The translations under genes and the position numbers were made by a program. A stretch of 64,000 nucleotides of DNA, taken from Bacteroidia bacterium. Its GTDB lineage: Bacteria; Bacteroidota; Bacteroidia; Chitinophagales; Chitinophagaceae. The notes under the pieces are model-generated. The model saw only the letters and a list, made by a program, of their open reading frames with translations. It searched no databases and had not been told where the DNA came from. The DNA is taken from positions 124,001 through 188,000 of the forward strand of contig JAUHYD010000006.1 in the NCBI GenBank assembly GCA_030426665.1, read 5' to 3'. This document shows, one piece after another, positions 1 to 64,000 of the stretch. Positions within the stretch are counted from its first letter, which is position 1. Every line of letters begins with the position of its first letter.

Positions 1-3000
1 AGTATTTTAAGGTACGATGTAGATGATTATAAAGGAGAATTAATTATTGACCCGACGTTGGATTGGGCAACGTATTTGGGGGGAGGCTTAGAGGATTGGA
101 TAATTGCTTGCACGACAGATAAATTAGGTTCAGTGGCAGTAACCGGTCGCACTCAATCTCCCTCAGGCATAGCGACTTCAGGTGCTTATATGTACACTTT
201 TGCGGGTACTATTTTTGACGCATTTTTAGCAAAATTTAGTAATTCAGGTGATTTGAGCTGGGCAACTTATTATGGTGGAAGTGGACCTGATATCGGAAGG
301 GGTGTTGCCACAGATGACTCGTGTAGTATTTTTGTCACCGGGGATACATACAGCACTACAGGTATAGCAACATCAGGTGCATTCCAGTCGAGTTTTGGAG
401 GCTTTAGCGATGCGTTTATAGGTAAATTTGATAGTTCCGGCGCATTACAATGGGCGACTTATCTTGGCGGTTCAAATGAAGATGATGGTCTATGTATTGT
501 AAAAGGTACCCATGGAAGCGTCTATGTGGCCGGGTATACGCGTAGTGCTTCAGGGATTGCTACGTCTGGTACTTATGCTTCTCATGGGTTTGGAGACAAT
601 GATGTATTTATTGTTAAATTTAGTAGTTCCGGCAACAGGGTTTGGGGGACCTATTACGGAGGACATCTAACTGATGTACCACACAGTATTGAAACGGATA
701 ATGCCGGGAATGTATATGTATGTGGTCAGACAAATTCGACTTCAGAAATTGCCACTACCGGGGCACATCAAATTTCCCTCGGGGGGCCGAATGACGGTTT
801 TTTGGCAAAGTTTGGGAGTACTGGAAACTTGGCCTGGGCAACTTATTATGGTGGTGCAGGGTATGACTATGTGTTTGACGTGGTTTTTAGACATGACTAC
901 TTATTTATTTCCGGTAAAACTGAAAGCGATGCAGGTATAGCAACATCGGGTGTTTTTCAAGAATCATATGGTGGCGGATATGGCGACAATTTCCTTGTTA
1001 AGTTTTCCACAGACGGTAGTCGGGAGTGGGGAACATATTATGGCTCGGGTTTGCAAGAGGGTTATGGTTATCTGGAGGTAGATGATTCAGGCTATATTTA
1101 TTTAGCAGGAACCACTACCAGTACGTCAGGAATCGCTACCGCTGGTGTGCCGCAACCTAGTTTCGGAGGAGGTTCAGGTGATTCATATATTGTGAAATTT
1201 GACGATACAGGTGCGCGGCAATGGTGTACGTATTTTGGTGGTGAAGGGATGGATGAAATCAGGAGTCTCTCTTTAGATATGTCAGGGAATTTGTTTTTTG
1301 CAGGAATAACAGGTAGTACCACTGGGGTTGCGACTTCCGGAGCATATCAGCCGACGTTTCATGGGATTCCCTTTGATGGGGTCGTTGGGAAGATAAGATT
1401 TGAATTGCCTCCGATTCTAGGTCCAGATACCGTTTGTATTGGAGATATGGTTATTTTCGGCAACGCTACCGCTTATGGTCAATGGAGTGTTTCGGATACA
1501 AGTATAGCCGTCATGGACTCTGTTAGTATTTATACTGCTCAAATGACAACATTGTCCGTAGGTATTGTAACGATTACATATACCGTAGGTGAACATTTTG
1601 TGACCAAGGGCATTGTAGTCTTTCCTTTATCAGATGCAGGTATTATTTCGGGTTCTGATTCACTTTGTACAGGAGTTTCTGAAGTGTTTACAACGAGTGC
1701 CGATACCGGCGGGATCTGGTTGTCTTCAGATACGATGATTGCTGTTGTTTCGGAGACAGGCATGGTTTCGGGCCGTTCTGAAGGAAGTGTATATATATCG
1801 TATGTAATAAGTAACCGCTGTAGCATTGATACTGCTGTACATTTATTGTATGTCTTGCCCATTCCATCAACTTTTTCAGGATCTCTGGCTGTTTGCAATG
1901 GTTCTTCAACTTCACTTAGCGTTGCTCCTTCGGGCGGGTATTGGCGTAGTATTGATACAGCCGTCGCTGTGTTATCTGATTTAGGAGGAGGCAGTAGTAT
2001 GGTGACCGGAGTAAGTCCCGGAACCTCAGTGGTGTCGTATGTCCGTTTTGGGTGTGGTGTTTCCGAAACTGTCACGGTAAATGCACTACCTGATGCAGGT
2101 GTATTGACTGGTGCAGATTCTGTTTGTAGAGGCGGCAGTGTTTTGTTTTCCGCAACTGCTGTTGGTGGTTTCTGGTCATCGTCCGATGTGTCTGTTGCAA
2201 TTGTCGGTAGTGCCGGAACAATAACCGGAGTTAACGGCGGGACAGCGTTAATAACCTATTCGGTAACAAATGTCTGTGGTACGGACTATATTACACATCC
2301 TATAATAGTAAAACCTTTCCCAACAGCTGGCTTGATCACTGGTGCCGGATCCTTATGTGTTGGCGATACCGCTTTGTTGTCGAATCCGGTCTCCGGTGGC
2401 AACTGGATGTCAGCCAACCCCTCCGTCGTGAGCGTAAGTAGTTCCGGCGAAATTATAGGATTGGCCCCCGGTGCTACTTTGATATTATACATATTGACTA
2501 ACAGCTGCGGTAGTGTATCAGCTACAAAGTCTGTCACCGTCAACCCAATACCCGTCAGCGGGACCATTTCCGGTGCATCGACATTGTGTGCAGGTAATAC
2601 GACCCTCTATTCGAGTACAGAGCCGGGCGGTAGTTGGTCGTCTTCCTACACTCCTGTAGCAACAGTCGGCAGTTCGGGCTTGGTTTCCGGTATTGCTGCC
2701 GGCACTACAACTATATCATATGTAGTTGCCAATAGCTGTGGTTCTGCGTTTACGACGGCAACGCTTACAGTCAACCCGACACCCGATGCAGGTGCAATAG
2801 CGGGAGCGTCGACAGTGTGTGCAGGTGCAACGGAAACGCTAATTGCGACAGTGCCCGGTGGTGCTTGGTCGTCATCCGATGTGTCCGTTGCGGCTATCAG
2901 TAGTACTGGAGTGGTTTCCGGTGTGTCGGCCGGCACGGTTGTCATTTCGTATGCAGTTAGTTTCAGTTGCGGAGATGTGTTTGCTACCAAAGTGTTGACA

Positions 3001-6000
3001 GTAAACCCGCTTCCAGATGCAGGTGTGCTATCGGGAGTGCTCTCTGTGTGCGTGGGCAGCAGTACAACACTAAGTAGCACTACGCCCGGTGGTATTTGGT
3101 CTTCCTCAAATACCGCAGTCGCAACGGTTTCGTCCGGTTTATTGTCGGGGGTAAGTGCAGGTACGGCAACCATATCATATACAATAACGAATGGTTGCGG
3201 TTCGGCATCAACTACTGCAGTAGTTACGGTGAATCCATTACCTGATGCGGGAACACTATCGGGAGCGCTGACAGTATGCGCAGGTAGTAGTACGATGTTG
3301 AGCAGTAATATATCCGGAGGTGCATGGTCGTCTTCAGGTACTTCCGTAGCAACAGTTTCGACAACCGGCAATGTTTCAGGCGTAAGTGCCGGAACAGCGA
3401 CCATATCTTACACAGTAACAAATGGTTGTGGTACAGCATCAAGCACAACAATAGTTACTGTAAATCCCCTGCCGGATGCAGGAATAATATCGGGAGGTTC
3501 ATCGGTATGTGTTGGTAACAGCACGACACTGAGCAGTACGATATCCGGCGGCGTTTGGACTTCGTCGAATACAATAGTTGCGACAGTTTCAACTATTGGT
3601 AGTGTAACGGGAGTAGCTGCCGGAACGGCTACGATATCTTATACCGTAACAAATGGCTGCGGAGCAGCAACGACTGCCTCAGTAGTTACGGTAAATCCGT
3701 TGCCGGATGCAGGCACATTATCAGGTGCTTCATCTGTGTGCGCAGGCAACACAATAACCATAGGAAGTACGGCATCAGGCGGTTTATGGACCTCGTCGAA
3801 CACCGCAGTGGCAACAGTAGTTTCCGGAACTGTGTCGGGCATGAGTGCCGGTGCCGCGACTATTTCATATGCTGTAACGAACGGCTGCGGAACAGCTACA
3901 ACCACGAAATCAGTAACGATAAACCCCTTGCCTGACGCAGGAGTAGTGTCGGGCACTACAACGGTTTGTGTAGGTAGCAGTACGACTTTAACCAGTTCTG
4001 TATCTGGTGGTGCATGGACATCGGGCAATACGACTGTAGCAACAGTATCGTCGGGCATGATATCAGGTGTAAGTGCAGGGACTACGTCTATATCTTATAC
4101 AACAACAAACGGTTGCGGCACGGCGTCTGCAACGACAATAATAACGGTTAACGCATTGCCTGATGCAGGTGCGTTATCAGGCGCTTTGTCTGTATGTTCT
4201 GGTAGCAGTACGACGTTGAGTAGTACGATGCCCGGCGGCGTTTGGACTTCGTCAAACAGTTTCATAGCCACAGTTTTATCAGGAGTGGTGTCCGGCATAA
4301 CGGCCGGAACTGCTACAATATCTTATACAGCGTCTAATGGTTGTGGCGCGTCGACAACGACGTCTGTCGTTACAGTCAACCCCTTGCCTGTTGCGGGTGC
4401 TATCTCGGGAAGTGCCACCTTGTGCCAGGGTAGTATTACGTCATTGACTACAACAGTGACCGGCGGTGTTTGGACTTCTTCTAATACAGCTATTGCTACC
4501 GTATCGCCGACAGGCGTAGTATTGGGAGTGTCAGGTGGCACAGCGACTATATCATATAGTCGAAGCAATAGTTGTGGAACGGTAGCTGCAATCAGGGTTG
4601 TCACGGTCAACCCTTTGCCAACTGCTGGGAGTGTTTCAGGCAGTAGTTCTGTTTGTGTTGGTAGTATTGCATTGTTGTCAGGCTCGGTATCAGGAGGAGT
4701 CTGGTCGTCCTCCAATACAGCTGTAGCAACGGTGTCGGGAAGTGGCATTGTGTTGGGCATTTCAGCAGGCACAACTACTGTTTCTTATACAGTCAGTAAC
4801 AGTTGCGGCACGGTGACTGCTACAAAGATTGTAACGGTATTGCCACTACCAACAACAGGAGTAATAGCCGGCTCAGGAGTCCTCTGTCAGGGCAGTACAG
4901 CATTGATGACAAGTAGTGTGTCAGGTGGAGTGTGGAGTTCATCCGATGCTTCTGTTGTTGTGATCTCGGGCATTGGTATGTCGGCAGGAACATCATCCGG
5001 AACAGCACTCATATCATACACTGCTACCAATAGCTGCGGTACAGCAACCGCTACGCATCCTGTTACGGTTAACCCATTGCCGTCAGCTGGCACTATTTCA
5101 GGTGTGGCGTCATTGTGTGCAGGCAATACGACAATATTTGCGGCATCTGTATCGGGAGGGGTATGGGCGTCTTCAGATGCTACAGTAGCAAATGTATCGG
5201 CTACAGGTGCAGTGACCGGTGTCTCGGACGGTACAGCAGTAATATCTTATACAGTTGCTAATAGCTGCGGTAGTGCCATAGCTACGAAAATAGTCACGGT
5301 AAATGCCTTGCCATCTTTGACAACCACTAGTTCTGTTTTGTGTTCCGGAACATCAACGTCCATTGCCGGCACTCCCTCCGGCGGTACGTGGAGTAGCTCC
5401 TCGTCATCAGTTACGGTAAGTTCATCCGGCATAGCCACAGGTACCGTAGCCGGTACCGCAACGATTAGCTACACCTTGCCCACAGGTTGTTCCCATTCAG
5501 CAGTTGTGACGGTAAACCCTGCACCTGCGGGCATATCAGGTAGTACATCGGTATGTGAGGGTAACACAACAATGCTTTCCAGTACGTCCGTAGGTGGCAT
5601 ATGGGGTAGCACGGCGACAACAGTATCTATAGACACGACAACAGGAATGGTTACCGGTGTGTCGTCCGGTACAGCGCTCATAAGCTATACACTACCCACC
5701 GGTTGTGCGACCTATGCGATAGTTACAGTAAATCCGTTACCGGCAACCATAACAGGTGCTCATCAGGTATGCACAGGAGTCTCGACTATGCTGTCAATTG
5801 CTACTGTTGGGGGGAGTTGGGTAACCACAGATACAAATGTTTCCGTAAGTACAGGTGGTCTGTTGTCCGGTATGTACTCTGGTACAGCAACAGTACACTA
5901 CGTACTCTCGACCGGTTGCCGTCAATCACATGCAGTAACTGTAACTCCCACACCGACAGCTATAACCGGGGCAACATCGGTATGCGAAGGGCAATCCACG

Positions 6001-7764
6001 TCCTTAAGCGTTTCCTTGCCGACAACGGGTATATGGACAAGCGACGACATAAGCATTGCGTCTATTGATAGTGCAACGGGTATCGCAACTGGCGTGTCGT
6101 CTGGCAGTACAACTATTACTTATCGCATACCGTCGACAGGCTGTTACAATTTTTCGATAATGACTGTTAACCCGCAACCAACAATACTGTCAGGTGCAGA
6201 CAATGTTTGTGAAGGTGCAAACATAACTTTTTCGGGTAGTATCGCGGGCGGAAGTTGGATTAGTGGCAGCCTTGGGGTAGCAACGATTGGATCTACATCC
6301 GGGTTGTTGACGGGTATGACATCAGGTTCGACTATAGTCTCATACACCCTGCCGGGCGGCTGTTTTGCGACGGACACGGTTACTGTGAATGACTTGCCGA
6401 CAGTAATATCCGGAGTGTTGTCGGTCTGCGAAGGACAGACTACAGCACTGAGTAGCACCCCTGCAGGTGGAATCTGGACAAGCGCAAGTCCGATTGCAAC
6501 TTTAGATACGGTTACCGGATTAGTAACAGGATTGGCACATGGAACGGCATCACTTAGCTATACGCTTCCTACCGGTTGTGGCGTGGCTAGTGTAGTGACG
6601 GTGAATGAGACGCCGACTACTATCATCGGTGGGGCGAATATATGTGTCGGGGATCACGAGCTATTGACCGATACCACCGCCGGAGGCGTATGGAGCAGCA
6701 GTGATGCAGCAATAGCTTCTGCAGGCGCCACAACAGGGCTGGTGTCTGGACTGTCTGTAGGTACAGTAAGTATTAGTTATACGCTGCCTTCAGGTTGTGG
6801 AGTTAGTAAACAGGTGACGGTACATGCACTACCAATCATAACAGCAGCAGACACGGTAATCTGTGTGAATGAACAGATATCGCTTATAAATAGCGATACA
6901 TCTTCCGGCGTGTGGAATAGCGCCGACCCATCTGTTGCGACGGTAGTAGACGTATTAGTTAGTGGTGTTGTCGCCGGAACAGCGTCAATTTCTTATACGA
7001 GTAGTTTTGGTTGTGCTACAAGTATTAAACTCACGGTGGAGCCGCTGCCTTATTCGGGTATGATATCCGGTGATACGATTTTGTGTGTCGGAACAGAAGC
7101 AACTTTTACAAGTTCAATTTCCGGAGGTGAGTGGACAAGTAGTGACACTTCGATCCTCGGGTTGTTGTCCGATGGTCAGGTAAAGGGGATTGCGACGGGA
7201 GCCGCAACGGTATCGTATAGTATAACTTCGGAGTGTGGTATCGATGTCGCAATGCAACAAATAAACGTACAGCCAAAGGCTGATGCCGGAGCAATTTCAG
7301 GACCTGATACGCTATGTGCCGGTAGCGAAGCTGTTTTACTGTCATCTGTTAGTGGCGGTGAGTGGTATGTAACAGACCATCAGTACGTAACCGTAAACGG
7401 TGGACGTGTGACAGGCATAAGGGCTGGCGCAACTGCAATACAGTATGTTGTTTCCGGAATGTGCGGTACAGATACTGCACGTTATGAATTGCAGATACGT
7501 TCGGCAGAGGATTGTTCCCCTGTGTACATTATTCGCATACACCCTAATCCGACAAGTGGGAACTTCATAGTTGAAACCCCTGTTGCAGGCAGCCTGATGA
7601 TATACACTGTCGATGGCAGAAAATTATGGGATGCTTACAAAATTCCTGTAGGAATCACGCATATCTCCTTACCCAATTATCTGGCACGAGGTTTTTACAT
7701 GTGCCGATTTATCGGAGAGGACGGTAGCGGAGCTACAGAGAAATTGGTGTTGAAGCCGCAGTAA
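1..7764 (+). CDS. Giant SBBP / 27x Ig-like repeat T9SS surface protein, copy 1 (5' partial)
   Basis: The frame is open to the left edge. By alignment with copy 3, about 800 nt (267 codons: signal peptide and most of DUF7948) lie outside the window. The visible protein starts at the end of DUF7948 (IIDPTL). It continues with seven SBBP repeats (nt 58-1404, 449 codons, each with a W-x-TY-x-GG motif), which suggests a seven-bladed propeller. Next come 27 Ig-like repeats of about 75 residues (nt 1405-7515), each centred on a GG-x-W motif and joined by VTVNPLP-type linkers; repeats 2-27 each carry two cysteines (VC-x-G and GC). A T9SS type A sorting tail follows (nt 7516-7764, with HPNPTSG). Such tails direct export through the outer membrane and surface attachment. 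The likely role is a long adhesive or structural surface fibre; the ligand is unknown. The propeller and Ig repeats 1-5 differ clearly from copies 2 and 3, whereas later repeats are close. Confidence 0.9.
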   Translation, partial: SILRYDVDDYKGELIIDPTLDWATYLGGGLEDWIIACTTDKLGSVAVTGRTQSPSGIATSGAYMYTFAGTIFDAFLAKFSNSGDLSWATYYGGSGPDIGRGVATDDSCSIFVTGDTYSTTGIATSGAFQSSFGGFSDAFIGKFDSSGALQWATYLGGSNEDDGLCIVKGTHGSVYVAGYTRSASGIATSGTYASHGFGDNDVFIVKFSSSGNRVWGTYYGGHLTDVPHSIETDNAGNVYVCGQTNSTSEIATTGAHQISLGGPNDGFLAKFGSTGNLAWATYYGGAGYDYVFDVVFRHDYLFISGKTESDAGIATSGVFQESYGGGYGDNFLVKFSTDGSREWGTYYGSGLQEGYGYLEVDDSGYIYLAGTTTSTSGIATAGVPQPSFGGGSGDSYIVKFDDTGARQWCTYFGGEGMDEIRSLSLDMSGNLFFAGITGSTTGVATSGAYQPTFHGIPFDGVVGKIRFELPPILGPDTVCIGDMVIFGNATAYGQWSVSDTSIAVMDSVSIYTAQMTTLSVGIVTITYTVGEHFVTKGIVVFPLSDAGIISGSDSLCTGVSEVFTTSADTGGIWLSSDTMIAVVSETGMVSGRSEGSVYISYVISNRCSIDTAVHLLYVLPIPSTFSGSLAVCNGSSTSLSVAPSGGYWRSIDTAVAVLSDLGGGSSMVTGVSPGTSVVSYVRFGCGVSETVTVNALPDAGVLTGADSVCRGGSVLFSATAVGGFWSSSDVSVAIVGSAGTITGVNGGTALITYSVTNVCGTDYITHPIIVKPFPTAGLITGAGSLCVGDTALLSNPVSGGNWMSANPSVVSVSSSGEIIGLAPGATLILYILTNSCGSVSATKSVTVNPIPVSGTISGASTLCAGNTTLYSSTEPGGSWSSSYTPVATVGSSGLVSGIAAGTTTISYVVANSCGSAFTTATLTVNPTPDAGAIAGASTVCAGATETLIATVPGGAWSSSDVSVAAISSTGVVSGVSAGTVVISYAVSFSCGDVFATKVLTVNPLPDAGVLSGVLSVCVGSSTTLSSTTPGGIWSSSNTAVATVSSGLLSGVSAGTATISYTITNGCGSASTTAVVTVNPLPDAGTLSGALTVCAGSSTMLSSNISGGAWSSSGTSVATVSTTGNVSGVSAGTATISYTVTNGCGTASSTTIVTVNPLPDAGIISGGSSVCVGNSTTLSSTISGGVWTSSNTIVATVSTIGSVTGVAAGTATISYTVTNGCGAATTASVVTVNPLPDAGTLSGASSVCAGNTITIGSTASGGLWTSSNTAVATVVSGTVSGMSAGAATISYAVTNGCGTATTTKSVTINPLPDAGVVSGTTTVCVGSSTTLTSSVSGGAWTSGNTTVATVSSGMISGVSAGTTSISYTTTNGCGTASATTIITVNALPDAGALSGALSVCSGSSTTLSSTMPGGVWTSSNSFIATVLSGVVSGITAGTATISYTASNGCGASTTTSVVTVNPLPVAGAISGSATLCQGSITSLTTTVTGGVWTSSNTAIATVSPTGVVLGVSGGTATISYSRSNSCGTVAAIRVVTVNPLPTAGSVSGSSSVCVGSIALLSGSVSGGVWSSSNTAVATVSGSGIVLGISAGTTTVSYTVSNSCGTVTATKIVTVLPLPTTGVIAGSGVLCQGSTALMTSSVSGGVWSSSDASVVVISGIGMSAGTSSGTALISYTATNSCGTATATHPVTVNPLPSAGTISGVASLCAGNTTIFAASVSGGVWASSDATVANVSATGAVTGVSDGTAVISYTVANSCGSAIATKIVTVNALPSLTTTSSVLCSGTSTSIAGTPSGGTWSSSSSSVTVSSSGIATGTVAGTATISYTLPTGCSHSAVVTVNPAPAGISGSTSVCEGNTTMLSSTSVGGIWGSTATTVSIDTTTGMVTGVSSGTALISYTLPTGCATYAIVTVNPLPATITGAHQVCTGVSTMLSIATVGGSWVTTDTNVSVSTGGLLSGMYSGTATVHYVLSTGCRQSHAVTVTPTPTAITGATSVCEGQSTSLSVSLPTTGIWTSDDISIASIDSATGIATGVSSGSTTITYRIPSTGCYNFSIMTVNPQPTILSGADNVCEGANITFSGSIAGGSWISGSLGVATIGSTSGLLTGMTSGSTIVSYTLPGGCFATDTVTVNDLPTVISGVLSVCEGQTTALSSTPAGGIWTSASPIATLDTVTGLVTGLAHGTASLSYTLPTGCGVASVVTVNETPTTIIGGANICVGDHELLTDTTAGGVWSSSDAAIASAGATTGLVSGLSVGTVSISYTLPSGCGVSKQVTVHALPIITAADTVICVNEQISLINSDTSSGVWNSADPSVATVVDVLVSGVVAGTASISYTSSFGCATSIKLTVEPLPYSGMISGDTILCVGTEATFTSSISGGEWTSSDTSILGLLSDGQVKGIATGAATVSYSITSECGIDVAMQQINVQPKADAGAISGPDTLCAGSEAVLLSSVSGGEWYVTDHQYVTVNGGRVTGIRAGATAIQYVVSGMCGTDTARYELQIRSAEDCSPVYIIRIHPNPTSGNFIVETPVAGSLMIYTVDGRKLWDAYKIPVGITHISLPNYLARGFYMCRFIGEDGSGATEKLVLKPQ

Positions 7765-7851
7765 TAGAATAGATGTCTAGCCGATATGTAATGAAAGTTT
7801 AATGAATTTTATTATATTGCATTACCTGCTATTTATACCAAATTTAATCTT
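7765..7851 (+). repeat. 87-bp intergenic spacer, copy A
   Basis: This spacer between giant genes 1 and 2 is nearly identical to that at 16417-16503, with the same length and a few substitutions. It is AT-rich, with no clear terminator hairpin and no convincing -33/-7 promoter, so the genes may be co-transcribed or use a promoter that I cannot recognise. Confidence 0.8.
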
Positions 7852-10800
7852 GTGAAAACGACGTTACCAATTGCTGTGCCTCACTTTTTCGAAAAGACGT
7901 ACGTCTTTATTGGCACGATAGCAACAGTAGCAGTTTTGTTCTTATTGTTTTATGGTAGTGCATCAGCTAAGCAACCACCAGCGTCTGGAAGTATTCCAAA
8001 GAATAAGATTGAGAAGAATTTTGGTAGCAGGAATTTGTCGTTTATAGAGAATAAGGGACAGATAGTTGACCAATACCAGCAGCGCAGAAACGATATAGAT
8101 TTTAGCCTTGCAGCTTCAGGGGGACTGAGTATATTCATTGGAGACGGTTCAATCCACTATCAGTTCAGTAAGTGTGAGAACCCGGAGCAGATGCAGTTGC
8201 CGGACAACTTTCCCTTCGATACCGGAGCGCATGAGTTGGAGGATTCTTTGGTGTACTCTATGTACCGGATGGATGTGGAGTTGGTAGGTGCCAATAAAGA
8301 TGCGGAGATAATCAGAGAAGAAAAACAACGCTATTACGAGAATCATTACACAAATGGGCTAACCGGAACGGACGCAAGGGCTAATGCATATAATCGCATT
8401 GTTTATAAAGATGTGTACCCCCATATAGATTGGGTGTTGTACACAAAGGGTAGAGAACTGAAGCATGAATTCGTAGTGCATGAAGGAGGACGGGTAAGTG
8501 ATATTAAGTTGCGTTACGGGGGAGCGATGCAATTAGATATTGTCGATGGTGTGTTGATTGCTACGACTCCACAGGGAACAATAGAAGAACAATCGCCCTA
8601 TACTTACCAGAAGAATGGACATAAAGTAAACAGCAAGTTTGTTTTACAGGATAGTATTTTGAGTTATGATGTTGATAGATACGAAGGAGAGTTGGTGATA
8701 GACCCGACGTTGGAATGGGCAACGTATTTGGGTGGACCCGCGCAAGACGCAATATATTCTTGTTCAACTGATATGGATGGGAACGTAGCGGTAGCTGGAA
8801 ATGCCAATTCAGTGTCTGGTATTGCGACTTTTGGAGCTCATATGTATACACTTGTGGCGTCGGTAGGAGCGGCGTTTGTTGCCAGATTTGATCAATCCGG
8901 AGACCTGGATTGGGCGACCTATTATGCAGGAGATAATAGCACTGTCGCATATGGGTGTGCTACAGATGATACGTTCAGTATTTATGTTGTTGGAGTAACT
9001 TCTAGCAGTACTGGAATAGCGACAACGGGTGCGTTTCAAACGAGCCTTGGAGGTGTGTCTGATGCGTTTATAGCAAAGTTTGATAGTGCTGGTTTATTAT
9101 TGTGGGGGACTTATTATGGAGGGGCTGCAGCTGACGACGGTCAGAGTGTTTCGATAAATAATGCGGGAGACGTTTATGTATGTGGGGCAACTCATAGTAC
9201 TTCAGGTATAGCAACTTCAGGTGCTCATTCTGACCACCTTTCCGGTGCGAATGATGTGTATGTTGCTAAATTTACTGGGTCTGGTGAAAGGATATGGGCC
9301 TCATATTATGGAGGTAATTCTTACGAAGAAGCGAGGAGTATTACGGTTGGTAACTCAGGGGGGGTATATTTATGTGGAGCGACACAGTCTTCCGCAGGTT
9401 TATCAACGTCGGGAGCATTTCATACTTCATATTCTGGCGGGAAAGATGGTTTCCTCGCAAAGTTTAGTGAGGGTGGTCACTTAGTTTGGAGCACGTATTT
9501 GGGAGGAGCGGCTTTCGACCGTTGTTGGGGGGTCGTTGAAAATAGTGGACGTGTTTATGTATCTGGTGAAACAGGTAGTTCCAGCGGAGTTGCGACTGTT
9601 GGAGCATTTCAGGATACTTTTGGTGGTGGTGGTGGACGGGATAATTATGTTGCGAAATTTACGATAGATGGTGGCCTGGAGTGGGCAACATATTATGGGG
9701 GGAGTGGTGATGAGAATTGTGGGAAGATTGATATAGATTCATTTGGAAATATTTATCTGGTCGGTTTTACTAATGGGGTTACAGGGATATCGACATCAGG
9801 TGCGATGCAACCGGACCATGCCGGCGGAATGTGGGATATGTATGTTGTTAAATTCGATGATACCTGTGGTCGACAGTGGTGCTCCTATATTGGAGGTCCT
9901 GGTTTGGATCAGGCTTATTCCACCTCCGTCGATGTAGCTGGCAATTTGTTTATTGCAGGGCGTACCAACAGTAGCAGTGCTATCGCTACTGCAGGTTCAC
10001 ACCAAACGTATTTTTCAGGAGATATGGATGGAATGCTTGTTAAAATCAGTTTTGAGGTGCCCCCTATTGTCGGTGCCGACACAGTTTGTGTTGGCAGTAT
10101 AGAACTGTATTCAGATAGCGTGGCTTACGGTTTTTGGACTAGCTCAGATACAAGCATTGCAATTGTCGATTCTGTGGACATATATACCGGACGTTTGACG
10201 GCGATTTCTGTTGGTTCGGTAGAGATTACATACACTGTAGGTGAGTTTTCAGCTTCAAAAGTAATTGTCGTGGTTCCTACAGCAGATGCTGGTGTCATTG
10301 CCGGACCCGATTCTATTTGTACCGGAGTCTCTGAATTGTTTACCACGAGCGTCGACACCGGCGGTTTTTGGTTTTCTTCAGATACAACTATCGCAACTGT
10401 TTCCGTTGCGGGTCTTGTAACAGGATTGGAAGAGGGTAGTGTGTATTTATGGTATGTTGTTAGCAATGACTGCAGCAGTGATACTGCTTCACATTTATTG
10501 ACCGTTAAACGGACGCCAACCGGTCTTTCAGATACATCCGTTTGCAACGGTTCTTCGTTATCAATTGGAGTAACTCCAATGGGAGGAATATGGAACAGCA
10601 GCGATACTTCGATTGTTGCCGTTAGTGATTTGGGAAGTGGCTTCGGATTGATTTCGGGTGTTGGTATAGGTACAGCTCTTCTATCATACAGCCGTTCGGG
10701 ATGCAGTGTTTCCGGAGTGGTCGTCGTGAATGATTTTCCTGACGTGGGTGATTTGTTTGGTCCTGATAGTGTTTGCAGGGGTAGTGCCGTCGCTTTCTCC

Positions 10801-13800
10801 TCTACAGTACCTGGTGGAGTATGGTGGTCCTCAGATGTGTCTGTTGCGATTGCCGGTAGCGGAGGAACGATAACCGGGGTTAGTGAAGGTACCGCAGTAA
10901 TAACTTATTCGGTAATAAATGCCTGTGGTACGGATTATAGTACACGCTCTGTATTAGTCAAGCCCTCTGCAGTAGCAGGGGTGACCACCGGTTCCGGCTC
11001 CTTGTGTGTTGGTAGCACGACAACTCTTTCAAATACAGTTTCTGGTGGTACATGGCTGTCGTTTACGCCATCTCGAGCTTCGGTTGGTATCGGCAGCGGC
11101 ATAGTTACAGGTGTGACACCGGGTACTGCCTTGATATTGTATGTCGTTACCAATGACTGCAATAGCGCATCTGCCTCTAAAGTAGTCACGGTCAACCCGA
11201 TGCCAATATCAGGCACTATATCAGGTACATCTACGTTATGCGTCGGTAATACAACATTATACACAAGTACGCAGCCGGGCGGTAGTTGGTCGTCTTCCTA
11301 TACTCCTGTGGCAACAGTAAGCGGTTCAGGCTTGGTGTCAGGTATTGCTGCCGGTACTACAACTATATCGTATGTAGTTGCCAATGGTTGTGGTTCTGCG
11401 TTTACGACGGCAACGCTTACCGTCAACCCGACACCCGATGCTGGTACAATAGCGGGAGCGTCGACAGTATGTGCAGGTGCAACAGAAACGCTAACTGCGA
11501 CGGTGCCCGGAGGTGCGTGGTCATCATCCGATGTGTCTGTTGCAGCTATCAGTAGTGCCGGAGTGGTTTCCGGGGTGTCGGCCGGCACGGTTGTCATTTC
11601 GTATGCAGTTAGTTTTAGTTGTGGAGATGTGTTTGCTACCAAAGTAATGACGATAAATCCGCTACCCGACGCAGGGACATTATCAGCAGTACTCTCTGTG
11701 TGCGTGGGCAGCAGTACAACACTAAGCAGCACTACGCCCGGCGGTATTTGGTCTTCCTCAAATGCCGCAGTTGCAACGGTTTCGTCCGGTGTATTGTCGG
11801 GTGTAAGTGCAGGTACGGCAACCATATCATATACAATAACGAATGGTTGCGGTTCGGCATCAACTACTGCAGTAGTTACGGTGAACCCATTGCCTGTTGC
11901 GGGAACACTATCGGGTGTGCTGACGGTATGCGCAGGTAGTAGTACAATGTTGAGCAGTACTATATCAGGAGGTGCATGGTCGTCTTCAAGTACGTCCATA
12001 GCAACAGTTTCGTCAAGCGGTAATGTATCAGGAATAAGTGCCGGAACAGCGACCATATCTTACACAGTTACTAATGGTTGTGGTACAGCATTGGCAACAA
12101 CCATAGTAACCGTAAACCCATTGCCGGACGCAGGAGTAATATCGGGTGCTTCATCGGTCTGCGTTGGTAGCAGCACGACTTTGAGCAGTATGGTATCCGG
12201 CGGCGTTTGGACTTCGACGAATACATCAATAGCAACAGTTTCAACTACTGGTAGTGTAACGGGAGTAGCTGCCGGAACGGCTACGATATCTTATACCGTA
12301 ACAAATGGCTGCGGAGCAGCAACGACTGCCTCAGTAGTTACGGTAAATCCGTTGCCGGATGCAGGCACATTATCAGGTGCTTCATCTGTGTGCGCAGGCA
12401 ACACAATAACCATAGGAAGTACGGCATCAGGCGGTTTATGGACCTCGTCGAACACCGCAGTGGCAACAGTAGTTTCCGGAACTGTGTCGGGCATGAGTGC
12501 CGGTGCCGCGACTATTTCATATGCTGTAACGAACGGCTGCGGAACAGCTACAACCACTAAATCAGTAACGATAAACCCCTTGCCTGACGCCGGAATGATA
12601 TCGGGCACTACATCGGTGTGTGTAGGTAGCAGCACGACTTTGACTAGTTCTGTATCTGGTGGTGCCTGGACATCGAGCAATTCGACAGTAGCAACAGTAT
12701 CGTCGGGTGTGATATCGGGTGTAAGTGCAGGGACTACGTCTATATCTTATACAACAACAAACGGTTGCGGCACGGCATCAGCAACGACAATATTTACGGT
12801 TAACGCATTGCCTGATGCAGGTGCGTTATCAGGTGCTTTGTCTGTATGTTCTGGTAGCAACACGACGTTGAGTAGTACGATGTCCGGTGGTGTGTGGACT
12901 TCGTCAAACGGTTCCATAGCCACGGTTTTATCAGGTATGGTGTCCGGTATAACAGCCGGAACTGCTACAATATCATATACAATGACTAATGGTTGTGGAA
13001 CAGTAAATACGACAAAAGCCATAACAGTCAACCCCTTGCCTGTTGCGAGTGCTATCTCGGGAAGTGCCACATTATGCCAGGGTAGTATTACGTCATTGAT
13101 CGCGACAATGACGGGCGGTGTTTGGACTTCTTCTAATACAGCTATTGCTACCGTATCGCCGACAGGCGTAGTATTGGGAGTGTCAGGTGGCACAGCGACA
13201 ATATCATATAGTCGAAGCAATAGTTGTGGAACGGTAGCTGCAACCAGGGTTGTCACGGTCAACCCTTTACCAACTGCCGGTAGCATTTCAGGCAGTAGCA
13301 TGGTTTGTGTTGGTAGTATTACTTTGATGTCAGGCTCCGTACCAGGAGGAGTCTGGTCGTCCTCCAATACAGCTGTAGCAATGGTGTCGGGAAGTGGCAT
13401 TGTGTTGGGCATTTCAGCAGGCACAACTACTGTTTCTTATATAGTCAGTAACAGTTGCGGCACGGCCACTACTACGAAGGTTGTAACGGTTATGCCACTA
13501 CCTACAACAGGAGTAGTAACCGGCTCAGGAGTCCTCTGCCAGGGCAGTACAGCATTGATGACAAGTAGTGCGTCAGGAGGAGTGTGGAGTTCATCCGATG
13601 CTTCTGTTGTTGTGATCTCGGGCATTGGTATGTCGACAGGAATATCTGCAGGCTCAGCAGTCATATCATACACAGCTACCAATAGTTGCGGTACAGCAAC
13701 CGCAACACATCCGGTTACAGTTAACCCGTTGCCGTCAGCCGGCAGTATTTCAGGTGTAGCGTCATTGTGTGCAGGCAATGCAACAATATTTACCGCATCC

Positions 13801-16416
13801 GTAGCAGGCGGAGCATGGACGTCTTCTGATGGTACGGTAGCAAATGTATCGGCTACAGGTACAGTAACCGGTGTCTCAGCCGGTACAGCGGTGGTATCTT
13901 ATACGGTAACTAATAGTTGCGGTAGTGCCACAGCAACGAAGATAGTCACTGTAAATGCCTTACCATCTTTGACAGCCATTAGTTCTTTTTTGTGTTCCGG
14001 AACATCAACGTCCATTGCCGGCACTCCCTCCGGCGGTACGTGGAGTAGCTCTTCGTCATCAGTTACGGTAAGTTCATCCGGGATAGCCACAGGTACCGTA
14101 GCCGGTACCGCAACGATTAGCTACACCTTGCCGACAGGTTGTTCCCAATCAACAGTAGTGACGGTAAACCCTGCACCTGCGGGCATATCGGGTAGTACAT
14201 CGGTATGTGAGGGTAACACAACAATGCTTTCCAGTACGACTGGTGGTGGCATATGGGGTAGCACAGCGCCGACCGTATCTATAGACACGACAACAGGAAT
14301 GGTTACCGGTGTGTCGTCCGGCACAGCGCTCATAAGCTATACATTACCCACCGGTTGTGCGACCTATGCGATAGTTACGGTAAACCCGTTACCGGCAGCA
14401 ATAATCGGCGCGCATCAGGTATGTACAGGGGAAACCACGATGCTGTCAAGTGCTATTGTTGGGGGGAGTTGGGTAACCACAGATACAACGGTATCAGTAA
14501 GTTCAGTAGGTGCAGTAACCGGTATGTACTCCGGTACAGCAACAGTACATTACGTACTCTCGACCGGTTGCAGTCATTCGCATGCAGTAACTGTAACTCC
14601 CACACCGGCAGCTATAACCGGGGCAACATCGGTATGCGAAGGACAATCCATGTCCTTAAGCGTTTCCTTCCCGACAACGGGTATATGGACAAGCGATGAC
14701 ATAAGCATTGCATCAATTGATAGTGCAACAGGTATCGCAACTGGCGTGTCGTCTGGCAGTACAACTATTACGTATCGCATACCATCTACAGGCTGTTACA
14801 GTTTTTCAACAATGACTGTCAACCCGCAACCAACAATACTGTCAGGATCAGACAATGTTTGTGAAGGTGCAAACATAACTCTGTCCGCTAGTATCGCGGG
14901 CGGAAGCTGGAGTAGTGGCAGCCTTGGTGTAGCAACGATTGGACTTACATCCGGGCTGTTGACGGGTATGACAACAGGTACGACTATAGTCTCATACACC
15001 CTGCCGGGCGGCTGTTTTGCGACGGACACGGTTACTGTGAATGAATTGCCGTCATCGATAACGGGAGTGTTGTCGGTTTGTGAAGGCCAGACAACAGCAC
15101 TTAGTAGCACCCCTGCAGGTGGAATCTGGACAAGCGCAAGTCTGGTTGCGACTTTAGATACGGTTACCGGATTAGTAACAGGATTGGCACATGGAACGGC
15201 ATCAGTTAGCTATACGCTTCCTACTGGTTGTGGCGTGACGGCTGAAGTGACAGTGAATGAGTTACCGGCTACTATCATCGGTGGCGCGAATATATGTGTC
15301 GGAGATCAGGGGCTATTGACCGATACCTCCGCCGGAGGTGTATGGAGCAGTAGCGATGTAGCAATTGCGTCAGCAGGCGCCACAACAGGACTGGTGTCAG
15401 GACTGTCTGCTGGTACAGTAAGTATCAGTTATACATTACCTTCAGGTTGTGGAGTTAGTAAACAGTTGACGGTACATGCACTACCAATCATAACAGCAGC
15501 AGACACGGTAATCTGTGTGAATGAACAGATATCGCTTATAAATAGCGATACATCTTCCGGCGTGTGGATAAGCTCTGACCCATCTGTTGCGACGGTAGTA
15601 GACGGATTAGTTAGTGGTGTTGTCGCCGGAACAGCGTCAATTTCTTATACGAGTAGTTTTGGTTGTGCTACAAGTATTACACTCACTGTGGAGCCGCTGC
15701 CTAATGCCGGTATGATATCCGGTGATACGATTTTGTGTGAGGGAGCTGCAGCAACACTTACAAGTTCAGTAGCCGGAGGTGAGTGGACTGCCAGTGACAC
15801 CTCTATACTTGGGTTGCAGCCCGACGGTCAGATGACGGGCATTGGCACAGGGGTGGCATTTGTATCTTATGGTGTGACATCTAATTGTGGTACTGATGTA
15901 TCAACACAACAAATAAGCGTACATCCAAAGACAGATGCCGGAATAATTTCAGGACCAGATACGCTGTGTGCCGGTAGTGAAGCGTTGCTACTGACATCAG
16001 TAGTTGGCGGGGAGTGGTATGCGGGCGACCATCGGTACGCAATAGTGGCTGGTGGACGTGTGACAGGTATTAAAGCAGGAGCAACGACAATACAGTACGT
16101 CGTTTCCGGAGTGTGTGGTACAGATACCGCACGTTATGAGATCCAGATACGTTCGGCAGAAGAATGTTACCCTGTCTACATTATTCGCATATACCCTAAC
16201 CCGACAAGTGGGAACTTCATTGTTGAAACCCCTGTTGCAGGTAGCCTGATGATACACACAGTCGACGGCAGAAAATTATGGGATGCTTACAAAATCCCTG
16301 TAGGAATCACGCATGTCTCCTTGCCCAATTATCTGGCACGAGGTTTTTACATGTGCCGATTTATCGGAGAGGATGGTAGCAGTGCTACAGAGAAATTGGT
16401 GTTGAAGCCTCAGTAA
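7852..16416 (+). CDS. Giant SBBP / 27x Ig-like repeat T9SS surface protein, copy 2 (complete)
   Basis: This complete gene of 2854 residues starts at GTG 7852, the same start as in copy 3. Residues 1-40 form a signal peptide with a charged N-terminus, a hydrophobic stretch (VAVLFLLFYG) and an ASA cleavage site. Residues about 55-285 match DUF7948, the domain that commonly precedes SBBP repeats. Residues 287-735 hold seven SBBP repeats. Residues 736-2772 hold 27 Ig-like repeats, nearly all with two cysteines and a central GG-x-W. Residues 2773-2854 are a type A T9SS sorting domain (IYPNPTSG). The protein is predicted to cross the inner membrane by Sec and the outer membrane by T9SS, and to sit on the surface. 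It is 87 nt downstream of copy 1. Ig repeats 1-5 nearly match copy 3, while a 309-nt tract in repeats 10-11 is identical to copy 1, so it looks like a mosaic. The binding partner is unknown. Confidence 0.93.
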   Translation: MKTTLPIAVPHFFEKTYVFIGTIATVAVLFLLFYGSASAKQPPASGSIPKNKIEKNFGSRNLSFIENKGQIVDQYQQRRNDIDFSLAASGGLSIFIGDGSIHYQFSKCENPEQMQLPDNFPFDTGAHELEDSLVYSMYRMDVELVGANKDAEIIREEKQRYYENHYTNGLTGTDARANAYNRIVYKDVYPHIDWVLYTKGRELKHEFVVHEGGRVSDIKLRYGGAMQLDIVDGVLIATTPQGTIEEQSPYTYQKNGHKVNSKFVLQDSILSYDVDRYEGELVIDPTLEWATYLGGPAQDAIYSCSTDMDGNVAVAGNANSVSGIATFGAHMYTLVASVGAAFVARFDQSGDLDWATYYAGDNSTVAYGCATDDTFSIYVVGVTSSSTGIATTGAFQTSLGGVSDAFIAKFDSAGLLLWGTYYGGAAADDGQSVSINNAGDVYVCGATHSTSGIATSGAHSDHLSGANDVYVAKFTGSGERIWASYYGGNSYEEARSITVGNSGGVYLCGATQSSAGLSTSGAFHTSYSGGKDGFLAKFSEGGHLVWSTYLGGAAFDRCWGVVENSGRVYVSGETGSSSGVATVGAFQDTFGGGGGRDNYVAKFTIDGGLEWATYYGGSGDENCGKIDIDSFGNIYLVGFTNGVTGISTSGAMQPDHAGGMWDMYVVKFDDTCGRQWCSYIGGPGLDQAYSTSVDVAGNLFIAGRTNSSSAIATAGSHQTYFSGDMDGMLVKISFEVPPIVGADTVCVGSIELYSDSVAYGFWTSSDTSIAIVDSVDIYTGRLTAISVGSVEITYTVGEFSASKVIVVVPTADAGVIAGPDSICTGVSELFTTSVDTGGFWFSSDTTIATVSVAGLVTGLEEGSVYLWYVVSNDCSSDTASHLLTVKRTPTGLSDTSVCNGSSLSIGVTPMGGIWNSSDTSIVAVSDLGSGFGLISGVGIGTALLSYSRSGCSVSGVVVVNDFPDVGDLFGPDSVCRGSAVAFSSTVPGGVWWSSDVSVAIAGSGGTITGVSEGTAVITYSVINACGTDYSTRSVLVKPSAVAGVTTGSGSLCVGSTTTLSNTVSGGTWLSFTPSRASVGIGSGIVTGVTPGTALILYVVTNDCNSASASKVVTVNPMPISGTISGTSTLCVGNTTLYTSTQPGGSWSSSYTPVATVSGSGLVSGIAAGTTTISYVVANGCGSAFTTATLTVNPTPDAGTIAGASTVCAGATETLTATVPGGAWSSSDVSVAAISSAGVVSGVSAGTVVISYAVSFSCGDVFATKVMTINPLPDAGTLSAVLSVCVGSSTTLSSTTPGGIWSSSNAAVATVSSGVLSGVSAGTATISYTITNGCGSASTTAVVTVNPLPVAGTLSGVLTVCAGSSTMLSSTISGGAWSSSSTSIATVSSSGNVSGISAGTATISYTVTNGCGTALATTIVTVNPLPDAGVISGASSVCVGSSTTLSSMVSGGVWTSTNTSIATVSTTGSVTGVAAGTATISYTVTNGCGAATTASVVTVNPLPDAGTLSGASSVCAGNTITIGSTASGGLWTSSNTAVATVVSGTVSGMSAGAATISYAVTNGCGTATTTKSVTINPLPDAGMISGTTSVCVGSSTTLTSSVSGGAWTSSNSTVATVSSGVISGVSAGTTSISYTTTNGCGTASATTIFTVNALPDAGALSGALSVCSGSNTTLSSTMSGGVWTSSNGSIATVLSGMVSGITAGTATISYTMTNGCGTVNTTKAITVNPLPVASAISGSATLCQGSITSLIATMTGGVWTSSNTAIATVSPTGVVLGVSGGTATISYSRSNSCGTVAATRVVTVNPLPTAGSISGSSMVCVGSITLMSGSVPGGVWSSSNTAVAMVSGSGIVLGISAGTTTVSYIVSNSCGTATTTKVVTVMPLPTTGVVTGSGVLCQGSTALMTSSASGGVWSSSDASVVVISGIGMSTGISAGSAVISYTATNSCGTATATHPVTVNPLPSAGSISGVASLCAGNATIFTASVAGGAWTSSDGTVANVSATGTVTGVSAGTAVVSYTVTNSCGSATATKIVTVNALPSLTAISSFLCSGTSTSIAGTPSGGTWSSSSSSVTVSSSGIATGTVAGTATISYTLPTGCSQSTVVTVNPAPAGISGSTSVCEGNTTMLSSTTGGGIWGSTAPTVSIDTTTGMVTGVSSGTALISYTLPTGCATYAIVTVNPLPAAIIGAHQVCTGETTMLSSAIVGGSWVTTDTTVSVSSVGAVTGMYSGTATVHYVLSTGCSHSHAVTVTPTPAAITGATSVCEGQSMSLSVSFPTTGIWTSDDISIASIDSATGIATGVSSGSTTITYRIPSTGCYSFSTMTVNPQPTILSGSDNVCEGANITLSASIAGGSWSSGSLGVATIGLTSGLLTGMTTGTTIVSYTLPGGCFATDTVTVNELPSSITGVLSVCEGQTTALSSTPAGGIWTSASLVATLDTVTGLVTGLAHGTASVSYTLPTGCGVTAEVTVNELPATIIGGANICVGDQGLLTDTSAGGVWSSSDVAIASAGATTGLVSGLSAGTVSISYTLPSGCGVSKQLTVHALPIITAADTVICVNEQISLINSDTSSGVWISSDPSVATVVDGLVSGVVAGTASISYTSSFGCATSITLTVEPLPNAGMISGDTILCEGAAATLTSSVAGGEWTASDTSILGLQPDGQMTGIGTGVAFVSYGVTSNCGTDVSTQQISVHPKTDAGIISGPDTLCAGSEALLLTSVVGGEWYAGDHRYAIVAGGRVTGIKAGATTIQYVVSGVCGTDTARYEIQIRSAEECYPVYIIRIYPNPTSGNFIVETPVAGSLMIHTVDGRKLWDAYKIPVGITHVSLPNYLARGFYMCRFIGEDGSSATEKLVLKPQ

Positions 16417-16503
16417 TAGAATAGATAACTATCCGATATGTAATGAAAATTTAATAAATTTTATTATATTGCATTACCTGCTATTTATACCAAATTCAAT
16501 CTT
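16417..16503 (+). repeat. 87-bp intergenic spacer, copy B
   Basis: This is the second copy of the spacer at 7765-7851, between giant genes 2 and 3. The last 50 bp before the GTG start are the best conserved part, consistent with a shared translation or transcription start region. Confidence 0.8.
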
Positions 16504-19500
16504 GTGAAAACGACGTTACCAATTGCTGTGCCTCATTTCTTCGAAAAGACGTACGTCTTTATTGGAAGGGTAACAACAGCAGCAGTTTTGTTCTTATTGT
16601 TTTATGGTAGTGCATCAGCTAAGCAACCACTAGCGTCTGGGAATATTCCAAAGAATAAGATTGAGAAGAATTTTGGCTCGAGAAATTTGTCGTTTATAGA
16701 GAACAAGGGACAGATAGTCGACCAATACCAGCAGCGGAGAAACGATATAGATTTTAGCCTTGCGGCTGCAGGAGGGCTCAGCATTTTCATTGGAGACGGC
16801 GCAATACACTATCAGTTTAGCAAGTGCGAGAACCCGGAAAATATGCAATCACGGGACAATTTTTCGTTTGATACAGGAGTGCATGAGTTGGAAGATTCAC
16901 TGGTATACACCATGTACCGGATGGATGTGGAGTTGGTAGGTGCTAATAAAGATGCGGGAATAATCAGAGAAGAAAAACAACGCTATTACGAGAATCACTA
17001 CACAAATGGGCTAACAGGAACAGATGCCCGCGCCTATGGCTACAACCGGATTACATACAAAGATGTATACCCTGATATTGATTGGGTACTGTACACAGAA
17101 GGCAGAGAGTTGAAGCATGAATTTGTAGTACATGAAGGAGGAAGAGTGAGTGATATACGGCTACGCTATGGAGGGGCAAAACAATTGGATATTGTCGACG
17201 GGGTTCTTACTGCTAGAACTCCGCAGGGCACCATAACGGAGCAGCCACCATATTCTTATCAGTTAAGCGGACAAGAAATCGTAAGCCGATTCGTATTGAA
17301 GGATAACATTCTTGGGTATGATGTAGATGATTATAAAGGAGAATTAATTATTGACCCGACGCTTGAATGGGCAACGTATTTTGGTGGGCCCGGGTCGGAC
17401 AATATTACTGGGTGTGCAACGAATAAAGAAGGTTCTGTGGTTATTGTAGGACAAACATTCTCGGCATCTGGTATCGTTACTTCAGGTGCATTTATGTCGA
17501 CACTTTTTGGTTCTAAGGATGGATTCATTGCAAAGTTCGATAAATATGGCAATGCTGATTGGGCGACCTATTTTGGTGGCGAAAGTGTTGAAGGTATACA
17601 GGATCTTGCAGTTGACAGTATATGTAATATTTATGTTGTTGGGGTTACAAAAAGTGATTCCGGGATTGCAACTTCCGGAGCTCACCAAACAATCAGAGCT
17701 AGTCACGTCGATACTACTGATGGATTCTTAGGTAAGTTTGATAGTACTGGGTTTCTTTTGTGGTGTACTTATTACGGTGGGACCTCATTTGACAGGGCGA
17801 TAGACGTGGCAATAGATAATATTGGGGGGGTATACATAGCCGGGACAACAGAGAGTAGTTCAGGAATCGCAACATTTGGCACATATGCAGATCACCTATC
17901 AGGTACTAGTGATGTATTTATTGCTAAATTCACAGAAGCGGGGGCCAGAGTATGGGGGACCTACTATGGCGGTGCTAGCGACGAACAGGGAGCAGTGATC
18001 AAAGTTGAAAGTTCTGGTAGCATATATATTGCAGGTATTACATGGTCGACTTCGGGATTGGCAACTACAGGTGCGCATCAAGGCTTTTTCGCTGGTTGGT
18101 ATGACTCGTTCCTTGCAAGGTTCAACGCAACGGGAAACAGGGTGTGGGGAACTTATTGGGGAGGAGAAGGTGAAGACAGTTTTATTGATATGGTGGTGCG
18201 GGAGGGGAAAATTTACTTGACAGGCTCTACTAATAGTACAAGTGGTATTGCGACAACAGGGGCTTTTCAGGAAGCTTATGGAGGTGGCTTTCAGGACAAT
18301 TTCCTTGCAAAGTTTTCTACAGGTAGTAGTATGGAGTGGGCAACTTACTATGGAGGGAGTGAAATGGATGTTGGAGAAAGTATTGTAATAGACACACTTG
18401 GTAATATTTACTTGGCCGGTTTTAGTTCTAGTATATCGGGTGTGGTAACTCCGGACGCTTTTCAATCTGTCTATGGTGGGGGGGCATTTGATGCTGTTAT
18501 TGCTAAGTTTGACAAGACCGGTATATTGGCTTCAGCTTCTTACCTTGGAGGAAGTCAGGATGACAAGTTAAGGCGAATGGCTATTGATAGTTCTGGTTAC
18601 ATATATGTTGTGGGTTTGACGCAAAGTAACTCTGGTATTGCAACTGTTGATGCTTTTAGGGCTACATATCAGGGGGGGTATTTTGATGGTCTGCTCGCAA
18701 AAATCAGGGTTGAGATTCCGCCTATTATTGGGCCGGATACAGTTTGTGTAGGCAGTGTAGAATTATACTCAGATAGCGTGGCTTACGGGTTTTGGATTAG
18801 CTCAGATACAAGTATTGCAATTGTTGATTCTGTGGACATATATACCGGACGTTTGACTGCGATTTCTGTTGGTTCGGTAGAGATTACATACACTGTAGGT
18901 GAGTTTTCAGCTTCAAAAGTAATTGTCGTGGTTCCTACAGCAGATGCTGGTGTCATTGCCGGACCCGATTCTATTTGTACTGGAATCTCTGAATTGTTTA
19001 CCACGAGCGTCGACACCGGAGGTTTTTGGTTTTCTTCAGATACAACTATCGCAACTGTTTCCGTTGCGGGTCTTGTAACAGGATTGGAAGAGGGTAGTGT
19101 GTATTTATGGTATGTTGTTAGCAATGACTGCAACAGTGATACTGCTTCACATTTATTGACCGTTATACGGACGCCAACCGGTCTTTCAGATACATCCGTT
19201 TGCAACGGTTCTTCGTTATCAATTGGAGTAACTCCAATGGGAGGAATATGGAACAGCAGCGATACTTCGATTGTTGCCGTTAGTGATTTGGGAAGTGGCT
19301 TCGGATTGATTTCGGGTGTTGGTATAGGTACAGCTCTTCTATCATACAGCCGTTCGGGATGCAGTGTTTCCGGAGTGGTCGTCGTGAATGATTTTCCTGA
19401 CGTGGGTGATTTGTTTGGTCCTGATAGTGTTTGCAGGGGTAGTGCCGTCGCTTTCTCCTCTACAGTACCCGGTGGCGTATGGTCGTCCTCAGATGTGTCT

Positions 19501-22500
19501 GTTGCGATTGCCGGTAGCGGTGGAACGATAACCGGGGTTAGTGAAGGTACCGCAGTAATAACTTATTCGGTAATAAATGCCTGTGGTACGGATTATAGTA
19601 TACGCCCTGTATTAGTCAAGCCCTCCGCAGTAGCAGGGGTGACCACCGGTTCCGGCTCCTTGTGTGTTGGTAGCACGACAACTCTTTCAAATACAGTTTC
19701 TGGTGGTACATGGCTGTCGTTTACGCCATCTCGAGCTTGGGTTGGTATCAGCAGTGGCATAGTTACAGGTGTGACACCGGGTACTGCCTTGATATTGTAT
19801 GTAGTGACCAACGATTGCAATAGTGCATCAAATAGTAAAATCGTTACAGTCAACCCAACACCCGTCAGCGGCACAATTTCCGGTGCATCTACGTTGTGTG
19901 CCGGTAATACAACGCTATACACCAGTACAGAGCCGGGTGGTAGTTGGTCGTCTTCCTATACTCCTGTAGCAACGATTGATGCTACGGGCTTGGTTTCCGG
20001 TATTGCTGCCGGCACTACAACTATATCATATGTAGTTGCCAATAGCTGTGGTTCTGCGTTTACGACGGCAATGCTTACAGTCAACCCGACTCCTGATGCA
20101 GGTACAATAGCCGGTGCGTCGGCAGTGTGTGCAGGTGCAACGGAAACGCTAACTGCGACAGTGCCCGGTGGTGCGTGGTCATCATCCGATGTGTCTGTTG
20201 CAGCTGTCAGTAGTGCCGGAGTGGTTTCCGGGGTGTCGTCCGGCACGGTTGTCATTTCGTATGCAGTTAGTTTTAGTTGTGGAGATGTGTTTGCTACCAA
20301 AGTGTTGACAGTAAACCCGCTACCCGACGCAGGGACATTATCAGCAGTACTCTCTGTGTGCGAGGGCAGCAGTACAACACTAAGTAGCACTACGCCCGGT
20401 GGTATGTGGACATCCTCAAATACCGCAGTCGCAACGGTTTCGTCCGGTTTATTGTCGGGTGTAAGTGCAGGTACGGCAACCATATCATATACAATAACGA
20501 ACAGTTGCGGTTCGGCATCAACTACTGCAGTAGTTACGGTGAACCCATTGCCTGTTGCGGGAACACTATCGGGAGTGCTGACAGTATGCGCAGGTAGTAG
20601 TACGATGTTGAGCAGTACTATATCCGGAGGTGCATGGTCGTCTTCCGGTACTTCCATAGCAACAGTTTCGACAACCGGTAATGTTTCAGGCGTAAGTGCC
20701 GGAACAGCGACCATATCTTACACAGTTACTAATGGTTGTGGTACAGCATCAAGTACAACAATAGTTACTGTAAATCCCCTGCCGGATGCAGGAATAATAT
20801 CGGGAGGTTCATCGGTATGTGTTGGTAACAGTACAGCAATGAGCAGCACTACATCCGGTGGGGTGTGGACTTCGTCAAATACAACAATAGCCACAGTTTC
20901 AACTACCGGTAGTGTAACGGGAGTAGCTGTCGGAACGGCTACGATATCTTATACCGCAACAAATGGCTGCGGAGCAGCAACAACTGCCTCAGTAGTTACT
21001 GTAAATCCGTTACCGGATGCGGGCGCACTATCAGGTGCGTCATCTGTGTGCGCAGGCAACACAATAACAATAGCAAGCACAGCGACTGGCGGCTTATGGA
21101 CCTCGTCAGACGCCGCAGTGGCAACAGTATCTTCTGGAGTAGTGTCGGGCGTGGGTGCCGGTGTCGCGACTATTTCGTATGCTGTAACGAACGGATGCGG
21201 AACAGCTACAACTACGAAATCAGTAACTGTAACCCCCTTGCCTGATGCAGGAATGATATCAGGCACTACATCGGTGTGTGTAGGTAGCAGCACGACTTTG
21301 ACTAGTTCTGTATCTGGTGGTGCCTGGACATCGGGCAATTCGACAGTAGCAACAGTATCGTCGGGTGTGATATCAGGTGTAAGTGCAGGGACTACGTCTA
21401 TATCTTATACAACAACAAACGGTTGCGGCACGGCATCAGCAACGACAATATTTACGGTTAACGCATTGCCTGATGCAGGTGCGTTATCAGGTGCTTTGTC
21501 TGTATGTTCTGGTAGCAACACGACGTTGAGTAGTACGATGTCCGGTGGTGTGTGGACTTCGTCAAACGGTTCCATAGCCACAGTTTTGTCAGGAGTGGTG
21601 TCCGGCATAACAGCCGGAACGGCAACAATATCTTATACAATGACTAATGGTTGTGGAACAGTAAATGCTACAAAAGGCATAACAGTCAATCCCTTGCCTG
21701 TTGCGGGTGCTATCTCGGGAAGTGCCACATTATGCCAGGGTAGTATTACTTCATTAACTGCGACAGTGACCGGAGGTGTTTGGACGTCTTCTAATACAGC
21801 TGTGGCGACAGTATCGCCGACAGGCGTAGTTTTGGGAGTGTCAGGCGGCACAGCGACAATATCATATAGTCGAAGCAATAGTTGTGGAACGGTAGCGGCA
21901 ACCAGGGTTGTTACGGTCAGCCCTTTGCCAACTGCCGGTAGCATCGCGGGCAGTAATTCTGTTTGTGTTGGTAGTATTACGTTGATGTCAGGCTCGGTAT
22001 CAGGAGGGGGCTGGTCGTCCTCCAATACAGCTGTAGCAATGGTGTCGGGAAGTGGCATTGTGTTGGGTATTTCAGCAGGCACAACTACTGTTTCTTATAT
22101 AGTCAGTAACAGTTGCGGCACGGCCACTACTACGAAGGTTGTAACGGTTATGCCACTACCTACAACAGGAGTAGTAACCGGCTTAGGAGTCCTCTGCCAG
22201 GGCAGTACAGCATTAATGACAAGTAGTGCGTCAGGAGGAGTGTGGAGTTCATCCGATGCTTCTGTTGTTGTGATCTCGGGCATTGGTATGTCGACAGGTA
22301 TATCTGCAGGCTCAGCAGTCATATCATACACAGCTACCAATAGTTGCGGTACAGCAACCGCAACACATCCGGTTACAGTTAACCCGTTGCCGTCAGCCGG
22401 TACTATTTCAGGTGCAGGGTCATGGTGTGCAGGCAATACAACAATATTTGCCACATCCGTAGCAGGCGGAGCATGGACGTCTTCTGATGCTACAGTAGCA

Positions 22501-25071
22501 AATGTATCGGTTACAGGTGCAGTGACCGGTGTCTCGGACGGTACAGCAGTAATATCTTATACAATTACTAATAGTTGCGGTAGTGCCACAGCAACGAAGA
22601 TAGTCACGGTAAATGCCTTGCCATCTTTGACAACCACTAGTTCTGTTTTGTGTTCCGGAACATCAACGTCCATTGCCGGCACTCCCTCCGGCGGTACGTG
22701 GAGTAGCTCCTCGTCATCAGTTACGGTAAGTTCGTCAGGAGTAGCTACGGGTACGGTAGCGGGTACGGCAACAGTTACGTACACGTTGCCCTCCGGTTGT
22801 TTTCGGACAACTACAGTGACAGTAAACCCTGCACCTGCGGGCATATCGGGAAGTACATCGGTATGTGAGGGTAACACAATAATGCTTTTCAGTACGACGG
22901 GAGGTGGCATATGGGGTAGCACAGCTCCGACCGTAACTATAGACACCACAACAGGAATAGTTGCCGGTGTGTCGTCAGGCACAGCGCTGGTAAGCTATAC
23001 ACTACCCACCGGTTGTACGACCTATGCGATAGTGACCGTAAATCCACTTCCGGCAACCATAACCGGTGCTCATCAGTTATGTACAGGAGCGTCAGCTATG
23101 CTGTCAAGTGCTACTGTTGGTGGTAGTTGGGTAACCACAGATACGACGGTATCAGTAAGTTCAGTAGGTGCAGTAACCGGTATGTACTCCGGTACAGCGA
23201 CAGTACAATACGTACTCTCGACCGGTTGCAGTCAATCGCATGCAGTAACTGTAACTCCCACACCGGCAGCTATAACCGGAGCAATATCGGTATGCGAAGG
23301 GCAATCCACGTCCTTAAGCGTTTCTTTCCCGACAACGGGTGTCTGGACAAGCGACGACATAAGCATTGCGTCTATTGATAGTGCAACGGGAATTGCATCT
23401 GGCGTATTGTCGGGCACTACAACTATTACTTATCGCATACCATCTACAGGCTGTTACAGTTTTTCAACAATGACTGTTGACCCGCAACCAACAATACTGT
23501 CAGGTGCAGACAATGTTTGTGAAGGTGCAAACATAACCATGTCGGCCAGTATCGCGGACGGAAGTTGGAGTAGTAGCAGTCTTGGGGTAGCAACTATCGG
23601 TGGTACATCCGGACTCGTGACCGGAATAGCATCGGGTACATCAATTGTTAGTTATACGCTACCGGGCGGTTGTTTTGCAATGGATACAGTTACTGTGAAT
23701 GACTTGCCGACAGTGATATCCGGAGTGTTGTCAGTTTGTGAAGGACAGACAACAGCACTGAGTAGCACCCCTGCAGGTGGAATCTGGACAAGCGCAAGTC
23801 TGGTTGTGACTTTAGATACGGTTACCGGATTAGTAACAGGATTGGTACATGGAACAGTATCCGTTAGCTATACGCTTCCTACTGGTTGTGGCGTGACGGG
23901 TGTAGTGACAGTGAATGAGTCACCGGCTACTATCATCGGTGCGGCGAGTATATGTGTCGGAGATCAGGAGCTATTGACCGATACCACCGCCGGAGGTGTA
24001 TGGAGCAGTAGCGATGTGGCAATAGCGTCAGCAGACGTCACGACAGGGCTGGTATCTGGACTGTCTGCAGGTACAGTAAGTATCAGTTATACGTTGCCTA
24101 CAGGTTGTGGAGTTAGTAAACAGGTGACGGTACATGCACTACCAATCATAACAGCAGCAGACACGGTAATTTGTGTGAATGAACAGATATCGCTTATCAG
24201 TAGCGATACATCTTCCGGCGTGTGGATAAGCTCTGACCCATCTGTTGCGACGGTAGTAGGCGGTTTAGTTAGTGGTGTTGTCGCCGGTACAGCAACAATT
24301 TCTTATACGAGTAGTTTTGGTTGTGCTACAAGTATTAAACTCACGGTTGAACCGCTGCCTTATGCAGGGGTAATATCCGGTGATACAATTTTGTGTGAGG
24401 GAGCGGCAGCAATAATTACAAGTTCAGTAGCCGGAGGTGAGTGGACTGCCAGAGATACTGCTGTCCTCCGGATGTTGTCCGATGGTCAGGTAAAGGGCAT
24501 TGCGACAGGAGCAGCAACGCTATCTTATAGCATAACATCTAATTGTGGTACTGATGTAGTTACACAACAAATATACGTACAGCCAAAGGCTGATGCTGGA
24601 GCAATTTCCGGACCGGACACCCTATGTGTGGGTAGTGAAACGGTGCTACTGACGTCAGTAGTTGGCGGGGAGTGGTATGCGGACGACCATCATTACGCAA
24701 CAGTGGCTGGTGGACGCGTAACAGGCATTAAAGCAGGTGTAACGACAATACAGTACGTCGTTTCCGGAATGTGCGGTACAGATACTGCACGATATGAAAT
24801 TCAGATACGTTCGGCTGAAGATTGTTACCCTGTGTACATTATTCGCATATACCCTAATCCATCAAGTGGAAATTTCATTGTTGAAACTCCTGTTGCAGGC
24901 AGCCTGATGATATACACTGTCGATGGCAGAAAATTATGGGATGCTTACAAAATTCCTGTAGGAATCACGCATATCTCCTTACCCAATTATCTGGCACGAG
25001 GTTTTTACATGTGCCGATTTATCGGAGAGGACGGTAGCAGTGCTACTGAGAAATTGGTGTTGAAGCCGTAA
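16504..25071 (+). CDS. Giant SBBP / 27x Ig-like repeat T9SS surface protein, copy 3 (complete)
   Basis: This complete gene of 2855 residues starts at GTG 16504, with the same upstream 87-nt spacer and signal peptide as copy 2. The order is signal peptide (1-40), DUF7948 (about 55-285), seven SBBP repeats (287-737, two residues longer than in the other copies; the seventh has lost its Trp and reads SASYLGG), 27 Ig-like repeats (738-2774, again exactly 2037 residues) and a T9SS type A tail (2775-2855, IYPNPSSG). It ends one codon early (KLVLKP instead of KLVLKPQ). It is the last copy: the array stops here and a convergent minus-strand gene begins 33 nt further on. Surface display by T9SS is well supported by the tail; an adhesin or fibre role is inferred from the propeller-plus-Ig-stalk layout. 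Confidence 0.93.
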   Translation: MKTTLPIAVPHFFEKTYVFIGRVTTAAVLFLLFYGSASAKQPLASGNIPKNKIEKNFGSRNLSFIENKGQIVDQYQQRRNDIDFSLAAAGGLSIFIGDGAIHYQFSKCENPENMQSRDNFSFDTGVHELEDSLVYTMYRMDVELVGANKDAGIIREEKQRYYENHYTNGLTGTDARAYGYNRITYKDVYPDIDWVLYTEGRELKHEFVVHEGGRVSDIRLRYGGAKQLDIVDGVLTARTPQGTITEQPPYSYQLSGQEIVSRFVLKDNILGYDVDDYKGELIIDPTLEWATYFGGPGSDNITGCATNKEGSVVIVGQTFSASGIVTSGAFMSTLFGSKDGFIAKFDKYGNADWATYFGGESVEGIQDLAVDSICNIYVVGVTKSDSGIATSGAHQTIRASHVDTTDGFLGKFDSTGFLLWCTYYGGTSFDRAIDVAIDNIGGVYIAGTTESSSGIATFGTYADHLSGTSDVFIAKFTEAGARVWGTYYGGASDEQGAVIKVESSGSIYIAGITWSTSGLATTGAHQGFFAGWYDSFLARFNATGNRVWGTYWGGEGEDSFIDMVVREGKIYLTGSTNSTSGIATTGAFQEAYGGGFQDNFLAKFSTGSSMEWATYYGGSEMDVGESIVIDTLGNIYLAGFSSSISGVVTPDAFQSVYGGGAFDAVIAKFDKTGILASASYLGGSQDDKLRRMAIDSSGYIYVVGLTQSNSGIATVDAFRATYQGGYFDGLLAKIRVEIPPIIGPDTVCVGSVELYSDSVAYGFWISSDTSIAIVDSVDIYTGRLTAISVGSVEITYTVGEFSASKVIVVVPTADAGVIAGPDSICTGISELFTTSVDTGGFWFSSDTTIATVSVAGLVTGLEEGSVYLWYVVSNDCNSDTASHLLTVIRTPTGLSDTSVCNGSSLSIGVTPMGGIWNSSDTSIVAVSDLGSGFGLISGVGIGTALLSYSRSGCSVSGVVVVNDFPDVGDLFGPDSVCRGSAVAFSSTVPGGVWSSSDVSVAIAGSGGTITGVSEGTAVITYSVINACGTDYSIRPVLVKPSAVAGVTTGSGSLCVGSTTTLSNTVSGGTWLSFTPSRAWVGISSGIVTGVTPGTALILYVVTNDCNSASNSKIVTVNPTPVSGTISGASTLCAGNTTLYTSTEPGGSWSSSYTPVATIDATGLVSGIAAGTTTISYVVANSCGSAFTTAMLTVNPTPDAGTIAGASAVCAGATETLTATVPGGAWSSSDVSVAAVSSAGVVSGVSSGTVVISYAVSFSCGDVFATKVLTVNPLPDAGTLSAVLSVCEGSSTTLSSTTPGGMWTSSNTAVATVSSGLLSGVSAGTATISYTITNSCGSASTTAVVTVNPLPVAGTLSGVLTVCAGSSTMLSSTISGGAWSSSGTSIATVSTTGNVSGVSAGTATISYTVTNGCGTASSTTIVTVNPLPDAGIISGGSSVCVGNSTAMSSTTSGGVWTSSNTTIATVSTTGSVTGVAVGTATISYTATNGCGAATTASVVTVNPLPDAGALSGASSVCAGNTITIASTATGGLWTSSDAAVATVSSGVVSGVGAGVATISYAVTNGCGTATTTKSVTVTPLPDAGMISGTTSVCVGSSTTLTSSVSGGAWTSGNSTVATVSSGVISGVSAGTTSISYTTTNGCGTASATTIFTVNALPDAGALSGALSVCSGSNTTLSSTMSGGVWTSSNGSIATVLSGVVSGITAGTATISYTMTNGCGTVNATKGITVNPLPVAGAISGSATLCQGSITSLTATVTGGVWTSSNTAVATVSPTGVVLGVSGGTATISYSRSNSCGTVAATRVVTVSPLPTAGSIAGSNSVCVGSITLMSGSVSGGGWSSSNTAVAMVSGSGIVLGISAGTTTVSYIVSNSCGTATTTKVVTVMPLPTTGVVTGLGVLCQGSTALMTSSASGGVWSSSDASVVVISGIGMSTGISAGSAVISYTATNSCGTATATHPVTVNPLPSAGTISGAGSWCAGNTTIFATSVAGGAWTSSDATVANVSVTGAVTGVSDGTAVISYTITNSCGSATATKIVTVNALPSLTTTSSVLCSGTSTSIAGTPSGGTWSSSSSSVTVSSSGVATGTVAGTATVTYTLPSGCFRTTTVTVNPAPAGISGSTSVCEGNTIMLFSTTGGGIWGSTAPTVTIDTTTGIVAGVSSGTALVSYTLPTGCTTYAIVTVNPLPATITGAHQLCTGASAMLSSATVGGSWVTTDTTVSVSSVGAVTGMYSGTATVQYVLSTGCSQSHAVTVTPTPAAITGAISVCEGQSTSLSVSFPTTGVWTSDDISIASIDSATGIASGVLSGTTTITYRIPSTGCYSFSTMTVDPQPTILSGADNVCEGANITMSASIADGSWSSSSLGVATIGGTSGLVTGIASGTSIVSYTLPGGCFAMDTVTVNDLPTVISGVLSVCEGQTTALSSTPAGGIWTSASLVVTLDTVTGLVTGLVHGTVSVSYTLPTGCGVTGVVTVNESPATIIGAASICVGDQELLTDTTAGGVWSSSDVAIASADVTTGLVSGLSAGTVSISYTLPTGCGVSKQVTVHALPIITAADTVICVNEQISLISSDTSSGVWISSDPSVATVVGGLVSGVVAGTATISYTSSFGCATSIKLTVEPLPYAGVISGDTILCEGAAAIITSSVAGGEWTARDTAVLRMLSDGQVKGIATGAATLSYSITSNCGTDVVTQQIYVQPKADAGAISGPDTLCVGSETVLLTSVVGGEWYADDHHYATVAGGRVTGIKAGVTTIQYVVSGMCGTDTARYEIQIRSAEDCYPVYIIRIYPNPSSGNFIVETPVAGSLMIYTVDGRKLWDAYKIPVGITHISLPNYLARGFYMCRFIGEDGSSATEKLVLKP

Positions 25072-25104
25072 CCTAACAATTATCAGACAAAGTTTGCAAC
25101 TTCG

Positions 25105-25683
25105 TTATCCTACCATTTCGGCCGGCGCCATTTTTCTGGCCCATGCAAGCAGCGAAGGGTATTGCTCGTCTATCAAATCATGAGGAAGTGATACGGGTTC
25201 GTGCTTTGTCGTGAGAAAAATGGTTTGCATTGATAGCTTTTTACCAAATTCCATATCACTCATGCTGTTGCCTACCATGATACTTTTTTTGAAGTCGATT
25301 GTCGGAAAGTCCTCCTGTGCCTGAAGTCCCATGCCTGTATTCGGTTTCCTGTTCCGGTCTTCATCGTTTATTGCGGTACAGTTATACACTTTGTCGATAT
25401 GGCCACCGAATTCTGCAACAGCATTTCTCATGTTGTTACTAATGTCATGCAGCGCATCCATACTCATAATGCCTCTTCCTACTCCCCGCTGATTTGATAC
25501 TACAACGATAGTACTGAATAGTCGACTTAATGACTGTATGGCTTCCAGCGCCCCGTCATGAAAGTCAAACTCACTCCAATTGGTAATGTAGGAGCCTACC
25601 GACTCTACATTAATCACGCCATCTCTGTCCAGGAACAATGTCCAGCTTTTGTCTATTTCCGGTTTCATATGCTTGAGGTTCAT
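25105..25683 (-). CDS. HAD-IIIA family phosphatase, GmhB-like (heptose bisphosphate 7-phosphatase candidate)
   Basis: This 192-residue protein has the HAD motifs in order: DRDGVIN with nucleophile Asp19 and Asp21, SNQRGVGRG (motif II), RKPNTGM, and MVGNSMSDMEF (motif IV). This is the histidinol-phosphatase/GmhB subfamily pattern. GmhB removes the 7-phosphate of D-glycero-D-manno-heptose 1,7-bisphosphate in the ADP- or GDP-heptose pathway. The upstream gene, 12 nt away on the same strand, is gmhA, which supports this role. One oddity is that the zinc-binding Cys/His cluster normally just before RKP in E. coli GmhB is absent: only one Cys lies in that stretch (VYNCTAINDEDRNRKP). Substrate or anomer preference may therefore differ. 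Another HAD-IIIA sugar-phosphate phosphatase is possible. Confidence 0.75.
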   Translation of the reverse strand: MNLKHMKPEIDKSWTLFLDRDGVINVESVGSYITNWSEFDFHDGALEAIQSLSRLFSTIVVVSNQRGVGRGIMSMDALHDISNNMRNAVAEFGGHIDKVYNCTAINDEDRNRKPNTGMGLQAQEDFPTIDFKKSIMVGNSMSDMEFGKKLSMQTIFLTTKHEPVSLPHDLIDEQYPSLLAWARKMAPAEMVG

Positions 25684-25695
25684 GTCTGTTGAATT

Positions 25696-26268
25696 TTAAA
25701 ACATTTCCGATTCCACTAACTCGCAGATTATGTGACCTACCATGATATGTGATTCCTGAATACGAGGTGTATCATTGCTCGGTACGTTAATCAGGTAGTC
25801 GCACAGGTTCTTGAGTTTTCCTCCTCCTTCTCCTGTTAGTACTACATTAATCATACCAATTTTTCGCGCCTCTTCCATTGCTTTGATAATATTAACAGAA
25901 TTTCCGGAAGTACTCAACCCAACCAACACGTCTCCTGATTTTCCGGTACCCTTTACGATTCTGCTATATACCACATCATAACCATAGTCATTTGCCACTG
26001 CAGTCATATACGAAGAATTGCAGTGAAGTGCTTCAGAAGGCAAAGGATTTCTGTCTGTATAAAATCTTCCGCTGAATTCTGCTGCCAAATGCTGGGCATC
26101 TGCAGCACTACCTCCATTGCCACAGAACAGTACTTTATTGCCGTTTTGGAAGGCATCGACTATCACTCGAGTTACTTTTTCAATCGTGTCTATTAACGTT
26201 GCATCGTTAAGCAACTGCTGTTTAACATTTATAGAAGCACTCGTTATGTCTTTAATTCTTTGTTGCAT
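25696..26268 (-). CDS. gmhA: Phosphoheptose isomerase (sedoheptulose 7-phosphate isomerase)
   Basis: This 190-residue SIS-domain protein contains the nucleotide-sugar-type loop FCGNGGSAADAQHLA, then EFSGRF, the second SIS signature GLSTSGNSVNI, and a C-terminal QESHIMVGHIICELVE helix with the catalytic-type Glu and His residues of GmhA. It converts sedoheptulose 7-phosphate to D-glycero-D-manno-heptose 7-phosphate, the first step of heptose synthesis for surface polysaccharide. I chose the ATG at 26268 (MQQRIKDI) because it gives the usual family length. A longer frame reaches 26385 but adds 39 residues without family resemblance. It forms a two-gene unit with the phosphatase downstream. Confidence 0.92.
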   Translation of the reverse strand: MQQRIKDITSASINVKQQLLNDATLIDTIEKVTRVIVDAFQNGNKVLFCGNGGSAADAQHLAAEFSGRFYTDRNPLPSEALHCNSSYMTAVANDYGYDVVYSRIVKGTGKSGDVLVGLSTSGNSVNIIKAMEEARKIGMINVVLTGEGGGKLKNLCDYLINVPSNDTPRIQESHIMVGHIICELVESEMF

Positions 26269-26450
26269 GTTAGTTTTTTTGCCAGTAAATGGCGTATTAC
26301 AAAAATGTGAAAAATGAACGGTTGTGCAGCAAATACTTTTCCACACATCGTTAAAAGTAAGATGCCGGACATTACGAACCGACATCTTGATTTTATTTTA
26401 ACGGTGTTGAAAAAGATTCATTACTAAGTGTACACTCTTTTTTCGAATCA

Positions 26451-28079
26451 CTATACCTGAAATACACCGGTTTTAAATTCGCGTTCGCTTTGCGAATGGT
26501 TGGCCGCATTAATGCCTTCAGAAATAACACTTCTGGTTTCTGCCGGATCTATTATTTCATCTACCCACAGTCGCGCTGCGGCATAGTAAGCTGAAGTCTG
26601 GCTATCATAACGGTCCGTGATTTCTTTGAGCATTTCTTTTTCTTTTTCAGGGTCAATCACTTCTCCCTTTTTCTTTAATGATGCCACTTGTATTTGAAGA
26701 AGCGTTTTAGCCGCCTGTTCTCCTCCCATTACCGCAATCTTAGCATTTGGCCATGCATAGATGAAGCGAGGATCATAGGCCTTGCCACACATTGCGTAGT
26801 TGCCTGCACCGTAGGAGTTGCCAATAATGATTGTGATTTTAGGCACAACAGAGTTGGCAACCGCATTTACCAATTTTGCCCCGTCTTTTATAATACCTGA
26901 TTGTTCGCTTCTGCTTCCGACCATAAACCCGGTAACGTCCTGCAGAAATACCAATGGTATTTTCTTTTGGTTGCAATTCATAATAAATCTGGCGGCTTTG
27001 TCTGCACTATCATTGTAGATAACGCCACCCATCTGCATCTCTCCCTTTCCGCTTTTTACAATTTTTCGCTGGTTGGCAACAATTCCTACCGCCCAACCAT
27101 CTATGCGGGCGTAACCACACACAATAGTCTGTCCGTAATCTTCTTTGAACTGGTCAAACTCTGACTTGTCAACAATACACTTTATTACATCTACAACGTC
27201 ATATTGTTTGTTGTTAGCTACCGACACGTAACCATATATGTCATTTGGGTCGCCGGCTGGTTTTGCGGGCTTAACTCTATCGTAACCGCACCTCGGCTGT
27301 TCTCCTATTTTATCCATTATCCTACGCACCTGGTCAAGGCATTCTTGCTCAGTGTCAAACTTATAGTCGGCAATGCCACTGACTTCGGTGTGCATTTTAG
27401 CTCCGCCCAGGTTTTGCTGGTCGGCCGTTTCTCCGATTGCTGCCTTTACCAGATAAGGGCCGGCAAGAAATATGGAGCCATTTCCTTCTACCATAAGCGT
27501 TTCGTCACTCATTATAGGCAGGTAGGCACCACCGGCAACGCAGCTGCCCATTACGGCTGCTATTTGGGTAATGCCCATTGCACTCATTTGTGCATTATTG
27601 CGGAATATTCGTCCGAAGTGTTCTTTGTCCGGGAAAATTTCATCCTGCATCGGCAGAAATACGCCCGCACTATCTACCAGATAAATTACCGGCAGGTGGT
27701 TTTCCATTGCTATTTCCTGCAATCGCAGGTTCTTCTTACCTGTTATCGGGAACCATGCCCCGGCTTTTACGGTATTGTCATTGGCTACTATTACACATTG
27801 TCTGCCCTGCACGTAGCCGAGACCGGCAACGGTCCCTCCCGCAGGGCAACCGCCATACTCCGGATACATATCATAACCCGCAAAAGAACCTATCTCGGTA
27901 AACTCTGTGCCTTTGTCTATCAGGTATTTGATGCGTTCGCGAGGAGCCAACTTGCCCTGTGCTTTCGCTTTTTCCATGCTTTTTTTGCCACCACCCTTGC
28001 ATATTTCGGCATGTTTGCGCTTCATGTCGCTCACTGCCAACCTCATGGCATCGTCAATTTTATTTCGCTCAAGATTCAT
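26451..28079 (-). CDS. Acyl-CoA carboxylase carboxyltransferase subunit, methylcrotonyl-CoA type
   Basis: This 542-residue protein is a biotin-dependent carboxyltransferase with N- and C-terminal crotonase-like halves. Recognisable stretches are APRERIKYLID, the PVIYLVDSAGVFLPMQ segment followed by FPDKEHFGRIFRN (typical of the beta subunit of methylcrotonyl-CoA carboxylase), GGAYLPIMSDE, GGAKMHTEVSG, QDVTGFMVG and GNSYGAGNYAMCGKAYDPRF. It transfers CO2 from carboxybiotin to an acyl-CoA; leucine catabolism is the likely setting, while propionyl-CoA or geranyl-CoA carboxylation are alternatives. No biotin carboxylase or biotin carrier gene is nearby, so the alpha subunit must be encoded elsewhere. 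It is on the same strand as gmhA with a 182-nt gap, so co-transcription is uncertain. Confidence 0.88.
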   Translation of the reverse strand: MNLERNKIDDAMRLAVSDMKRKHAEICKGGGKKSMEKAKAQGKLAPRERIKYLIDKGTEFTEIGSFAGYDMYPEYGGCPAGGTVAGLGYVQGRQCVIVANDNTVKAGAWFPITGKKNLRLQEIAMENHLPVIYLVDSAGVFLPMQDEIFPDKEHFGRIFRNNAQMSAMGITQIAAVMGSCVAGGAYLPIMSDETLMVEGNGSIFLAGPYLVKAAIGETADQQNLGGAKMHTEVSGIADYKFDTEQECLDQVRRIMDKIGEQPRCGYDRVKPAKPAGDPNDIYGYVSVANNKQYDVVDVIKCIVDKSEFDQFKEDYGQTIVCGYARIDGWAVGIVANQRKIVKSGKGEMQMGGVIYNDSADKAARFIMNCNQKKIPLVFLQDVTGFMVGSRSEQSGIIKDGAKLVNAVANSVVPKITIIIGNSYGAGNYAMCGKAYDPRFIYAWPNAKIAVMGGEQAAKTLLQIQVASLKKKGEVIDPEKEKEMLKEITDRYDSQTSAYYAAARLWVDEIIDPAETRSVISEGINAANHSQSEREFKTGVFQV

Positions 28080-28155
28080 ATCGTACCGTTTGGCTGTAAA
28101 AATAAGGCAATAAAACGTACCATATAAATGAGATTGAATAATGTTATACTGGTAT

Positions 28156-28252
28156 GGGAATTAGTTAATTTGGGATGTGTTGTGTTTCTATTGTTTTCAA
28201 TTTTCATTCTGCTGTTACAGTCGGAACCAAGCTTGAAGGATTAAAGGAAGGG
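28156..28252 (+). repeat. Degenerate direct repeat, left copy
   Basis: This stretch shares with 28625-28719 an ordered series of blocks: GGGAATTAGTTA, GGGAT, TTCTGCT, TCGGAA and TTAAAGGAAGGG. Spacing is almost the same (97 against 95 nt) and the segments between blocks have diverged. The origin is unknown. Confidence 0.6.
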
Positions 28253-28270
28253 AAGGGTTTTCCGGGGTAA

Positions 28271-28298
28271 CCTACCTGTCGCCCTGACGATAGGTAGG
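28271..28298. repeat. Inverted repeat, 11-bp arms
   Basis: CCTACCTGTCG at 28271-28281 faces CGATAGGTAGG at 28288-28298 across a 6-nt loop, with a single G-T pair. It resembles the short intergenic palindromes scattered in many Bacteroidota genomes. Its function is unknown. Confidence 0.6.
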
Positions 28299-28470
28299 GT
28301 CTGATTCACAACACGAGTAGCAGATGTCTCCTGTCGGCAATAATACAAATGACGGAAATGTGGTTTGTGTTCGCTTTCTGGTGGAGGTTGCGCAACTAAT
28401 TTCTTTTACACAGTTTAGTGTTGATAATCAACTGCTTGTGTTGTTTTTGCGTTTCAAAATTGCGCACTTT

Positions 28471-28505
28471 TTGCCCACTTGTTACCAGTGGGTGGGCAAT
28501 TTTTT
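28471..28505 (+). terminator. Terminator-like hairpin with T-run (plus strand)
   Basis: TTGCCCACT at 28471 can pair with the AGTGGG/TGGGCAA sequence ending at 28499, in one of two registers, and is followed at once by six T residues. It has the form of a rho-independent terminator for plus-strand transcription. No plus-strand gene ends before it. Confidence 0.45.
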
Positions 28506-28624
28506 GCCTTGTTGCGGGTTGTCGCCGCGTGTTATTTTTAGGAGTGTAATTGTTGTTTTAATTGGCATAATGGCAGGGTTTGCTTATTAATGGTATATGC
28601 ATCAAAAATTGAGCCAATTTTTGA

Positions 28625-28719
28625 GGGAATTAGTTAGTCAGGGATATTCCGCATTGCTCTTTTTTCATATTAGTTCTGCTATCATTGTCGGAAACATGAT
28701 TCAAGTGTTAAAGGAAGGG
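28625..28719 (+). repeat. Degenerate direct repeat, right copy
   Basis: This is the right copy of the repeat at 28156-28252, starting 469 bp downstream in the same orientation and sharing the same conserved blocks. The two copies bracket two hairpins. Confidence 0.6.
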
Positions 28720-28768
28720 CATGATGACAACTGCGCATTTCTGACTTTATGATGTATAATTATCAGGC

Positions 28769-28810
28769 GCATATATCTGTTACAGGCATAACAGGTAGGG
28801 TTATATATGC
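28769..28810. repeat. Nested inverted repeat
   Basis: An outer pair GCATATAT (28769-28776) and ATATATGC (28803-28810) encloses an inner perfect pair CTGTTA (28777-28782) and TAACAG (28789-28794). The two stems are contiguous on the left side, so they could stack as an RNA structure. Confidence 0.5.
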
Positions 28811-28944
28811 TAATACATTTAACCGCCACTTGCATATATCCATTGCCGACTTGCAGAGCGATTTGTATTTTGTGGAGGTAGTAAGTGATGGCTAAAGAGT
28901 AGTGCAGAAGCTGGTAGTACGGTAAACCTTAGATTCCGAGGTAA

Positions 28945-30441
28945 TTATAGTTTCATTATTTTTTTCGTGTGCATCACCCGGCCTGCTTTGTCGTGTATGG
29001 TTACAACATACATTCCGGGCAATAGGTTTTCCGTAGATATTTGGTAGGTATTATTGCTCCCGTAAAATGTTTCAGTCCTTATTTTGCGTCCGTTGATGTC
29101 GGTTATAGCTACCGACAATGTTTGATTGCCTGCAGATTCGGACAGATCAATGTTGAGCAAATTGGTAGTTGGGTTGGGGTAAACCTTAATGTCGATGGGT
29201 AAAGCCGTAGTCGAGGTCAGTCCGCTTGCCTCATACATTTCGTAATAGTACCATGTTTTGACTGTCGGTGTTACAGGTGAGGCAGCACCGGGGTCGGAAT
29301 AGGTAGTAGCATTTATTGGGTTGTTGTAACTATTGTAGGCAAATACATTCATAGAGCTGTTTATGAGGGTTGTAGAATCGCTTGCGTATGAATATGTATA
29401 AACCGTATCGGGCATGGATGCTGCATTTACGTTCTTTGTGGTAACGTTCATATCTGTTATCATGTCTGATAAATATTCTTTATGTCTATTGTAGGTATAA
29501 TAGTCGACACCTGTTGTGTAACCGAAACTATCGATGTATCCGGTATAGGATGATGTTGCCGGGTTAGCATCATACTTGTATGTCTTGATTTTGTTGGCGG
29601 AAGTGTAGGTCATAGTGTAGGTGCTCGACAAAACCCAACCCGGGTAATTCCAATAATACCCCTGACCCAGTATCATATTGTCGGCTCCATCATAGTTATA
29701 TACGAATTTTGACATAGGTTCCCATGAATGGGTACTAATATTGTATTCACTTTGACTGTCGACTGCGATCTTATTAGCGGTGTTGTAGGTGAAATTGGAT
29801 AGATAAGAGGTGTCCCAAAGCGCAGGTGCCGTTCCTGAAAAATCGTCCATTTCTATAACGGATGTAATGTTGGAAAGGCTATTATACGTCATTATGTTAC
29901 GTTGCTTTATTATTCCTGGTTCTCCAAGGTAGGTTTCGTCTATCAGGTTGTTAGCGGCATCGTAGGAATGGCTTTCCGTGGCAAAGGCACCGAAAGTATA
30001 GGGAGGCGTGGGCAATAAAGACCATTTTTTCGTCGTATCGCAAGCAACCCAAAGACCATTGTTGTGGGGTAATTGTAAACCTGAAGTGTTCACAAAGCCA
30101 AGCAGATCGATGAATGCTATAAATGATGGTCCTGCACCCCAATGATAACCGAGGAAGTCGAGATCGAACACAGAGCCACGTGCAGTGGTGTTGTATATAA
30201 AGGAGAATGAGTCGTAAATGGCATAAGGAGCATAGTTATAGTCGGATTGCGCAATAAGTCGCTGGCTTGTAGCCGTGGTTTTGGCCTGTGGCCTGTTGCC
30301 GGCATCCTGCTTATGGAGCAACTGCATCAGCAATTGCTTCGACCGTGTTTCGTTTTGTTTCGGATTGTGGGATGTCCGGTGTTGGGCGTTAGCAGACGCT
30401 GTCAGGAAAAGGGTAATGAACAATATAATCAGGCGATTCAT
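28945..30441 (-). CDS. Secreted protein with RHS-like repeats and T9SS type A sorting domain
   Basis: I place the start at ATG 30441, giving 498 residues that begin with a clean signal peptide (MNRLIILFITLFLTASANA, then Q). The frame could extend to 30477, but that would bury the signal. The middle part is Tyr-, Asn- and Ser-rich with recurring Y-N patterns (SYDAANNLIDETYLG, FVYNYDGADNMILG), resembling the YD-type beta-repeat style of Bacteroidota cell-surface proteins. The last 80 residues form a T9SS type A sorting domain (KVYPNPTTNLLNID, then TDINGRKI, ending VMHTKKIMKL). It should therefore be exported through the outer membrane. The function is unknown. It stands alone, divergent from the gene at 30910. 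Confidence 0.85.
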   Translation of the reverse strand: MNRLIILFITLFLTASANAQHRTSHNPKQNETRSKQLLMQLLHKQDAGNRPQAKTTATSQRLIAQSDYNYAPYAIYDSFSFIYNTTARGSVFDLDFLGYHWGAGPSFIAFIDLLGFVNTSGLQLPHNNGLWVACDTTKKWSLLPTPPYTFGAFATESHSYDAANNLIDETYLGEPGIIKQRNIMTYNSLSNITSVIEMDDFSGTAPALWDTSYLSNFTYNTANKIAVDSQSEYNISTHSWEPMSKFVYNYDGADNMILGQGYYWNYPGWVLSSTYTMTYTSANKIKTYKYDANPATSSYTGYIDSFGYTTGVDYYTYNRHKEYLSDMITDMNVTTKNVNAASMPDTVYTYSYASDSTTLINSSMNVFAYNSYNNPINATTYSDPGAASPVTPTVKTWYYYEMYEASGLTSTTALPIDIKVYPNPTTNLLNIDLSESAGNQTLSVAITDINGRKIRTETFYGSNNTYQISTENLLPGMYVVTIHDKAGRVMHTKKIMKL

Positions 30442-30909
30442 TTGGTGATATTTCAGATGGGTGCATAAATTACACAATAAATATACAACTAATACTTAAG
30501 TTGTTGCTAAATTGTTTAATAGCAACAATTATGCCAGCAGGTATTTGCATTGTAGCAATCGGGAAATTGCAAGCAGAAGGAAAGTAAGAAGTTCCATTTG
30601 CGGTTGAAAATGGCAAATGTTATGGAATTGACCTGAATGAAGGGTCTGATACTATTAATATTTTTAATGTTCCCTGCTGCATTGTTAAGTTGATAAATAC
30701 ACCTTTGTTCTTTTGTGCAAGATTGTAGCGCGGCGAATCTTTTTTGCTATACCCAAGAAAGCGACCTTATTATCCGTCTGTACTTTAACAGGGCAGTTCG
30801 CATTTTGGGCTTTTGTGCATAAAAAGTGTGAAGAATATTAAAATAAGAACATCAAATTGATTAATATTGTAGTAACATTAGGAATTAATATATTGTATAT
30901 AGCGTCTTT
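30442..30909. other. 468-bp divergent intergenic region
   Basis: This AT-rich spacer lies between two divergently transcribed T9SS-cargo genes. It contains an inverted repeat at 30501-30528 (TTGTTGCTA, 10-nt loop, TAGCAACAA) about 60 bp upstream of the minus-strand start. No reading frame or RNA gene is supported. Promoters for both genes must lie here, but no strong -33/-7 pair stands out. Confidence 0.5.
30501..30528. promoter_or_regulatory. Inverted repeat in divergent promoter region
   Basis: Perfect 9-bp arms, TTGTTGCTA (30501-30509) and TAGCAACAA (30520-30528), are separated by 10 nt, just upstream of the minus-strand gene starting at 30441. It may be an operator or a leader hairpin; no regulator can be assigned. 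Confidence 0.35.
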
Positions 30910-33147
30910 ATGAAGGTGAGTAGTAAAATATATCTGCTGTTGTGTTCTGTGGTATTTATGCTGTCAGGATATGAAAGTAGTGCTACACACATTTTTGGCG
31001 GGGAGTTGTTGTACACCCATATCTCGGGAGATACCTACAGGGTGGTGATGACACTATATGGAGATTGTAGCTCATCTGCAAGTAGCGCACTCCCAACCTC
31101 GGAACCGGCGATCAATATTTACGACGGTAGCACCCTTTTTACAATTATAAAATTACAACCAATCGATGTAGGACAGGAAGTTTCTCCTGTTTGTCCCGGG
31201 CAGTTAGCTAATACTACCTGTAATGGCGGCACATTGCCGGGAGTTAAGAAATTTGTCTACGCCGACACCGTTACACTCCCTTCCCGCTCGGAACGCTGGA
31301 GTTTCATCTTTGCCGGTGATATGACTGCGTCATCGGGTACCGGCGTGAGTTATGCAGGCCGCAGTAGTGCAATTACTAATATTAATAATCCCGGTACGTC
31401 GTATGTATTTCTTAAGGCTACATTGAATAATTTGGTCGAGCATAATTCTTCGCCACAATATTCCAGCATACCGACGCCTTACTATTGCTTGAGCCCTGAC
31501 CAGCAATATAACCAAGGTGCGATTGATAGCGACGGTGATTCGCTTTCTTTTTCGTTGGTTCCTGCGTTGTCTGGTGTGGTTGCAAACCCATTGTTGTCCG
31601 GACCGGTTGCTTATAAAGGAACATTTTCCGGTAGTAATCCTTTGGATGCTTTGGCAGGTGCTTTTACTTTTGTTGACCTCAATGGGCAATTGACTTTCAC
31701 ACCACAATCAACTCAGGATGCGTTGGTAGTAAATCAGGTTTCGGAATACAGGAACGGTGTGCTCATAGGTACCAGTCAGCGGGAGATGACATTTATTGTA
31801 TCTAATGACTGTGAAGGGACGCCACCAAAGCTGACCGTTGAGAATGTTACAGGTGGTGCAATAACGGGTAAAAATGTGATAAACATTTGTGTGGGTACAC
31901 CTTCACTGTCTTTTTCCATAGATGTCAGTAATCCCGATAGGGACACCACTTACATCACCCCTAAAAACGTACCCGGAACCGCAACCCTGGATATCGACAA
32001 TAATAACACGCCGGACCCGACAATAAGTTTTAATTGGAATACTGCTACTCTTTCGCCAGGTGTTTACACATTCTATCTGGATGTCAAGAATAATCATTGT
32101 CCGATATCAAACAGACAGACTTTAGCCTATACGATAAACATTACACCGTATCCTACTGTTACGGCAGCCCCCATTTCGCCAACTAATTGTGTGCATCAGG
32201 CATTCATTAAATATGATATGGCTTTCGGATACCTGCCTCGTATAGTTACTGTACGTGATGGGCCGACGGTGGTTGCAACTTATGTGGATTCTGTTGGTTC
32301 TATTACTGACAGTCTCCCGGTTGGGAATTACACTGTTGATGTAAGCTCTGCTGCAACCTGTGCTACTTCTTACGATTTTACGATAGCTGATGGAGGAGTG
32401 TTGCCCCTTTCCCCTGTAGATCAGGTTTATTGCAAAAACGATTTGGGAAAGGCGGTACAAATTGAAACGTATAGTGCAGATGCAGTAGTAACATGGTACG
32501 ACATTCAGTCAAATCCATTACCGGCAGCACCGGTTCCTCCAACAAATGTTGCAGCGTCTTATCTGTGGTTGGTAACACAAAAATACAAGGTGTGTGTGTC
32601 CGATACAGTTGCGGTAAAGGTGGTAGTCAACCCACTTCCGGGTACTCAGATACTCACACGTCCAGATGAAATTTGCGTAGGAGATACGCTTTACCTCGAA
32701 GCTTCAGGCGGAGAAGAGTTTAACTGGTCTCCGGTAGAAAAGTTGAATGCTACGGCCGATGGTCGGATATTTGCCCGAATTACTTCAAAGGCTTCATTCG
32801 CTGTAACCTCCACCAACGAATTCGGTTGCGCCGATGCAGACTCAATAACATATGACAACATCAAGCCTTGTTGTAAATTTTCTTACCCCACAGCATTTAC
32901 TCCGAACGGAGATGGTAAGAATGATGGCTTTAAGGTTGTGACATATGGTAATAACTGGAGCTACAAATTAGCGATTTACAATCGTTGGGGGCAGCTGGTG
33001 TTTCTTACCTATAGTGCAGACAAATACTGGGACGGAACATACAATGGCAAGCCGTGCGAAGTAGGTACTTATTATTACTTCTTTGAGGGTCGCTGTCTTA
33101 CCGGTGGTACCGATGAACATCAGGGCGACATCACTTTAATACGATAG
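30910..33147 (+). CDS. Large secreted protein with T9SS type B (gliding motility-associated) C-terminal domain
   Basis: This 745-residue protein starts with a signal peptide (MKVSSKIYLLLCSVVFMLSG, cleavage near SSA), followed by THIFGGELLYTH, the opening typical of a large family of Bacteroidota cell-surface proteins. The middle has beta-rich PKD/cadherin-like segments with SDSDGD-type and NPDRDTTY acidic patches that could bind calcium. The C-terminal 90 residues match the CHU/gliding motility-associated domain, that is, a T9SS type B sorting signal (PTAFTPNGDGKNDGFKV, YNRWGQLVF, WDGTYNGK, GTYYYFFEG, GDITLIR). It is expected to be secreted through the GldKLMN machine and remain on the surface or be released. 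The precise role is unknown; type B cargo includes adhesins such as SprB. Confidence 0.88.
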   Translation: MKVSSKIYLLLCSVVFMLSGYESSATHIFGGELLYTHISGDTYRVVMTLYGDCSSSASSALPTSEPAINIYDGSTLFTIIKLQPIDVGQEVSPVCPGQLANTTCNGGTLPGVKKFVYADTVTLPSRSERWSFIFAGDMTASSGTGVSYAGRSSAITNINNPGTSYVFLKATLNNLVEHNSSPQYSSIPTPYYCLSPDQQYNQGAIDSDGDSLSFSLVPALSGVVANPLLSGPVAYKGTFSGSNPLDALAGAFTFVDLNGQLTFTPQSTQDALVVNQVSEYRNGVLIGTSQREMTFIVSNDCEGTPPKLTVENVTGGAITGKNVINICVGTPSLSFSIDVSNPDRDTTYITPKNVPGTATLDIDNNNTPDPTISFNWNTATLSPGVYTFYLDVKNNHCPISNRQTLAYTINITPYPTVTAAPISPTNCVHQAFIKYDMAFGYLPRIVTVRDGPTVVATYVDSVGSITDSLPVGNYTVDVSSAATCATSYDFTIADGGVLPLSPVDQVYCKNDLGKAVQIETYSADAVVTWYDIQSNPLPAAPVPPTNVAASYLWLVTQKYKVCVSDTVAVKVVVNPLPGTQILTRPDEICVGDTLYLEASGGEEFNWSPVEKLNATADGRIFARITSKASFAVTSTNEFGCADADSITYDNIKPCCKFSYPTAFTPNGDGKNDGFKVVTYGNNWSYKLAIYNRWGQLVFLTYSADKYWDGTYNGKPCEVGTYYYFFEGRCLTGGTDEHQGDITLIR

Positions 33148-33175
33148 TTGAATTCTCAAGGGCCGCGCCGTTCGG

Positions 33176-33556
33176 CTATGAATTGCACATGGCTGCAATC
33201 TTCTCAAAAGCGTCTGCGTCCTTTATTATGTATTCCTCAGCGCCTTTCACAATAGTCTGCAATGCAGTGCCATAAGCTTCCTGGCTTGATAGCATGATTA
33301 CTCTTATGTCTCTGTCCAGCTTTTTTATTGCTTCAAGTACTTGCAGTCCGTTTGCAGCGTCCTTTGATATAGAGTTAAGTTTATAGTCGAGAATGACAAT
33401 ATCCGGCTCTTCGGCAAAATGTTTCATACAGTCTTCTCCCGTGCTGAAAACCTTCACCTCATGCATTGTTTTGCGGGTTAGATAGTCTTCCAGCGCCGTA
33501 GTGATCATTTCATCATCGTCTACTACAAATATCTTCTTAACCAGTTTCTTGCTCAT
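33176..33556 (-). CDS. Single-domain response regulator (CheY-like receiver)
   Basis: This 126-residue protein is only a receiver domain. It has an acidic pocket (VVDDDE), phospho-acceptor Asp57 in ILDYKLN, the Thr/Ser switch position in LSSQ and the conserved Lys in IIKDA. There is no output domain, so it probably acts in a phosphorelay or by protein contact. It lies 38 nt downstream of the hybrid kinase on the same strand, which makes that kinase (with its C-terminal Hpt domain) the natural phospho-donor. Its 3' end converges with the gene ending at 33147. Confidence 0.85.
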   Translation of the reverse strand: MSKKLVKKIFVVDDDEMITTALEDYLTRKTMHEVKVFSTGEDCMKHFAEEPDIVILDYKLNSISKDAANGLQVLEAIKKLDRDIRVIMLSSQEAYGTALQTIVKGAEEYIIKDADAFEKIAAMCNS

Positions 33557-33594
33557 GTCAGCTATTGTGGTGTTAACAGTATTGTGTCACGAAT

Positions 33595-36500
33595 TTAAAC
33601 AAAACTTTTCAGCTCTGTTACTGATTCTTCATTTTGCGACAGTAGTTTTTCGAGATTTGCGTAGATGGCTATTTCATCGTCACCTTCTTCACACAGCGCC
33701 TCTATTTTTCGGGCTATATCTGTGCTGTTTTGCATGCCCATCATCATCCACTTTGGTTTAAAGGTATGTACCAGGGTGGCAATGTCATCTATATTCTTGT
33801 TTTTCTGAGCTTCCAGTATATTGTTTCTGAAAGGTTGTACCGCCCTAAGGTAGATGTCTATATATTTTTTTACCCGGTCTCTTTCCCCTTCACAAAATTT
33901 AAAGAGTCCGGTAAGGTCGGTTACACCCGCATTAGGAACCTGTATGTCTGGTGTTGCGATAGGACTTTCGTTTTCAGCATCACTTGCAGCATAGCCTTCC
34001 CTGCCCGTGAGGTCTGCAATAGCAGCAATCAGTTGCCAAATTTTAAAAGGTTTGGGGACATACGTGTTCATGCCGGCGTCGGTGCACTTATCTAAGTCGT
34101 TGCGTAGCATGCTTGCGGTCAGCGCAATAATCGGAGTATTATTGGCAGGTGATGGGAGTTTGGTTCTGATGAAACGTGTCGCATCAAGACCATTCATAAT
34201 CGGCATTTGTACATCCATCAGTACAACGTCATACGCTTTTGTCTGCATCATCTGTACCGCTTCTTCTCCATTTGCTGCCTCGTCGATAATAACCTTTGAC
34301 TTTAGTCCGAGCGCTTCTGTAACTACTAGCCTGTTATACTCGTTATCGTCTGCCAGCAATATATTCAGTCCATTTAGGATACTTCCGTCAGCTTGTTGTT
34401 CGCCTTTTTGCCTTTCAGTAAGTCGTTCGACGGAGCCTTGCGCGAACGATGCCTGGAAAGAGAATGTAGTTCCGCTACCTACCTTGCTTTCAACCGCTAT
34501 ACTTCCTCCCTGCAGCTCAACTAACTGCTTCGATATAGATAGACCCAGGCCTGTCCCTCCGTATTTGCGCGTATCGGATGCATTTGCCTGCTGAAACTCT
34601 TTGAAGAGGCTGTCTAGCTTTTCTTCAGGAATGCCCGCACCGGTATCGGTTATTGAAAACTGTGTTTTAGCGCGGCCATCGTTAATCTCTAGGAGTTCGA
34701 CTTTTATCTCGACGCTTCCTTTGTCAGTAAACTTTATAGCATTTCCTCCCAGGTTTATCAGAATCTGATTCAGGCGAAAAGGATCTCCAACAAGTACTTC
34801 CGGTATTTTTTCGTCAATGGTAGTGAAAAGCTGCAGCCCCTTTTCCTCTGATTTTATTGCAAGAGTTTCCCTTACTTGTTGCAACGTGTCAGGAAGAGAA
34901 AAGTCGATTTGTTCCAGTTCCAACTTGCCTGCTTCAATCTTGGAGAGATCGAGGATGTCATTAATAATGTGCAGCAGAATGTCCGAGGATTTGGAAATAA
35001 CGTTGAGGTATTTTTGTTGGTCTGGTCTGGGTTGTTTGTCTAATAGCAAGTCGGTCATACCACTTACTGCGTTCATGGGCGTTCGGATTTCGTGGCTCAT
35101 ATTGGCAAGGAACTGTTGCTTGAATTGTTCCGAGCGCTCAGCTCTGCGGCGTTGGTGTTCTGCATTTTCTTTTTCCCGTTTAATAATTACGTTGGCTTTC
35201 TTTTGAAAGGCGTAGTTTCGGTAGATGAAAAAGGAGAGTAGTAAGACAAGGACAAGTCCGGCAAATCCGCTATAGGTAAGTGTTTTCTGACGTTGTATCC
35301 TTTGTTCGTTCTCTGCGGTTGCTTTTTCTTTTTGACGCTTATAGTCGGCTTGTAGATCTATTCGTGTTAGTTCGTTTGCTTTCTGAACATTGTAAACACT
35401 ATCCCGGATAGCGATAAACTTCTTGTATGCATAAAGTGCCGAATCATTCTTTTGCAGATGCTGGTAGGTAATACTTAAAACTTGCCAGGCATCTTTTTCT
35501 GCATCGAGTGCACCACTTTTTTTGAAGTCCTGTATAGCTCTCTGCAGGTATTGAGATGCATTCTGATATTTTTGTTCTGCATTGCAGACCTTGCCGAGTG
35601 TGGTATATATTACCGGTAGCATATCCGGAAAATTGTAGTCCGTAGCAAGTTCAAGGGCGGCTTCAGCATGTTCCCTCGCTTTTGTTGGCAGGTTGGTTTC
35701 GAGATAGATATTGCTAAGGTTGTTTAGTATCAGGGCTTTATTGAGGAAATCACTTGGCTTGGAGATATTCAAAGCCTTTTTGTAGTAGTTGATTGCAGTA
35801 TCGTAGTTGCCTGTTATTTGATAGGTGTTCGCAATTCCCATTAACGCCCATACATTCAGCGTGTTTTGCACATCTTCCTCACATCCCAGATCTGTTACTC
35901 GTTTGTACTGCTCTATTGCTTTAGAAGATTGACTCATGTTTACGTACAGGTCGGCAATGGTAATGAGCAGTCCACCCATTTGTTCTAATGAGGAAGGGTT
36001 TGGATGTTTTTCGTTTTTTATGAGCCGTTCAAGGGTAGTTAGGGAGCTATCGTAGTAGGTGAGCGCGAGCGGAAAGTCGCCAACTGACGAGTAGGTAAGG
36101 CCTATGTTGCCAAGTGCTACAATTTTGGTGTCAGCATCAGTGGCTATTGTCAGTACCTCTTTATAGCAGGCTATGGCCTCGCCGAACTTTGTCATTTTAT
36201 GGAATGCAATTCCCAGACTTTGGAGCGTCACTAACTGAGCTGCGGTGTCACCGGATAGTTTAGCTTCTTTAATACTGGTTTTATACCAATTGACAGATTT
36301 GCTGTAATCTTTTACATTTTCGCAATAGCTGTATATATTCCCAAGGTCAAAAGCAGCTTGCTGCGAGCCTTTGTGCCAGCTTATTTGTTGTGATAATTTT
36401 ATAGCCTGTGATAGGTATCTGAAGTATGTTGTAGAGTCGCTGCAGGGCGAGAAGTGAGCTATTGCTATCATCCACTTTATCCTGGCTGTGTCAGAAGTAG

Positions 36501-36627
36501 CATCATAAAGTCCGGCCTTACAGGAATCTACTTTGCCGGATGCAATTAATTCGGATCCGCAACCTAACACATATAGTATTGCGAATACTGTAACTTTTAT
36601 GATGTGGATGTGCCAGTTAATGCGCAT
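33595..36627 (-). CDS. TPR-containing hybrid sensor histidine kinase with receiver and Hpt domains
   Basis: This 1010-residue protein begins with a signal or anchor segment (a possible lipobox LYVLGC near residue 20), followed by about 400 residues of TPR helices in the periplasm. A transmembrane helix lies near residues 455-477 (GLVLVLLLSFFIY) and a coiled linker follows. HisKA carries phospho-acceptor His512 (SHEIRTPMN). HATPase_c shows N, G1 and G2 boxes (NLGGNAIKFTD, DTGAGIPEEKL, GGTGLGLSI). A receiver domain has Asp805 (LMDVQMP), and a C-terminal Hpt-like domain has His954 (LVHTFKPKW). This allows a full His-Asp-His relay within one chain, passing phosphate to the small receiver protein encoded 38 nt downstream. 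The stimulus is unknown; periplasmic TPRs suggest a protein partner. Confidence 0.93.
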   Translation of the reverse strand: MRINWHIHIIKVTVFAILYVLGCGSELIASGKVDSCKAGLYDATSDTARIKWMIAIAHFSPCSDSTTYFRYLSQAIKLSQQISWHKGSQQAAFDLGNIYSYCENVKDYSKSVNWYKTSIKEAKLSGDTAAQLVTLQSLGIAFHKMTKFGEAIACYKEVLTIATDADTKIVALGNIGLTYSSVGDFPLALTYYDSSLTTLERLIKNEKHPNPSSLEQMGGLLITIADLYVNMSQSSKAIEQYKRVTDLGCEEDVQNTLNVWALMGIANTYQITGNYDTAINYYKKALNISKPSDFLNKALILNNLSNIYLETNLPTKAREHAEAALELATDYNFPDMLPVIYTTLGKVCNAEQKYQNASQYLQRAIQDFKKSGALDAEKDAWQVLSITYQHLQKNDSALYAYKKFIAIRDSVYNVQKANELTRIDLQADYKRQKEKATAENEQRIQRQKTLTYSGFAGLVLVLLLSFFIYRNYAFQKKANVIIKREKENAEHQRRRAERSEQFKQQFLANMSHEIRTPMNAVSGMTDLLLDKQPRPDQQKYLNVISKSSDILLHIINDILDLSKIEAGKLELEQIDFSLPDTLQQVRETLAIKSEEKGLQLFTTIDEKIPEVLVGDPFRLNQILINLGGNAIKFTDKGSVEIKVELLEINDGRAKTQFSITDTGAGIPEEKLDSLFKEFQQANASDTRKYGGTGLGLSISKQLVELQGGSIAVESKVGSGTTFSFQASFAQGSVERLTERQKGEQQADGSILNGLNILLADDNEYNRLVVTEALGLKSKVIIDEAANGEEAVQMMQTKAYDVVLMDVQMPIMNGLDATRFIRTKLPSPANNTPIIALTASMLRNDLDKCTDAGMNTYVPKPFKIWQLIAAIADLTGREGYAASDAENESPIATPDIQVPNAGVTDLTGLFKFCEGERDRVKKYIDIYLRAVQPFRNNILEAQKNKNIDDIATLVHTFKPKWMMMGMQNSTDIARKIEALCEEGDDEIAIYANLEKLLSQNEESVTELKSFV

Positions 36628-36639
36628 TTTTTAAAAAAT

Positions 36640-36667
36640 TGATGCAGTCATTAAGATAAATGCATCA
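36640..36667. promoter_or_regulatory. Inverted repeat in the kinase / 313-aa gene divergent region
   Basis: TGATGCA (36640-36646) faces TGCATCA (36661-36667), 14 nt apart, in the 126-bp region between the divergent starts at 36627 and 36754. Downstream is TATTTTG, close to the Bacteroidota -7 element. A regulator site is possible but unproven. Confidence 0.3.
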
Positions 36668-36753
36668 TTATTCTTATTTTGTGTAAAGTACAATAAATGA
36701 AAGAAAATTTCAGAAGATACAGTTAACAGCCGTGAGGTACAAAACGATAGAAA

Positions 36754-37695
36754 ATGGATAATACAGCAACAGCAGCAGCTTTACCAACCGCTACTTTGAA
36801 GGCACATGTGATTTTTGGCAGTACGCCCAAGCTGGCTTGGTTTAATAGTGGCGATGGTGGGGTTACAAAATCAGGCCCTGATGTTGGCTGTTCTGTGAGA
36901 GGACTTTGTAATGTTCAGTCTTTGGCGCAGGGTTCCTTTTCGTCGCAACTAAATGGGAAATCGATAGAAGTTACTTTTGCTGTGGTGCCAAGTGGTTATC
37001 CTTCACCGGGTTTTCAAAGTTATTTGTCGATATCATTTAATCTGGCAGACTTGCAACAGAATCAACCTGCACAGGCGCAATACTTCAGCGGTGTTTCGGG
37101 TGCATATCAGTTTGATGCCGAATTTGATTTAGGAAGCGATGTGTTCGCAGGGCTCAATTTGCCCGCAGGTGCAGCTATTATGACTGCTGGCAATTCCGTT
37201 TATACAGTTTCTGAAGGTACGGTAACCATCATGTATGGTCTGTATACAAAGGTTTCGGCATACGCTATATTTGGTGGAGAACAAGACGGCGTTTGCCAGC
37301 AATATCAAGGTGGCTTTTGTTCCATTAGTGCCGATGCCACTCCGGTAAACGGAATTACGCCTACTAATGTCGACTTTATTCTGGTGTATGACAGCTATAT
37401 TATGGTTTGCTTTAATTATGCAGAACTGAAGGCTAATCAACCTGTAACGGCCGGCACTAATGTATTTTCTGATCCGGTTGCAAATGGTGGTACAGGAATT
37501 TCTAACTACCCGATATTAAATGATATTTCTTTTGACGATCCATTGTTTGCTCCTTTGGGGTTGGCGCCGGGGGCGATGATATCGGCGTCAAATAGCGGTA
37601 CAGGGAGTCAGATTCTCTATAATACTAACAACAATCAGTTTACTATAGGCTTCCCGGTAAGCTATGGTAAACAACAGCCTCCGAAACAGCCTTAA
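36754..37695 (+). CDS. Unrecognised protein with two tandem copies of one domain
   Basis: I do not recognise this 313-residue protein. It has no signal peptide, no transmembrane segment and no T9SS tail. It appears to consist of two copies of one domain. In copy 1 (about 15-165) the order is VIFGSTPK, a Cys pair (GCSVRGLC), IEVTFAVVPSG, FNLADLQQNQPAQAQYF, FDLGSDVFAGLNLPAGA and VYTVSEGTVTIMYG. In copy 2 (about 172-305) it is AIFGGEQDG, a Cys pair (VCQQYQGGFC), VDFILVYDS, FNYAELKANQPVTAGTNVF, FDDPLFAPLGLAPGA and LYNTNNNQFTIGF. The pattern suggests a beta-rich fold. The C-terminus is basic and proline-rich (GKQQPPKQP). It sits between a sensor kinase and a LytTR regulator, whose stop codon it overlaps by 4 nt on the opposite strand, so it could be a target of either. 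Confidence 0.8.
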   Translation: MDNTATAAALPTATLKAHVIFGSTPKLAWFNSGDGGVTKSGPDVGCSVRGLCNVQSLAQGSFSSQLNGKSIEVTFAVVPSGYPSPGFQSYLSISFNLADLQQNQPAQAQYFSGVSGAYQFDAEFDLGSDVFAGLNLPAGAAIMTAGNSVYTVSEGTVTIMYGLYTKVSAYAIFGGEQDGVCQQYQGGFCSISADATPVNGITPTNVDFILVYDSYIMVCFNYAELKANQPVTAGTNVFSDPVANGGTGISNYPILNDISFDDPLFAPLGLAPGAMISASNSGTGSQILYNTNNNQFTIGFPVSYGKQQPPKQP

Positions 37696-38453
37696 AATTG
37701 TGATACAATAGCCATTAGTTCTTCTTTCTTTCTGCGGCTAACGTCTAATGTGGCATTGTCGCTCATAATGACTTGTCCGCCCTCACCTCTCAGGTATTTT
37801 TTGAGGTGTTTAAGGTTAATTACGTTGGACTTATGAATACGAAAGAAGCCATAGGGTTGTAGTATAGACTCAAAGTCTCCCAGCGTCCGGGAGGCAAGTA
37901 TCATTTTCTTGTCTGTTAGGAAAATTTTAGTGTACTTGTCTGCCGACTCGCAGCGTACGATGTCGTGAATACCGATAAATAGTAAACCTTCCATTGTAGG
38001 TACGGCGAGGTTGCTCAGTTTTTTCTCTGTCGGCACCCCTACTATTTCCAGTTGCTTTTGTTCGGCTGGTGTCGCACTGTCTAGTTTGTCTTTCATTCTG
38101 CTGATGGCTTCTTGCAGGATGGTAGCATCAATTGGCTTGACAAGGTAGTCGAGGGCCGAGAAACGTATGGCCCTTATCGCATAGTGTTCGTGGGCAGTTG
38201 TAAATATGATTTCGAAATTGACTGCCGGAAGCTTTCGGATCATCTCAAATCCATTCATACCGGGCATTTCCACATCCAGAAATACAAGGTCAGGGCTCAA
38301 TTCGTTTATTTTTGCCAGGCCTTCCATTCCTGAAGTACATGTGGCGAGAATCTCAACGCCTTTGCAATATCGGGTAATGACATCCTGAAGCTGAAAACAA
38401 CAAAATTCGTCGTCATCGACAATAATCGCCCTAACTGTATCACTGCTTGTCAT
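37692..38453 (-). CDS. LytTR-family response regulator
   Basis: This 253-residue protein has an N-terminal receiver domain (acidic pocket VDDDE, phospho-acceptor Asp60 in VFLDVEMPG, Thr-Thr-Ala switch, Lys in YLVKPID). A LytTR DNA-binding domain occupies about residues 150-253 (IVRCESADKYTKIFL, GFFRIHKSNVINLKHLKKY, LDVSRRKKEEL). This AlgR/LytR architecture activates transcription by binding short direct repeats. A partner kinase of the LytS/YehU type is not adjacent, and the hybrid kinase at 33595 belongs to another class, so the cognate sensor is unknown. Its 3' end overlaps the convergent gene at 36754-37695 by 4 nt. Confidence 0.92.
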   Translation of the reverse strand: MTSSDTVRAIIVDDDEFCCFQLQDVITRYCKGVEILATCTSGMEGLAKINELSPDLVFLDVEMPGMNGFEMIRKLPAVNFEIIFTTAHEHYAIRAIRFSALDYLVKPIDATILQEAISRMKDKLDSATPAEQKQLEIVGVPTEKKLSNLAVPTMEGLLFIGIHDIVRCESADKYTKIFLTDKKMILASRTLGDFESILQPYGFFRIHKSNVINLKHLKKYLRGEGGQVIMSDNATLDVSRRKKEELMAIVSQF

Positions 38454-38570
38454 AACGTAAAGATAAATTTTTGATTGTATGTTTTATTGTTTGAGCCATG
38501 CAACGGAAAAAGAGAGGCCCTGAAAAGAGCCTCTGAAAAAACCAAAATGAACATAGGGCTTTCGGTGTCG

Positions 38571-38987
38571 CTATTTGTTCTCTGCCAATGGGTTTCCAAG
38601 GCTTTCGTTGTATTTTATTGGTATAGATTTGCTTTTAATTTCAATTGTATTCGGGGATGCAAGTTTGGAATAAGATATTTTGCCATTCATCCTTACTATA
38701 GCAACCTGATAATATTTATAGTAATTATCGGCGAGTTCAAAACGGTAGTTTTGTGGCATCACCGAGTTGCTTTTCGGGCGCAAGGTGGCAATCAGCTTCA
38801 TCGAGGTGCTATCGTCGCCCGCAAATATCCGGTAGTGGTACACATTCGCTTCTTTCGGGACGGTGTAGGTTAGTGCTGGTCGTTTACTTTTTGTGTTCAA
38901 AGCGAGGTTCGTAAATGTGTCCTGGCTGCTTGCCACGGAGCTGCTCATTAAGAAGAGCCCGAGAAGAAAGATGTTTGCTGTTTTCAT
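38571..38987 (-). CDS. Small secreted protein, beta-sandwich (fibronectin III-like) candidate
   Basis: From ATG 38987 the product has 138 residues and a signal peptide (MKTANIFLLGLFLMSSSVAS, then SQ). The longer frame from 39014 would add nine residues before the signal. The mature part has alternating strands (PALTYTVPKEANVYHYRIFAGDD, then YYKYYQVAIVRMNGKISYS, split here) with the VYHYRI...YYQVAIV pattern seen in FnIII-like modules. There is no sorting tail, so it is probably periplasmic. Function unknown. It follows the gene at 39199 on the same strand with about 210 nt between. Confidence 0.7.
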   Translation of the reverse strand: MKTANIFLLGLFLMSSSVASSQDTFTNLALNTKSKRPALTYTVPKEANVYHYRIFAGDDSTSMKLIATLRPKSNSVMPQNYRFELADNYYKYYQVAIVRMNGKISYSKLASPNTIEIKSKSIPIKYNESLGNPLAENK

Positions 38988-39198
38988 AACTGTTTGCTTT
39001 TGTGATACAAACATCCGATGAAAACACAGTCATAAAAAGCAACAGGTAGTGAAGTGCAGATATGCGGCGTGAAGTGTGGGAATGGGGTAGGGAACGGTAG
39101 GGGCAATTTGAAGGTTCGTTGAGGTCGGTCAGACGTTCATAGTAATTCCTTTTGGTAGTCGCAATTCGAACACTGCAGCCCCCCACCCAAAAAAAAGT

Positions 39199-39801
39199 TT
39201 AGTAGTTTACTGAGCGTATGTTTAAAGTGTAGGGGTCGATATAATAGTACCAATACACCCGAAGTGTACGGTCTGGATCCAATACACCTACTCTTACATT
39301 TGGTTTGATTTTTAATTGAGGGAGGACCTCCATGTAAAACTTTAGTCGATTATCATTTGACTTTTCGAGAGAAGTGCTAAGCTGTTTAATTTTGTCAATA
39401 GACATAGCGATTTTGCGAATAGTATCGACCCTTTCTTCGCGAAATGTGGAGTCTATTTGAAAGTTGAAACGGTCTTTCCAGTTGGGACCAAATCTCTTAT
39501 TTAGCTCTGTTGCAATCGTTCGGTTGTATACTTCAACGCCATTTACGAATGGTCTTGTTACCGAACAGTTAGTGCCCCTTTGGTACTTGAAGCCATATTT
39601 TGGAGCCAATTTCCTCGCTTGAAAGTCCGATATTTCCGCCTCACCATAACGTATAATTTTAAGCTGGTTGGTTGCTATGTCCTGTTTAGCAGTGAGGTAA
39701 TTATAGGGAGTGAAAATTCCGTAAAAATAGTGGAGAGAGGAAAGTAAACAAATGATAAATCCTGCTGCTAATATTATACCTATACGTTTTCTTTGCGTCA
39801 T
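39199..39801 (-). CDS. Single-pass membrane protein of unknown function
   Basis: This 200-residue protein has one N-terminal transmembrane helix (about residues 8-28, IGIILAAGFIICLLSSLHYF) after a basic start (MTQRKR). The rest is soluble and probably periplasmic. It contains QLKIIRYGEAEIS, KYGFKYQRGTNC and a Tyr-rich end (YWYYYIDP), and resembles small Bacteroidota envelope proteins without assigned function. It lies 22 nt downstream of the toxin gene on the same strand, so it could be transcribed with the toxin-antitoxin pair, but nothing ties its function to it. Confidence 0.7.
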   Translation of the reverse strand: MTQRKRIGIILAAGFIICLLSSLHYFYGIFTPYNYLTAKQDIATNQLKIIRYGEAEISDFQARKLAPKYGFKYQRGTNCSVTRPFVNGVEVYNRTIATELNKRFGPNWKDRFNFQIDSTFREERVDTIRKIAMSIDKIKQLSTSLEKSNDNRLKFYMEVLPQLKIKPNVRVGVLDPDRTLRVYWYYYIDPYTLNIRSVNY

Positions 39802-39823
39802 TTGATTTCAATATCAAAGAGCG

Positions 39824-40120
39824 TTAGTGAATGTTCTTAGAAGGAATAAACTCACAGATCATCAGTTCGGTATCTGTTTCCAAAAACACAAAGGTATATT
39901 TCTTTTTAAAAGTTACACATTTATACCCTATTTGTGCTCTTTCTGTATCACGACAAATCGCATGGTTTCTTCGAGAGTCGGATATCTTTTCTATAAAGCT
40001 GTAGGCATCATCAGCAAATTTCTCAGCGGTAGCAACAAGTCCTTTCGATTCTATGTACCATGCAATCTCGGCTATACTGTGGGCTGCCGATTCTTTAACC
40101 ACAACTAATCTTTTGACCAC
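39824..40120 (-). CDS. RelE/ParE-family toxin of a type II toxin-antitoxin pair
   Basis: This 98-residue protein starts with GTG at 40120 inside the end of the antitoxin gene. It has the ParE/RelE order: a first strand (KRLVVVKESA), two helices (HSIAEIAWYIESKG and ATAEKFADDAYSFIEKIS), then strands IGYKCVTFKKKYTFVFLE and ELMICEFI. The ParE-like helix wording favours a gyrase-directed or uncharacterised toxin over a ribosome-dependent RNase, because the RelE catalytic Arg/Tyr set is not obvious. The 16-nt overlap with the upstream small gene points to translational coupling, as is usual for type II systems. Confidence 0.8.
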   Translation of the reverse strand: MVKRLVVVKESAAHSIAEIAWYIESKGLVATAEKFADDAYSFIEKISDSRRNHAICRDTERAQIGYKCVTFKKKYTFVFLETDTELMICEFIPSKNIH

Positions 40121-40272
40121 TCCTTGATTAATTTTTTGCTATATTTTTTTGCTTCAGTGAGCGACAAAACCTTTTCAGGCCTGGCTTTTAATGCTGCTTT
40201 TCGCTGCAAAGCTTCGTAATTCTCTTCCGATAACACAACGTATGATTTATTGTCAATAACGAGCGTATTCAT
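40105..40272 (-). CDS. Small antitoxin partner of the RelE/ParE toxin
   Basis: This 55-residue gene runs from ATG 40272 to TAG 40105. Its product starts MNTLVIDNKSYVVLSEENYE and continues with a charged helix rich in Lys and Glu (ALQRKAALKARPEKVLSLTE, then AKKYSKKLIKEWSKD). The pattern of an N-terminal strand followed by helices, which could wrap the toxin, is common for small antitoxins. It overlaps the GTG start of the toxin by 16 nt in another frame. The N-terminal strand may dimerise and bind DNA, so autoregulation is plausible. Identification rests on position, size and charge; I do not recognise the family with certainty. Confidence 0.75.
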   Translation of the reverse strand: MNTLVIDNKSYVVLSEENYEALQRKAALKARPEKVLSLTEAKKYSKKLIKEWSKD

Positions 40273-40378
40273 AATGCAAAATTTTTACAAAAATAAGGAT
40301 ATTTTACTTGCCTTAATCGGTCATATTGGTTAAGGCTTCTTCGTAATGTTTACCTATGGTGTGTTTTACAGTCAATAA

Positions 40379-40588
40379 CTACGCTATCTCCTCTCCCTCA
40401 TACCCCGCTTCCTTGAGTGCCGTTATCACTTCTTCAGCGGTACTGTCAGTATTCACGGTAAGTATTTTTTCAGGAGAGGTTGTATCTGCCTGCCAATTAC
40501 CTTCGCCAACAGTTTTGTTTAGAAAAGGAGTAACGGTTGCGATGCAACCACCACATTTAATATTGGTTTTGAATTTTAGTGTTTTCAT
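40379..40588 (-). CDS. Heavy-metal-associated (HMA) copper chaperone, CopZ-like
   Basis: This 69-residue single HMA domain has the metal motif KCGGCIATV and the ferredoxin-like beta-alpha-beta-beta-alpha-beta layout (LKFKTNIKCGGC, helix, NWQADTT, KILTVNT, helix EEVITALKEAGYEG). CxxC binds Cu(I) and would hand it to the ATPase encoded 27 nt upstream in the same operon. The motif reads CGGC rather than the usual C-x-(S/A)-C, which is common in Bacteroidota HMA proteins. It is cytoplasmic, the last gene of the copper operon. Confidence 0.85.
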   Translation of the reverse strand: MKTLKFKTNIKCGGCIATVTPFLNKTVGEGNWQADTTSPEKILTVNTDSTAEEVITALKEAGYEGEEIA

Positions 40589-40615
40589 TGTTGTCTTACT
40601 TTTTATTTTGTTTGG

Positions 40616-43051
40616 TTAATGTTTCCATTTCAGGCGCAGGCTATTAGTAACCACACTTACTGAGCTTAATGCCATCGCTCCACCTGCTATCATGGGGTCA
40701 AGCAGAAATCCGTTGATGGGGTAAAGAACTCCGGCTGCTATGGGAATTCCGATTATGTTGTAGATAAACGCCCAAAAGAGATTTTGACGGATTGTGGCAA
40801 CAGTATTTTTTGATAACCTGATGGCTTCAGGTATTTTCATAAGGTCAGAGGATATGATGGTCATTTTTGCAACATCTATAGCAATGTCGCTTCCTTTGCC
40901 CATTGCTATACTTACATCGGCCTGAGCCAGAGCATTGCTGTCGTTGATGCCGTCTCCCACCATGGCAACTGTTCTGCCTTGCTGTTGCAGCTTTTTTATA
41001 AATTCTGCTTTGCCCGCGGGTAGTACCTCTGCTTCAAATTTGGTGATTCCTGCTTCTTTTGCAATGGCTGCTGCCGTTGTCTTGTTGTCGCCTGTGAGCA
41101 TGTACACTTCTATTCCTGATTGCTGCAATTGCTGAACTGCTTTTTTCGATGTTGCTTTTACCTTGTCGGCAATAGCCAGTACACCCAATACCTGATGCTC
41201 ATCGGCAAAGTAGATAACCGTTTTGGCCTCATTTGTCCACTTCTCAGCAGTGTCTTTCGCTTTGTCGTCTACAAGAATATTGTTTGCCTGAAGTAGTTTG
41301 CTATTGCCTACAAAGTACTGTTTTTCGTCGATAAAAGCAGTAGCACCAGCGCCCGTAATGCTCTCAAATTTTTCTACTTTCAAGTAGTCGGTTACTTTAA
41401 GGTAATTAACAACTGCTTCTGCCAGAGGGTGTTCCGATTGCTTTTCGATAGATGCGATTGCTGCGGCATTTCCTGACTGGTTTTCAGACCATAGGATGTC
41501 CGTAACTTCCGGGTGCCCTTCTGTGATGGTGCCGGTTTTATCCAATATAATTGCGTCAACTTTTTTTGCCATTTCCAGGCTTTCGGCATCTTTGATGAGT
41601 ATGCCTTGTTCTGCTCCCTTACCAACGCCAACCATGATGGCAGTAGGTGTCGCCAGTCCTAATGCACACGGGCATGCAATAACAAGTACCGTTACCATAG
41701 AAAGCAAACCGTGTGTGAATCCGCTATCGCTTCCCAATATGACCCACACTACAAGGGTGAGTACAGCAATGCCCAGCACAACAGGGACGAATATGCCGGC
41801 TATTTTGTCTGCCAGCTTTTGGACCGGAGCCTTACTGCCCTGCGCATCCTGCACCATTTTTATGATTTGTGCCAATATGGTGTCTCCACCCACTTTCTCT
41901 GCGACAAACTGAAAGCTCCCTTTTTGATTGATTGTTCCGGCAAAGACATCTTCGTCTTTACTTTTTTCTACGGGTATGGGTTCGCCACTTATCATGCTCT
42001 CATCTACGAATGAGTTGCCCGATGTCACTTTGCCGTCAACTGCAATACGTTCACCCGGCTTAACGATAATTGTATTGCCGATTTGGACCTGACTAATGGG
42101 TATTTCCATCTGGTGACCGCCTTCGTGTACGATGGTGACTGTTTTCGGTTGGAGTCCTATCAGCTTTTTAATGGCAGAAGATGTATTGCTTTTAGCTTTT
42201 TCTTCGAGCAATTTACCAACGAGTATAAAAGCTATTACCACACCAGACGCTTCGAAATATACATGTGCCTGTAGTCCTCTGCTTAACCAAAAATCCGGAA
42301 ACAATGTGTTGAACACACTGAACAGATAAGCAACGCCCGTGCTTAATGCCACTAATGTGTCCATGTTGGCCGACTTGTGTTTGGCCTGTTTCCAAGCGTT
42401 CACAAAGAACTGCTGCCCAAAGAAAGCTAACACAGGAGTAGCCAGTCCCCACATAATGAAGTTGGCATAGGGTATGTTATTGAAAAACATACCGATTATC
42501 ATTAGTGGCGTGGAAAGTGCCACTGCACCTGCTGTTCGTAGTTTCAGCCGTTTTAAGTCCTTCGCTCGTATAGCCTCGATAGAGTTATCATCATCCTCCT
42601 CCGACTCTTGTACGACCAGATCGTAGCCGATAGACTGTAACGCAGATTTTAGTTTGGTAGCGTCAGTAATGGTTGGGATATAAGTGACGTTTGTTGTAGC
42701 GTTAGCATAGTTTACCGTTGCAGCCATTACGCCGGGTTGGTTTTGCAACATGCTTTCGCTACTTACTGCACACGAGGCACAGCTCATGCCCTGCACCGGA
42801 AATGTCTTTTGCACAGTAGGGACATTATACCCCAATCCATCGATAGTTTTTACGATTAATGGCAGCACTTTTGTAGGGTCACTGGTTCGTACTGCAACTC
42901 GTTTATTGTTGAGTTCTACATTGTACGAGATAATTCCCGAAAGGTCTTTCAGGCCCTTGCCCACAATCATTGCGCAATGCTCGCTATCCATTCCTGTTAC
43001 TGGCAGGTAGTATGTTTGTTCCTCTTTCGGCATATCTGAATTGTCTTCCAT
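40616..43051 (-). CDS. copA: Copper-translocating P1B-type ATPase
   Basis: This 811-residue protein has two N-terminal HMA domains: the first (about 13-75) is degenerate (GMDSEHCAMIV, one Cys), the second (about 83-147) intact (GMSCASCAV). Eight transmembrane helices include the ion-path motif Cys460-Pro-Cys462 (VIACPCALG). Other catalytic signatures are ISGEPIPVEK (actuator TGE-type loop), Asp504 in DKTGT (phosphorylated), SEHPLAEAV (nucleotide-binding HP) and MVGDGINDSNAL (hinge). CPC with these motifs means Cu(I)/Ag(I) export from the cytoplasm. It lies between its regulator (80 nt upstream) and a CopZ-like chaperone. A 10-bp palindrome (CACAATTGTG, 43086-43095) lies 35 nt before its start. 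Confidence 0.94.
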   Translation of the reverse strand: MEDNSDMPKEEQTYYLPVTGMDSEHCAMIVGKGLKDLSGIISYNVELNNKRVAVRTSDPTKVLPLIVKTIDGLGYNVPTVQKTFPVQGMSCASCAVSSESMLQNQPGVMAATVNYANATTNVTYIPTITDATKLKSALQSIGYDLVVQESEEDDDNSIEAIRAKDLKRLKLRTAGAVALSTPLMIIGMFFNNIPYANFIMWGLATPVLAFFGQQFFVNAWKQAKHKSANMDTLVALSTGVAYLFSVFNTLFPDFWLSRGLQAHVYFEASGVVIAFILVGKLLEEKAKSNTSSAIKKLIGLQPKTVTIVHEGGHQMEIPISQVQIGNTIIVKPGERIAVDGKVTSGNSFVDESMISGEPIPVEKSKDEDVFAGTINQKGSFQFVAEKVGGDTILAQIIKMVQDAQGSKAPVQKLADKIAGIFVPVVLGIAVLTLVVWVILGSDSGFTHGLLSMVTVLVIACPCALGLATPTAIMVGVGKGAEQGILIKDAESLEMAKKVDAIILDKTGTITEGHPEVTDILWSENQSGNAAAIASIEKQSEHPLAEAVVNYLKVTDYLKVEKFESITGAGATAFIDEKQYFVGNSKLLQANNILVDDKAKDTAEKWTNEAKTVIYFADEHQVLGVLAIADKVKATSKKAVQQLQQSGIEVYMLTGDNKTTAAAIAKEAGITKFEAEVLPAGKAEFIKKLQQQGRTVAMVGDGINDSNALAQADVSIAMGKGSDIAIDVAKMTIISSDLMKIPEAIRLSKNTVATIRQNLFWAFIYNIIGIPIAAGVLYPINGFLLDPMIAGGAMALSSVSVVTNSLRLKWKH

Positions 43052-43131
43052 GCAAAGGTCGGGCTATAATGTGTTTCTGTCGTTACACAATTGTGGGAAT
43101 GTTTTATAGTTGTTTGTGGGTGAAAATTTGG

Positions 43132-43689
43132 TTAGACCTTGTCTAGTGGTTTGCGGTGCGGGCTGTTCTTCTTGAACGCTGAGGGAGTCATTCCTGTTAT
43201 TTGCTTGAACTGGTTGCTCAAGTGCGCTACGCTGCTGTAGCCAAGGATATCCGCAATTTGGGATATGCTATAGTCGTCATAGGTAAGTAGTTCTTTTACT
43301 CTTTCAGTCTTTTGGCGTATTTGGTACTTTTCTATGGTTATTCCTTCTGTTTCAGAGAATAGAGAACTTAGGTAGCTGTAGTCGTGGTGTAGATCACGTA
43401 CAAGTATGTCTGATAGGTTTAAGTTTTCGTGTTGTTCTGTATAGTGTACTTCTTTTACAATTATGTTTTTTATTTGCTCAATAAGCCGGTTACGCCTGTC
43501 GTCAATTATTTCAAATCCGATAGCTGTTAGATTGTTGTTGAGTGCCTCTGACTGGTCCTTAGTTAGTTTGTTACTTATTGTCACCTTCCCCAACTCAATG
43601 TTTAAAGGAACAACGCCGACCTTTTCAAACTCGGCTTTTACCGCAGTAATGCATCGGTTGCAAACCATATTTTTAACGTGTATCTCCAT
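43132..43689 (-). CDS. HMA-AraC fusion transcription regulator of the copper operon
   Basis: This 185-residue protein joins an N-terminal HMA-like metal-binding domain (about 1-66, with NMVCNRCITAV) to a C-terminal AraC-type double helix-turn-helix (about 75-180, with SISQIADILGYSSVAHLSNQ and FKQITGMTPSAFKK). This layout replaces the usual MerR-type CueR in many Bacteroidota. The CxxC motif probably senses Cu(I) or a related thiophilic metal directly. It is the first gene of the operon with copA and the chaperone downstream, so autoregulation is likely. An 11-bp-arm inverted repeat ends 16 nt before its start. Confidence 0.9.
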   Translation of the reverse strand: MEIHVKNMVCNRCITAVKAEFEKVGVVPLNIELGKVTISNKLTKDQSEALNNNLTAIGFEIIDDRRNRLIEQIKNIIVKEVHYTEQHENLNLSDILVRDLHHDYSYLSSLFSETEGITIEKYQIRQKTERVKELLTYDDYSISQIADILGYSSVAHLSNQFKQITGMTPSAFKKNSPHRKPLDKV

Positions 43690-43704
43690 TTGTTTAAAGA
43701 GTTA

Positions 43705-43731
43705 TTTGGTCAGTAACAAATACTGATCAAA
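43705..43731 (-). promoter_or_regulatory. Candidate operator of the copper operon
   Basis: TTTGGTCAGTA (43705-43715) faces TACTGATCAAA (43721-43731) across 5 nt, with one mismatched pair. The element ends 16 nt before the start codon of the HMA-AraC regulator, in the only promoter region available to the three-gene operon. A dimeric regulator could bind it; the match to this regulator is inferred from position. Confidence 0.5.
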
Positions 43732-43848
43732 GTTACGCCATTTAGTTTTTGACTTAAGATTACATCAATCCTATGTCTGAATGGGTCGAATCGGAGTATA
43801 CTCCAGGATGTCCGTGATACATCATTCGAGTGATGCGGGTACGAGCTG

Positions 43849-44406
43849 TTAGTTGTTTAGGAGTCGTTGAATAAAACTTATCATTACCCTTAGTAGAGCA
43901 TACTGCCAAAGTATGTAAAGGCACGTAAAGCTAACTACTGATGTTATAACGCCTGCTTTAAAGTTAGCTCGATTTTGTAGGAGTACATTAAATACCCATA
44001 CTGCGACAATATAAGAACAAATAAACAAGATTATTCCTGTTAGCAACCATTCCGACATAATAACACCTGTGGTAACGGACGTCAGGATATCTCGTGCCGA
44101 GTGGAATATGGGTATAGACAACACGAGTAGACCGAGCTTAACCGACGACTTTCTTTGGTAGTATTTCAATACAATTAATGATAACAGTAGAAAACCCGCC
44201 TGAACACATATTTCCGTGTAGTATAATCGATTAAGATGATGTTGCATTACATTTTCATCAGGTGCGCTATCGCATGGTATGCCCAAGCCATGGCGTCCGA
44301 AAATAACATCCGTTCCTGTCAAATTTAGCCAAACGTAACAAACGCCGTAATACACAATGCAACATAGAAAGAACATTAATACACCGTTTAACACGTTTGC
44401 CTTCAA
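43849..44406 (-). CDS. Multi-pass membrane protein of unknown function
   Basis: This 185-residue protein has four or five predicted transmembrane helices (VLMFFLCCIVYYGVCYVWL, VQAGFLLLSLIVLKYY, GLLVLSIPIF, WLLTGIILFICSYIVAVWV, SVVSFTCLYILWQYALL). A soluble loop after helix 1 contains GRHGLGIPCDSAPDENVMQH. I recognise no family. It lies upstream of the copper regulator on the same strand, with 159 nt of operator-like sequence between, so it is probably a separate transcript. It is divergent from the chrA-like gene. Confidence 0.7.
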   Translation of the reverse strand: MKANVLNGVLMFFLCCIVYYGVCYVWLNLTGTDVIFGRHGLGIPCDSAPDENVMQHHLNRLYYTEICVQAGFLLLSLIVLKYYQRKSSVKLGLLVLSIPIFHSARDILTSVTTGVIMSEWLLTGIILFICSYIVAVWVFNVLLQNRANFKAGVITSVVSFTCLYILWQYALLRVMISFIQRLLNN

Positions 44407-44574
44407 TTATTGGTGGGTATAGAGAGCGGGAGGTTGTTGCACAAGATTGATTTGACGTTGAGTAATGATGAAAAATAGCGAAAAAATTAATTGGGAGTCG
44501 TTTTTAAAGCCCGTTGATATTTTGTTAATGAGAAATTTTGATGAATTTTGCTACCTTCAAAACAATTCTTTCTT

Positions 44575-45807
44575 ATGATGCTATTGCGGCACATACCGTT
44601 TTTGAAAGCAGTATTTGCGTACTCTTTCACTGCTTTCGGCGGGCCACAGGGGCACATGGGGATGATGGTGAAGACTTTTGTGCAGAAAAGGAAGGATATC
44701 ACTGAAGATGAATTGTTAGAATATAATGCATTTTGCCAGATGTTGCCCGGGCCATCTTCAACGCAAACGGTAATGCTTATTGCTCACAAGCGTGGTGGTA
44801 CACCGCTCGCCATTCTTACATTATTGTTGTGGGTCTTTCCTGCGGCATTTATGATGGGGTTATTCTCATTTGTGATGTACCATTTTGATGTAGGTGCGGA
44901 AAAAGGCTCTGTAATTCCCAGAAATCTATTTAGTTATATACAACCAATGTCTGTGGGTTTTGTGTTTTATGCCGGAGCTAAGATGATGCAATCCAGTGTT
45001 CGCCATATTGCGACAGCCGGCATAATGGTGGGCAGTCTTGTAGCAACATTATTTATTAACTCGCCATGGGTATTCCCGGTGTTGTTGGTTGTGTCGGGCT
45101 TTATAAGCAACTTCAGTAATAAACGTATTCCGACACCCCTGCATAAGCCTAAACGCATCAACTGGATGCACCTTTGGGTTTTTGCCGCAATTTTTATTAT
45201 TGCCGGTATCGTCAGTGAGCTTGCACGTGCAGAGCAATGGGAGAATGGAAGGATTTATAATCTTTTTGAGAATTTTTATCGTTTCGGGGCTATTGTGTTC
45301 GGTGGCGGGCAACACTTGTTGGCGATGATGTCTTATCAGTTTGTAAGCCGTGCCGGAACACAGGTCATGACTGCCGGGCAACTGCTTACGGGTTATGGAA
45401 TGGTACAAGCTGTTCCCGGGCCGGTTTTTTCTGTTTGCTCATATGTCGGAGGAATGGCGATGGGGCAGTACGGTCTTTGGTGGCAGTTGGTGGGTTGTAT
45501 AGTGGCAACTGTAGGTGTCTTTTTACCAAGTACATTGCTTTTGTTTTTTCTCTTTCCTATTTATGAAAACCTAAAACACCATGTCGTCATATTCAGAGCA
45601 TTGGAGGGCGTCAACTCTGCAATTGTTGGAATCATATGGGCATCAGGAATATTTTTGTTTCGCTCTATCGCTTTTGACGCAGCACTTTCGTTTGAGTGGA
45701 CCAATCTTGTGGTCGTAATTATTACATTTTGTCTGCTCTACTATTCTAAGGTCAGGGCTCCTTTGATTGTTTTAGGGTGGTTGTTGCTTGGCTGGAGTTT
45801 GAATTAA
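44575..45807 (+). CDS. chrA: Chromate transporter family protein (ChrA-like, CHR superfamily)
   Basis: The product has about 410 residues and two homologous membrane halves. The N-terminal half carries the family signature FTAFGGPQGHMGMM, then EYNAFCQMLPGPSSTQT; the C-terminal half repeats it as FGAIVFGGGQHLLAMMSYQFV and YGMVQAVPGPVFSVCSY. This bidomain type of CHR protein exports chromate by proton antiport in characterised members, though many homologues have other or unknown anions. I prefer ATG 44575 or 44578 over the upstream TTG 44548, which adds ten residues with a weak initiation codon. It stands alone between divergent and unrelated genes. Confidence 0.88.
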   Translation: MMLLRHIPFLKAVFAYSFTAFGGPQGHMGMMVKTFVQKRKDITEDELLEYNAFCQMLPGPSSTQTVMLIAHKRGGTPLAILTLLLWVFPAAFMMGLFSFVMYHFDVGAEKGSVIPRNLFSYIQPMSVGFVFYAGAKMMQSSVRHIATAGIMVGSLVATLFINSPWVFPVLLVVSGFISNFSNKRIPTPLHKPKRINWMHLWVFAAIFIIAGIVSELARAEQWENGRIYNLFENFYRFGAIVFGGGQHLLAMMSYQFVSRAGTQVMTAGQLLTGYGMVQAVPGPVFSVCSYVGGMAMGQYGLWWQLVGCIVATVGVFLPSTLLLFFLFPIYENLKHHVVIFRALEGVNSAIVGIIWASGIFLFRSIAFDAALSFEWTNLVVVIITFCLLYYSKVRAPLIVLGWLLLGWSLN

Positions 45808-46003
45808 TGTTCTATTCAGAATGTTTTAAAAGTACATTTCGCACACGGCATATGTCAACAACCCGGTAGTAATACATTTATTTGTTTTGACGTGCACCAC
45901 TCTCAAAGCAGGGGATTTATTGCGGTATTTTTCTTTTTCAATGCAATTAATCAGCAAACCTTGCTATTTTACAGCTCTTAAATCAAATGTAATAAATCAG
46001 AAC

Positions 46004-48538
46004 ATGATTCGAAAAGTTGTAATGCTGCAGTTACTGATGTGCCTTTCAGTTGTCAGTTTCGCGAAAAAGAAACACAAACACAAACACGGAGATAAAAAAG
46101 CAACTGCCGCCGCAAGTGCTAAAACCGACAAGAAAAAAGACAAAGGGCCTAAGCCTTACAATAAGGTAATTACAGACAAAGCAATCACCAAACAAGGGCT
46201 TTTTACGGTCCATCATGTGGATGATAAGTGGTATTTCGAAATTCCTGATTCAATCTTGCAACGCGAAATGATGGTTACGACTCGCTATAGTAAGATTGCT
46301 GGTGGCGGTGGAGTATATGCTGGTGAGCTGGAAGGAAGAAAGACCGTAATGTGGGAGAAAGGGCCCGATGATAATGTTTTTTTGAGAGTAGTTACAGTTA
46401 TCAGCGTTGCCGATTCAACGAATGAAATATTTAAGGCGGTATCTAATTCAAATATGTATTCTATTGCCGGTGCATTCGACATTGCTGCATTTGGTAAAGA
46501 TTCCAATAGCGTGGTAATTGATGTTACCGACTTTTTTAACGGCGACAATCACCCGGTTAGTCTCAGCGACTTTACGAAGAAAAGGTTCAATTTGTCAACG
46601 CAGTTCAAGGACAGAACCTATATATCAGGTATTCATACTTACCCGATAAATACAGAAGTGCGGGTAGTCCGGACGTTCAAGTCTACACCGCCAATGGGAC
46701 CGTCGCGCCCTGGTGGGTTTCCGTCTAAAACATTACCGGACGCTTACGTAGCGGGCGCCGTAACAATGGAAATGAACAACTCGTTTGTTTTGTTGCCCAA
46801 AGAGCCAATGCAAAAGCGTTTTTTTGACCCTAGAGTTGGCTTTTTTGCAGACGCATTTGAAAAGTATGAAGACGGTCAGCAAAAGGTGGATCCACAGATT
46901 TTTGCTGTGCGTTGGCGCTTAGAAGCAAAACCGGAAGACATGCAGAAGTGGAAAAGAGGAGAGCTGGTTGAGCCGAAAAAACCAATCGTTTATTATATAG
47001 ATCCGGCAACGCCTAAGAAATGGCGTAAATACCTTATCCAGGGGATTAACGACTGGCAGGTTGCGTTTGAGCAGGCTGGGTTTAAGAATGCGATTATGGG
47101 CAAGGAGTGGGATCCAACTGACTCAAGCATGAATCTGGAAGATGCACGTTATTCCGTTGTCCGTTATTTGCCCTCGGATGTGCCCAACGCATACGGTCCA
47201 AATGTGCATGACCCTCGTAGTGGAGAAATCATTGAAAGCCACATTGGCTGGTATCACAATGTTATGAAGCTTGTACACGATTGGTACTTTATACAGGCTG
47301 CTGCTGTCGACCCCAGGGCAAGAAAAATGGTTTTTGATGATGAATTGATGGGGCAATTAATCCGTTTTGTGTCCTCACACGAGGTCGGGCACACTCTGGG
47401 ATTACGTCACAATATGGGTAGTAGCAGCCGCACACCTGTAGAGAAGCTCAGGGACAAGGCATGGGTAGAGGCTCATGGTCATACAGCATCAATAATGGAC
47501 TATGCGAGGTTTAACTATGTTGCCCAGCCCGGTGATGGAATTCAGGATGCCGGTATGTTCCCGAGAATCGGTGATTATGATCGGTGGGCAATCCAATGGG
47601 GATATAAAGCAACCTTTGCTGCCGATGAAAAGGAAGACAAGAAAATTGTGAACCGATGGGTGATAGATAGTCTTAAAGCTAACCCAAGACTTTGGTTTGG
47701 TACAGAGACAAACCGTTATGACCCGCATTCACAAACGGAAGATTTAGGGGACAATAGCATGGTTGCCAGTCGTTATGGTATTCTGAATCTGAAAAGGATT
47801 ATACCTAAGTTGCCGGAATGGACCAAAGAGGAAGCCGATAAGTATGACAATCTGGAAACAATGTACAATGCGGCAATTAAGCAATATTACCGATACATGG
47901 GGCATGTGTTAAAGAATGTAGGTGGTGTGTATGAGATGCCTAAGAGCGTTGAGCAAGTAGGAGAGGATGTTTACGAGCCGACGCCTGATAGCATTCAGAA
48001 AAGCGCGGTTGCGTTTTTGAATAAGGAACTTTTCGCTACGCCTGAATGGTTGCTTGATAAAGATATTCTCAATAAGATATCGAATCCGGTTGATGCGGAA
48101 TCCATCACCAGTATCCAGGTGGGAATTCTGAATAGTTTATTGTCCGCAGATAGAATGAACAGGATGGCAGTAAACGAAAATAGATATGGAGCTAAGAACG
48201 TGTATACCCTGGATGAGATGATTACTGACCTCTCCGACGGCATATGGAGCGAGTTAAAAACAAGGAAAACAATTGACGGGTATCGTAGAAGCTTACAGAA
48301 GGCATATGTTGACGCTTTGGAAGGTGTCGTTAATCCCGCAAAACCAAAAGGTTCACGGGCGCAGACGATTCTCAATAATAACTGGAATACCGATGCAGTT
48401 TCCGAAGCACGGGCAAATCTGGTTATGTTAAAAAGAAAAGTAGATGCTGCTATTCCGGGTACTTCTGACAAAATGAGCAAATATCATTTGCAGGATGTAT
48501 CAAACCGAATTAAAAAGGCTTTGGACCCCAAAGGGTAG
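46004..48538 (+). CDS. Zinc-dependent metalloprotease, metzincin-like (DUF5117/DUF4953 family)
   Basis: From ATG 46004 the protein has 844 residues and a signal peptide (MIRKVVMLQLLMCLSVVSFA), followed by a His/Lys-rich stretch (KKKHKHKHGDKK) and a Lys/Ala linker. The frame extends upstream to 45887, but the added part would hide the signal. The catalytic site is His459-Glu460-x-x-His463-x5-His469 (HEVGHTLGLRH), with a Met-turn in SIMDYARF about 30 residues later, the mark of metzincins. The preceding region (IPDSILQREMMVTTRYS, KPIVYYIDPATPKKWRKYL) is typical of this Bacteroidota family. It is probably periplasmic or secreted; no T9SS tail is visible. The substrate is unknown. The His-rich N-terminus may bind metal. 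Confidence 0.9.
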   Translation: MIRKVVMLQLLMCLSVVSFAKKKHKHKHGDKKATAAASAKTDKKKDKGPKPYNKVITDKAITKQGLFTVHHVDDKWYFEIPDSILQREMMVTTRYSKIAGGGGVYAGELEGRKTVMWEKGPDDNVFLRVVTVISVADSTNEIFKAVSNSNMYSIAGAFDIAAFGKDSNSVVIDVTDFFNGDNHPVSLSDFTKKRFNLSTQFKDRTYISGIHTYPINTEVRVVRTFKSTPPMGPSRPGGFPSKTLPDAYVAGAVTMEMNNSFVLLPKEPMQKRFFDPRVGFFADAFEKYEDGQQKVDPQIFAVRWRLEAKPEDMQKWKRGELVEPKKPIVYYIDPATPKKWRKYLIQGINDWQVAFEQAGFKNAIMGKEWDPTDSSMNLEDARYSVVRYLPSDVPNAYGPNVHDPRSGEIIESHIGWYHNVMKLVHDWYFIQAAAVDPRARKMVFDDELMGQLIRFVSSHEVGHTLGLRHNMGSSSRTPVEKLRDKAWVEAHGHTASIMDYARFNYVAQPGDGIQDAGMFPRIGDYDRWAIQWGYKATFAADEKEDKKIVNRWVIDSLKANPRLWFGTETNRYDPHSQTEDLGDNSMVASRYGILNLKRIIPKLPEWTKEEADKYDNLETMYNAAIKQYYRYMGHVLKNVGGVYEMPKSVEQVGEDVYEPTPDSIQKSAVAFLNKELFATPEWLLDKDILNKISNPVDAESITSIQVGILNSLLSADRMNRMAVNENRYGAKNVYTLDEMITDLSDGIWSELKTRKTIDGYRRSLQKAYVDALEGVVNPAKPKGSRAQTILNNNWNTDAVSEARANLVMLKRKVDAAIPGTSDKMSKYHLQDVSNRIKKALDPKG

Positions 48539-48557
48539 TAATTAGCTAATAACACTA

Positions 48558-48593
48558 AAACAGCCGAATCACATTATTGTGGTTCGGCTGTTT
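48558..48593. terminator. Bidirectional rho-independent terminator
   Basis: A 16-bp stem (48558-48573 with 48578-48593, one G-T pair, loop TTAT) has AAA on the left and TTT on the right. It sits between the convergent metalloprotease gene (ends 48538) and the E2 gene (ends 48624), so it can stop transcription from both sides. Confidence 0.85.
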
Positions 48594-48623
48594 CAATTAT
48601 GATGTGTTGTTAAAATTGACTAC

Positions 48624-49841
48624 TTATATTTCTAGTAGCGTTTTCATCGGTGTCTGACCGAATAACATATACTCAGGGTTTTCGAGCAGCTCTTTCACGC
48701 GAACCAGGAACCCTACGGACTCCCGACCATCAATGATACGGTGGTCGTAGCTTAAAGCAAGGTACATCATCGGGCGAATTTCAACTTTCCCGTTAATAGC
48801 CATAGGTCTGTCTTGAATCTTGTGCATACCCAGTATAGCCGACTGCGGAATGTTGATGATGGGGGTAGACATCAGAGAACCGAATACTCCGCCATTTGTA
48901 AGGGTAAACGTGCCACCCGTCATTTCATCGGGGCTTAGTTTGTTCTCTCTTGCTTTTTTTGCAAGTCTTCCCACTTCTTTTTCTATATCGGCCATGCTCA
49001 GGCTTTCAGCATTTCTGATGATAGGCACCACCAGACCTTTAGGTGCAGACACGGCAATGGAAATATCGCAATAGTCGTGGTATACGAGCGAGTCTCCGTC
49101 AATATATGCGTTCACTGCAGGCCACTCCTGAAGGGCTATACAACATGCCTTCGTAAAGAAAGACATAAACCCAAGGTTTACTCCATGCTGCTCTTTAAAT
49201 GTTTCTTTGTAAAGCTTGCGGGTTTCCATTATTCTACCCATATCCACCTCATTGAAGGTGGTGAGCATAGCAGTACTGTTCTTTGCTTCTACCAATCTGC
49301 GGGAAACCGTTCTGCGTAGATTGCTCATTTTCTTGCGCTCTTCATCTCTGCTGAATGCCGCATCTCCACCTTTCCTGCCCGGGTTTGCAATAGCTTCCAG
49401 CACGTCCTGCTTCATAATGCGACCCTTAGAACCTGTTCCCTTTACATCCGTCGCCTTTACTTGTTTGTCAGACATAATAGCATGTGCCACCGGGCTGGCT
49501 TTTACATCACTCTTCGCAGGGGCAGGAGTACTTTTTGTAGGAGCCTCAGGCGCGGCTTCCTTTGCAGGAGCTGGTGCATCTTCTTTTTCTAGTCCTTCGG
49601 GTTCCGGAGCAGTTTCGTCTATAGTGCATGCAAGGTCGCCAATGTTCAGGTCGTCACCTTCTTGTGCTTTAATATGTAAGATGCCGGCTTGCTCTGCGTT
49701 TAGTTCGAATGTTGCTTTTTCTGATTCGAGTTCACACAATAGTTCGTCTCTCTTAACGTAATCTCCGTCGCTTTTCAGCCATTTTACCAAGGTTACTTCA
49801 GTTATTGATTCACCTACAGCAGGCACTAAAATATCAATCAT
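48624..49841 (-). CDS. sucB: Dihydrolipoyllysine succinyltransferase, E2 of 2-oxoglutarate dehydrogenase
   Basis: This 405-residue protein has a lipoyl domain (1-76) with the lipoylated Lys42 in ESEKATF, an Ala/Pro/Lys-rich flexible linker, and a peripheral subunit-binding domain (about 112-150, [26 protein letters not shown]). The catalytic domain has His367 and Asp371 in [12 protein letters not shown] and ends in LLEIx-type form. The opening [15 protein letters not shown] and the [19 protein letters not shown] segment are typical of succinyl- rather than acetyltransferases. It transfers succinyl from the E1-bound intermediate to CoA in the TCA cycle. No E1 gene (sucA) is adjacent in the window; upstream is a 542-bp gap before a plus-strand gene. 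Confidence 0.93.
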
Positions 49842-50383
49842 TATAAATTTACAGTTTGCTTTACGGGATGCGAAATTACCAATTTTTAATTGAATGGCAT
49901 TTACTAAATTATTGTTCAGATTGTAAGATGAATTTTCATATCAATATAGTGCTTAAAAGTGCTGCTCGCACTCTATCGCATAGAGCAAAAATAGATGTTG
50001 GCTCGCTATGACACTTTTGCAGTAAAATGTAAAAACCAACCGTTACTAACCTATTTTCTTTTTTGGCATCTGACTGTTTGGCTATTTGAGACGCAATCTC
50101 CTTAACGAAGTACAATTTGCATTATGATTAATTTTATATAGCGTGTAACTTTCAAGTTATATGTGCGTCCATTGCAGGGAAATTCGTAATCGACAGGAAA
50201 TAACGTCTGTTTTTACACGCTATCGACAGGAAATATTACGATACTTACAAAGAAACTATTAATTTTATGCTTTCACTGATTGCGGATTGTTATCTTGCAA
50301 CTTGGTTGGGCTGCGTAATCTATTGTCGGTTATGTTGCTGCACAACTAGAAGACAGTTAAAATATAACTATACAAACGAAACA
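49842..50383. other. 542-bp divergent intergenic region
   Basis: The region between the sucB start and the EGF-type lipoprotein start has no supported gene or RNA. It contains a small perfect inverted repeat at 49971-49985 (CTCTAT CGC ATAGAG) and a 14-bp direct repeat (50189-50202, 50222-50235). A longer frame starting at 50267 reaches into it but lacks a signal at its start and is not used. Confidence 0.5.
50189..50235 (+). promoter_or_regulatory. Paired 14-bp direct repeats upstream of the lipoprotein gene
   Basis: ATCGACAGGAAATA occurs exactly twice, at 50189-50202 and 50222-50235, spaced 33 bp start to start, about three helical turns. They lie about 150 bp before ATG 50384. This layout suits a regulator that binds direct repeats, such as a LytTR or AraC type, but the partner is unknown. 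Confidence 0.4.
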
Positions 50384-51061
50384 ATGAGACAAACTAAAGG
50401 TATACTACTTACAGCCCTGCTTACAATGTTCGCATTTTTTGCAATTGTTTATACATCTTGCAGGGTAGACCATTGTAAGAATATGAACTGTCAGAACGGT
50501 GGAAGCTGCACAGACGGGTTTTGCTATTGCCCTACAGGGTTTACCGGAAGGTATTGTGAGGTAGCGAACGTATCTTCTATAGCTTTTCGCAACGAGACAT
50601 TTACTACAGTATCGCTGGTAGTAAGCGGTGTCGCACATTCTGTTGATTCCGGTGCGACAATAGTTTTTACCGGTTCTTACGGAACTTCTTTGAGCGCCTC
50701 TGCCACCACACACGGATTATACGGAATTAATGTTCCTCTAGGGCCTTACACTGTTGATTTCCCGCAGAGAGGAACTGTTACGCAGACCTTGGACGTAGGT
50801 CCTAAGTATTTCTTCCTGATGGCTACCAACAATAACCCAACGGTACCTTATGTTACTCAGGTGCATGTAATTAATCCTAACATAGATTCAGTATTGGACG
50901 TGACAAGCATCTATAACGATGGGCGTACGTACCATATAGGATATTATATGGGCTTTACTACTACAAGCGTCGAACTGGAAAAGACACCGCTTGTATGGAC
51001 ATTCGATCCTAATGCAAATGACACTTCTTTGAATCAGTCATTTAATGCTGTGATAAATTAA
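50384..51061 (+). CDS. Lipoprotein with an EGF-like domain
   Basis: From ATG 50384 the protein has 225 residues. A signal of lipoprotein type ends at Cys26 (FAIVYTSC), followed by a compact EGF-like module (about 30-57) with six cysteines: CKNMNCQNGGSC, then CYCPTGFTGRYCE. The rest (about 60-225) is beta-rich with SLVVSGVAHSVDSGATIVF and YTVDFPQRGTVTQTLDVG, and has no catalytic signature. EGF modules are unusual in bacteria but recur in Bacteroidota lipoproteins of this form. It is likely anchored in the outer membrane and may take part in binding. I chose this start because the 39 residues upstream in the longer frame hide the signal peptide. Confidence 0.8.
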   Translation: MRQTKGILLTALLTMFAFFAIVYTSCRVDHCKNMNCQNGGSCTDGFCYCPTGFTGRYCEVANVSSIAFRNETFTTVSLVVSGVAHSVDSGATIVFTGSYGTSLSASATTHGLYGINVPLGPYTVDFPQRGTVTQTLDVGPKYFFLMATNNNPTVPYVTQVHVINPNIDSVLDVTSIYNDGRTYHIGYYMGFTTTSVELEKTPLVWTFDPNANDTSLNQSFNAVIN

Positions 51062-51200
51062 GTAACGCAAAACAGTAAACGCGTTTGTTCGCCCGATAAT
51101 TATAGTTGCCTCATCGGTACTCGTATGGTACCGTCTCCGAATTGTCTGTTGAGGAACATGCTGATTTGATTTAGATTTATCGAAATCATAGAATTTATTT

Positions 51201-51296
51201 ATGGCTGCAAATAAAACACAACCCACTGATATAAGTCCAGATACCCTTCTAGACAAAATGAGCAGGAGCAGAAAAAGAAAGACTGCATGGAGATAA
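51201..51296 (+). pseudogene. N-terminal fragment of a DUF1801 gene, frame-shifted from the rest
   Basis: ATG 51201 opens a frame reading MAANKTQPTDISPDTLLDKM, which matches the usual N-terminus of DUF1801 proteins, but it runs out of homology near 51256 and stops at 51294-51296. The continuation of the domain (NEQEQKKKDCMEIMELI) is read in another frame across the same bases. One extra A in the run at 51255-51258 would join the two parts. Confidence 0.7.
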
Positions 51297-51619
51297 TGGA
51301 GTTAATCGGTCGTTTATCAGGTGAAAAGCCTGTGATATGGGGCGACTCTATGATTGGTTTTGGAAGCTATCATTATAAATCTGCAAGTGGCAGAGAAGGC
51401 GATTGGTTTCGGGCAGGGTTTGCACCCCGAAAGCAGAATATTTCGATATATATTATGGCCGGGTTTGCTAAGTTTCATGATTTAATGGAGCAACTGGGAA
51501 AGCACAAGACAGGCGGATCCTGCCTGTATATTAATAAGCTGGCCGACATCGATAAAGCTGTTTTAGAGGAGCTTATTCAGAGGTCTTTAGACACTATGCG
51601 CGAGCAATACCCCCAATAG
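51287..51619 (+). CDS. DUF1801 domain protein, main part (5' end disrupted by a frameshift)
   Basis: The frame encodes 110 residues from ATG 51287 with the DUF1801 core: GEKPVIWGDSMIGFGSYHYK, SASGREGDWFRAGFAPRKQN, ISIYIMAGF, KTGGSCLYINKLADID and VLEELIQRS. DUF1801 belongs to a YdhG-like fold of unknown biochemical function. Family members normally have about 30 more residues in front. These are present from 51201 but in a different frame, so this gene is either a recent pseudogene or carries a one-base sequence error in a poly-A run. The ATG at 51287 lies inside the conserved helix (DCMEIMEL) and is unlikely to be the natural start. Confidence 0.8.
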   Translation: MEIMELIGRLSGEKPVIWGDSMIGFGSYHYKSASGREGDWFRAGFAPRKQNISIYIMAGFAKFHDLMEQLGKHKTGGSCLYINKLADIDKAVLEELIQRSLDTMREQYPQ

Positions 51620-51672
51620 TACTAATTCACCTGATGTCACGACTTGGTTGCAGTATGTATGTGTAGGACATT

Positions 51673-51705
51673 TTTGTAATAAGCGTTACTTTTTCTGTAA
51701 TTTCA
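51673..51705 (+). promoter_or_regulatory. Candidate Bacteroidota -33/-7 promoter for the M28 peptidase gene
   Basis: TTTG (51673-51676) and TAATTTCA (51698-51705) are 21 nt apart, near the Bacteroidota consensus TTTG / TAnnTTTG. The start codon follows 21 nt after the -7 box. The -7 match is imperfect. Confidence 0.35.
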
Positions 51706-51726
51706 CGGTAAGTAAACATTTAGGAT

Positions 51727-53469
51727 ATGAAACGATTCAGATTATCGCTGATGGGGCTTACCTTGTTATTATCTGTTAGCGGGTATGCTCAAACAGCTAT
51801 CACCAGCACAGATACATTGGCTGCACAAGTAATGATGGGCAATTTTAACCCAACAGCATATGCAGCTACTACTGTGATCGATGACCCCGCTATAATCAGT
51901 GCCGGCGTACAAGCTCTTGTATCTTCGGACTCGTTACATGCCTACCTCGATGTATTGCGTTCCTTTCAAACCAGAAACACCGGCTCAGATACTATGTCAG
52001 CAGACAGAGGTATAGGTGCTGCACGGAGGTGGGTTTTTAGTAAGTTTCAACAATTTAGTGCCGAAAATGATAATCGACTGATTTCTTCCTATTTACAGTT
52101 CGACCAACTGATTTGTGGTATGGAGCGCCATCGCAATGTCTTTGCGGTTTTGCCGGGTGCTGATACTTCCGATAAATCTGTTACTATTATCGAGGCCCAT
52201 ATGGACAGTCGTTGCGCTGGTTTATGCGACACAGGCTGTATCGCTGAAGGAATGGAGGATAATGGAAGTGGGACCGCTCTTGTTTTGGAGTTGGCAAGGG
52301 TCATGAGCCGATACACATACAAGCGTACACTTGTTTTTGTAACAACAACCAGCGAAGAGCAGGGACTTAATGGTGCAACAGCTTTTGCAAAGTATGCTGA
52401 TGACAATAACATCAAAATTCGGGGGGTGCTTAATAACGATGTAATAGGTGGTGTTACGTGTGGCCATACCTCGTCGCCACCTAGCTGCCCTGGTTTCAAG
52501 GATATCGATAGTACACAGGTTCGACTGTTTTCCTATGGCGGATTTAATTCATTTCACAAAGGGCTTTGTCGCTATATTAAATTAGAGTACAAGGAGATGA
52601 TACGCCCTACGGCTACTGTGCCAATGGACATTACCATCATGACGGCCGAAGACCGTACCGGCCGAGGAGGTGACCATATTCCCTTTCGGCAGAAAGGGTT
52701 TACGGCAATGCGTTTTACTGCAGCTAACGAGTCTGGTGATGCCAACGTAAGCAGTGGTACCTATGCCGACAGACAACATACCTCCAGTGATAGTCTGGGG
52801 ATTGATACAGATATGGATGGTACCTTGGATGAATACTATGTGGATTTCAACTACCTCGCCAGAAATACGGTAATAAATGCAAATGCAGCTGCTATGATGG
52901 CTGTAGGTCCTCGCACGCCAGACTTTACACTTACGTCGTCACTTGGCAATCTCAATATTACCCTGATTACAGAAACAGGTTACCCTGCGTATCGTGTCGG
53001 GGTTCGGACTACTACCAACGATTGGGATACAGTGTATACGGTAACGGGTGGTCCTGATTTTAGTATACCGGTAGACAACGGAAACCATATTGTTAGTGTT
53101 GCGTCTGTCGATGCAAATGGCATTGAAAGTTTGTTCTCTAAAGAGTTGCAGGCAAATGTCAATGGGATAGACGAAGTGCTGGCGAAAAAAGAGCAACAGC
53201 CATTGCAGCTTATGCAGAACAAACCCAATCCGGCAGATGAAGCCACAATGATATCTGTTTTGGTTAACGGGCAGGTGGCATATAAGCGTGCCTATGTATC
53301 TATTAAAGACATGAGTGGTAAAGAAGTAAAGCGCATGGATATTTCGCTCAATATGGGTATGAACGAAATAGTTTATGAGCACGGGTATAACGCGACCGGG
53401 CAATTTGTATATACGCTTGTTGTTGACGGCGCGGCGGTAGCATCTAAGACGATGGTGTTCGCAAATTAA
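51727..53469 (+). CDS. Secreted M28 family zinc peptidase with T9SS type A tail
   Basis: This 580-residue protein has a signal peptide (MKRFRLSLMGLTLLLSVSGYA, cut after YAQ-type site). The M28 catalytic domain (about 100-395) carries the two-zinc ligands and base: His158 (EAHMDS), Asp178 (EDNGSGTA), Glu210-Glu211 (TSEEQG), Asp238 (NNDVIGG) and His317 (GGDHIPF). These make it a di-zinc aminopeptidase of the Vibrio/Streptomyces type. A beta-sandwich linker follows, then a T9SS type A tail (about 493-580, QNKPNPADEATMISV, KDMSGKEVKRMD, ending KTMVFAN). It is expected to be exported to the surface or medium and to trim peptides for nutrition. It appears monocistronic. Confidence 0.92.
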   Translation: MKRFRLSLMGLTLLLSVSGYAQTAITSTDTLAAQVMMGNFNPTAYAATTVIDDPAIISAGVQALVSSDSLHAYLDVLRSFQTRNTGSDTMSADRGIGAARRWVFSKFQQFSAENDNRLISSYLQFDQLICGMERHRNVFAVLPGADTSDKSVTIIEAHMDSRCAGLCDTGCIAEGMEDNGSGTALVLELARVMSRYTYKRTLVFVTTTSEEQGLNGATAFAKYADDNNIKIRGVLNNDVIGGVTCGHTSSPPSCPGFKDIDSTQVRLFSYGGFNSFHKGLCRYIKLEYKEMIRPTATVPMDITIMTAEDRTGRGGDHIPFRQKGFTAMRFTAANESGDANVSSGTYADRQHTSSDSLGIDTDMDGTLDEYYVDFNYLARNTVINANAAAMMAVGPRTPDFTLTSSLGNLNITLITETGYPAYRVGVRTTTNDWDTVYTVTGGPDFSIPVDNGNHIVSVASVDANGIESLFSKELQANVNGIDEVLAKKEQQPLQLMQNKPNPADEATMISVLVNGQVAYKRAYVSIKDMSGKEVKRMDISLNMGMNEIVYEHGYNATGQFVYTLVVDGAAVASKTMVFAN

Positions 53470-53511
53470 GGGTATAAAGATTACACGGGGTAATAAGGGT
53501 ATAACTGTTAC

Positions 53512-53539
53512 TTGTTTTCTCGAAAATTGCCTTATTTTG
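53512..53539 (+). promoter_or_regulatory. Candidate promoter for the TMTC-like gene
   Basis: TTG (53512-53514) and TATTTTG (53533-53539) are 18 nt apart, close to the Bacteroidota -33/-7 pattern, and the ATG at 53570 follows 30 nt later. If correct, it excludes the TTG start at 53537. Confidence 0.4.
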
Positions 53540-53569
53540 AACTGCAGAAAGTCAGGCAATCACTTTATT

Positions 53570-55528
53570 ATGAAATTATCGCTGAATTCGCAGAAGCTAC
53601 TGATATTGGGGCTGATTTGTGTAGTAACGTTTATATGCTTCCACAATACGTTGAACAACCAGTTTTCTAATTGGGATGATGACTACTATGTAACTAATGA
53701 CCCGTATATAAAGGCTTTTACACCGCACAATCTCAAAGTAATTTTTACCGAAGATATTACCAAGAACAACTATCATCCTTTGTGTATGTTGTCATTGGCG
53801 GTAAACTATCATTTCGCGCAGCTTAATCCCTGGTCTTATTATCTTACTAATGTACTGATACATATAGCAAACCTGATTCTCGTATTTTTTCTCTTTATCG
53901 GTTTGTGCCGAAGATTGAAGATGACCGAAATGGCAGGTTTGTTTATTGCCTCATTTGGTGCATTGTGGTTCGGAATCCATCCCATGCATGTAGAGTCTGT
54001 AGGATGGATAGCTGAGCGAAAAGATGTGTTATATACGCTCTTTTACCTTTTTGCCTTACTTACGTATCTACGCTACACAGATACCAGAAAGAATAAGTGG
54101 TACTGGATTACCTTTTTGCTGTTTTTTGCCTCCTGCCTGTCCAAGCCCATGGCTGTAGTGTTCCCACTATCTTTGATTTGCGTAGACATTTTATTGCAAA
54201 GGTCGCTCAACAGGCGGTTGATAACTGAGAAAATTGTATTTTTTGGATTGTCGCTTGTTATCGGGTTAATGGCATTTTATACGCAGAACAAGGTAGGAGC
54301 GGTTGCCGATTTTAGTACACTCACCATTGCCGAGCGTATCATGTATGCTTCTTACGGCTTTGTGATGTATCTCTCTAAGTTGTTCAACCCAACTTATTTG
54401 TCAACATTTTACCCGTATCCCTATCGATACCTCAGTGGTTACCTGCCTGCTATTTATTATGCGGCACCATTTATTGCTCTTGCGGTAATTACATTACCCA
54501 CTTGGTACCTGTACAAGAAGAAAAGCCCCTATTTTAAGATATATGCCTTCGGAATGGGATTCTTTCTGGCGAATGTGATATTTGTACTTCAGTTTATTTC
54601 TGTTGGCTCGGCAATTATGTCTGACCGGTATTCTTATGTTGCTTACATAGGGCTGATTTTTTTGTTGGCGTATTTCGTTCAGCGCATATTCGAAAAGCGT
54701 CAGACATGGCGAATGGCAATTGCTATAGTTTTGGTGGCTTTTTCGGCAGGGTTGGCATATTTGTGTTACGAGCGAACCAAAGTATGGCACAACTCTGAAA
54801 CTTTGCTTACTGATGCTATTGAAAAGTACCCTTATAGGGCTTTGCTGTCGTACAAGTGGAGGGGGAACCATTATTTGAGTATCGGTGAATTGGATAAAGC
54901 CATGGCGGACTATTCTGTGCTTACTAAGCTACATGCGGCCGATGACAAAGTAGAGGCAAACATTGAACGCATAAAAGTATTGAAGGAGTTGCCACCGGAA
55001 CTCACAAATAGAAACCGGACGGCAAATGCCACGAGTAAGCCGGTGCCAAACGACGACTCTTACAAAGTTTCTATCGATAGCTTGTACGAAAGCCTTTCAG
55101 CCGGAGATACTTTATTGGCATTCCGGAAATATGTCGATGCTATCCGGCGCAATCCGGTAGGTGCCGAGAAAGATTTGGCAAAGAATAGTTTTGATTTGGT
55201 TCAGTCAAAAGGGTACAACAGAGCTATCCAGCAGTACAATATTCTCATGAAGATTAATAGTAGCAACCCTTTTTACTACTTCTTGCGTGGGTGCGCATAT
55301 TTTGGTGTCAATAACATGCAGACCGCTATTGAGGACTGGGAGGTCGCTGTATCATTGAAGTCTGACGATGTAAAGCAGTCCGCTTCTTACAATTTGAGCG
55401 TCGCTTACGACTCTTTAAAGAAACCTGTTGAAGCTTACAAGTATCTGAAAATGGCAAAAGACCTGGGCTATAAAGTTGACCCGGCGTTTGAAGCAAAGCT
55501 GAAAAAGAAAGCAGAAGCGAAGCAATAG
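53570..55528 (+). CDS. TMTC-like polytopic membrane protein with C-terminal TPRs (GT-C type glycosyltransferase candidate)
   Basis: From ATG 53570 the protein has 652 residues. The N-terminal 400 residues have about ten transmembrane helices. They carry the motifs of bacterial TMTC/DUF1736-type proteins: FSNWDDDYYVTNDP in the first loop (the Asp pair of GT-C enzymes), HPLCMLSLAVNY, FGIHPMHVESVGWIAERKDV and SDRYSYVAYIG. The C-terminal 240 residues contain TPR-like helices (ELDKAMADYSVLTKLH, YNRAIQQYNILMKINSSNPF, MQTAIEDWEVAVSLKSDD). Eukaryotic TMTCs are O-mannosyltransferases; a role in glycosylating exported proteins or lipids fits, since T9SS cargo of Bacteroidota is often O-glycosylated, but this is inferred. 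A gene for a DNA glycosylase follows after 19 nt. Confidence 0.82.
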   Translation: MKLSLNSQKLLILGLICVVTFICFHNTLNNQFSNWDDDYYVTNDPYIKAFTPHNLKVIFTEDITKNNYHPLCMLSLAVNYHFAQLNPWSYYLTNVLIHIANLILVFFLFIGLCRRLKMTEMAGLFIASFGALWFGIHPMHVESVGWIAERKDVLYTLFYLFALLTYLRYTDTRKNKWYWITFLLFFASCLSKPMAVVFPLSLICVDILLQRSLNRRLITEKIVFFGLSLVIGLMAFYTQNKVGAVADFSTLTIAERIMYASYGFVMYLSKLFNPTYLSTFYPYPYRYLSGYLPAIYYAAPFIALAVITLPTWYLYKKKSPYFKIYAFGMGFFLANVIFVLQFISVGSAIMSDRYSYVAYIGLIFLLAYFVQRIFEKRQTWRMAIAIVLVAFSAGLAYLCYERTKVWHNSETLLTDAIEKYPYRALLSYKWRGNHYLSIGELDKAMADYSVLTKLHAADDKVEANIERIKVLKELPPELTNRNRTANATSKPVPNDDSYKVSIDSLYESLSAGDTLLAFRKYVDAIRRNPVGAEKDLAKNSFDLVQSKGYNRAIQQYNILMKINSSNPFYYFLRGCAYFGVNNMQTAIEDWEVAVSLKSDDVKQSASYNLSVAYDSLKKPVEAYKYLKMAKDLGYKVDPAFEAKLKKKAEAKQ

Positions 55529-55547
55529 CCTTGAAAACAACGTACTA

Positions 55548-56654
55548 ATGGAGCCGCTAAAGAACATGTACAACATTACGTTTGTCAAAGCGTTTACAGA
55601 CATTGCGGAAAGTGTGTTTCCGGAGTTTGATGGGCAACAGTTTAGCGATTTTGTCTTTGACAGGGAATGGGATAAGCTCGAACTGAAACAGAGGGTGCGG
55701 CGATTATCCACAGCGTTAAATCAGCAAATGAACGGTGATTTTAGTAAAGACGTTGTCAGGGTGCGCAAGTTGGCGCAAACAGTACACAATAGCATAGGAA
55801 AAGACAACGTGTTTGAGTACATGTTTCTGCCTGATTACCTTGAGCAGTATGGAATAGAACATCCGAACGAAGCGCTTGATGTAATGGAGGTAATTACTAA
55901 ACTATGTAGTTGTGAATTTGCTATCAGACCTTTCATAATAGCACATACTGAGTACACGCTCAATAAGATGCTGACCTGGACAAACGATGAACATCCATCT
56001 GTTAGAAGGTTGGCCAGTGAAGGGTGCAGGCCTCGTTTGCCTTGGGGGATGGCATTGGTAGCGTTTAAGCGGGAACCTGGTCCGGTGCTTCCCATTCTTG
56101 AAAAACTGAAGAGTGACAGCTCAGAGTTTGTTAGGAAAAGCGTCGCCAACAATCTGAATGACATCGCCAAAGACAACCCCGATTTGGTTTTAGATATTGC
56201 TAAACGATGGATAGGGAATAATGAACGTACAAACTGGATTGTAAAGCACGGATGCCGTTCATTGCTGAAGCGGGCAGATGCTCGTGCACTTGCACTCTTT
56301 GGTTTGTCGGCCTCTCCTGTTTGTTCCATCACAGACTTAAAGCTCTTGTCTGCCGGCATTGCTATTGGTGAAGCACTTAGCTTTTCCTTTTCACTTATCA
56401 ACGATGACAAAGAATCAAAGAGGTTTAGAGTGGAGTATGTAATTACTTATGCTAAAGCAAATAATAAGCAAAGCAAAAAGGTGTTCAAAATTACCGAAAA
56501 CTCCTATGCTCCCGGAGTTTCTGTTGCTTTCAAGCGCAAGCAGTCTTTTGCAGATATGACGACACGGCGGCATTACCCCGGAGAACATCGGTTGGCAATT
56601 GCAGTAAATGGTGTGGAGAAGGCATCGGCAACATTCCATGTAGTTGCCCGATAG
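55548..56654 (+). CDS. alkC: Alkylpurine DNA glycosylase, AlkC family, with C-terminal Ig-like domain
   Basis: This 368-residue protein begins EPLKNMYNITFVKAF, the opening typical of AlkC. A HEAT-like repeat solenoid follows (about 40-255), with the conserved blocks DEHPSVRRLASEGCRPRLPW and SEFVRKSVANNLNDIAKDNP. AlkC and AlkD enzymes remove N3- and N7-alkylated purines without flipping the base. The last 100 residues (about 268-368) form a separate beta domain (FRVEYVITYAKANNKQ, SVAFKRKQSFADMT, HRLAIAVNGVEKASATFHV) like the Ig domain known in AlkC. The gene starts 19 nt after the membrane protein gene, so they may share a transcript although their roles differ. Confidence 0.9.
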   Translation: MEPLKNMYNITFVKAFTDIAESVFPEFDGQQFSDFVFDREWDKLELKQRVRRLSTALNQQMNGDFSKDVVRVRKLAQTVHNSIGKDNVFEYMFLPDYLEQYGIEHPNEALDVMEVITKLCSCEFAIRPFIIAHTEYTLNKMLTWTNDEHPSVRRLASEGCRPRLPWGMALVAFKREPGPVLPILEKLKSDSSEFVRKSVANNLNDIAKDNPDLVLDIAKRWIGNNERTNWIVKHGCRSLLKRADARALALFGLSASPVCSITDLKLLSAGIAIGEALSFSFSLINDDKESKRFRVEYVITYAKANNKQSKKVFKITENSYAPGVSVAFKRKQSFADMTTRRHYPGEHRLAIAVNGVEKASATFHVVAR

Positions 56655-56671
56655 TTGTAAAGTATAGTGCA

Positions 56672-58096
56672 CTACTTGCCTCTGCCCTGAAAGATTACCA
56701 TAAAGGTGTAGAGTATGATTTTCAAATCAAGAGCTAGAGAACAGTTCTCTATGTACAAAAGGTCGTATTTCATTCGCTCAATCATTTCATTCACGTTTTC
56801 GGCATAGCCAAACTGTACCATGCCCCATGAGGTGAGACCGGGCTTTACCTTATGCAAGTACTTGTAATGAGGTCTGCTGGCACTGATAATGTCGATATAG
56901 TGCTTTCGTTCCGGGCGTGGCCCTACAAGCGACATGTCGCCTTTCAGTATGTTTACAAATTGAGGGAGCTCGTCTATTCTCCATTTCCGCATAACACGCC
57001 CCCATCGGGTAATGCGCGGGTCCATCTTGCTTGAAAGGGCAGGACCTGATGCTTCAGCCTCGACATACATTGAACGAAACTTGTAAATATAAAAGGGCTT
57101 ACCGAACAGACCGATTCGCTGCTGTTTATAGATGATGTTACCTTTTGATGAGAGCTTCACCATTATCGCGGTAAACAATAGAAACGGAGACAGTGCAACA
57201 AGCGAGCAGGCAGATATTGTAATGTCTATTGCGCGCTTGCATACCCGTTGCCAGTCCGGCATCAGGTCAGGGTGGATATGTATAAGCACCGCATCATACA
57301 CATTGCTGGTCTTAACCGACCCAGAAAGGATGTCGTAGTAATCAGGTAGCACCTTTACTACCACAGGGCGGTAACACAGGCGAGTAAGGATGTTTTCCAG
57401 AAGGTGATGTTCCGATGAATCAACGGCTACTATTACCTCTTCAATGTCGTATTCATCTATAATCGACTCGAGCTGCGATATATGACCAAGCTGCGGAAGA
57501 AACTTACTCATTCCGTTGCTTGCTTCTTTACTCGAGTAGATAAAACCCTTAAAGATATTTCCGAGCACTTTCGGGTTTTCGCGAACCTCTTTGTAGATAT
57601 CTATTGCTTGCTGGTTCCCTCCTATCAGCAATGTGCTGAATCCAACTCGTCCGGTAATTAAGTTGCGCTTCACACGGTAGAGAATTATCAATCGGAAAGT
57701 AAGTGTGAATAAGGTATGTATCAGCAAATACCTACTGATGGTATTCATGAAGTAGGAATAGTTTCCTGTGTCATTGCCAAAAACAACCAAAGACACTACA
57801 ATACATCCAATGATACAGGAAATTAATGTTCGGTTTATTTCGTTCAGTCGTGACTTACGATATAAGTCAAAATAGGTGCCGGACAATAGATAGGTAAACA
57901 GCCAACCAAATGGAATTACTATCAGTACATTGATGTAGTCAACGGCATGTAAGCGTAAAAGCGTCTTTATATAGGGTGTTCCTGTAAGATAGTGCTGTCT
58001 GTAAATCCAAAAGCAAAACCAAGACAGCGCTGCAGTTGCGTAGTCTATCAGAACCAAATACCGGATGGCGTTCCGTTTCATCTTGCTCAACTGCAT
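56672..58096 (-). CDS. Polyprenyl-phosphate sugar-1-phosphate transferase (WcaJ/exopolysaccharide type)
   Basis: This 474-residue protein has four or five N-terminal transmembrane helices (about 10-140), a CoA-binding-like Rossmann region (GFSTLLIGGNQQAIDIYKEV, EEVIVAVDSSEHHL) and a C-terminal bacterial sugar transferase domain (about 285-474). Its motifs include KRAIDITISACSLVALSPF, KFRSMYVEAEASGP, WRIDELPQFVNILKGDMSLV, GPRPERKHYI and KVKPGLTSWG. It transfers a hexose- or acetamidosugar-1-phosphate from UDP-sugar to undecaprenyl phosphate, the first committed step of a surface polysaccharide. It is the last gene of a three-gene run; the lipoprotein gene ends 7 nt upstream. Glucose or galactose specificity cannot be told from sequence here. 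Confidence 0.92.
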   Translation of the reverse strand: MQLSKMKRNAIRYLVLIDYATAALSWFCFWIYRQHYLTGTPYIKTLLRLHAVDYINVLIVIPFGWLFTYLLSGTYFDLYRKSRLNEINRTLISCIIGCIVVSLVVFGNDTGNYSYFMNTISRYLLIHTLFTLTFRLIILYRVKRNLITGRVGFSTLLIGGNQQAIDIYKEVRENPKVLGNIFKGFIYSSKEASNGMSKFLPQLGHISQLESIIDEYDIEEVIVAVDSSEHHLLENILTRLCYRPVVVKVLPDYYDILSGSVKTSNVYDAVLIHIHPDLMPDWQRVCKRAIDITISACSLVALSPFLLFTAIMVKLSSKGNIIYKQQRIGLFGKPFYIYKFRSMYVEAEASGPALSSKMDPRITRWGRVMRKWRIDELPQFVNILKGDMSLVGPRPERKHYIDIISASRPHYKYLHKVKPGLTSWGMVQFGYAENVNEMIERMKYDLLYIENCSLALDLKIILYTFMVIFQGRGK

Positions 58097-58103
58097 AGTT
58101 TGC

Positions 58104-58964
58104 TTAGAAGGTTACAAGTTTAATGTTGTCAATCAATAGCCGTCCATTTTCCTGTCCGGTTTCCAACATGGTTTTCAGGTACATATTATAGTCGTCTCCG
58201 TTGTAGCTGCCATTGCTAATGAACGCAGTTAGGTTTAGGTAAAACTTATGCCATTTATCGTTAGCAGGATTCACACCCGCCAGATATTGAGGTCCGGAAG
58301 AGTATAGGTTTTTTAGGTTTGAACCCATGCCCAATACAAATGGAATAGAACTTTTGTAAGTCAGCTCTATAAATGCAATGCCGTCGGGAATAGCAAATGC
58401 ATTTGACGAACTGTCTATGGAAAAGTCATTGGCGGAGTTAAGGTAGACGGCTCCGGTACCCGTGCCTTCATAGCGGAGCGAGTCTGCAGTCACTACATAT
58501 AGACTGGTCGTACCATCCCATTTAGAAAACTTGGTGCTCCCGGCTTCAAATTCTGAAATCACCTTGATTTTTACCGAATCATAATATCTTGTCTTTGGCA
58601 AAATAGTAATCGTTTCACCCGGATGCTCCTCTAGCGTTGAAATATGCGGCTTAAAAAAAGGATACACGCTGGGGCGTTCATTTCGCCCATTTACCATTAT
58701 GGCGGGAGTAATCTGAAGCTCGCCGGTCCCGGATGTAATTATAGGAACCGTGGCAGGGAGGTCAAAAGCGCCAATAGGGTTATTGTTGTAATACACCCAT
58801 ATTGCTTGGATATCTTGCAATTGATTGCCTTCAAATTCGAATGAATCTACGTGGACATAAGTTGGAATTTCTTCTGCCGGATTAATAACATTACAACCAC
58901 AGTAGCAGATGGATGCGACAGCTAACACCAATAATAATGTGCACTTTTTGTAGATGTATGACAT
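58104..58964 (-). CDS. Lipoprotein with C-terminal carbohydrate-binding-like beta domain
   Basis: This 286-residue protein has a lipoprotein signal (LLLVLAVASICYCGC, with Cys23 or Cys21 as acylation site). The N-terminal half has two beta segments (YVHVDSFEFEGN, IQAIWVYYNNNPIGAFDLP). The C-terminal half (about 150-286) resembles a jelly-roll with KWDGTTSLYVVTADSLRYEG, IAFIELTYKSSIPFVLGMGS, KWHKFYLNLTAF and a final LLIDNIKLVTF. No catalytic residues are evident. Its close packing (7 nt) with the sugar transferase and 35 nt from the oxidoreductase suggests a role in polysaccharide or lipid export or sensing, but this is inference. Confidence 0.8.
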   Translation of the reverse strand: MSYIYKKCTLLLVLAVASICYCGCNVINPAEEIPTYVHVDSFEFEGNQLQDIQAIWVYYNNNPIGAFDLPATVPIITSGTGELQITPAIMVNGRNERPSVYPFFKPHISTLEEHPGETITILPKTRYYDSVKIKVISEFEAGSTKFSKWDGTTSLYVVTADSLRYEGTGTGAVYLNSANDFSIDSSSNAFAIPDGIAFIELTYKSSIPFVLGMGSNLKNLYSSGPQYLAGVNPANDKWHKFYLNLTAFISNGSYNGDDYNMYLKTMLETGQENGRLLIDNIKLVTF

Positions 58965-58999
58965 ATTCCCTTTTCCTGAAGTATTAACGTAATTTTTTG

Positions 59000-59986
59000 T
59001 TAAACATTGTGTTGCTCGTCATGCATACTCATCTTTTTCAAGATTTGGTGTGCAACATCCATAGCCTGATATCCATCATAAACCGACACACGCACCTGTT
59101 TATCATTAATAACAGCATCTGCAAATTCAGTTAATTCAGTCAGTATCGCATTGGCAGGTTGAATCTCCGGCAGTTGAACCGATATTGTTTTTCTATTGCC
59201 ATCTCCTAGTTCTACAGGAAACTCCATGGCACTATTTTTGTCTTCACCATCTTTCATGGTGATTATCTCGGTTTTCTTCTCGAGAAAATCTATACCAATG
59301 TAGGCGTCTTGTCTGAACAATCGCATTTTTCGCATCTTTTTCAGCGAAATTCTGCTGGAGGTCAGGTTTGCAACACAACCGTTGTCAAATTCTATCCGGG
59401 CATTAGCTATGTCTGCTGTCTCACTTAAAACGGATACGCCACTTGCCGATATTCTTTTTACGGGCGATTTAACCAGGTGCAAAACAATGTCTATGTCATG
59501 AATCATCAGATCTAGTATGACGGATACATCTGTTCCTCTCGGGTTGAACTGAGCCAGGCGGTGCGCCTCAATAAACATAGGTTGGACCGTTTGCTCGCCC
59601 AACGCAAGAAACGCAGGGTTGTAACGCTCCACATGACCCACCTGGCACTTTACATTTGCTTCCTTTACCAAATTGATAAGGGCAAGCCCCTCCTCCAGTG
59701 TATTTGCCAGTGGTTTTTCAATAAACACATGTTTGCCGGACAGCAAGCTACGTTTCGCCAGTTCGTAGTGGGCAGAAGTTGTCGACACAATATCAACAGC
59801 ATCAACCTCCTCAAGCAAAGCGCTAATGTCGGTAAAACGCGGGATTTGATATTGCGAAGCTACTGAGGCCGATTGTGCGTCGTCCGGATCATAAAAACCA
59901 ATTAATTCTACGTTTTGTAGTTGTTGCCATTGTGCAATATGAATTTTGCCTAAATGTCCGGCTCCGAAAACACCAATCTTTAACAT
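59000..59986 (-). CDS. Gfo/Idh/MocA family NAD(P)-dependent oxidoreductase
   Basis: This 328-residue protein has an N-terminal Rossmann fold (IGVFGAGHLGKIHIAQW) and the EKPLANT motif characteristic of the family (Lys and Pro at the active site). The sugar-binding C-terminal domain contains GHVERYNPAF and VILDLMIHDIDIVL with the usual HD pair. Family members oxidise or reduce sugars or nucleotide sugars; those of this length with GHVERYNP are often UDP-sugar 3-dehydrogenases. It is first in a run with a lipoprotein and a sugar-phosphate transferase, so a role in making a surface sugar precursor is likely. Exact substrate unknown. Confidence 0.88.
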   Translation of the reverse strand: MLKIGVFGAGHLGKIHIAQWQQLQNVELIGFYDPDDAQSASVASQYQIPRFTDISALLEEVDAVDIVSTTSAHYELAKRSLLSGKHVFIEKPLANTLEEGLALINLVKEANVKCQVGHVERYNPAFLALGEQTVQPMFIEAHRLAQFNPRGTDVSVILDLMIHDIDIVLHLVKSPVKRISASGVSVLSETADIANARIEFDNGCVANLTSSRISLKKMRKMRLFRQDAYIGIDFLEKKTEIITMKDGEDKNSAMEFPVELGDGNRKTISVQLPEIQPANAILTELTEFADAVINDKQVRVSVYDGYQAMDVAHQILKKMSMHDEQHNV

Positions 59987-60719
59987 CGCTCTATTGAGAA
60001 AATTATTTTGTCGGGAGGAAAGTTTTGCGCAAGATAGTAATAATACCGCTATTGTTTATTCATCGCATATCGATAAGTAATGCTTTCCTTAATCAAACAT
60101 TAATTGGTTGCTAACAATTAGTAAATGTGATTTATATAGTATTGCACTTGATTATTTAAATGTCTTTTTAGTTGAGCGGTAACAGAAGTAATGCCATCGA
60201 TCAAATTGTGAATATATACACTAACTGTTGGTCAATATTTTGTGGCATAATTTTTGACGCAACGACGTATTGTGCCTTTGATTGCGCTCGTATTTAATTT
60301 ACATCGTGGCCATTGGCGCGGTGTCGATTAATTTAATTATCGGTTTTATAGTTCGCGACGGCGATAACCATAGCTGCTATTTTGGTAGGTACATGCTTAG
60401 CAGTTTTAGTAAATAATATAAATTTTGACCAATGATGAATTTTCTGCTATTTTTTCCTAAATGTTTTTGCAATTTCGATAACTTATTTATCTTTACGCCG
60501 ATTGGATGTAGTTTATTGTCTGAGTAACAGCATGATACTAGCTGTGCTATGTGACGACGTTAGCTATTAATGCTGACATTATTTGTTGTCAATAATTTAG
60601 TACAGGAGTATGCAGGGTGATGTTATTTAGCATATATTTGCAACTGAAAGCTGATAGAGAAGGATAGTTTTACCTTACTTATTTTAACGAACATTTTTAA
60701 ATTAATAAATTTCACACAT
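59987..60719. other. 733-bp AT-rich intergenic region upstream of gldK
   Basis: No protein or RNA gene is supported. It separates the divergent oxidoreductase gene and gldK. The right part contains a good Bacteroidota-type promoter (60466-60495) with a long leader, and a weaker second pair (TTTG 60637-60640 and TAGTTTTA 60665-60672, 24 nt apart). Confidence 0.55.
60466..60495 (+). promoter_or_regulatory. Candidate promoter of the gldKLM operon
   Basis: TTTG (60466-60469, within a TTTTTG run) and TATCTTTA (60488-60495) are 18 nt apart and match the Bacteroidota TTTG / TAnnTTTG consensus at all but the last base. The gldK start lies 225 nt downstream, implying a 5' leader of about 215 nt. Confidence 0.5.
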
Positions 60720-62618
60720 ATGTATATAAAGAGATCCTTGTTATCTGCTGGAGTTCTATTTATTGCCATATCTTCAATTTCAACTAATTCTATCGCTCAA
60801 AGCAATCCGAACTATCATAAGTCTCGTACGCGTCCTGTCATTCCGTACAGGCATGTAACGTTGGCCGCTCCTCCGGGAATGGTTTATGTGCCGGGCGGAT
60901 CCGTTACGATTAAGTATAGCCAGTCGTCGACGGACACGAACAGTAAGAAGCGGGTAAGTTTGAGTTCCTATTACATTGATAAGACGGAAGTAACGAACCA
61001 GCAGTACCGTATGTTTACGGAGTGGGTAATTGATTCTATTGCTGTTGTGAATTACCTGAAAGATGATAAATACTTTCTGGACCCGCCTCCTGGTGGTTAT
61101 CCTGACGAAAATAATACTCAGACTGCATCATTGGTCGATACATCAACAGTCGCTGCGGACAGCTTGATGACGTCTTTAGGTGGCGAAGCTGATATTGCTG
61201 GCGGTGGCGACGACAAAACAGTTTGGGCTACAGATGCAAATGGTAATCTAGTACGCACAAAACCTGATCCGACACAATCGGGTTCTGCAAATCCGGGGGC
61301 ATCAAGTGCAGTTACTGATGCCGATGGCAACTTGGTTAGAAGAAGGATTAACTGGGATAATGTACGTCACAAAGATATATTTGACACAGACGATGACGAG
61401 ATAAAAGCGAAAATTGCTCCGATGTACGATCCTGTTACCGGAAAGATACGTGAAGAGTTGTACGTATATAACTTCACTTATTTAAAAGCGACAGGAACAA
61501 ATAAGAATGTCAAGTACGGTGAAGTAGCGACAGAAGCTATCCATATATATCCCGATGAAAAAATCTGGTTCAAAGATTTAAGTAACTCTCAGGTAGACAT
61601 CTTGGTTGAGAACTACTTTACGCAACCTCCATTTGACGATTATCCTGTTGTTGGTGTTACGTGGAAGCAAGCAAGAGCGTTTGCAGCTTGGAGAAGCCAT
61701 ACAAACTATGATTATGCTGACATCGCTGATTATCTGAAATATTATCATCTGCAGTATAGCCTTCCATCTGAGGCACAATGGGTTTATGCTGCCGGAAAAG
61801 ACATTCAGGGCAAGAAGCAACCTACTTGGAATGCTGAACCGGAACCAGCTGAGACAACTCAGGAAGAACTGGACTCAATAGCAGCAGCTGCAGAAATGAC
61901 ACCTGAAACTATGTCCCCCGAAACCGATAGTGCTGCTTTGGCTACAGCCGAAGAACCTATGGCTACCGAAGGTGAAGATGTCGCAATGGAAGAGGACGAA
62001 GTTCCTATGACCAGAAAAGAAAGAAGAAGAAATAGAAAGAAGAATAAGAACAAAAACGAAGATGCAGAGGAAGATGTTGTTGAAGGTGGTACACCAGTTG
62101 CCAAAGCAGAGAAAGATAACAATCCTGGATACCCGGTAGACAAGGATCGTGATGGAAATTTGTTGGTTAACTTTAAGCAAGAAGAAGGTGATTATACCGA
62201 AGATGGAGCAAACTTTACTCTTCCGGTAATGTCATATGCGCCCAATGAGTATGGTGTTTATAATATGGTTGGTAATGTTGCAGAGTGGGTACTTGATGCA
62301 TATAGTCCATCTGCATTTGCATTCGTTTCAGACGTAAACCCGGTATTGCTCTATGATGCGACCGATAAAGATGCGCCTGCTATGAGAAGGAAAGTGGTAA
62401 GAGGTGGTTCATTTGTTAGTAACGCAAAAGCATTAAGTCCTTTCACGCGTGACTTCGAACTTCAAGAGGCCGTTCACTGTTACATTGGATTCAGATGTGT
62501 GATGTCTGCACCGGAAATACTTTCTAAAACCGTTGCAACTCGTAGAAAAGAAACAGGACGTACTGCTCCTAAATCTGCCTCTAAGTCTAGCAGATATAAG
62601 AGTAGAAGAAGAAAATAA
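60720..62618 (+). CDS. gldK: Gliding motility / T9SS ring protein GldK (FGE-sulfatase fold)
   Basis: This 632-residue protein has an N-terminal signal peptide (MYIKRSLLSAGVLFIAISSI) ending near SIAQ. The formylglycine-generating-enzyme-like fold runs in pieces: GMVYVPGGSVTI, SSYYIDKTEVTNQQYRMFTE, PVVGVTWKQARAFAAWRSH, YSLPSEAQWVYAAGK, NEYGVYNMVGNVAEWVLDAY, RKVVRGGSFVSN and YIGFRCVM. GldK/PorK forms, with GldN, the periplasmic ring under the outer membrane in T9SS. Two points are unusual: no lipobox Cys follows the signal, although characterised GldK/PorK are lipoproteins, and a charged insert of about 100 residues (about 378-485, with RKERRRNRKKNKNKNEDAEE) splits the domain. It is followed by gldL (92 nt) and gldM. 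Confidence 0.92.
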   Translation: MYIKRSLLSAGVLFIAISSISTNSIAQSNPNYHKSRTRPVIPYRHVTLAAPPGMVYVPGGSVTIKYSQSSTDTNSKKRVSLSSYYIDKTEVTNQQYRMFTEWVIDSIAVVNYLKDDKYFLDPPPGGYPDENNTQTASLVDTSTVAADSLMTSLGGEADIAGGGDDKTVWATDANGNLVRTKPDPTQSGSANPGASSAVTDADGNLVRRRINWDNVRHKDIFDTDDDEIKAKIAPMYDPVTGKIREELYVYNFTYLKATGTNKNVKYGEVATEAIHIYPDEKIWFKDLSNSQVDILVENYFTQPPFDDYPVVGVTWKQARAFAAWRSHTNYDYADIADYLKYYHLQYSLPSEAQWVYAAGKDIQGKKQPTWNAEPEPAETTQEELDSIAAAAEMTPETMSPETDSAALATAEEPMATEGEDVAMEEDEVPMTRKERRRNRKKNKNKNEDAEEDVVEGGTPVAKAEKDNNPGYPVDKDRDGNLLVNFKQEEGDYTEDGANFTLPVMSYAPNEYGVYNMVGNVAEWVLDAYSPSAFAFVSDVNPVLLYDATDKDAPAMRRKVVRGGSFVSNAKALSPFTRDFELQEAVHCYIGFRCVMSAPEILSKTVATRRKETGRTAPKSASKSSRYKSRRRK

Positions 62619-62710
62619 GCTAATTGCATAATTAAACTAGATATTAAATTAACTAATTAATCATTAACAGAGGAAACTAAAAAATTCTCTCACACACAAA
62701 TCCAACTAAT

Positions 62711-63436
62711 ATGAGTAATCAAAATCAAAAAAAGAAAATTGGACTTAATTCGGTGATCTCCTTCGGTGCCAGTGTGGTAATCTTTGGTCTGATGTTCAAA
62801 ATCCTTCACTGGAAAGGAGCTGAATTAATGATTGCAGCCGGTCTTACTACAGAGGCAATTTTGTTCTTTATTCTGGGTTTGGCGTCTCGTGAGTCCCCGG
62901 CAGAAAAGGCCGCTGACGGTGCAAATTTAAATGAACTACTTTCCTCCGCAGTAACTCCGAAAGTTGTTGATGGATTGACAAAAGGATTTCAGCAGTTTAC
63001 ACAAACAGTGCAGTCTGTTAACAGTATCGCAGGTTCTGCTGGTGCTACCACTAACTTTGTAAAAGAAATCGAGACTGCTACAGGTGATGTTAAGAAATTT
63101 CGTGACAACATGACTTCTGTATCTGGTGGATTTGATTCGTTCAACAAATCTTTGCAGGCAGTAAGCCAGATGTCTGGTATTTCTGTTACTATGATGAAAG
63201 AATTCCAAAATGCCGGACAAGGTATGAAGTCATTCTCTCAGAATATTACTGCAATGAATACAAATTTTGATCAGTTCAACAAAACTTTAAGTTCTATTAA
63301 TCAGATGACCAGCGCATCTCAGAACATGATGAAAGAGTTTGAAGCTGCAACAAATGGTATTAAGGTTTACAATAAGAACTTGTCTGAATTGGCTCGTATC
63401 TATCAGTCTCAGGTTGAGGCATTTAGAAAAGCCTAG
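62711..63436 (+). CDS. gldL: T9SS / gliding motor protein GldL
   Basis: This 241-residue inner-membrane protein has two N-terminal transmembrane helices (about 12-32 and 38-58), with charged residues inside the membrane: Lys30 and His33 in FKILHW, and Glu48 in GLTTEAILFF, as expected for the proton-driven GldL motor subunit. The cytoplasmic part (about 70-241) is helical, with repeated motifs (KEIETATGDVKKF, MMKEFQNAGQGMKSFSQNIT, MMKEFEAATNGIKVYNKNL), consistent with coiled coil. GldL surrounds GldM and converts proton-motive force to rotation for secretion and gliding. It lies 92 nt after gldK and 102 nt before gldM. Confidence 0.95.
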   Translation: MSNQNQKKKIGLNSVISFGASVVIFGLMFKILHWKGAELMIAAGLTTEAILFFILGLASRESPAEKAADGANLNELLSSAVTPKVVDGLTKGFQQFTQTVQSVNSIAGSAGATTNFVKEIETATGDVKKFRDNMTSVSGGFDSFNKSLQAVSQMSGISVTMMKEFQNAGQGMKSFSQNITAMNTNFDQFNKTLSSINQMTSASQNMMKEFEAATNGIKVYNKNLSELARIYQSQVEAFRKA

Positions 63437-63538
63437 GTCTGTATTTTCAATACCAATAGTAGTATTGGAACTTGACAGATTTTGATATTATTTAATTTAT
63501 TTGACCCATACTAGGGAATAACAAAAACATATTAACGC

Positions 63539-64000
63539 ATGGCAGGTTTAAAAGAAACACCTCGGCAGAAAATGATGGGTATACTGTACCTTGTACTGTT
63601 AGGTCTGGCAGCTACTACGGTTACTGATCATGTTCTTGATGCCTTCAGAAACCTAACAGTTAGCCTGGAAACATCATCAAAGAACGTTAAAGCTACCGTT
63701 GACAATTCAATGTCAGCATTTGAAGCGACAAAATTGAAGAATGAGCCGGAACGTGCAAAACCAATTTGGGCAAAGGCTAAAAGAGTTAAAAGTGCAATTG
63801 CCAATCTTGATAAATATATCAATGATTTAAAAGAGGAGTTAGTAAAAGAGGGTGGTGGCAGAGATCCGGAAACAGGAGAAGTAGGCAGTAGAGAGAATAT
63901 TGACATTTCTCCAAGGATAATGGTTCGTAAGGGAAAGGCAAAAGAACTGAAAAAGAAAATTGATGACACTCGTAATCTTATTCTTAAAGAGTTAGATGCG
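63539..64000 (+). CDS. gldM: T9SS / gliding motor protein GldM (3' partial)
   Basis: ATG 63539 opens a frame of 154 codons that runs off the right edge. The start MAGLKETPRQKMMGILYLVL matches GldM. The single N-terminal transmembrane helix (about 12-30, with GLAATTVTDHVLDAF continuing it) inserts into the GldL ring, and the rest extends through the periplasm to the GldKN ring. The visible part after the helix is helical and Lys/Glu-rich (SLETSSKNVKATVDNSMSAF, KPIWAKAKRVKSAI, KAKELKKKIDDTRNLIL), as in the first periplasmic domain. The remaining two-thirds and probably gldN lie outside the window. Confidence 0.94.
   Translation, partial: MAGLKETPRQKMMGILYLVLLGLAATTVTDHVLDAFRNLTVSLETSSKNVKATVDNSMSAFEATKLKNEPERAKPIWAKAKRVKSAIANLDKYINDLKEELVKEGGGRDPETGEVGSRENIDISPRIMVRKGKAKELKKKIDDTRNLILKELDA

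Follow-up and report, generated by a model that had tools for sequence, protein, structure and literature searches.

Giant T9SS fibre genes in a Chitinophagaceae genome: old propeller heads on Ig stalks probably homogenised by recombination

Three tandem genes of a Chitinophagaceae bacterium encode giant proteins in which a DUF7948 domain and a seven-bladed SBBP propeller precede a stalk of immunoglobulin-like (Ig) repeats and a T9SS type A tail. The heads of these proteins are old, their stalks have been shared recently, and the same combination recurs at dispersed loci. Most probably, these T9SS fibre genes arose by tandem duplication and their stalks were homogenised by recombination while the heads escaped, as likely also happened at dispersed loci of the genus.

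The array lies on contig C43 of a 4.62-Mb assembly of 43 contigs (genome G000), where it spans contig positions 123197-149071 with a repeat period of 8652 nt. The window, that is the whole stretch of 64,000 nt that was analysed, opens inside the first gene: the ATG start of copy 1 is located 804 nt to the left of it and the full frame (L012:197-8764) encodes 2855 aa, whereas GTG is the start codon of copy 2 (at 7852) and of copy 3 (at 16504). All three genes are intact (2855, 2854 and 2855 codons). An earlier note on this DNA had described three tandem paralogs with a common domain order, and this description holds: each frame opens with a hydrophobic N-terminus, followed by DUF7948, a propeller of seven SBBP blades, 27 Ig repeats and, at the end, a T9SS type A tail, and the propeller coordinates given in that note (58-1404, 8710-10056 and 17362-18714) are right. 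The features, in window positions, are as follows.

1..7764, plus strand: copy 1, in-window part (whole gene G000:C43:123197-131764, 2855 aa)
58..1404, plus strand: copy 1, seven-bladed SBBP propeller
1411..2550, plus strand: copy 1, Ig1-5, diverged from copies 2 and 3 (dS 1.6)
2551..7530, plus strand: copy 1, Ig6-27, homogenised stalk
7531..7764, plus strand: copy 1, T9SS type A tail, assigned by identity to copies 2 and 3
7765..7851, no strand: spacer between copies 1 and 2, with the upstream element at 7785-7820; 81 of 87 nt the same as in the spacer between copies 2 and 3
7852..16416, plus strand: copy 2, 2854 aa, GTG start
7987..8709, plus strand: copy 2, DUF7948 and linker
8710..10056, plus strand: copy 2, propeller
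10057..11196, plus strand: copy 2, Ig1-5 (dS 0.11 to copy 3)
11197..16182, plus strand: copy 2, Ig6-27
16183..16416, plus strand: copy 2, T9SS type A tail
16417..16503, no strand: spacer between copies 2 and 3, with the upstream element at 16437-16472
16504..25071, plus strand: copy 3, 2855 aa, GTG start
16639..17361, plus strand: copy 3, DUF7948 and linker
17362..18714, plus strand: copy 3, propeller (AlphaFold2 blocks mostly at pLDDT 85-97)
18715..19854, plus strand: copy 3, Ig1-5
19855..24837, plus strand: copy 3, Ig6-27
24838..25071, plus strand: copy 3, T9SS type A tail

The Ig repeats are 71-78 residues long and contain two cysteines each, amounting to 54 cysteines per stalk. Counting by motif gave 27, 27 and 26 repeats, the third stalk having a 154-residue gap at one off-pattern repeat and thus 27 repeats too. 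Pfam matched DUF7948, SBBP (above cut-off in all three copies) and many Big_2 Ig domains; the first scan covered the in-window part of copy 1, whose DUF7948 domain was matched in a separate scan. The N-termini, as judged by eye, are hydrophobic stretches ending in SASAKQ or VSAKQ, putative signal peptides. TIGR04183, the T9SS type A C-terminal sorting domain, scores above its cut-off of 23 in two of the three copies (24.7 and 27.2); copy 1 is absent from the matches at E ≤ 0.01, yet its last 60 columns are 94-98% identical to the other copies at the nucleotide level. Each copy is preceded by a 36-nt upstream element, for which the genome, allowing three mismatches, contains these three matches and no others (none for the reversed control). 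An antisense frame of 252 codons recurs on the minus strand at the equivalent spot of each stalk (2646-3404, 11298-12056 and 19956-20714) and is probably a by-product of the repeat codons. Near the array are two more genes with T9SS tails (Por_Secre_tail and CHU_C, window 28945-30477 and 30910-33147), and to the left of it two reprolysin-like metalloproteases with T9SS tails (L011:1875-6505).

Judged from their sequences, the three proteins would be T9SS-exported surface fibres with a C-terminally anchored, disulfide-type stalk of 27 Ig repeats, presumably about 100 nm long by our estimate, and with DUF7948 and the propeller at its far end. T9SS type A cargo is attached through its C-terminal end (PMC8545088), and the heads should therefore point outwards, which would leave the C-terminus on the cell side and make the head the outermost part. 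The heads may bind different ligands through the top face or the central channel of the propeller.

How different are head and stalk within the array? When propellers and stalks are aligned separately, as the earlier note had proposed, the propellers turn out to be far less similar than the stalks (Nei-Gojobori estimates): the former share 46-51% of their amino acids in pairwise comparison and have a saturated dS of 2.3-3.2, whereas dS is 0.24-0.28 for Ig6-27, an approximately ten-fold difference in synonymous divergence between two segments of one gene, in line with the strongly diverged propellers and close late Ig repeats noticed earlier. The T9SS tails (dS 0.14-0.31) resemble the late stalk, and DUF7948 is intermediate (85-92% amino acid identity, dS 0.5-1.5). 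Copy 1 stands apart at two places. Ig1-5 differ by a dS of 0.11 between copies 2 and 3 versus 1.6 from copy 1 to either, and the signal peptides by 0.10 between copies 2 and 3 versus 2.0 with copy 1, which has about 53% nucleotide identity to both. The conserved stalk of the earlier note is thus found in Ig6-27 of all copies and not in Ig1-5 of copy 1, which is old; similarly, the likeness it had seen among signal peptides applies to copies 2 and 3 and not to copy 1, and that among the spacers was correctly observed. The ratio dN/dS stays below 0.3 in every segment except the signal peptide of copies 2 and 3 (0.53) and is 0.14-0.19 in the heads, where saturated dS makes it a rough value. Positive selection on the heads was considered and is not shown, dS being saturated.

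The copies are colinear, each Ig repeat matching best the repeat at the same position (27 of 27 in all three comparisons), with 59-100% DNA identity for same-position repeats versus 55-71% for other positions. Moreover, sites at which two copies agree against the third are clustered along Ig6-27 (303 runs versus 489 expected, with none of 2000 shuffles as low), indicating a mosaic, and the longest identical tract, between copies 1 and 2, measures 309 nt. Silent sites are unclustered in the propeller (63 runs versus 62 expected) and in DUF7948 (45 versus 47), and propeller sites of all kinds are slightly clustered (367 versus 398; 11 of 2000 shuffles). Since the contrast between head and stalk extends to synonymous sites, selection for a constant stalk protein cannot account for it; recombination can.

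DUF7948 is present in all 35 genomes of the genus that were searched, and many of them contain giant genes that combine it with a propeller and an Ig stalk; relatives with similar heads include Flavipsychrobacter sp. and Taibaiella sp., and several of the relatives are MAGs. Most of these genomes also contain about one DUF7948 gene of some 1195-1260 codons with the highest DUF7948 scores (in G000 at C8:65051). Comparison of 53 heads yields 1378 possible pairs, and among the 1239 of them in the identity classes listed none exceeds the three pairs from the array in DUF7948 identity (85, 86 and 92%), yet the propellers of these three are 46, 51 and 48% identical. Other close pairs are mostly even in the two domains, such as the L070 array and the L023/24/31 group (DUF7948 72-78%, propeller 68-80%). 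Exceptions are L055/L060 of one MAG (72% for DUF7948 and 40% for the propeller), L059/L065 (71 and 50%) and in part L050/L069 (82 and 60%). In four between-species pairs of giant genes the identities of propeller and stalk are 59 and 49%, 58 and 53%, 41 and 36%, and 43 and 48%, the propeller being the higher in three of the four; as these pairs lack the contrast between head and stalk, the stalks of the array appear homogenised by recombination and not merely conserved. The propeller of a single-copy head gene of G000 on contig C22 is 51-67% identical to those of six relatives, indicating that the array heads have diverged further than that.

A whole-protein search in which the best eight candidates per genome were scored found no orthologous array in the other 34 genomes, the best head elsewhere being 50% identical over 606 residues. 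DUF7948 genes are clustered (gaps of up to about 9 kb) in four of the 35 genomes, namely at G000:C43, G020:C4, G019:C47 and, as a pair, G018:C8. The tandem triplet with Ig stalks in G020 is not homogenised (stalks 44-55%, heads 51-54%), which led us to reject the idea that all tandem arrays follow one genome-wide principle.

A stalk query against G000 itself gave 300 matches, from which 20 stretches, covering a subset of the giant genes, were picked. When 22 large frames were all compared pairwise, identity over the last 450 residues reached 55% or more in 13 pairs. Three of these belong to the array, and the other ten are formed by five dispersed genes, located on contigs C29, C5, C11, C24 and C10. 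An N-terminal match is absent in nine of these ten pairs. The head encoded on C10 is legume-lectin-like (above the Pfam cut-off for PF03388, below it for PF18483), and another giant gene (L126) carries FG-GAP repeats; the remaining heads are unassigned. Under their unrelated heads the C-termini of the C29, C5, C11 and C24 proteins are 82-98% identical, and with C10 the value is 61-62%. For C29, C5 and C11 the last 750 codons have a dS of 0.23-0.84, which rises to values mostly above 1 farther upstream, and their homology ends at the stop codon, downstream of which 18-20 of 60 nt are identical, the level of chance. C24 combines its 82-84% shared C-terminal residues with a mostly saturated dS, and dS is mostly saturated for C10 as well, suggesting that homogenisation of these two genes is old or that constraint accounts for part of the likeness. 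Homogenisation at synonymous sites is thus found in Ig6-27 of the array and in C29, C5 and C11, and not in C24 and C10. G000 is generally rich in giant Ig-repeat frames of 2000-5000 codons, and one on C40 has 8619 codons (G000:C40:1-39900; L127, L128) and contains a tandem repeat of about 675 nt with 88-90% identity over 12 kb. At G000:C29:350000-367686 (L123) a 2.1-kb segment is 92% identical between two adjacent Ig-repeat genes, of which the second continues past the contig end.

The last 450 residues of the C29 protein match 34 of the 35 genomes at E ≤ 1e-100. Heads and C-termini (the last 450 aa) were compared across species in nine relevant stretches from four relatives. Heads of type A (C11 of G000, G002 and G018) are 69-77% identical between species and their C-termini 57-64%; lectin-like heads of type B (C10 of G000, G002, G009 and G019) are 55-69% identical and their C-termini 52-59%, the head being the higher in five of six pairs and the sixth level (55 versus 56%). 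Type C (C24 of G000 and G002) runs against this trend, with 46.5% for the head and 57.5% for the C-terminus. Within genomes, C-termini under unrelated heads reach 82-98% among four genes of G000 and 82-97% in G002, compared with 52-64% between species for the same head type. In this dispersed family paralogues of one genome are hence closer to each other than to orthologues of other species, as is expected for concerted evolution. The two genes of G018 are 71-76% alike in their last 900 codons, with high dS. A tree of the C-termini clusters by genome, with support of 100 for G002, 96 for G018 and 87, below 95, for G000, and needs two changes for three genomes, a number as low in one of 200 shuffles. 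The genomic surroundings of the type A gene are conserved: the same two genes (221 and 401 codons; 77-86%) lie directly upstream in three species, and a third of 538 codons (85-90%) lies near by. Flanks and head are thus orthologous in three species and the stalk end groups by genome, which means that the former follow the species tree and the stalk follows the genome. For type B, G000 and G002 have one neighbour of 652 codons in common (77%), which is absent from the examined stretches of G009 and G019. In G002, contigs C3 and C4 both start inside a nearly identical giant gene (first 6.7 kb; L141 and L142) with 95-99% amino acid identity over 300-codon blocks and a dS of 0.13-0.44; these are either true paralogues or a chromosome/plasmid pair.

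Could the stalks be alike for a simpler reason, namely that whole genes including their stalks were duplicated recently and then received new propeller cassettes, by way of their matching flanks, from other loci or strains? Copies 2 and 3 do show a dS of about 0.1 on either side of the head, in the signal peptide (0.10) and Ig1-5 (0.11), and the array heads, at 46-51%, resemble one another scarcely more than they do heads from other species (up to 47%), both as head replacement would predict. We nevertheless regard this route as unlikely. The three array propellers group as a single clade (SH-aLRT 98 in a quickly computed tree; 50 of 60 bootstraps) that contains none of the sampled heads from other species, the nearest head is another array head for nine of nine propeller thirds, and no donor head was found in the assembly. 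Moreover, at the dispersed type A locus it is the stalk that was replaced, the orthologous flanks and head having stayed in place. Assembly artefacts, i.e. collapsed or mis-joined repeats, come to mind because at least seven contigs of G000 start inside giant Ig-repeat genes, showing that the assembly breaks there, and mis-joins could mimic part of the mosaic. Yet the copies differ throughout (dS about 0.25) and the spacers at 6 of 87 sites, mis-joining cannot reduce the divergence among three copies, and the pattern is also seen in the G002 assembly of about ten contigs, where the last 600 codons of L143 and L144 have a dS of 0.31-0.56. We give this explanation hardly any weight.

The earlier note had also proposed phase or antigenic variation, in which the heads would be a switchable set under pressure to vary. 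Diverse heads on a common shaft are what such a system would display, and the long homologous stalks would be usable for recombination; the rest of the evidence makes the idea very improbable. All three genes are intact and each has its own upstream element, the assembly holds no spare copies of the array heads (among 42 matches the next best scores 317 bits versus at least 793), no recombinase is named among the 28 neighbouring ORFs scanned, which are part of those in the window, and the dN/dS of the heads is low, albeit saturated. A search for inverted pairs at the three gene starts found a single one, at copy 1, which is 15 nt long and imperfect. Homogenisation by recombination, which the earlier note had suggested for the stalks, gains in strength instead, through the ten-fold contrast in dS, the mosaic of stalk sites and the recurrence at dispersed loci and in another species.

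The main route would then be recombination and not a recent duplication followed by head replacement. The array would have arisen in this lineage by tandem duplication, whereupon recombination between copies, by gene conversion or unequal crossing over, would have overwritten Ig6-27 again and again, along with the tail, the spacers and parts of DUF7948. The propellers would have escaped and diverged to nearly the extent seen between propellers of different genes in different species. Across the genus, the C-terminal stalks of giant T9SS genes that lie at separate loci and encode unrelated heads would have been homogenised per genome while the heads descended from orthologues, and the outcome would be a stable set of different tips on a common shaft. 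A bolder reading, which we consider rather doubtful, is that each species keeps one shaft for many of its fibres, with cell-proximal stalks matched per genome by recombination and selection, such that the shaft would be a self-type and the heads an interchangeable, inherited tool set; matched stalks would then perhaps serve side-by-side packing or fit a species-specific anchor.

Segmental concerted evolution has been reported before. In Helicobacter pylori the paralogous adhesin genes babA/babB and homA/homB combine a variable segment with a 3' segment that is alike within a strain, which is described as concerted evolution (PMC3960876). This resembles the array, although these proteins are outer-membrane proteins of another phylum and not T9SS fibres, and their variable regions are homologous, whereas the heads of the dispersed genes described here are mutually unrelated and the common part is a stalk of 27-28 Ig repeats. 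Closer in phylogeny are rgpA, kgp and hagA of Porphyromonas gingivalis, T9SS proteins of Bacteroidota in which repeats identical within and between genes lie below different N-terminal parts (PMC5266723). There the heads are proteinases and the repeats adhesin domains, whereas the present genes combine repeats in the form of an Ig stalk with heads that are propellers, lectin-like or unassigned. The tandem giant surface proteins Giant1-5 of Apilactobacillus kunkeei likewise have an N-terminal binding domain, repeats and a conserved C-terminus, and homogenisation by recombination was proposed for giant4b/5b (PMC12863079). They are Gram-positive proteins of other folds, and the homogenisation described for them is between alleles of two neighbouring genes, unlike the stalks homogenised under unrelated heads at dispersed loci in this genus. 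Periscope proteins also hold an N-terminal binding domain off the cell by a rod of tandem domains, but their rod length varies via near-identical repeats (PMC8201768), whereas all three array copies keep 27 repeats with 55-71% DNA identity within a gene. As far as the literature search shows, the new element is that giant Ig stalks carry unrelated heads at dispersed loci, with head orthology beside stalk homogenisation: the search, which most subscription journals lay outside, found no published account of this case and no match for DUF7948 or for Chitinophagaceae together with the SBBP repeat.

Large surface proteins with repeats are a common feature of environmental Bacteroidota, and most of them have yet to be interpreted. 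The case presented here shows how a repertoire of them evolves, with shafts common and rewritten and tips held apart, and it separates the parts that possibly recognise something (the heads, which have orthologues across species) from those whose sequence reflects the genome alone. This split matters for function prediction, for trees built from such proteins and for assembly, and it becomes testable whether matched stalks are useful to the cell or a by-product of repeats.

What do the heads look like? Each of the three array heads has seven blades. AlphaFold2 predicts a confident seven-bladed propeller of 28 strands for copy 3, closed by one N-terminal and three C-terminal strands; the corresponding type of model for the stalk was unusable (pLDDT 28). 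The nearest solved structure to the copy 3 model is CylK, the alignment covering model residues 241-692. CylK of Cylindrospermum is a biosynthetic enzyme with a Ca2+-binding beta-roll as its N-terminal domain (PDB 7fh6-7fh8, 7ron, 7roo; PMC8916777); the part that aligns with the array head is the propeller. A CylK-like enzyme function is not claimed, the alignment being limited to this part. The least conserved element of the propeller is the strand after the GG turn, with a conservation of 0.27 in the array and 0.23 in the family. Given how the propeller closes and how strands are usually ordered in this fold, we take it to be the innermost, channel-lining strand. Variation along the array propellers tracks that of the whole family (Spearman 0.63) and consequently looks like the ordinary divergence of a binding fold, not like a special hypervariable region.
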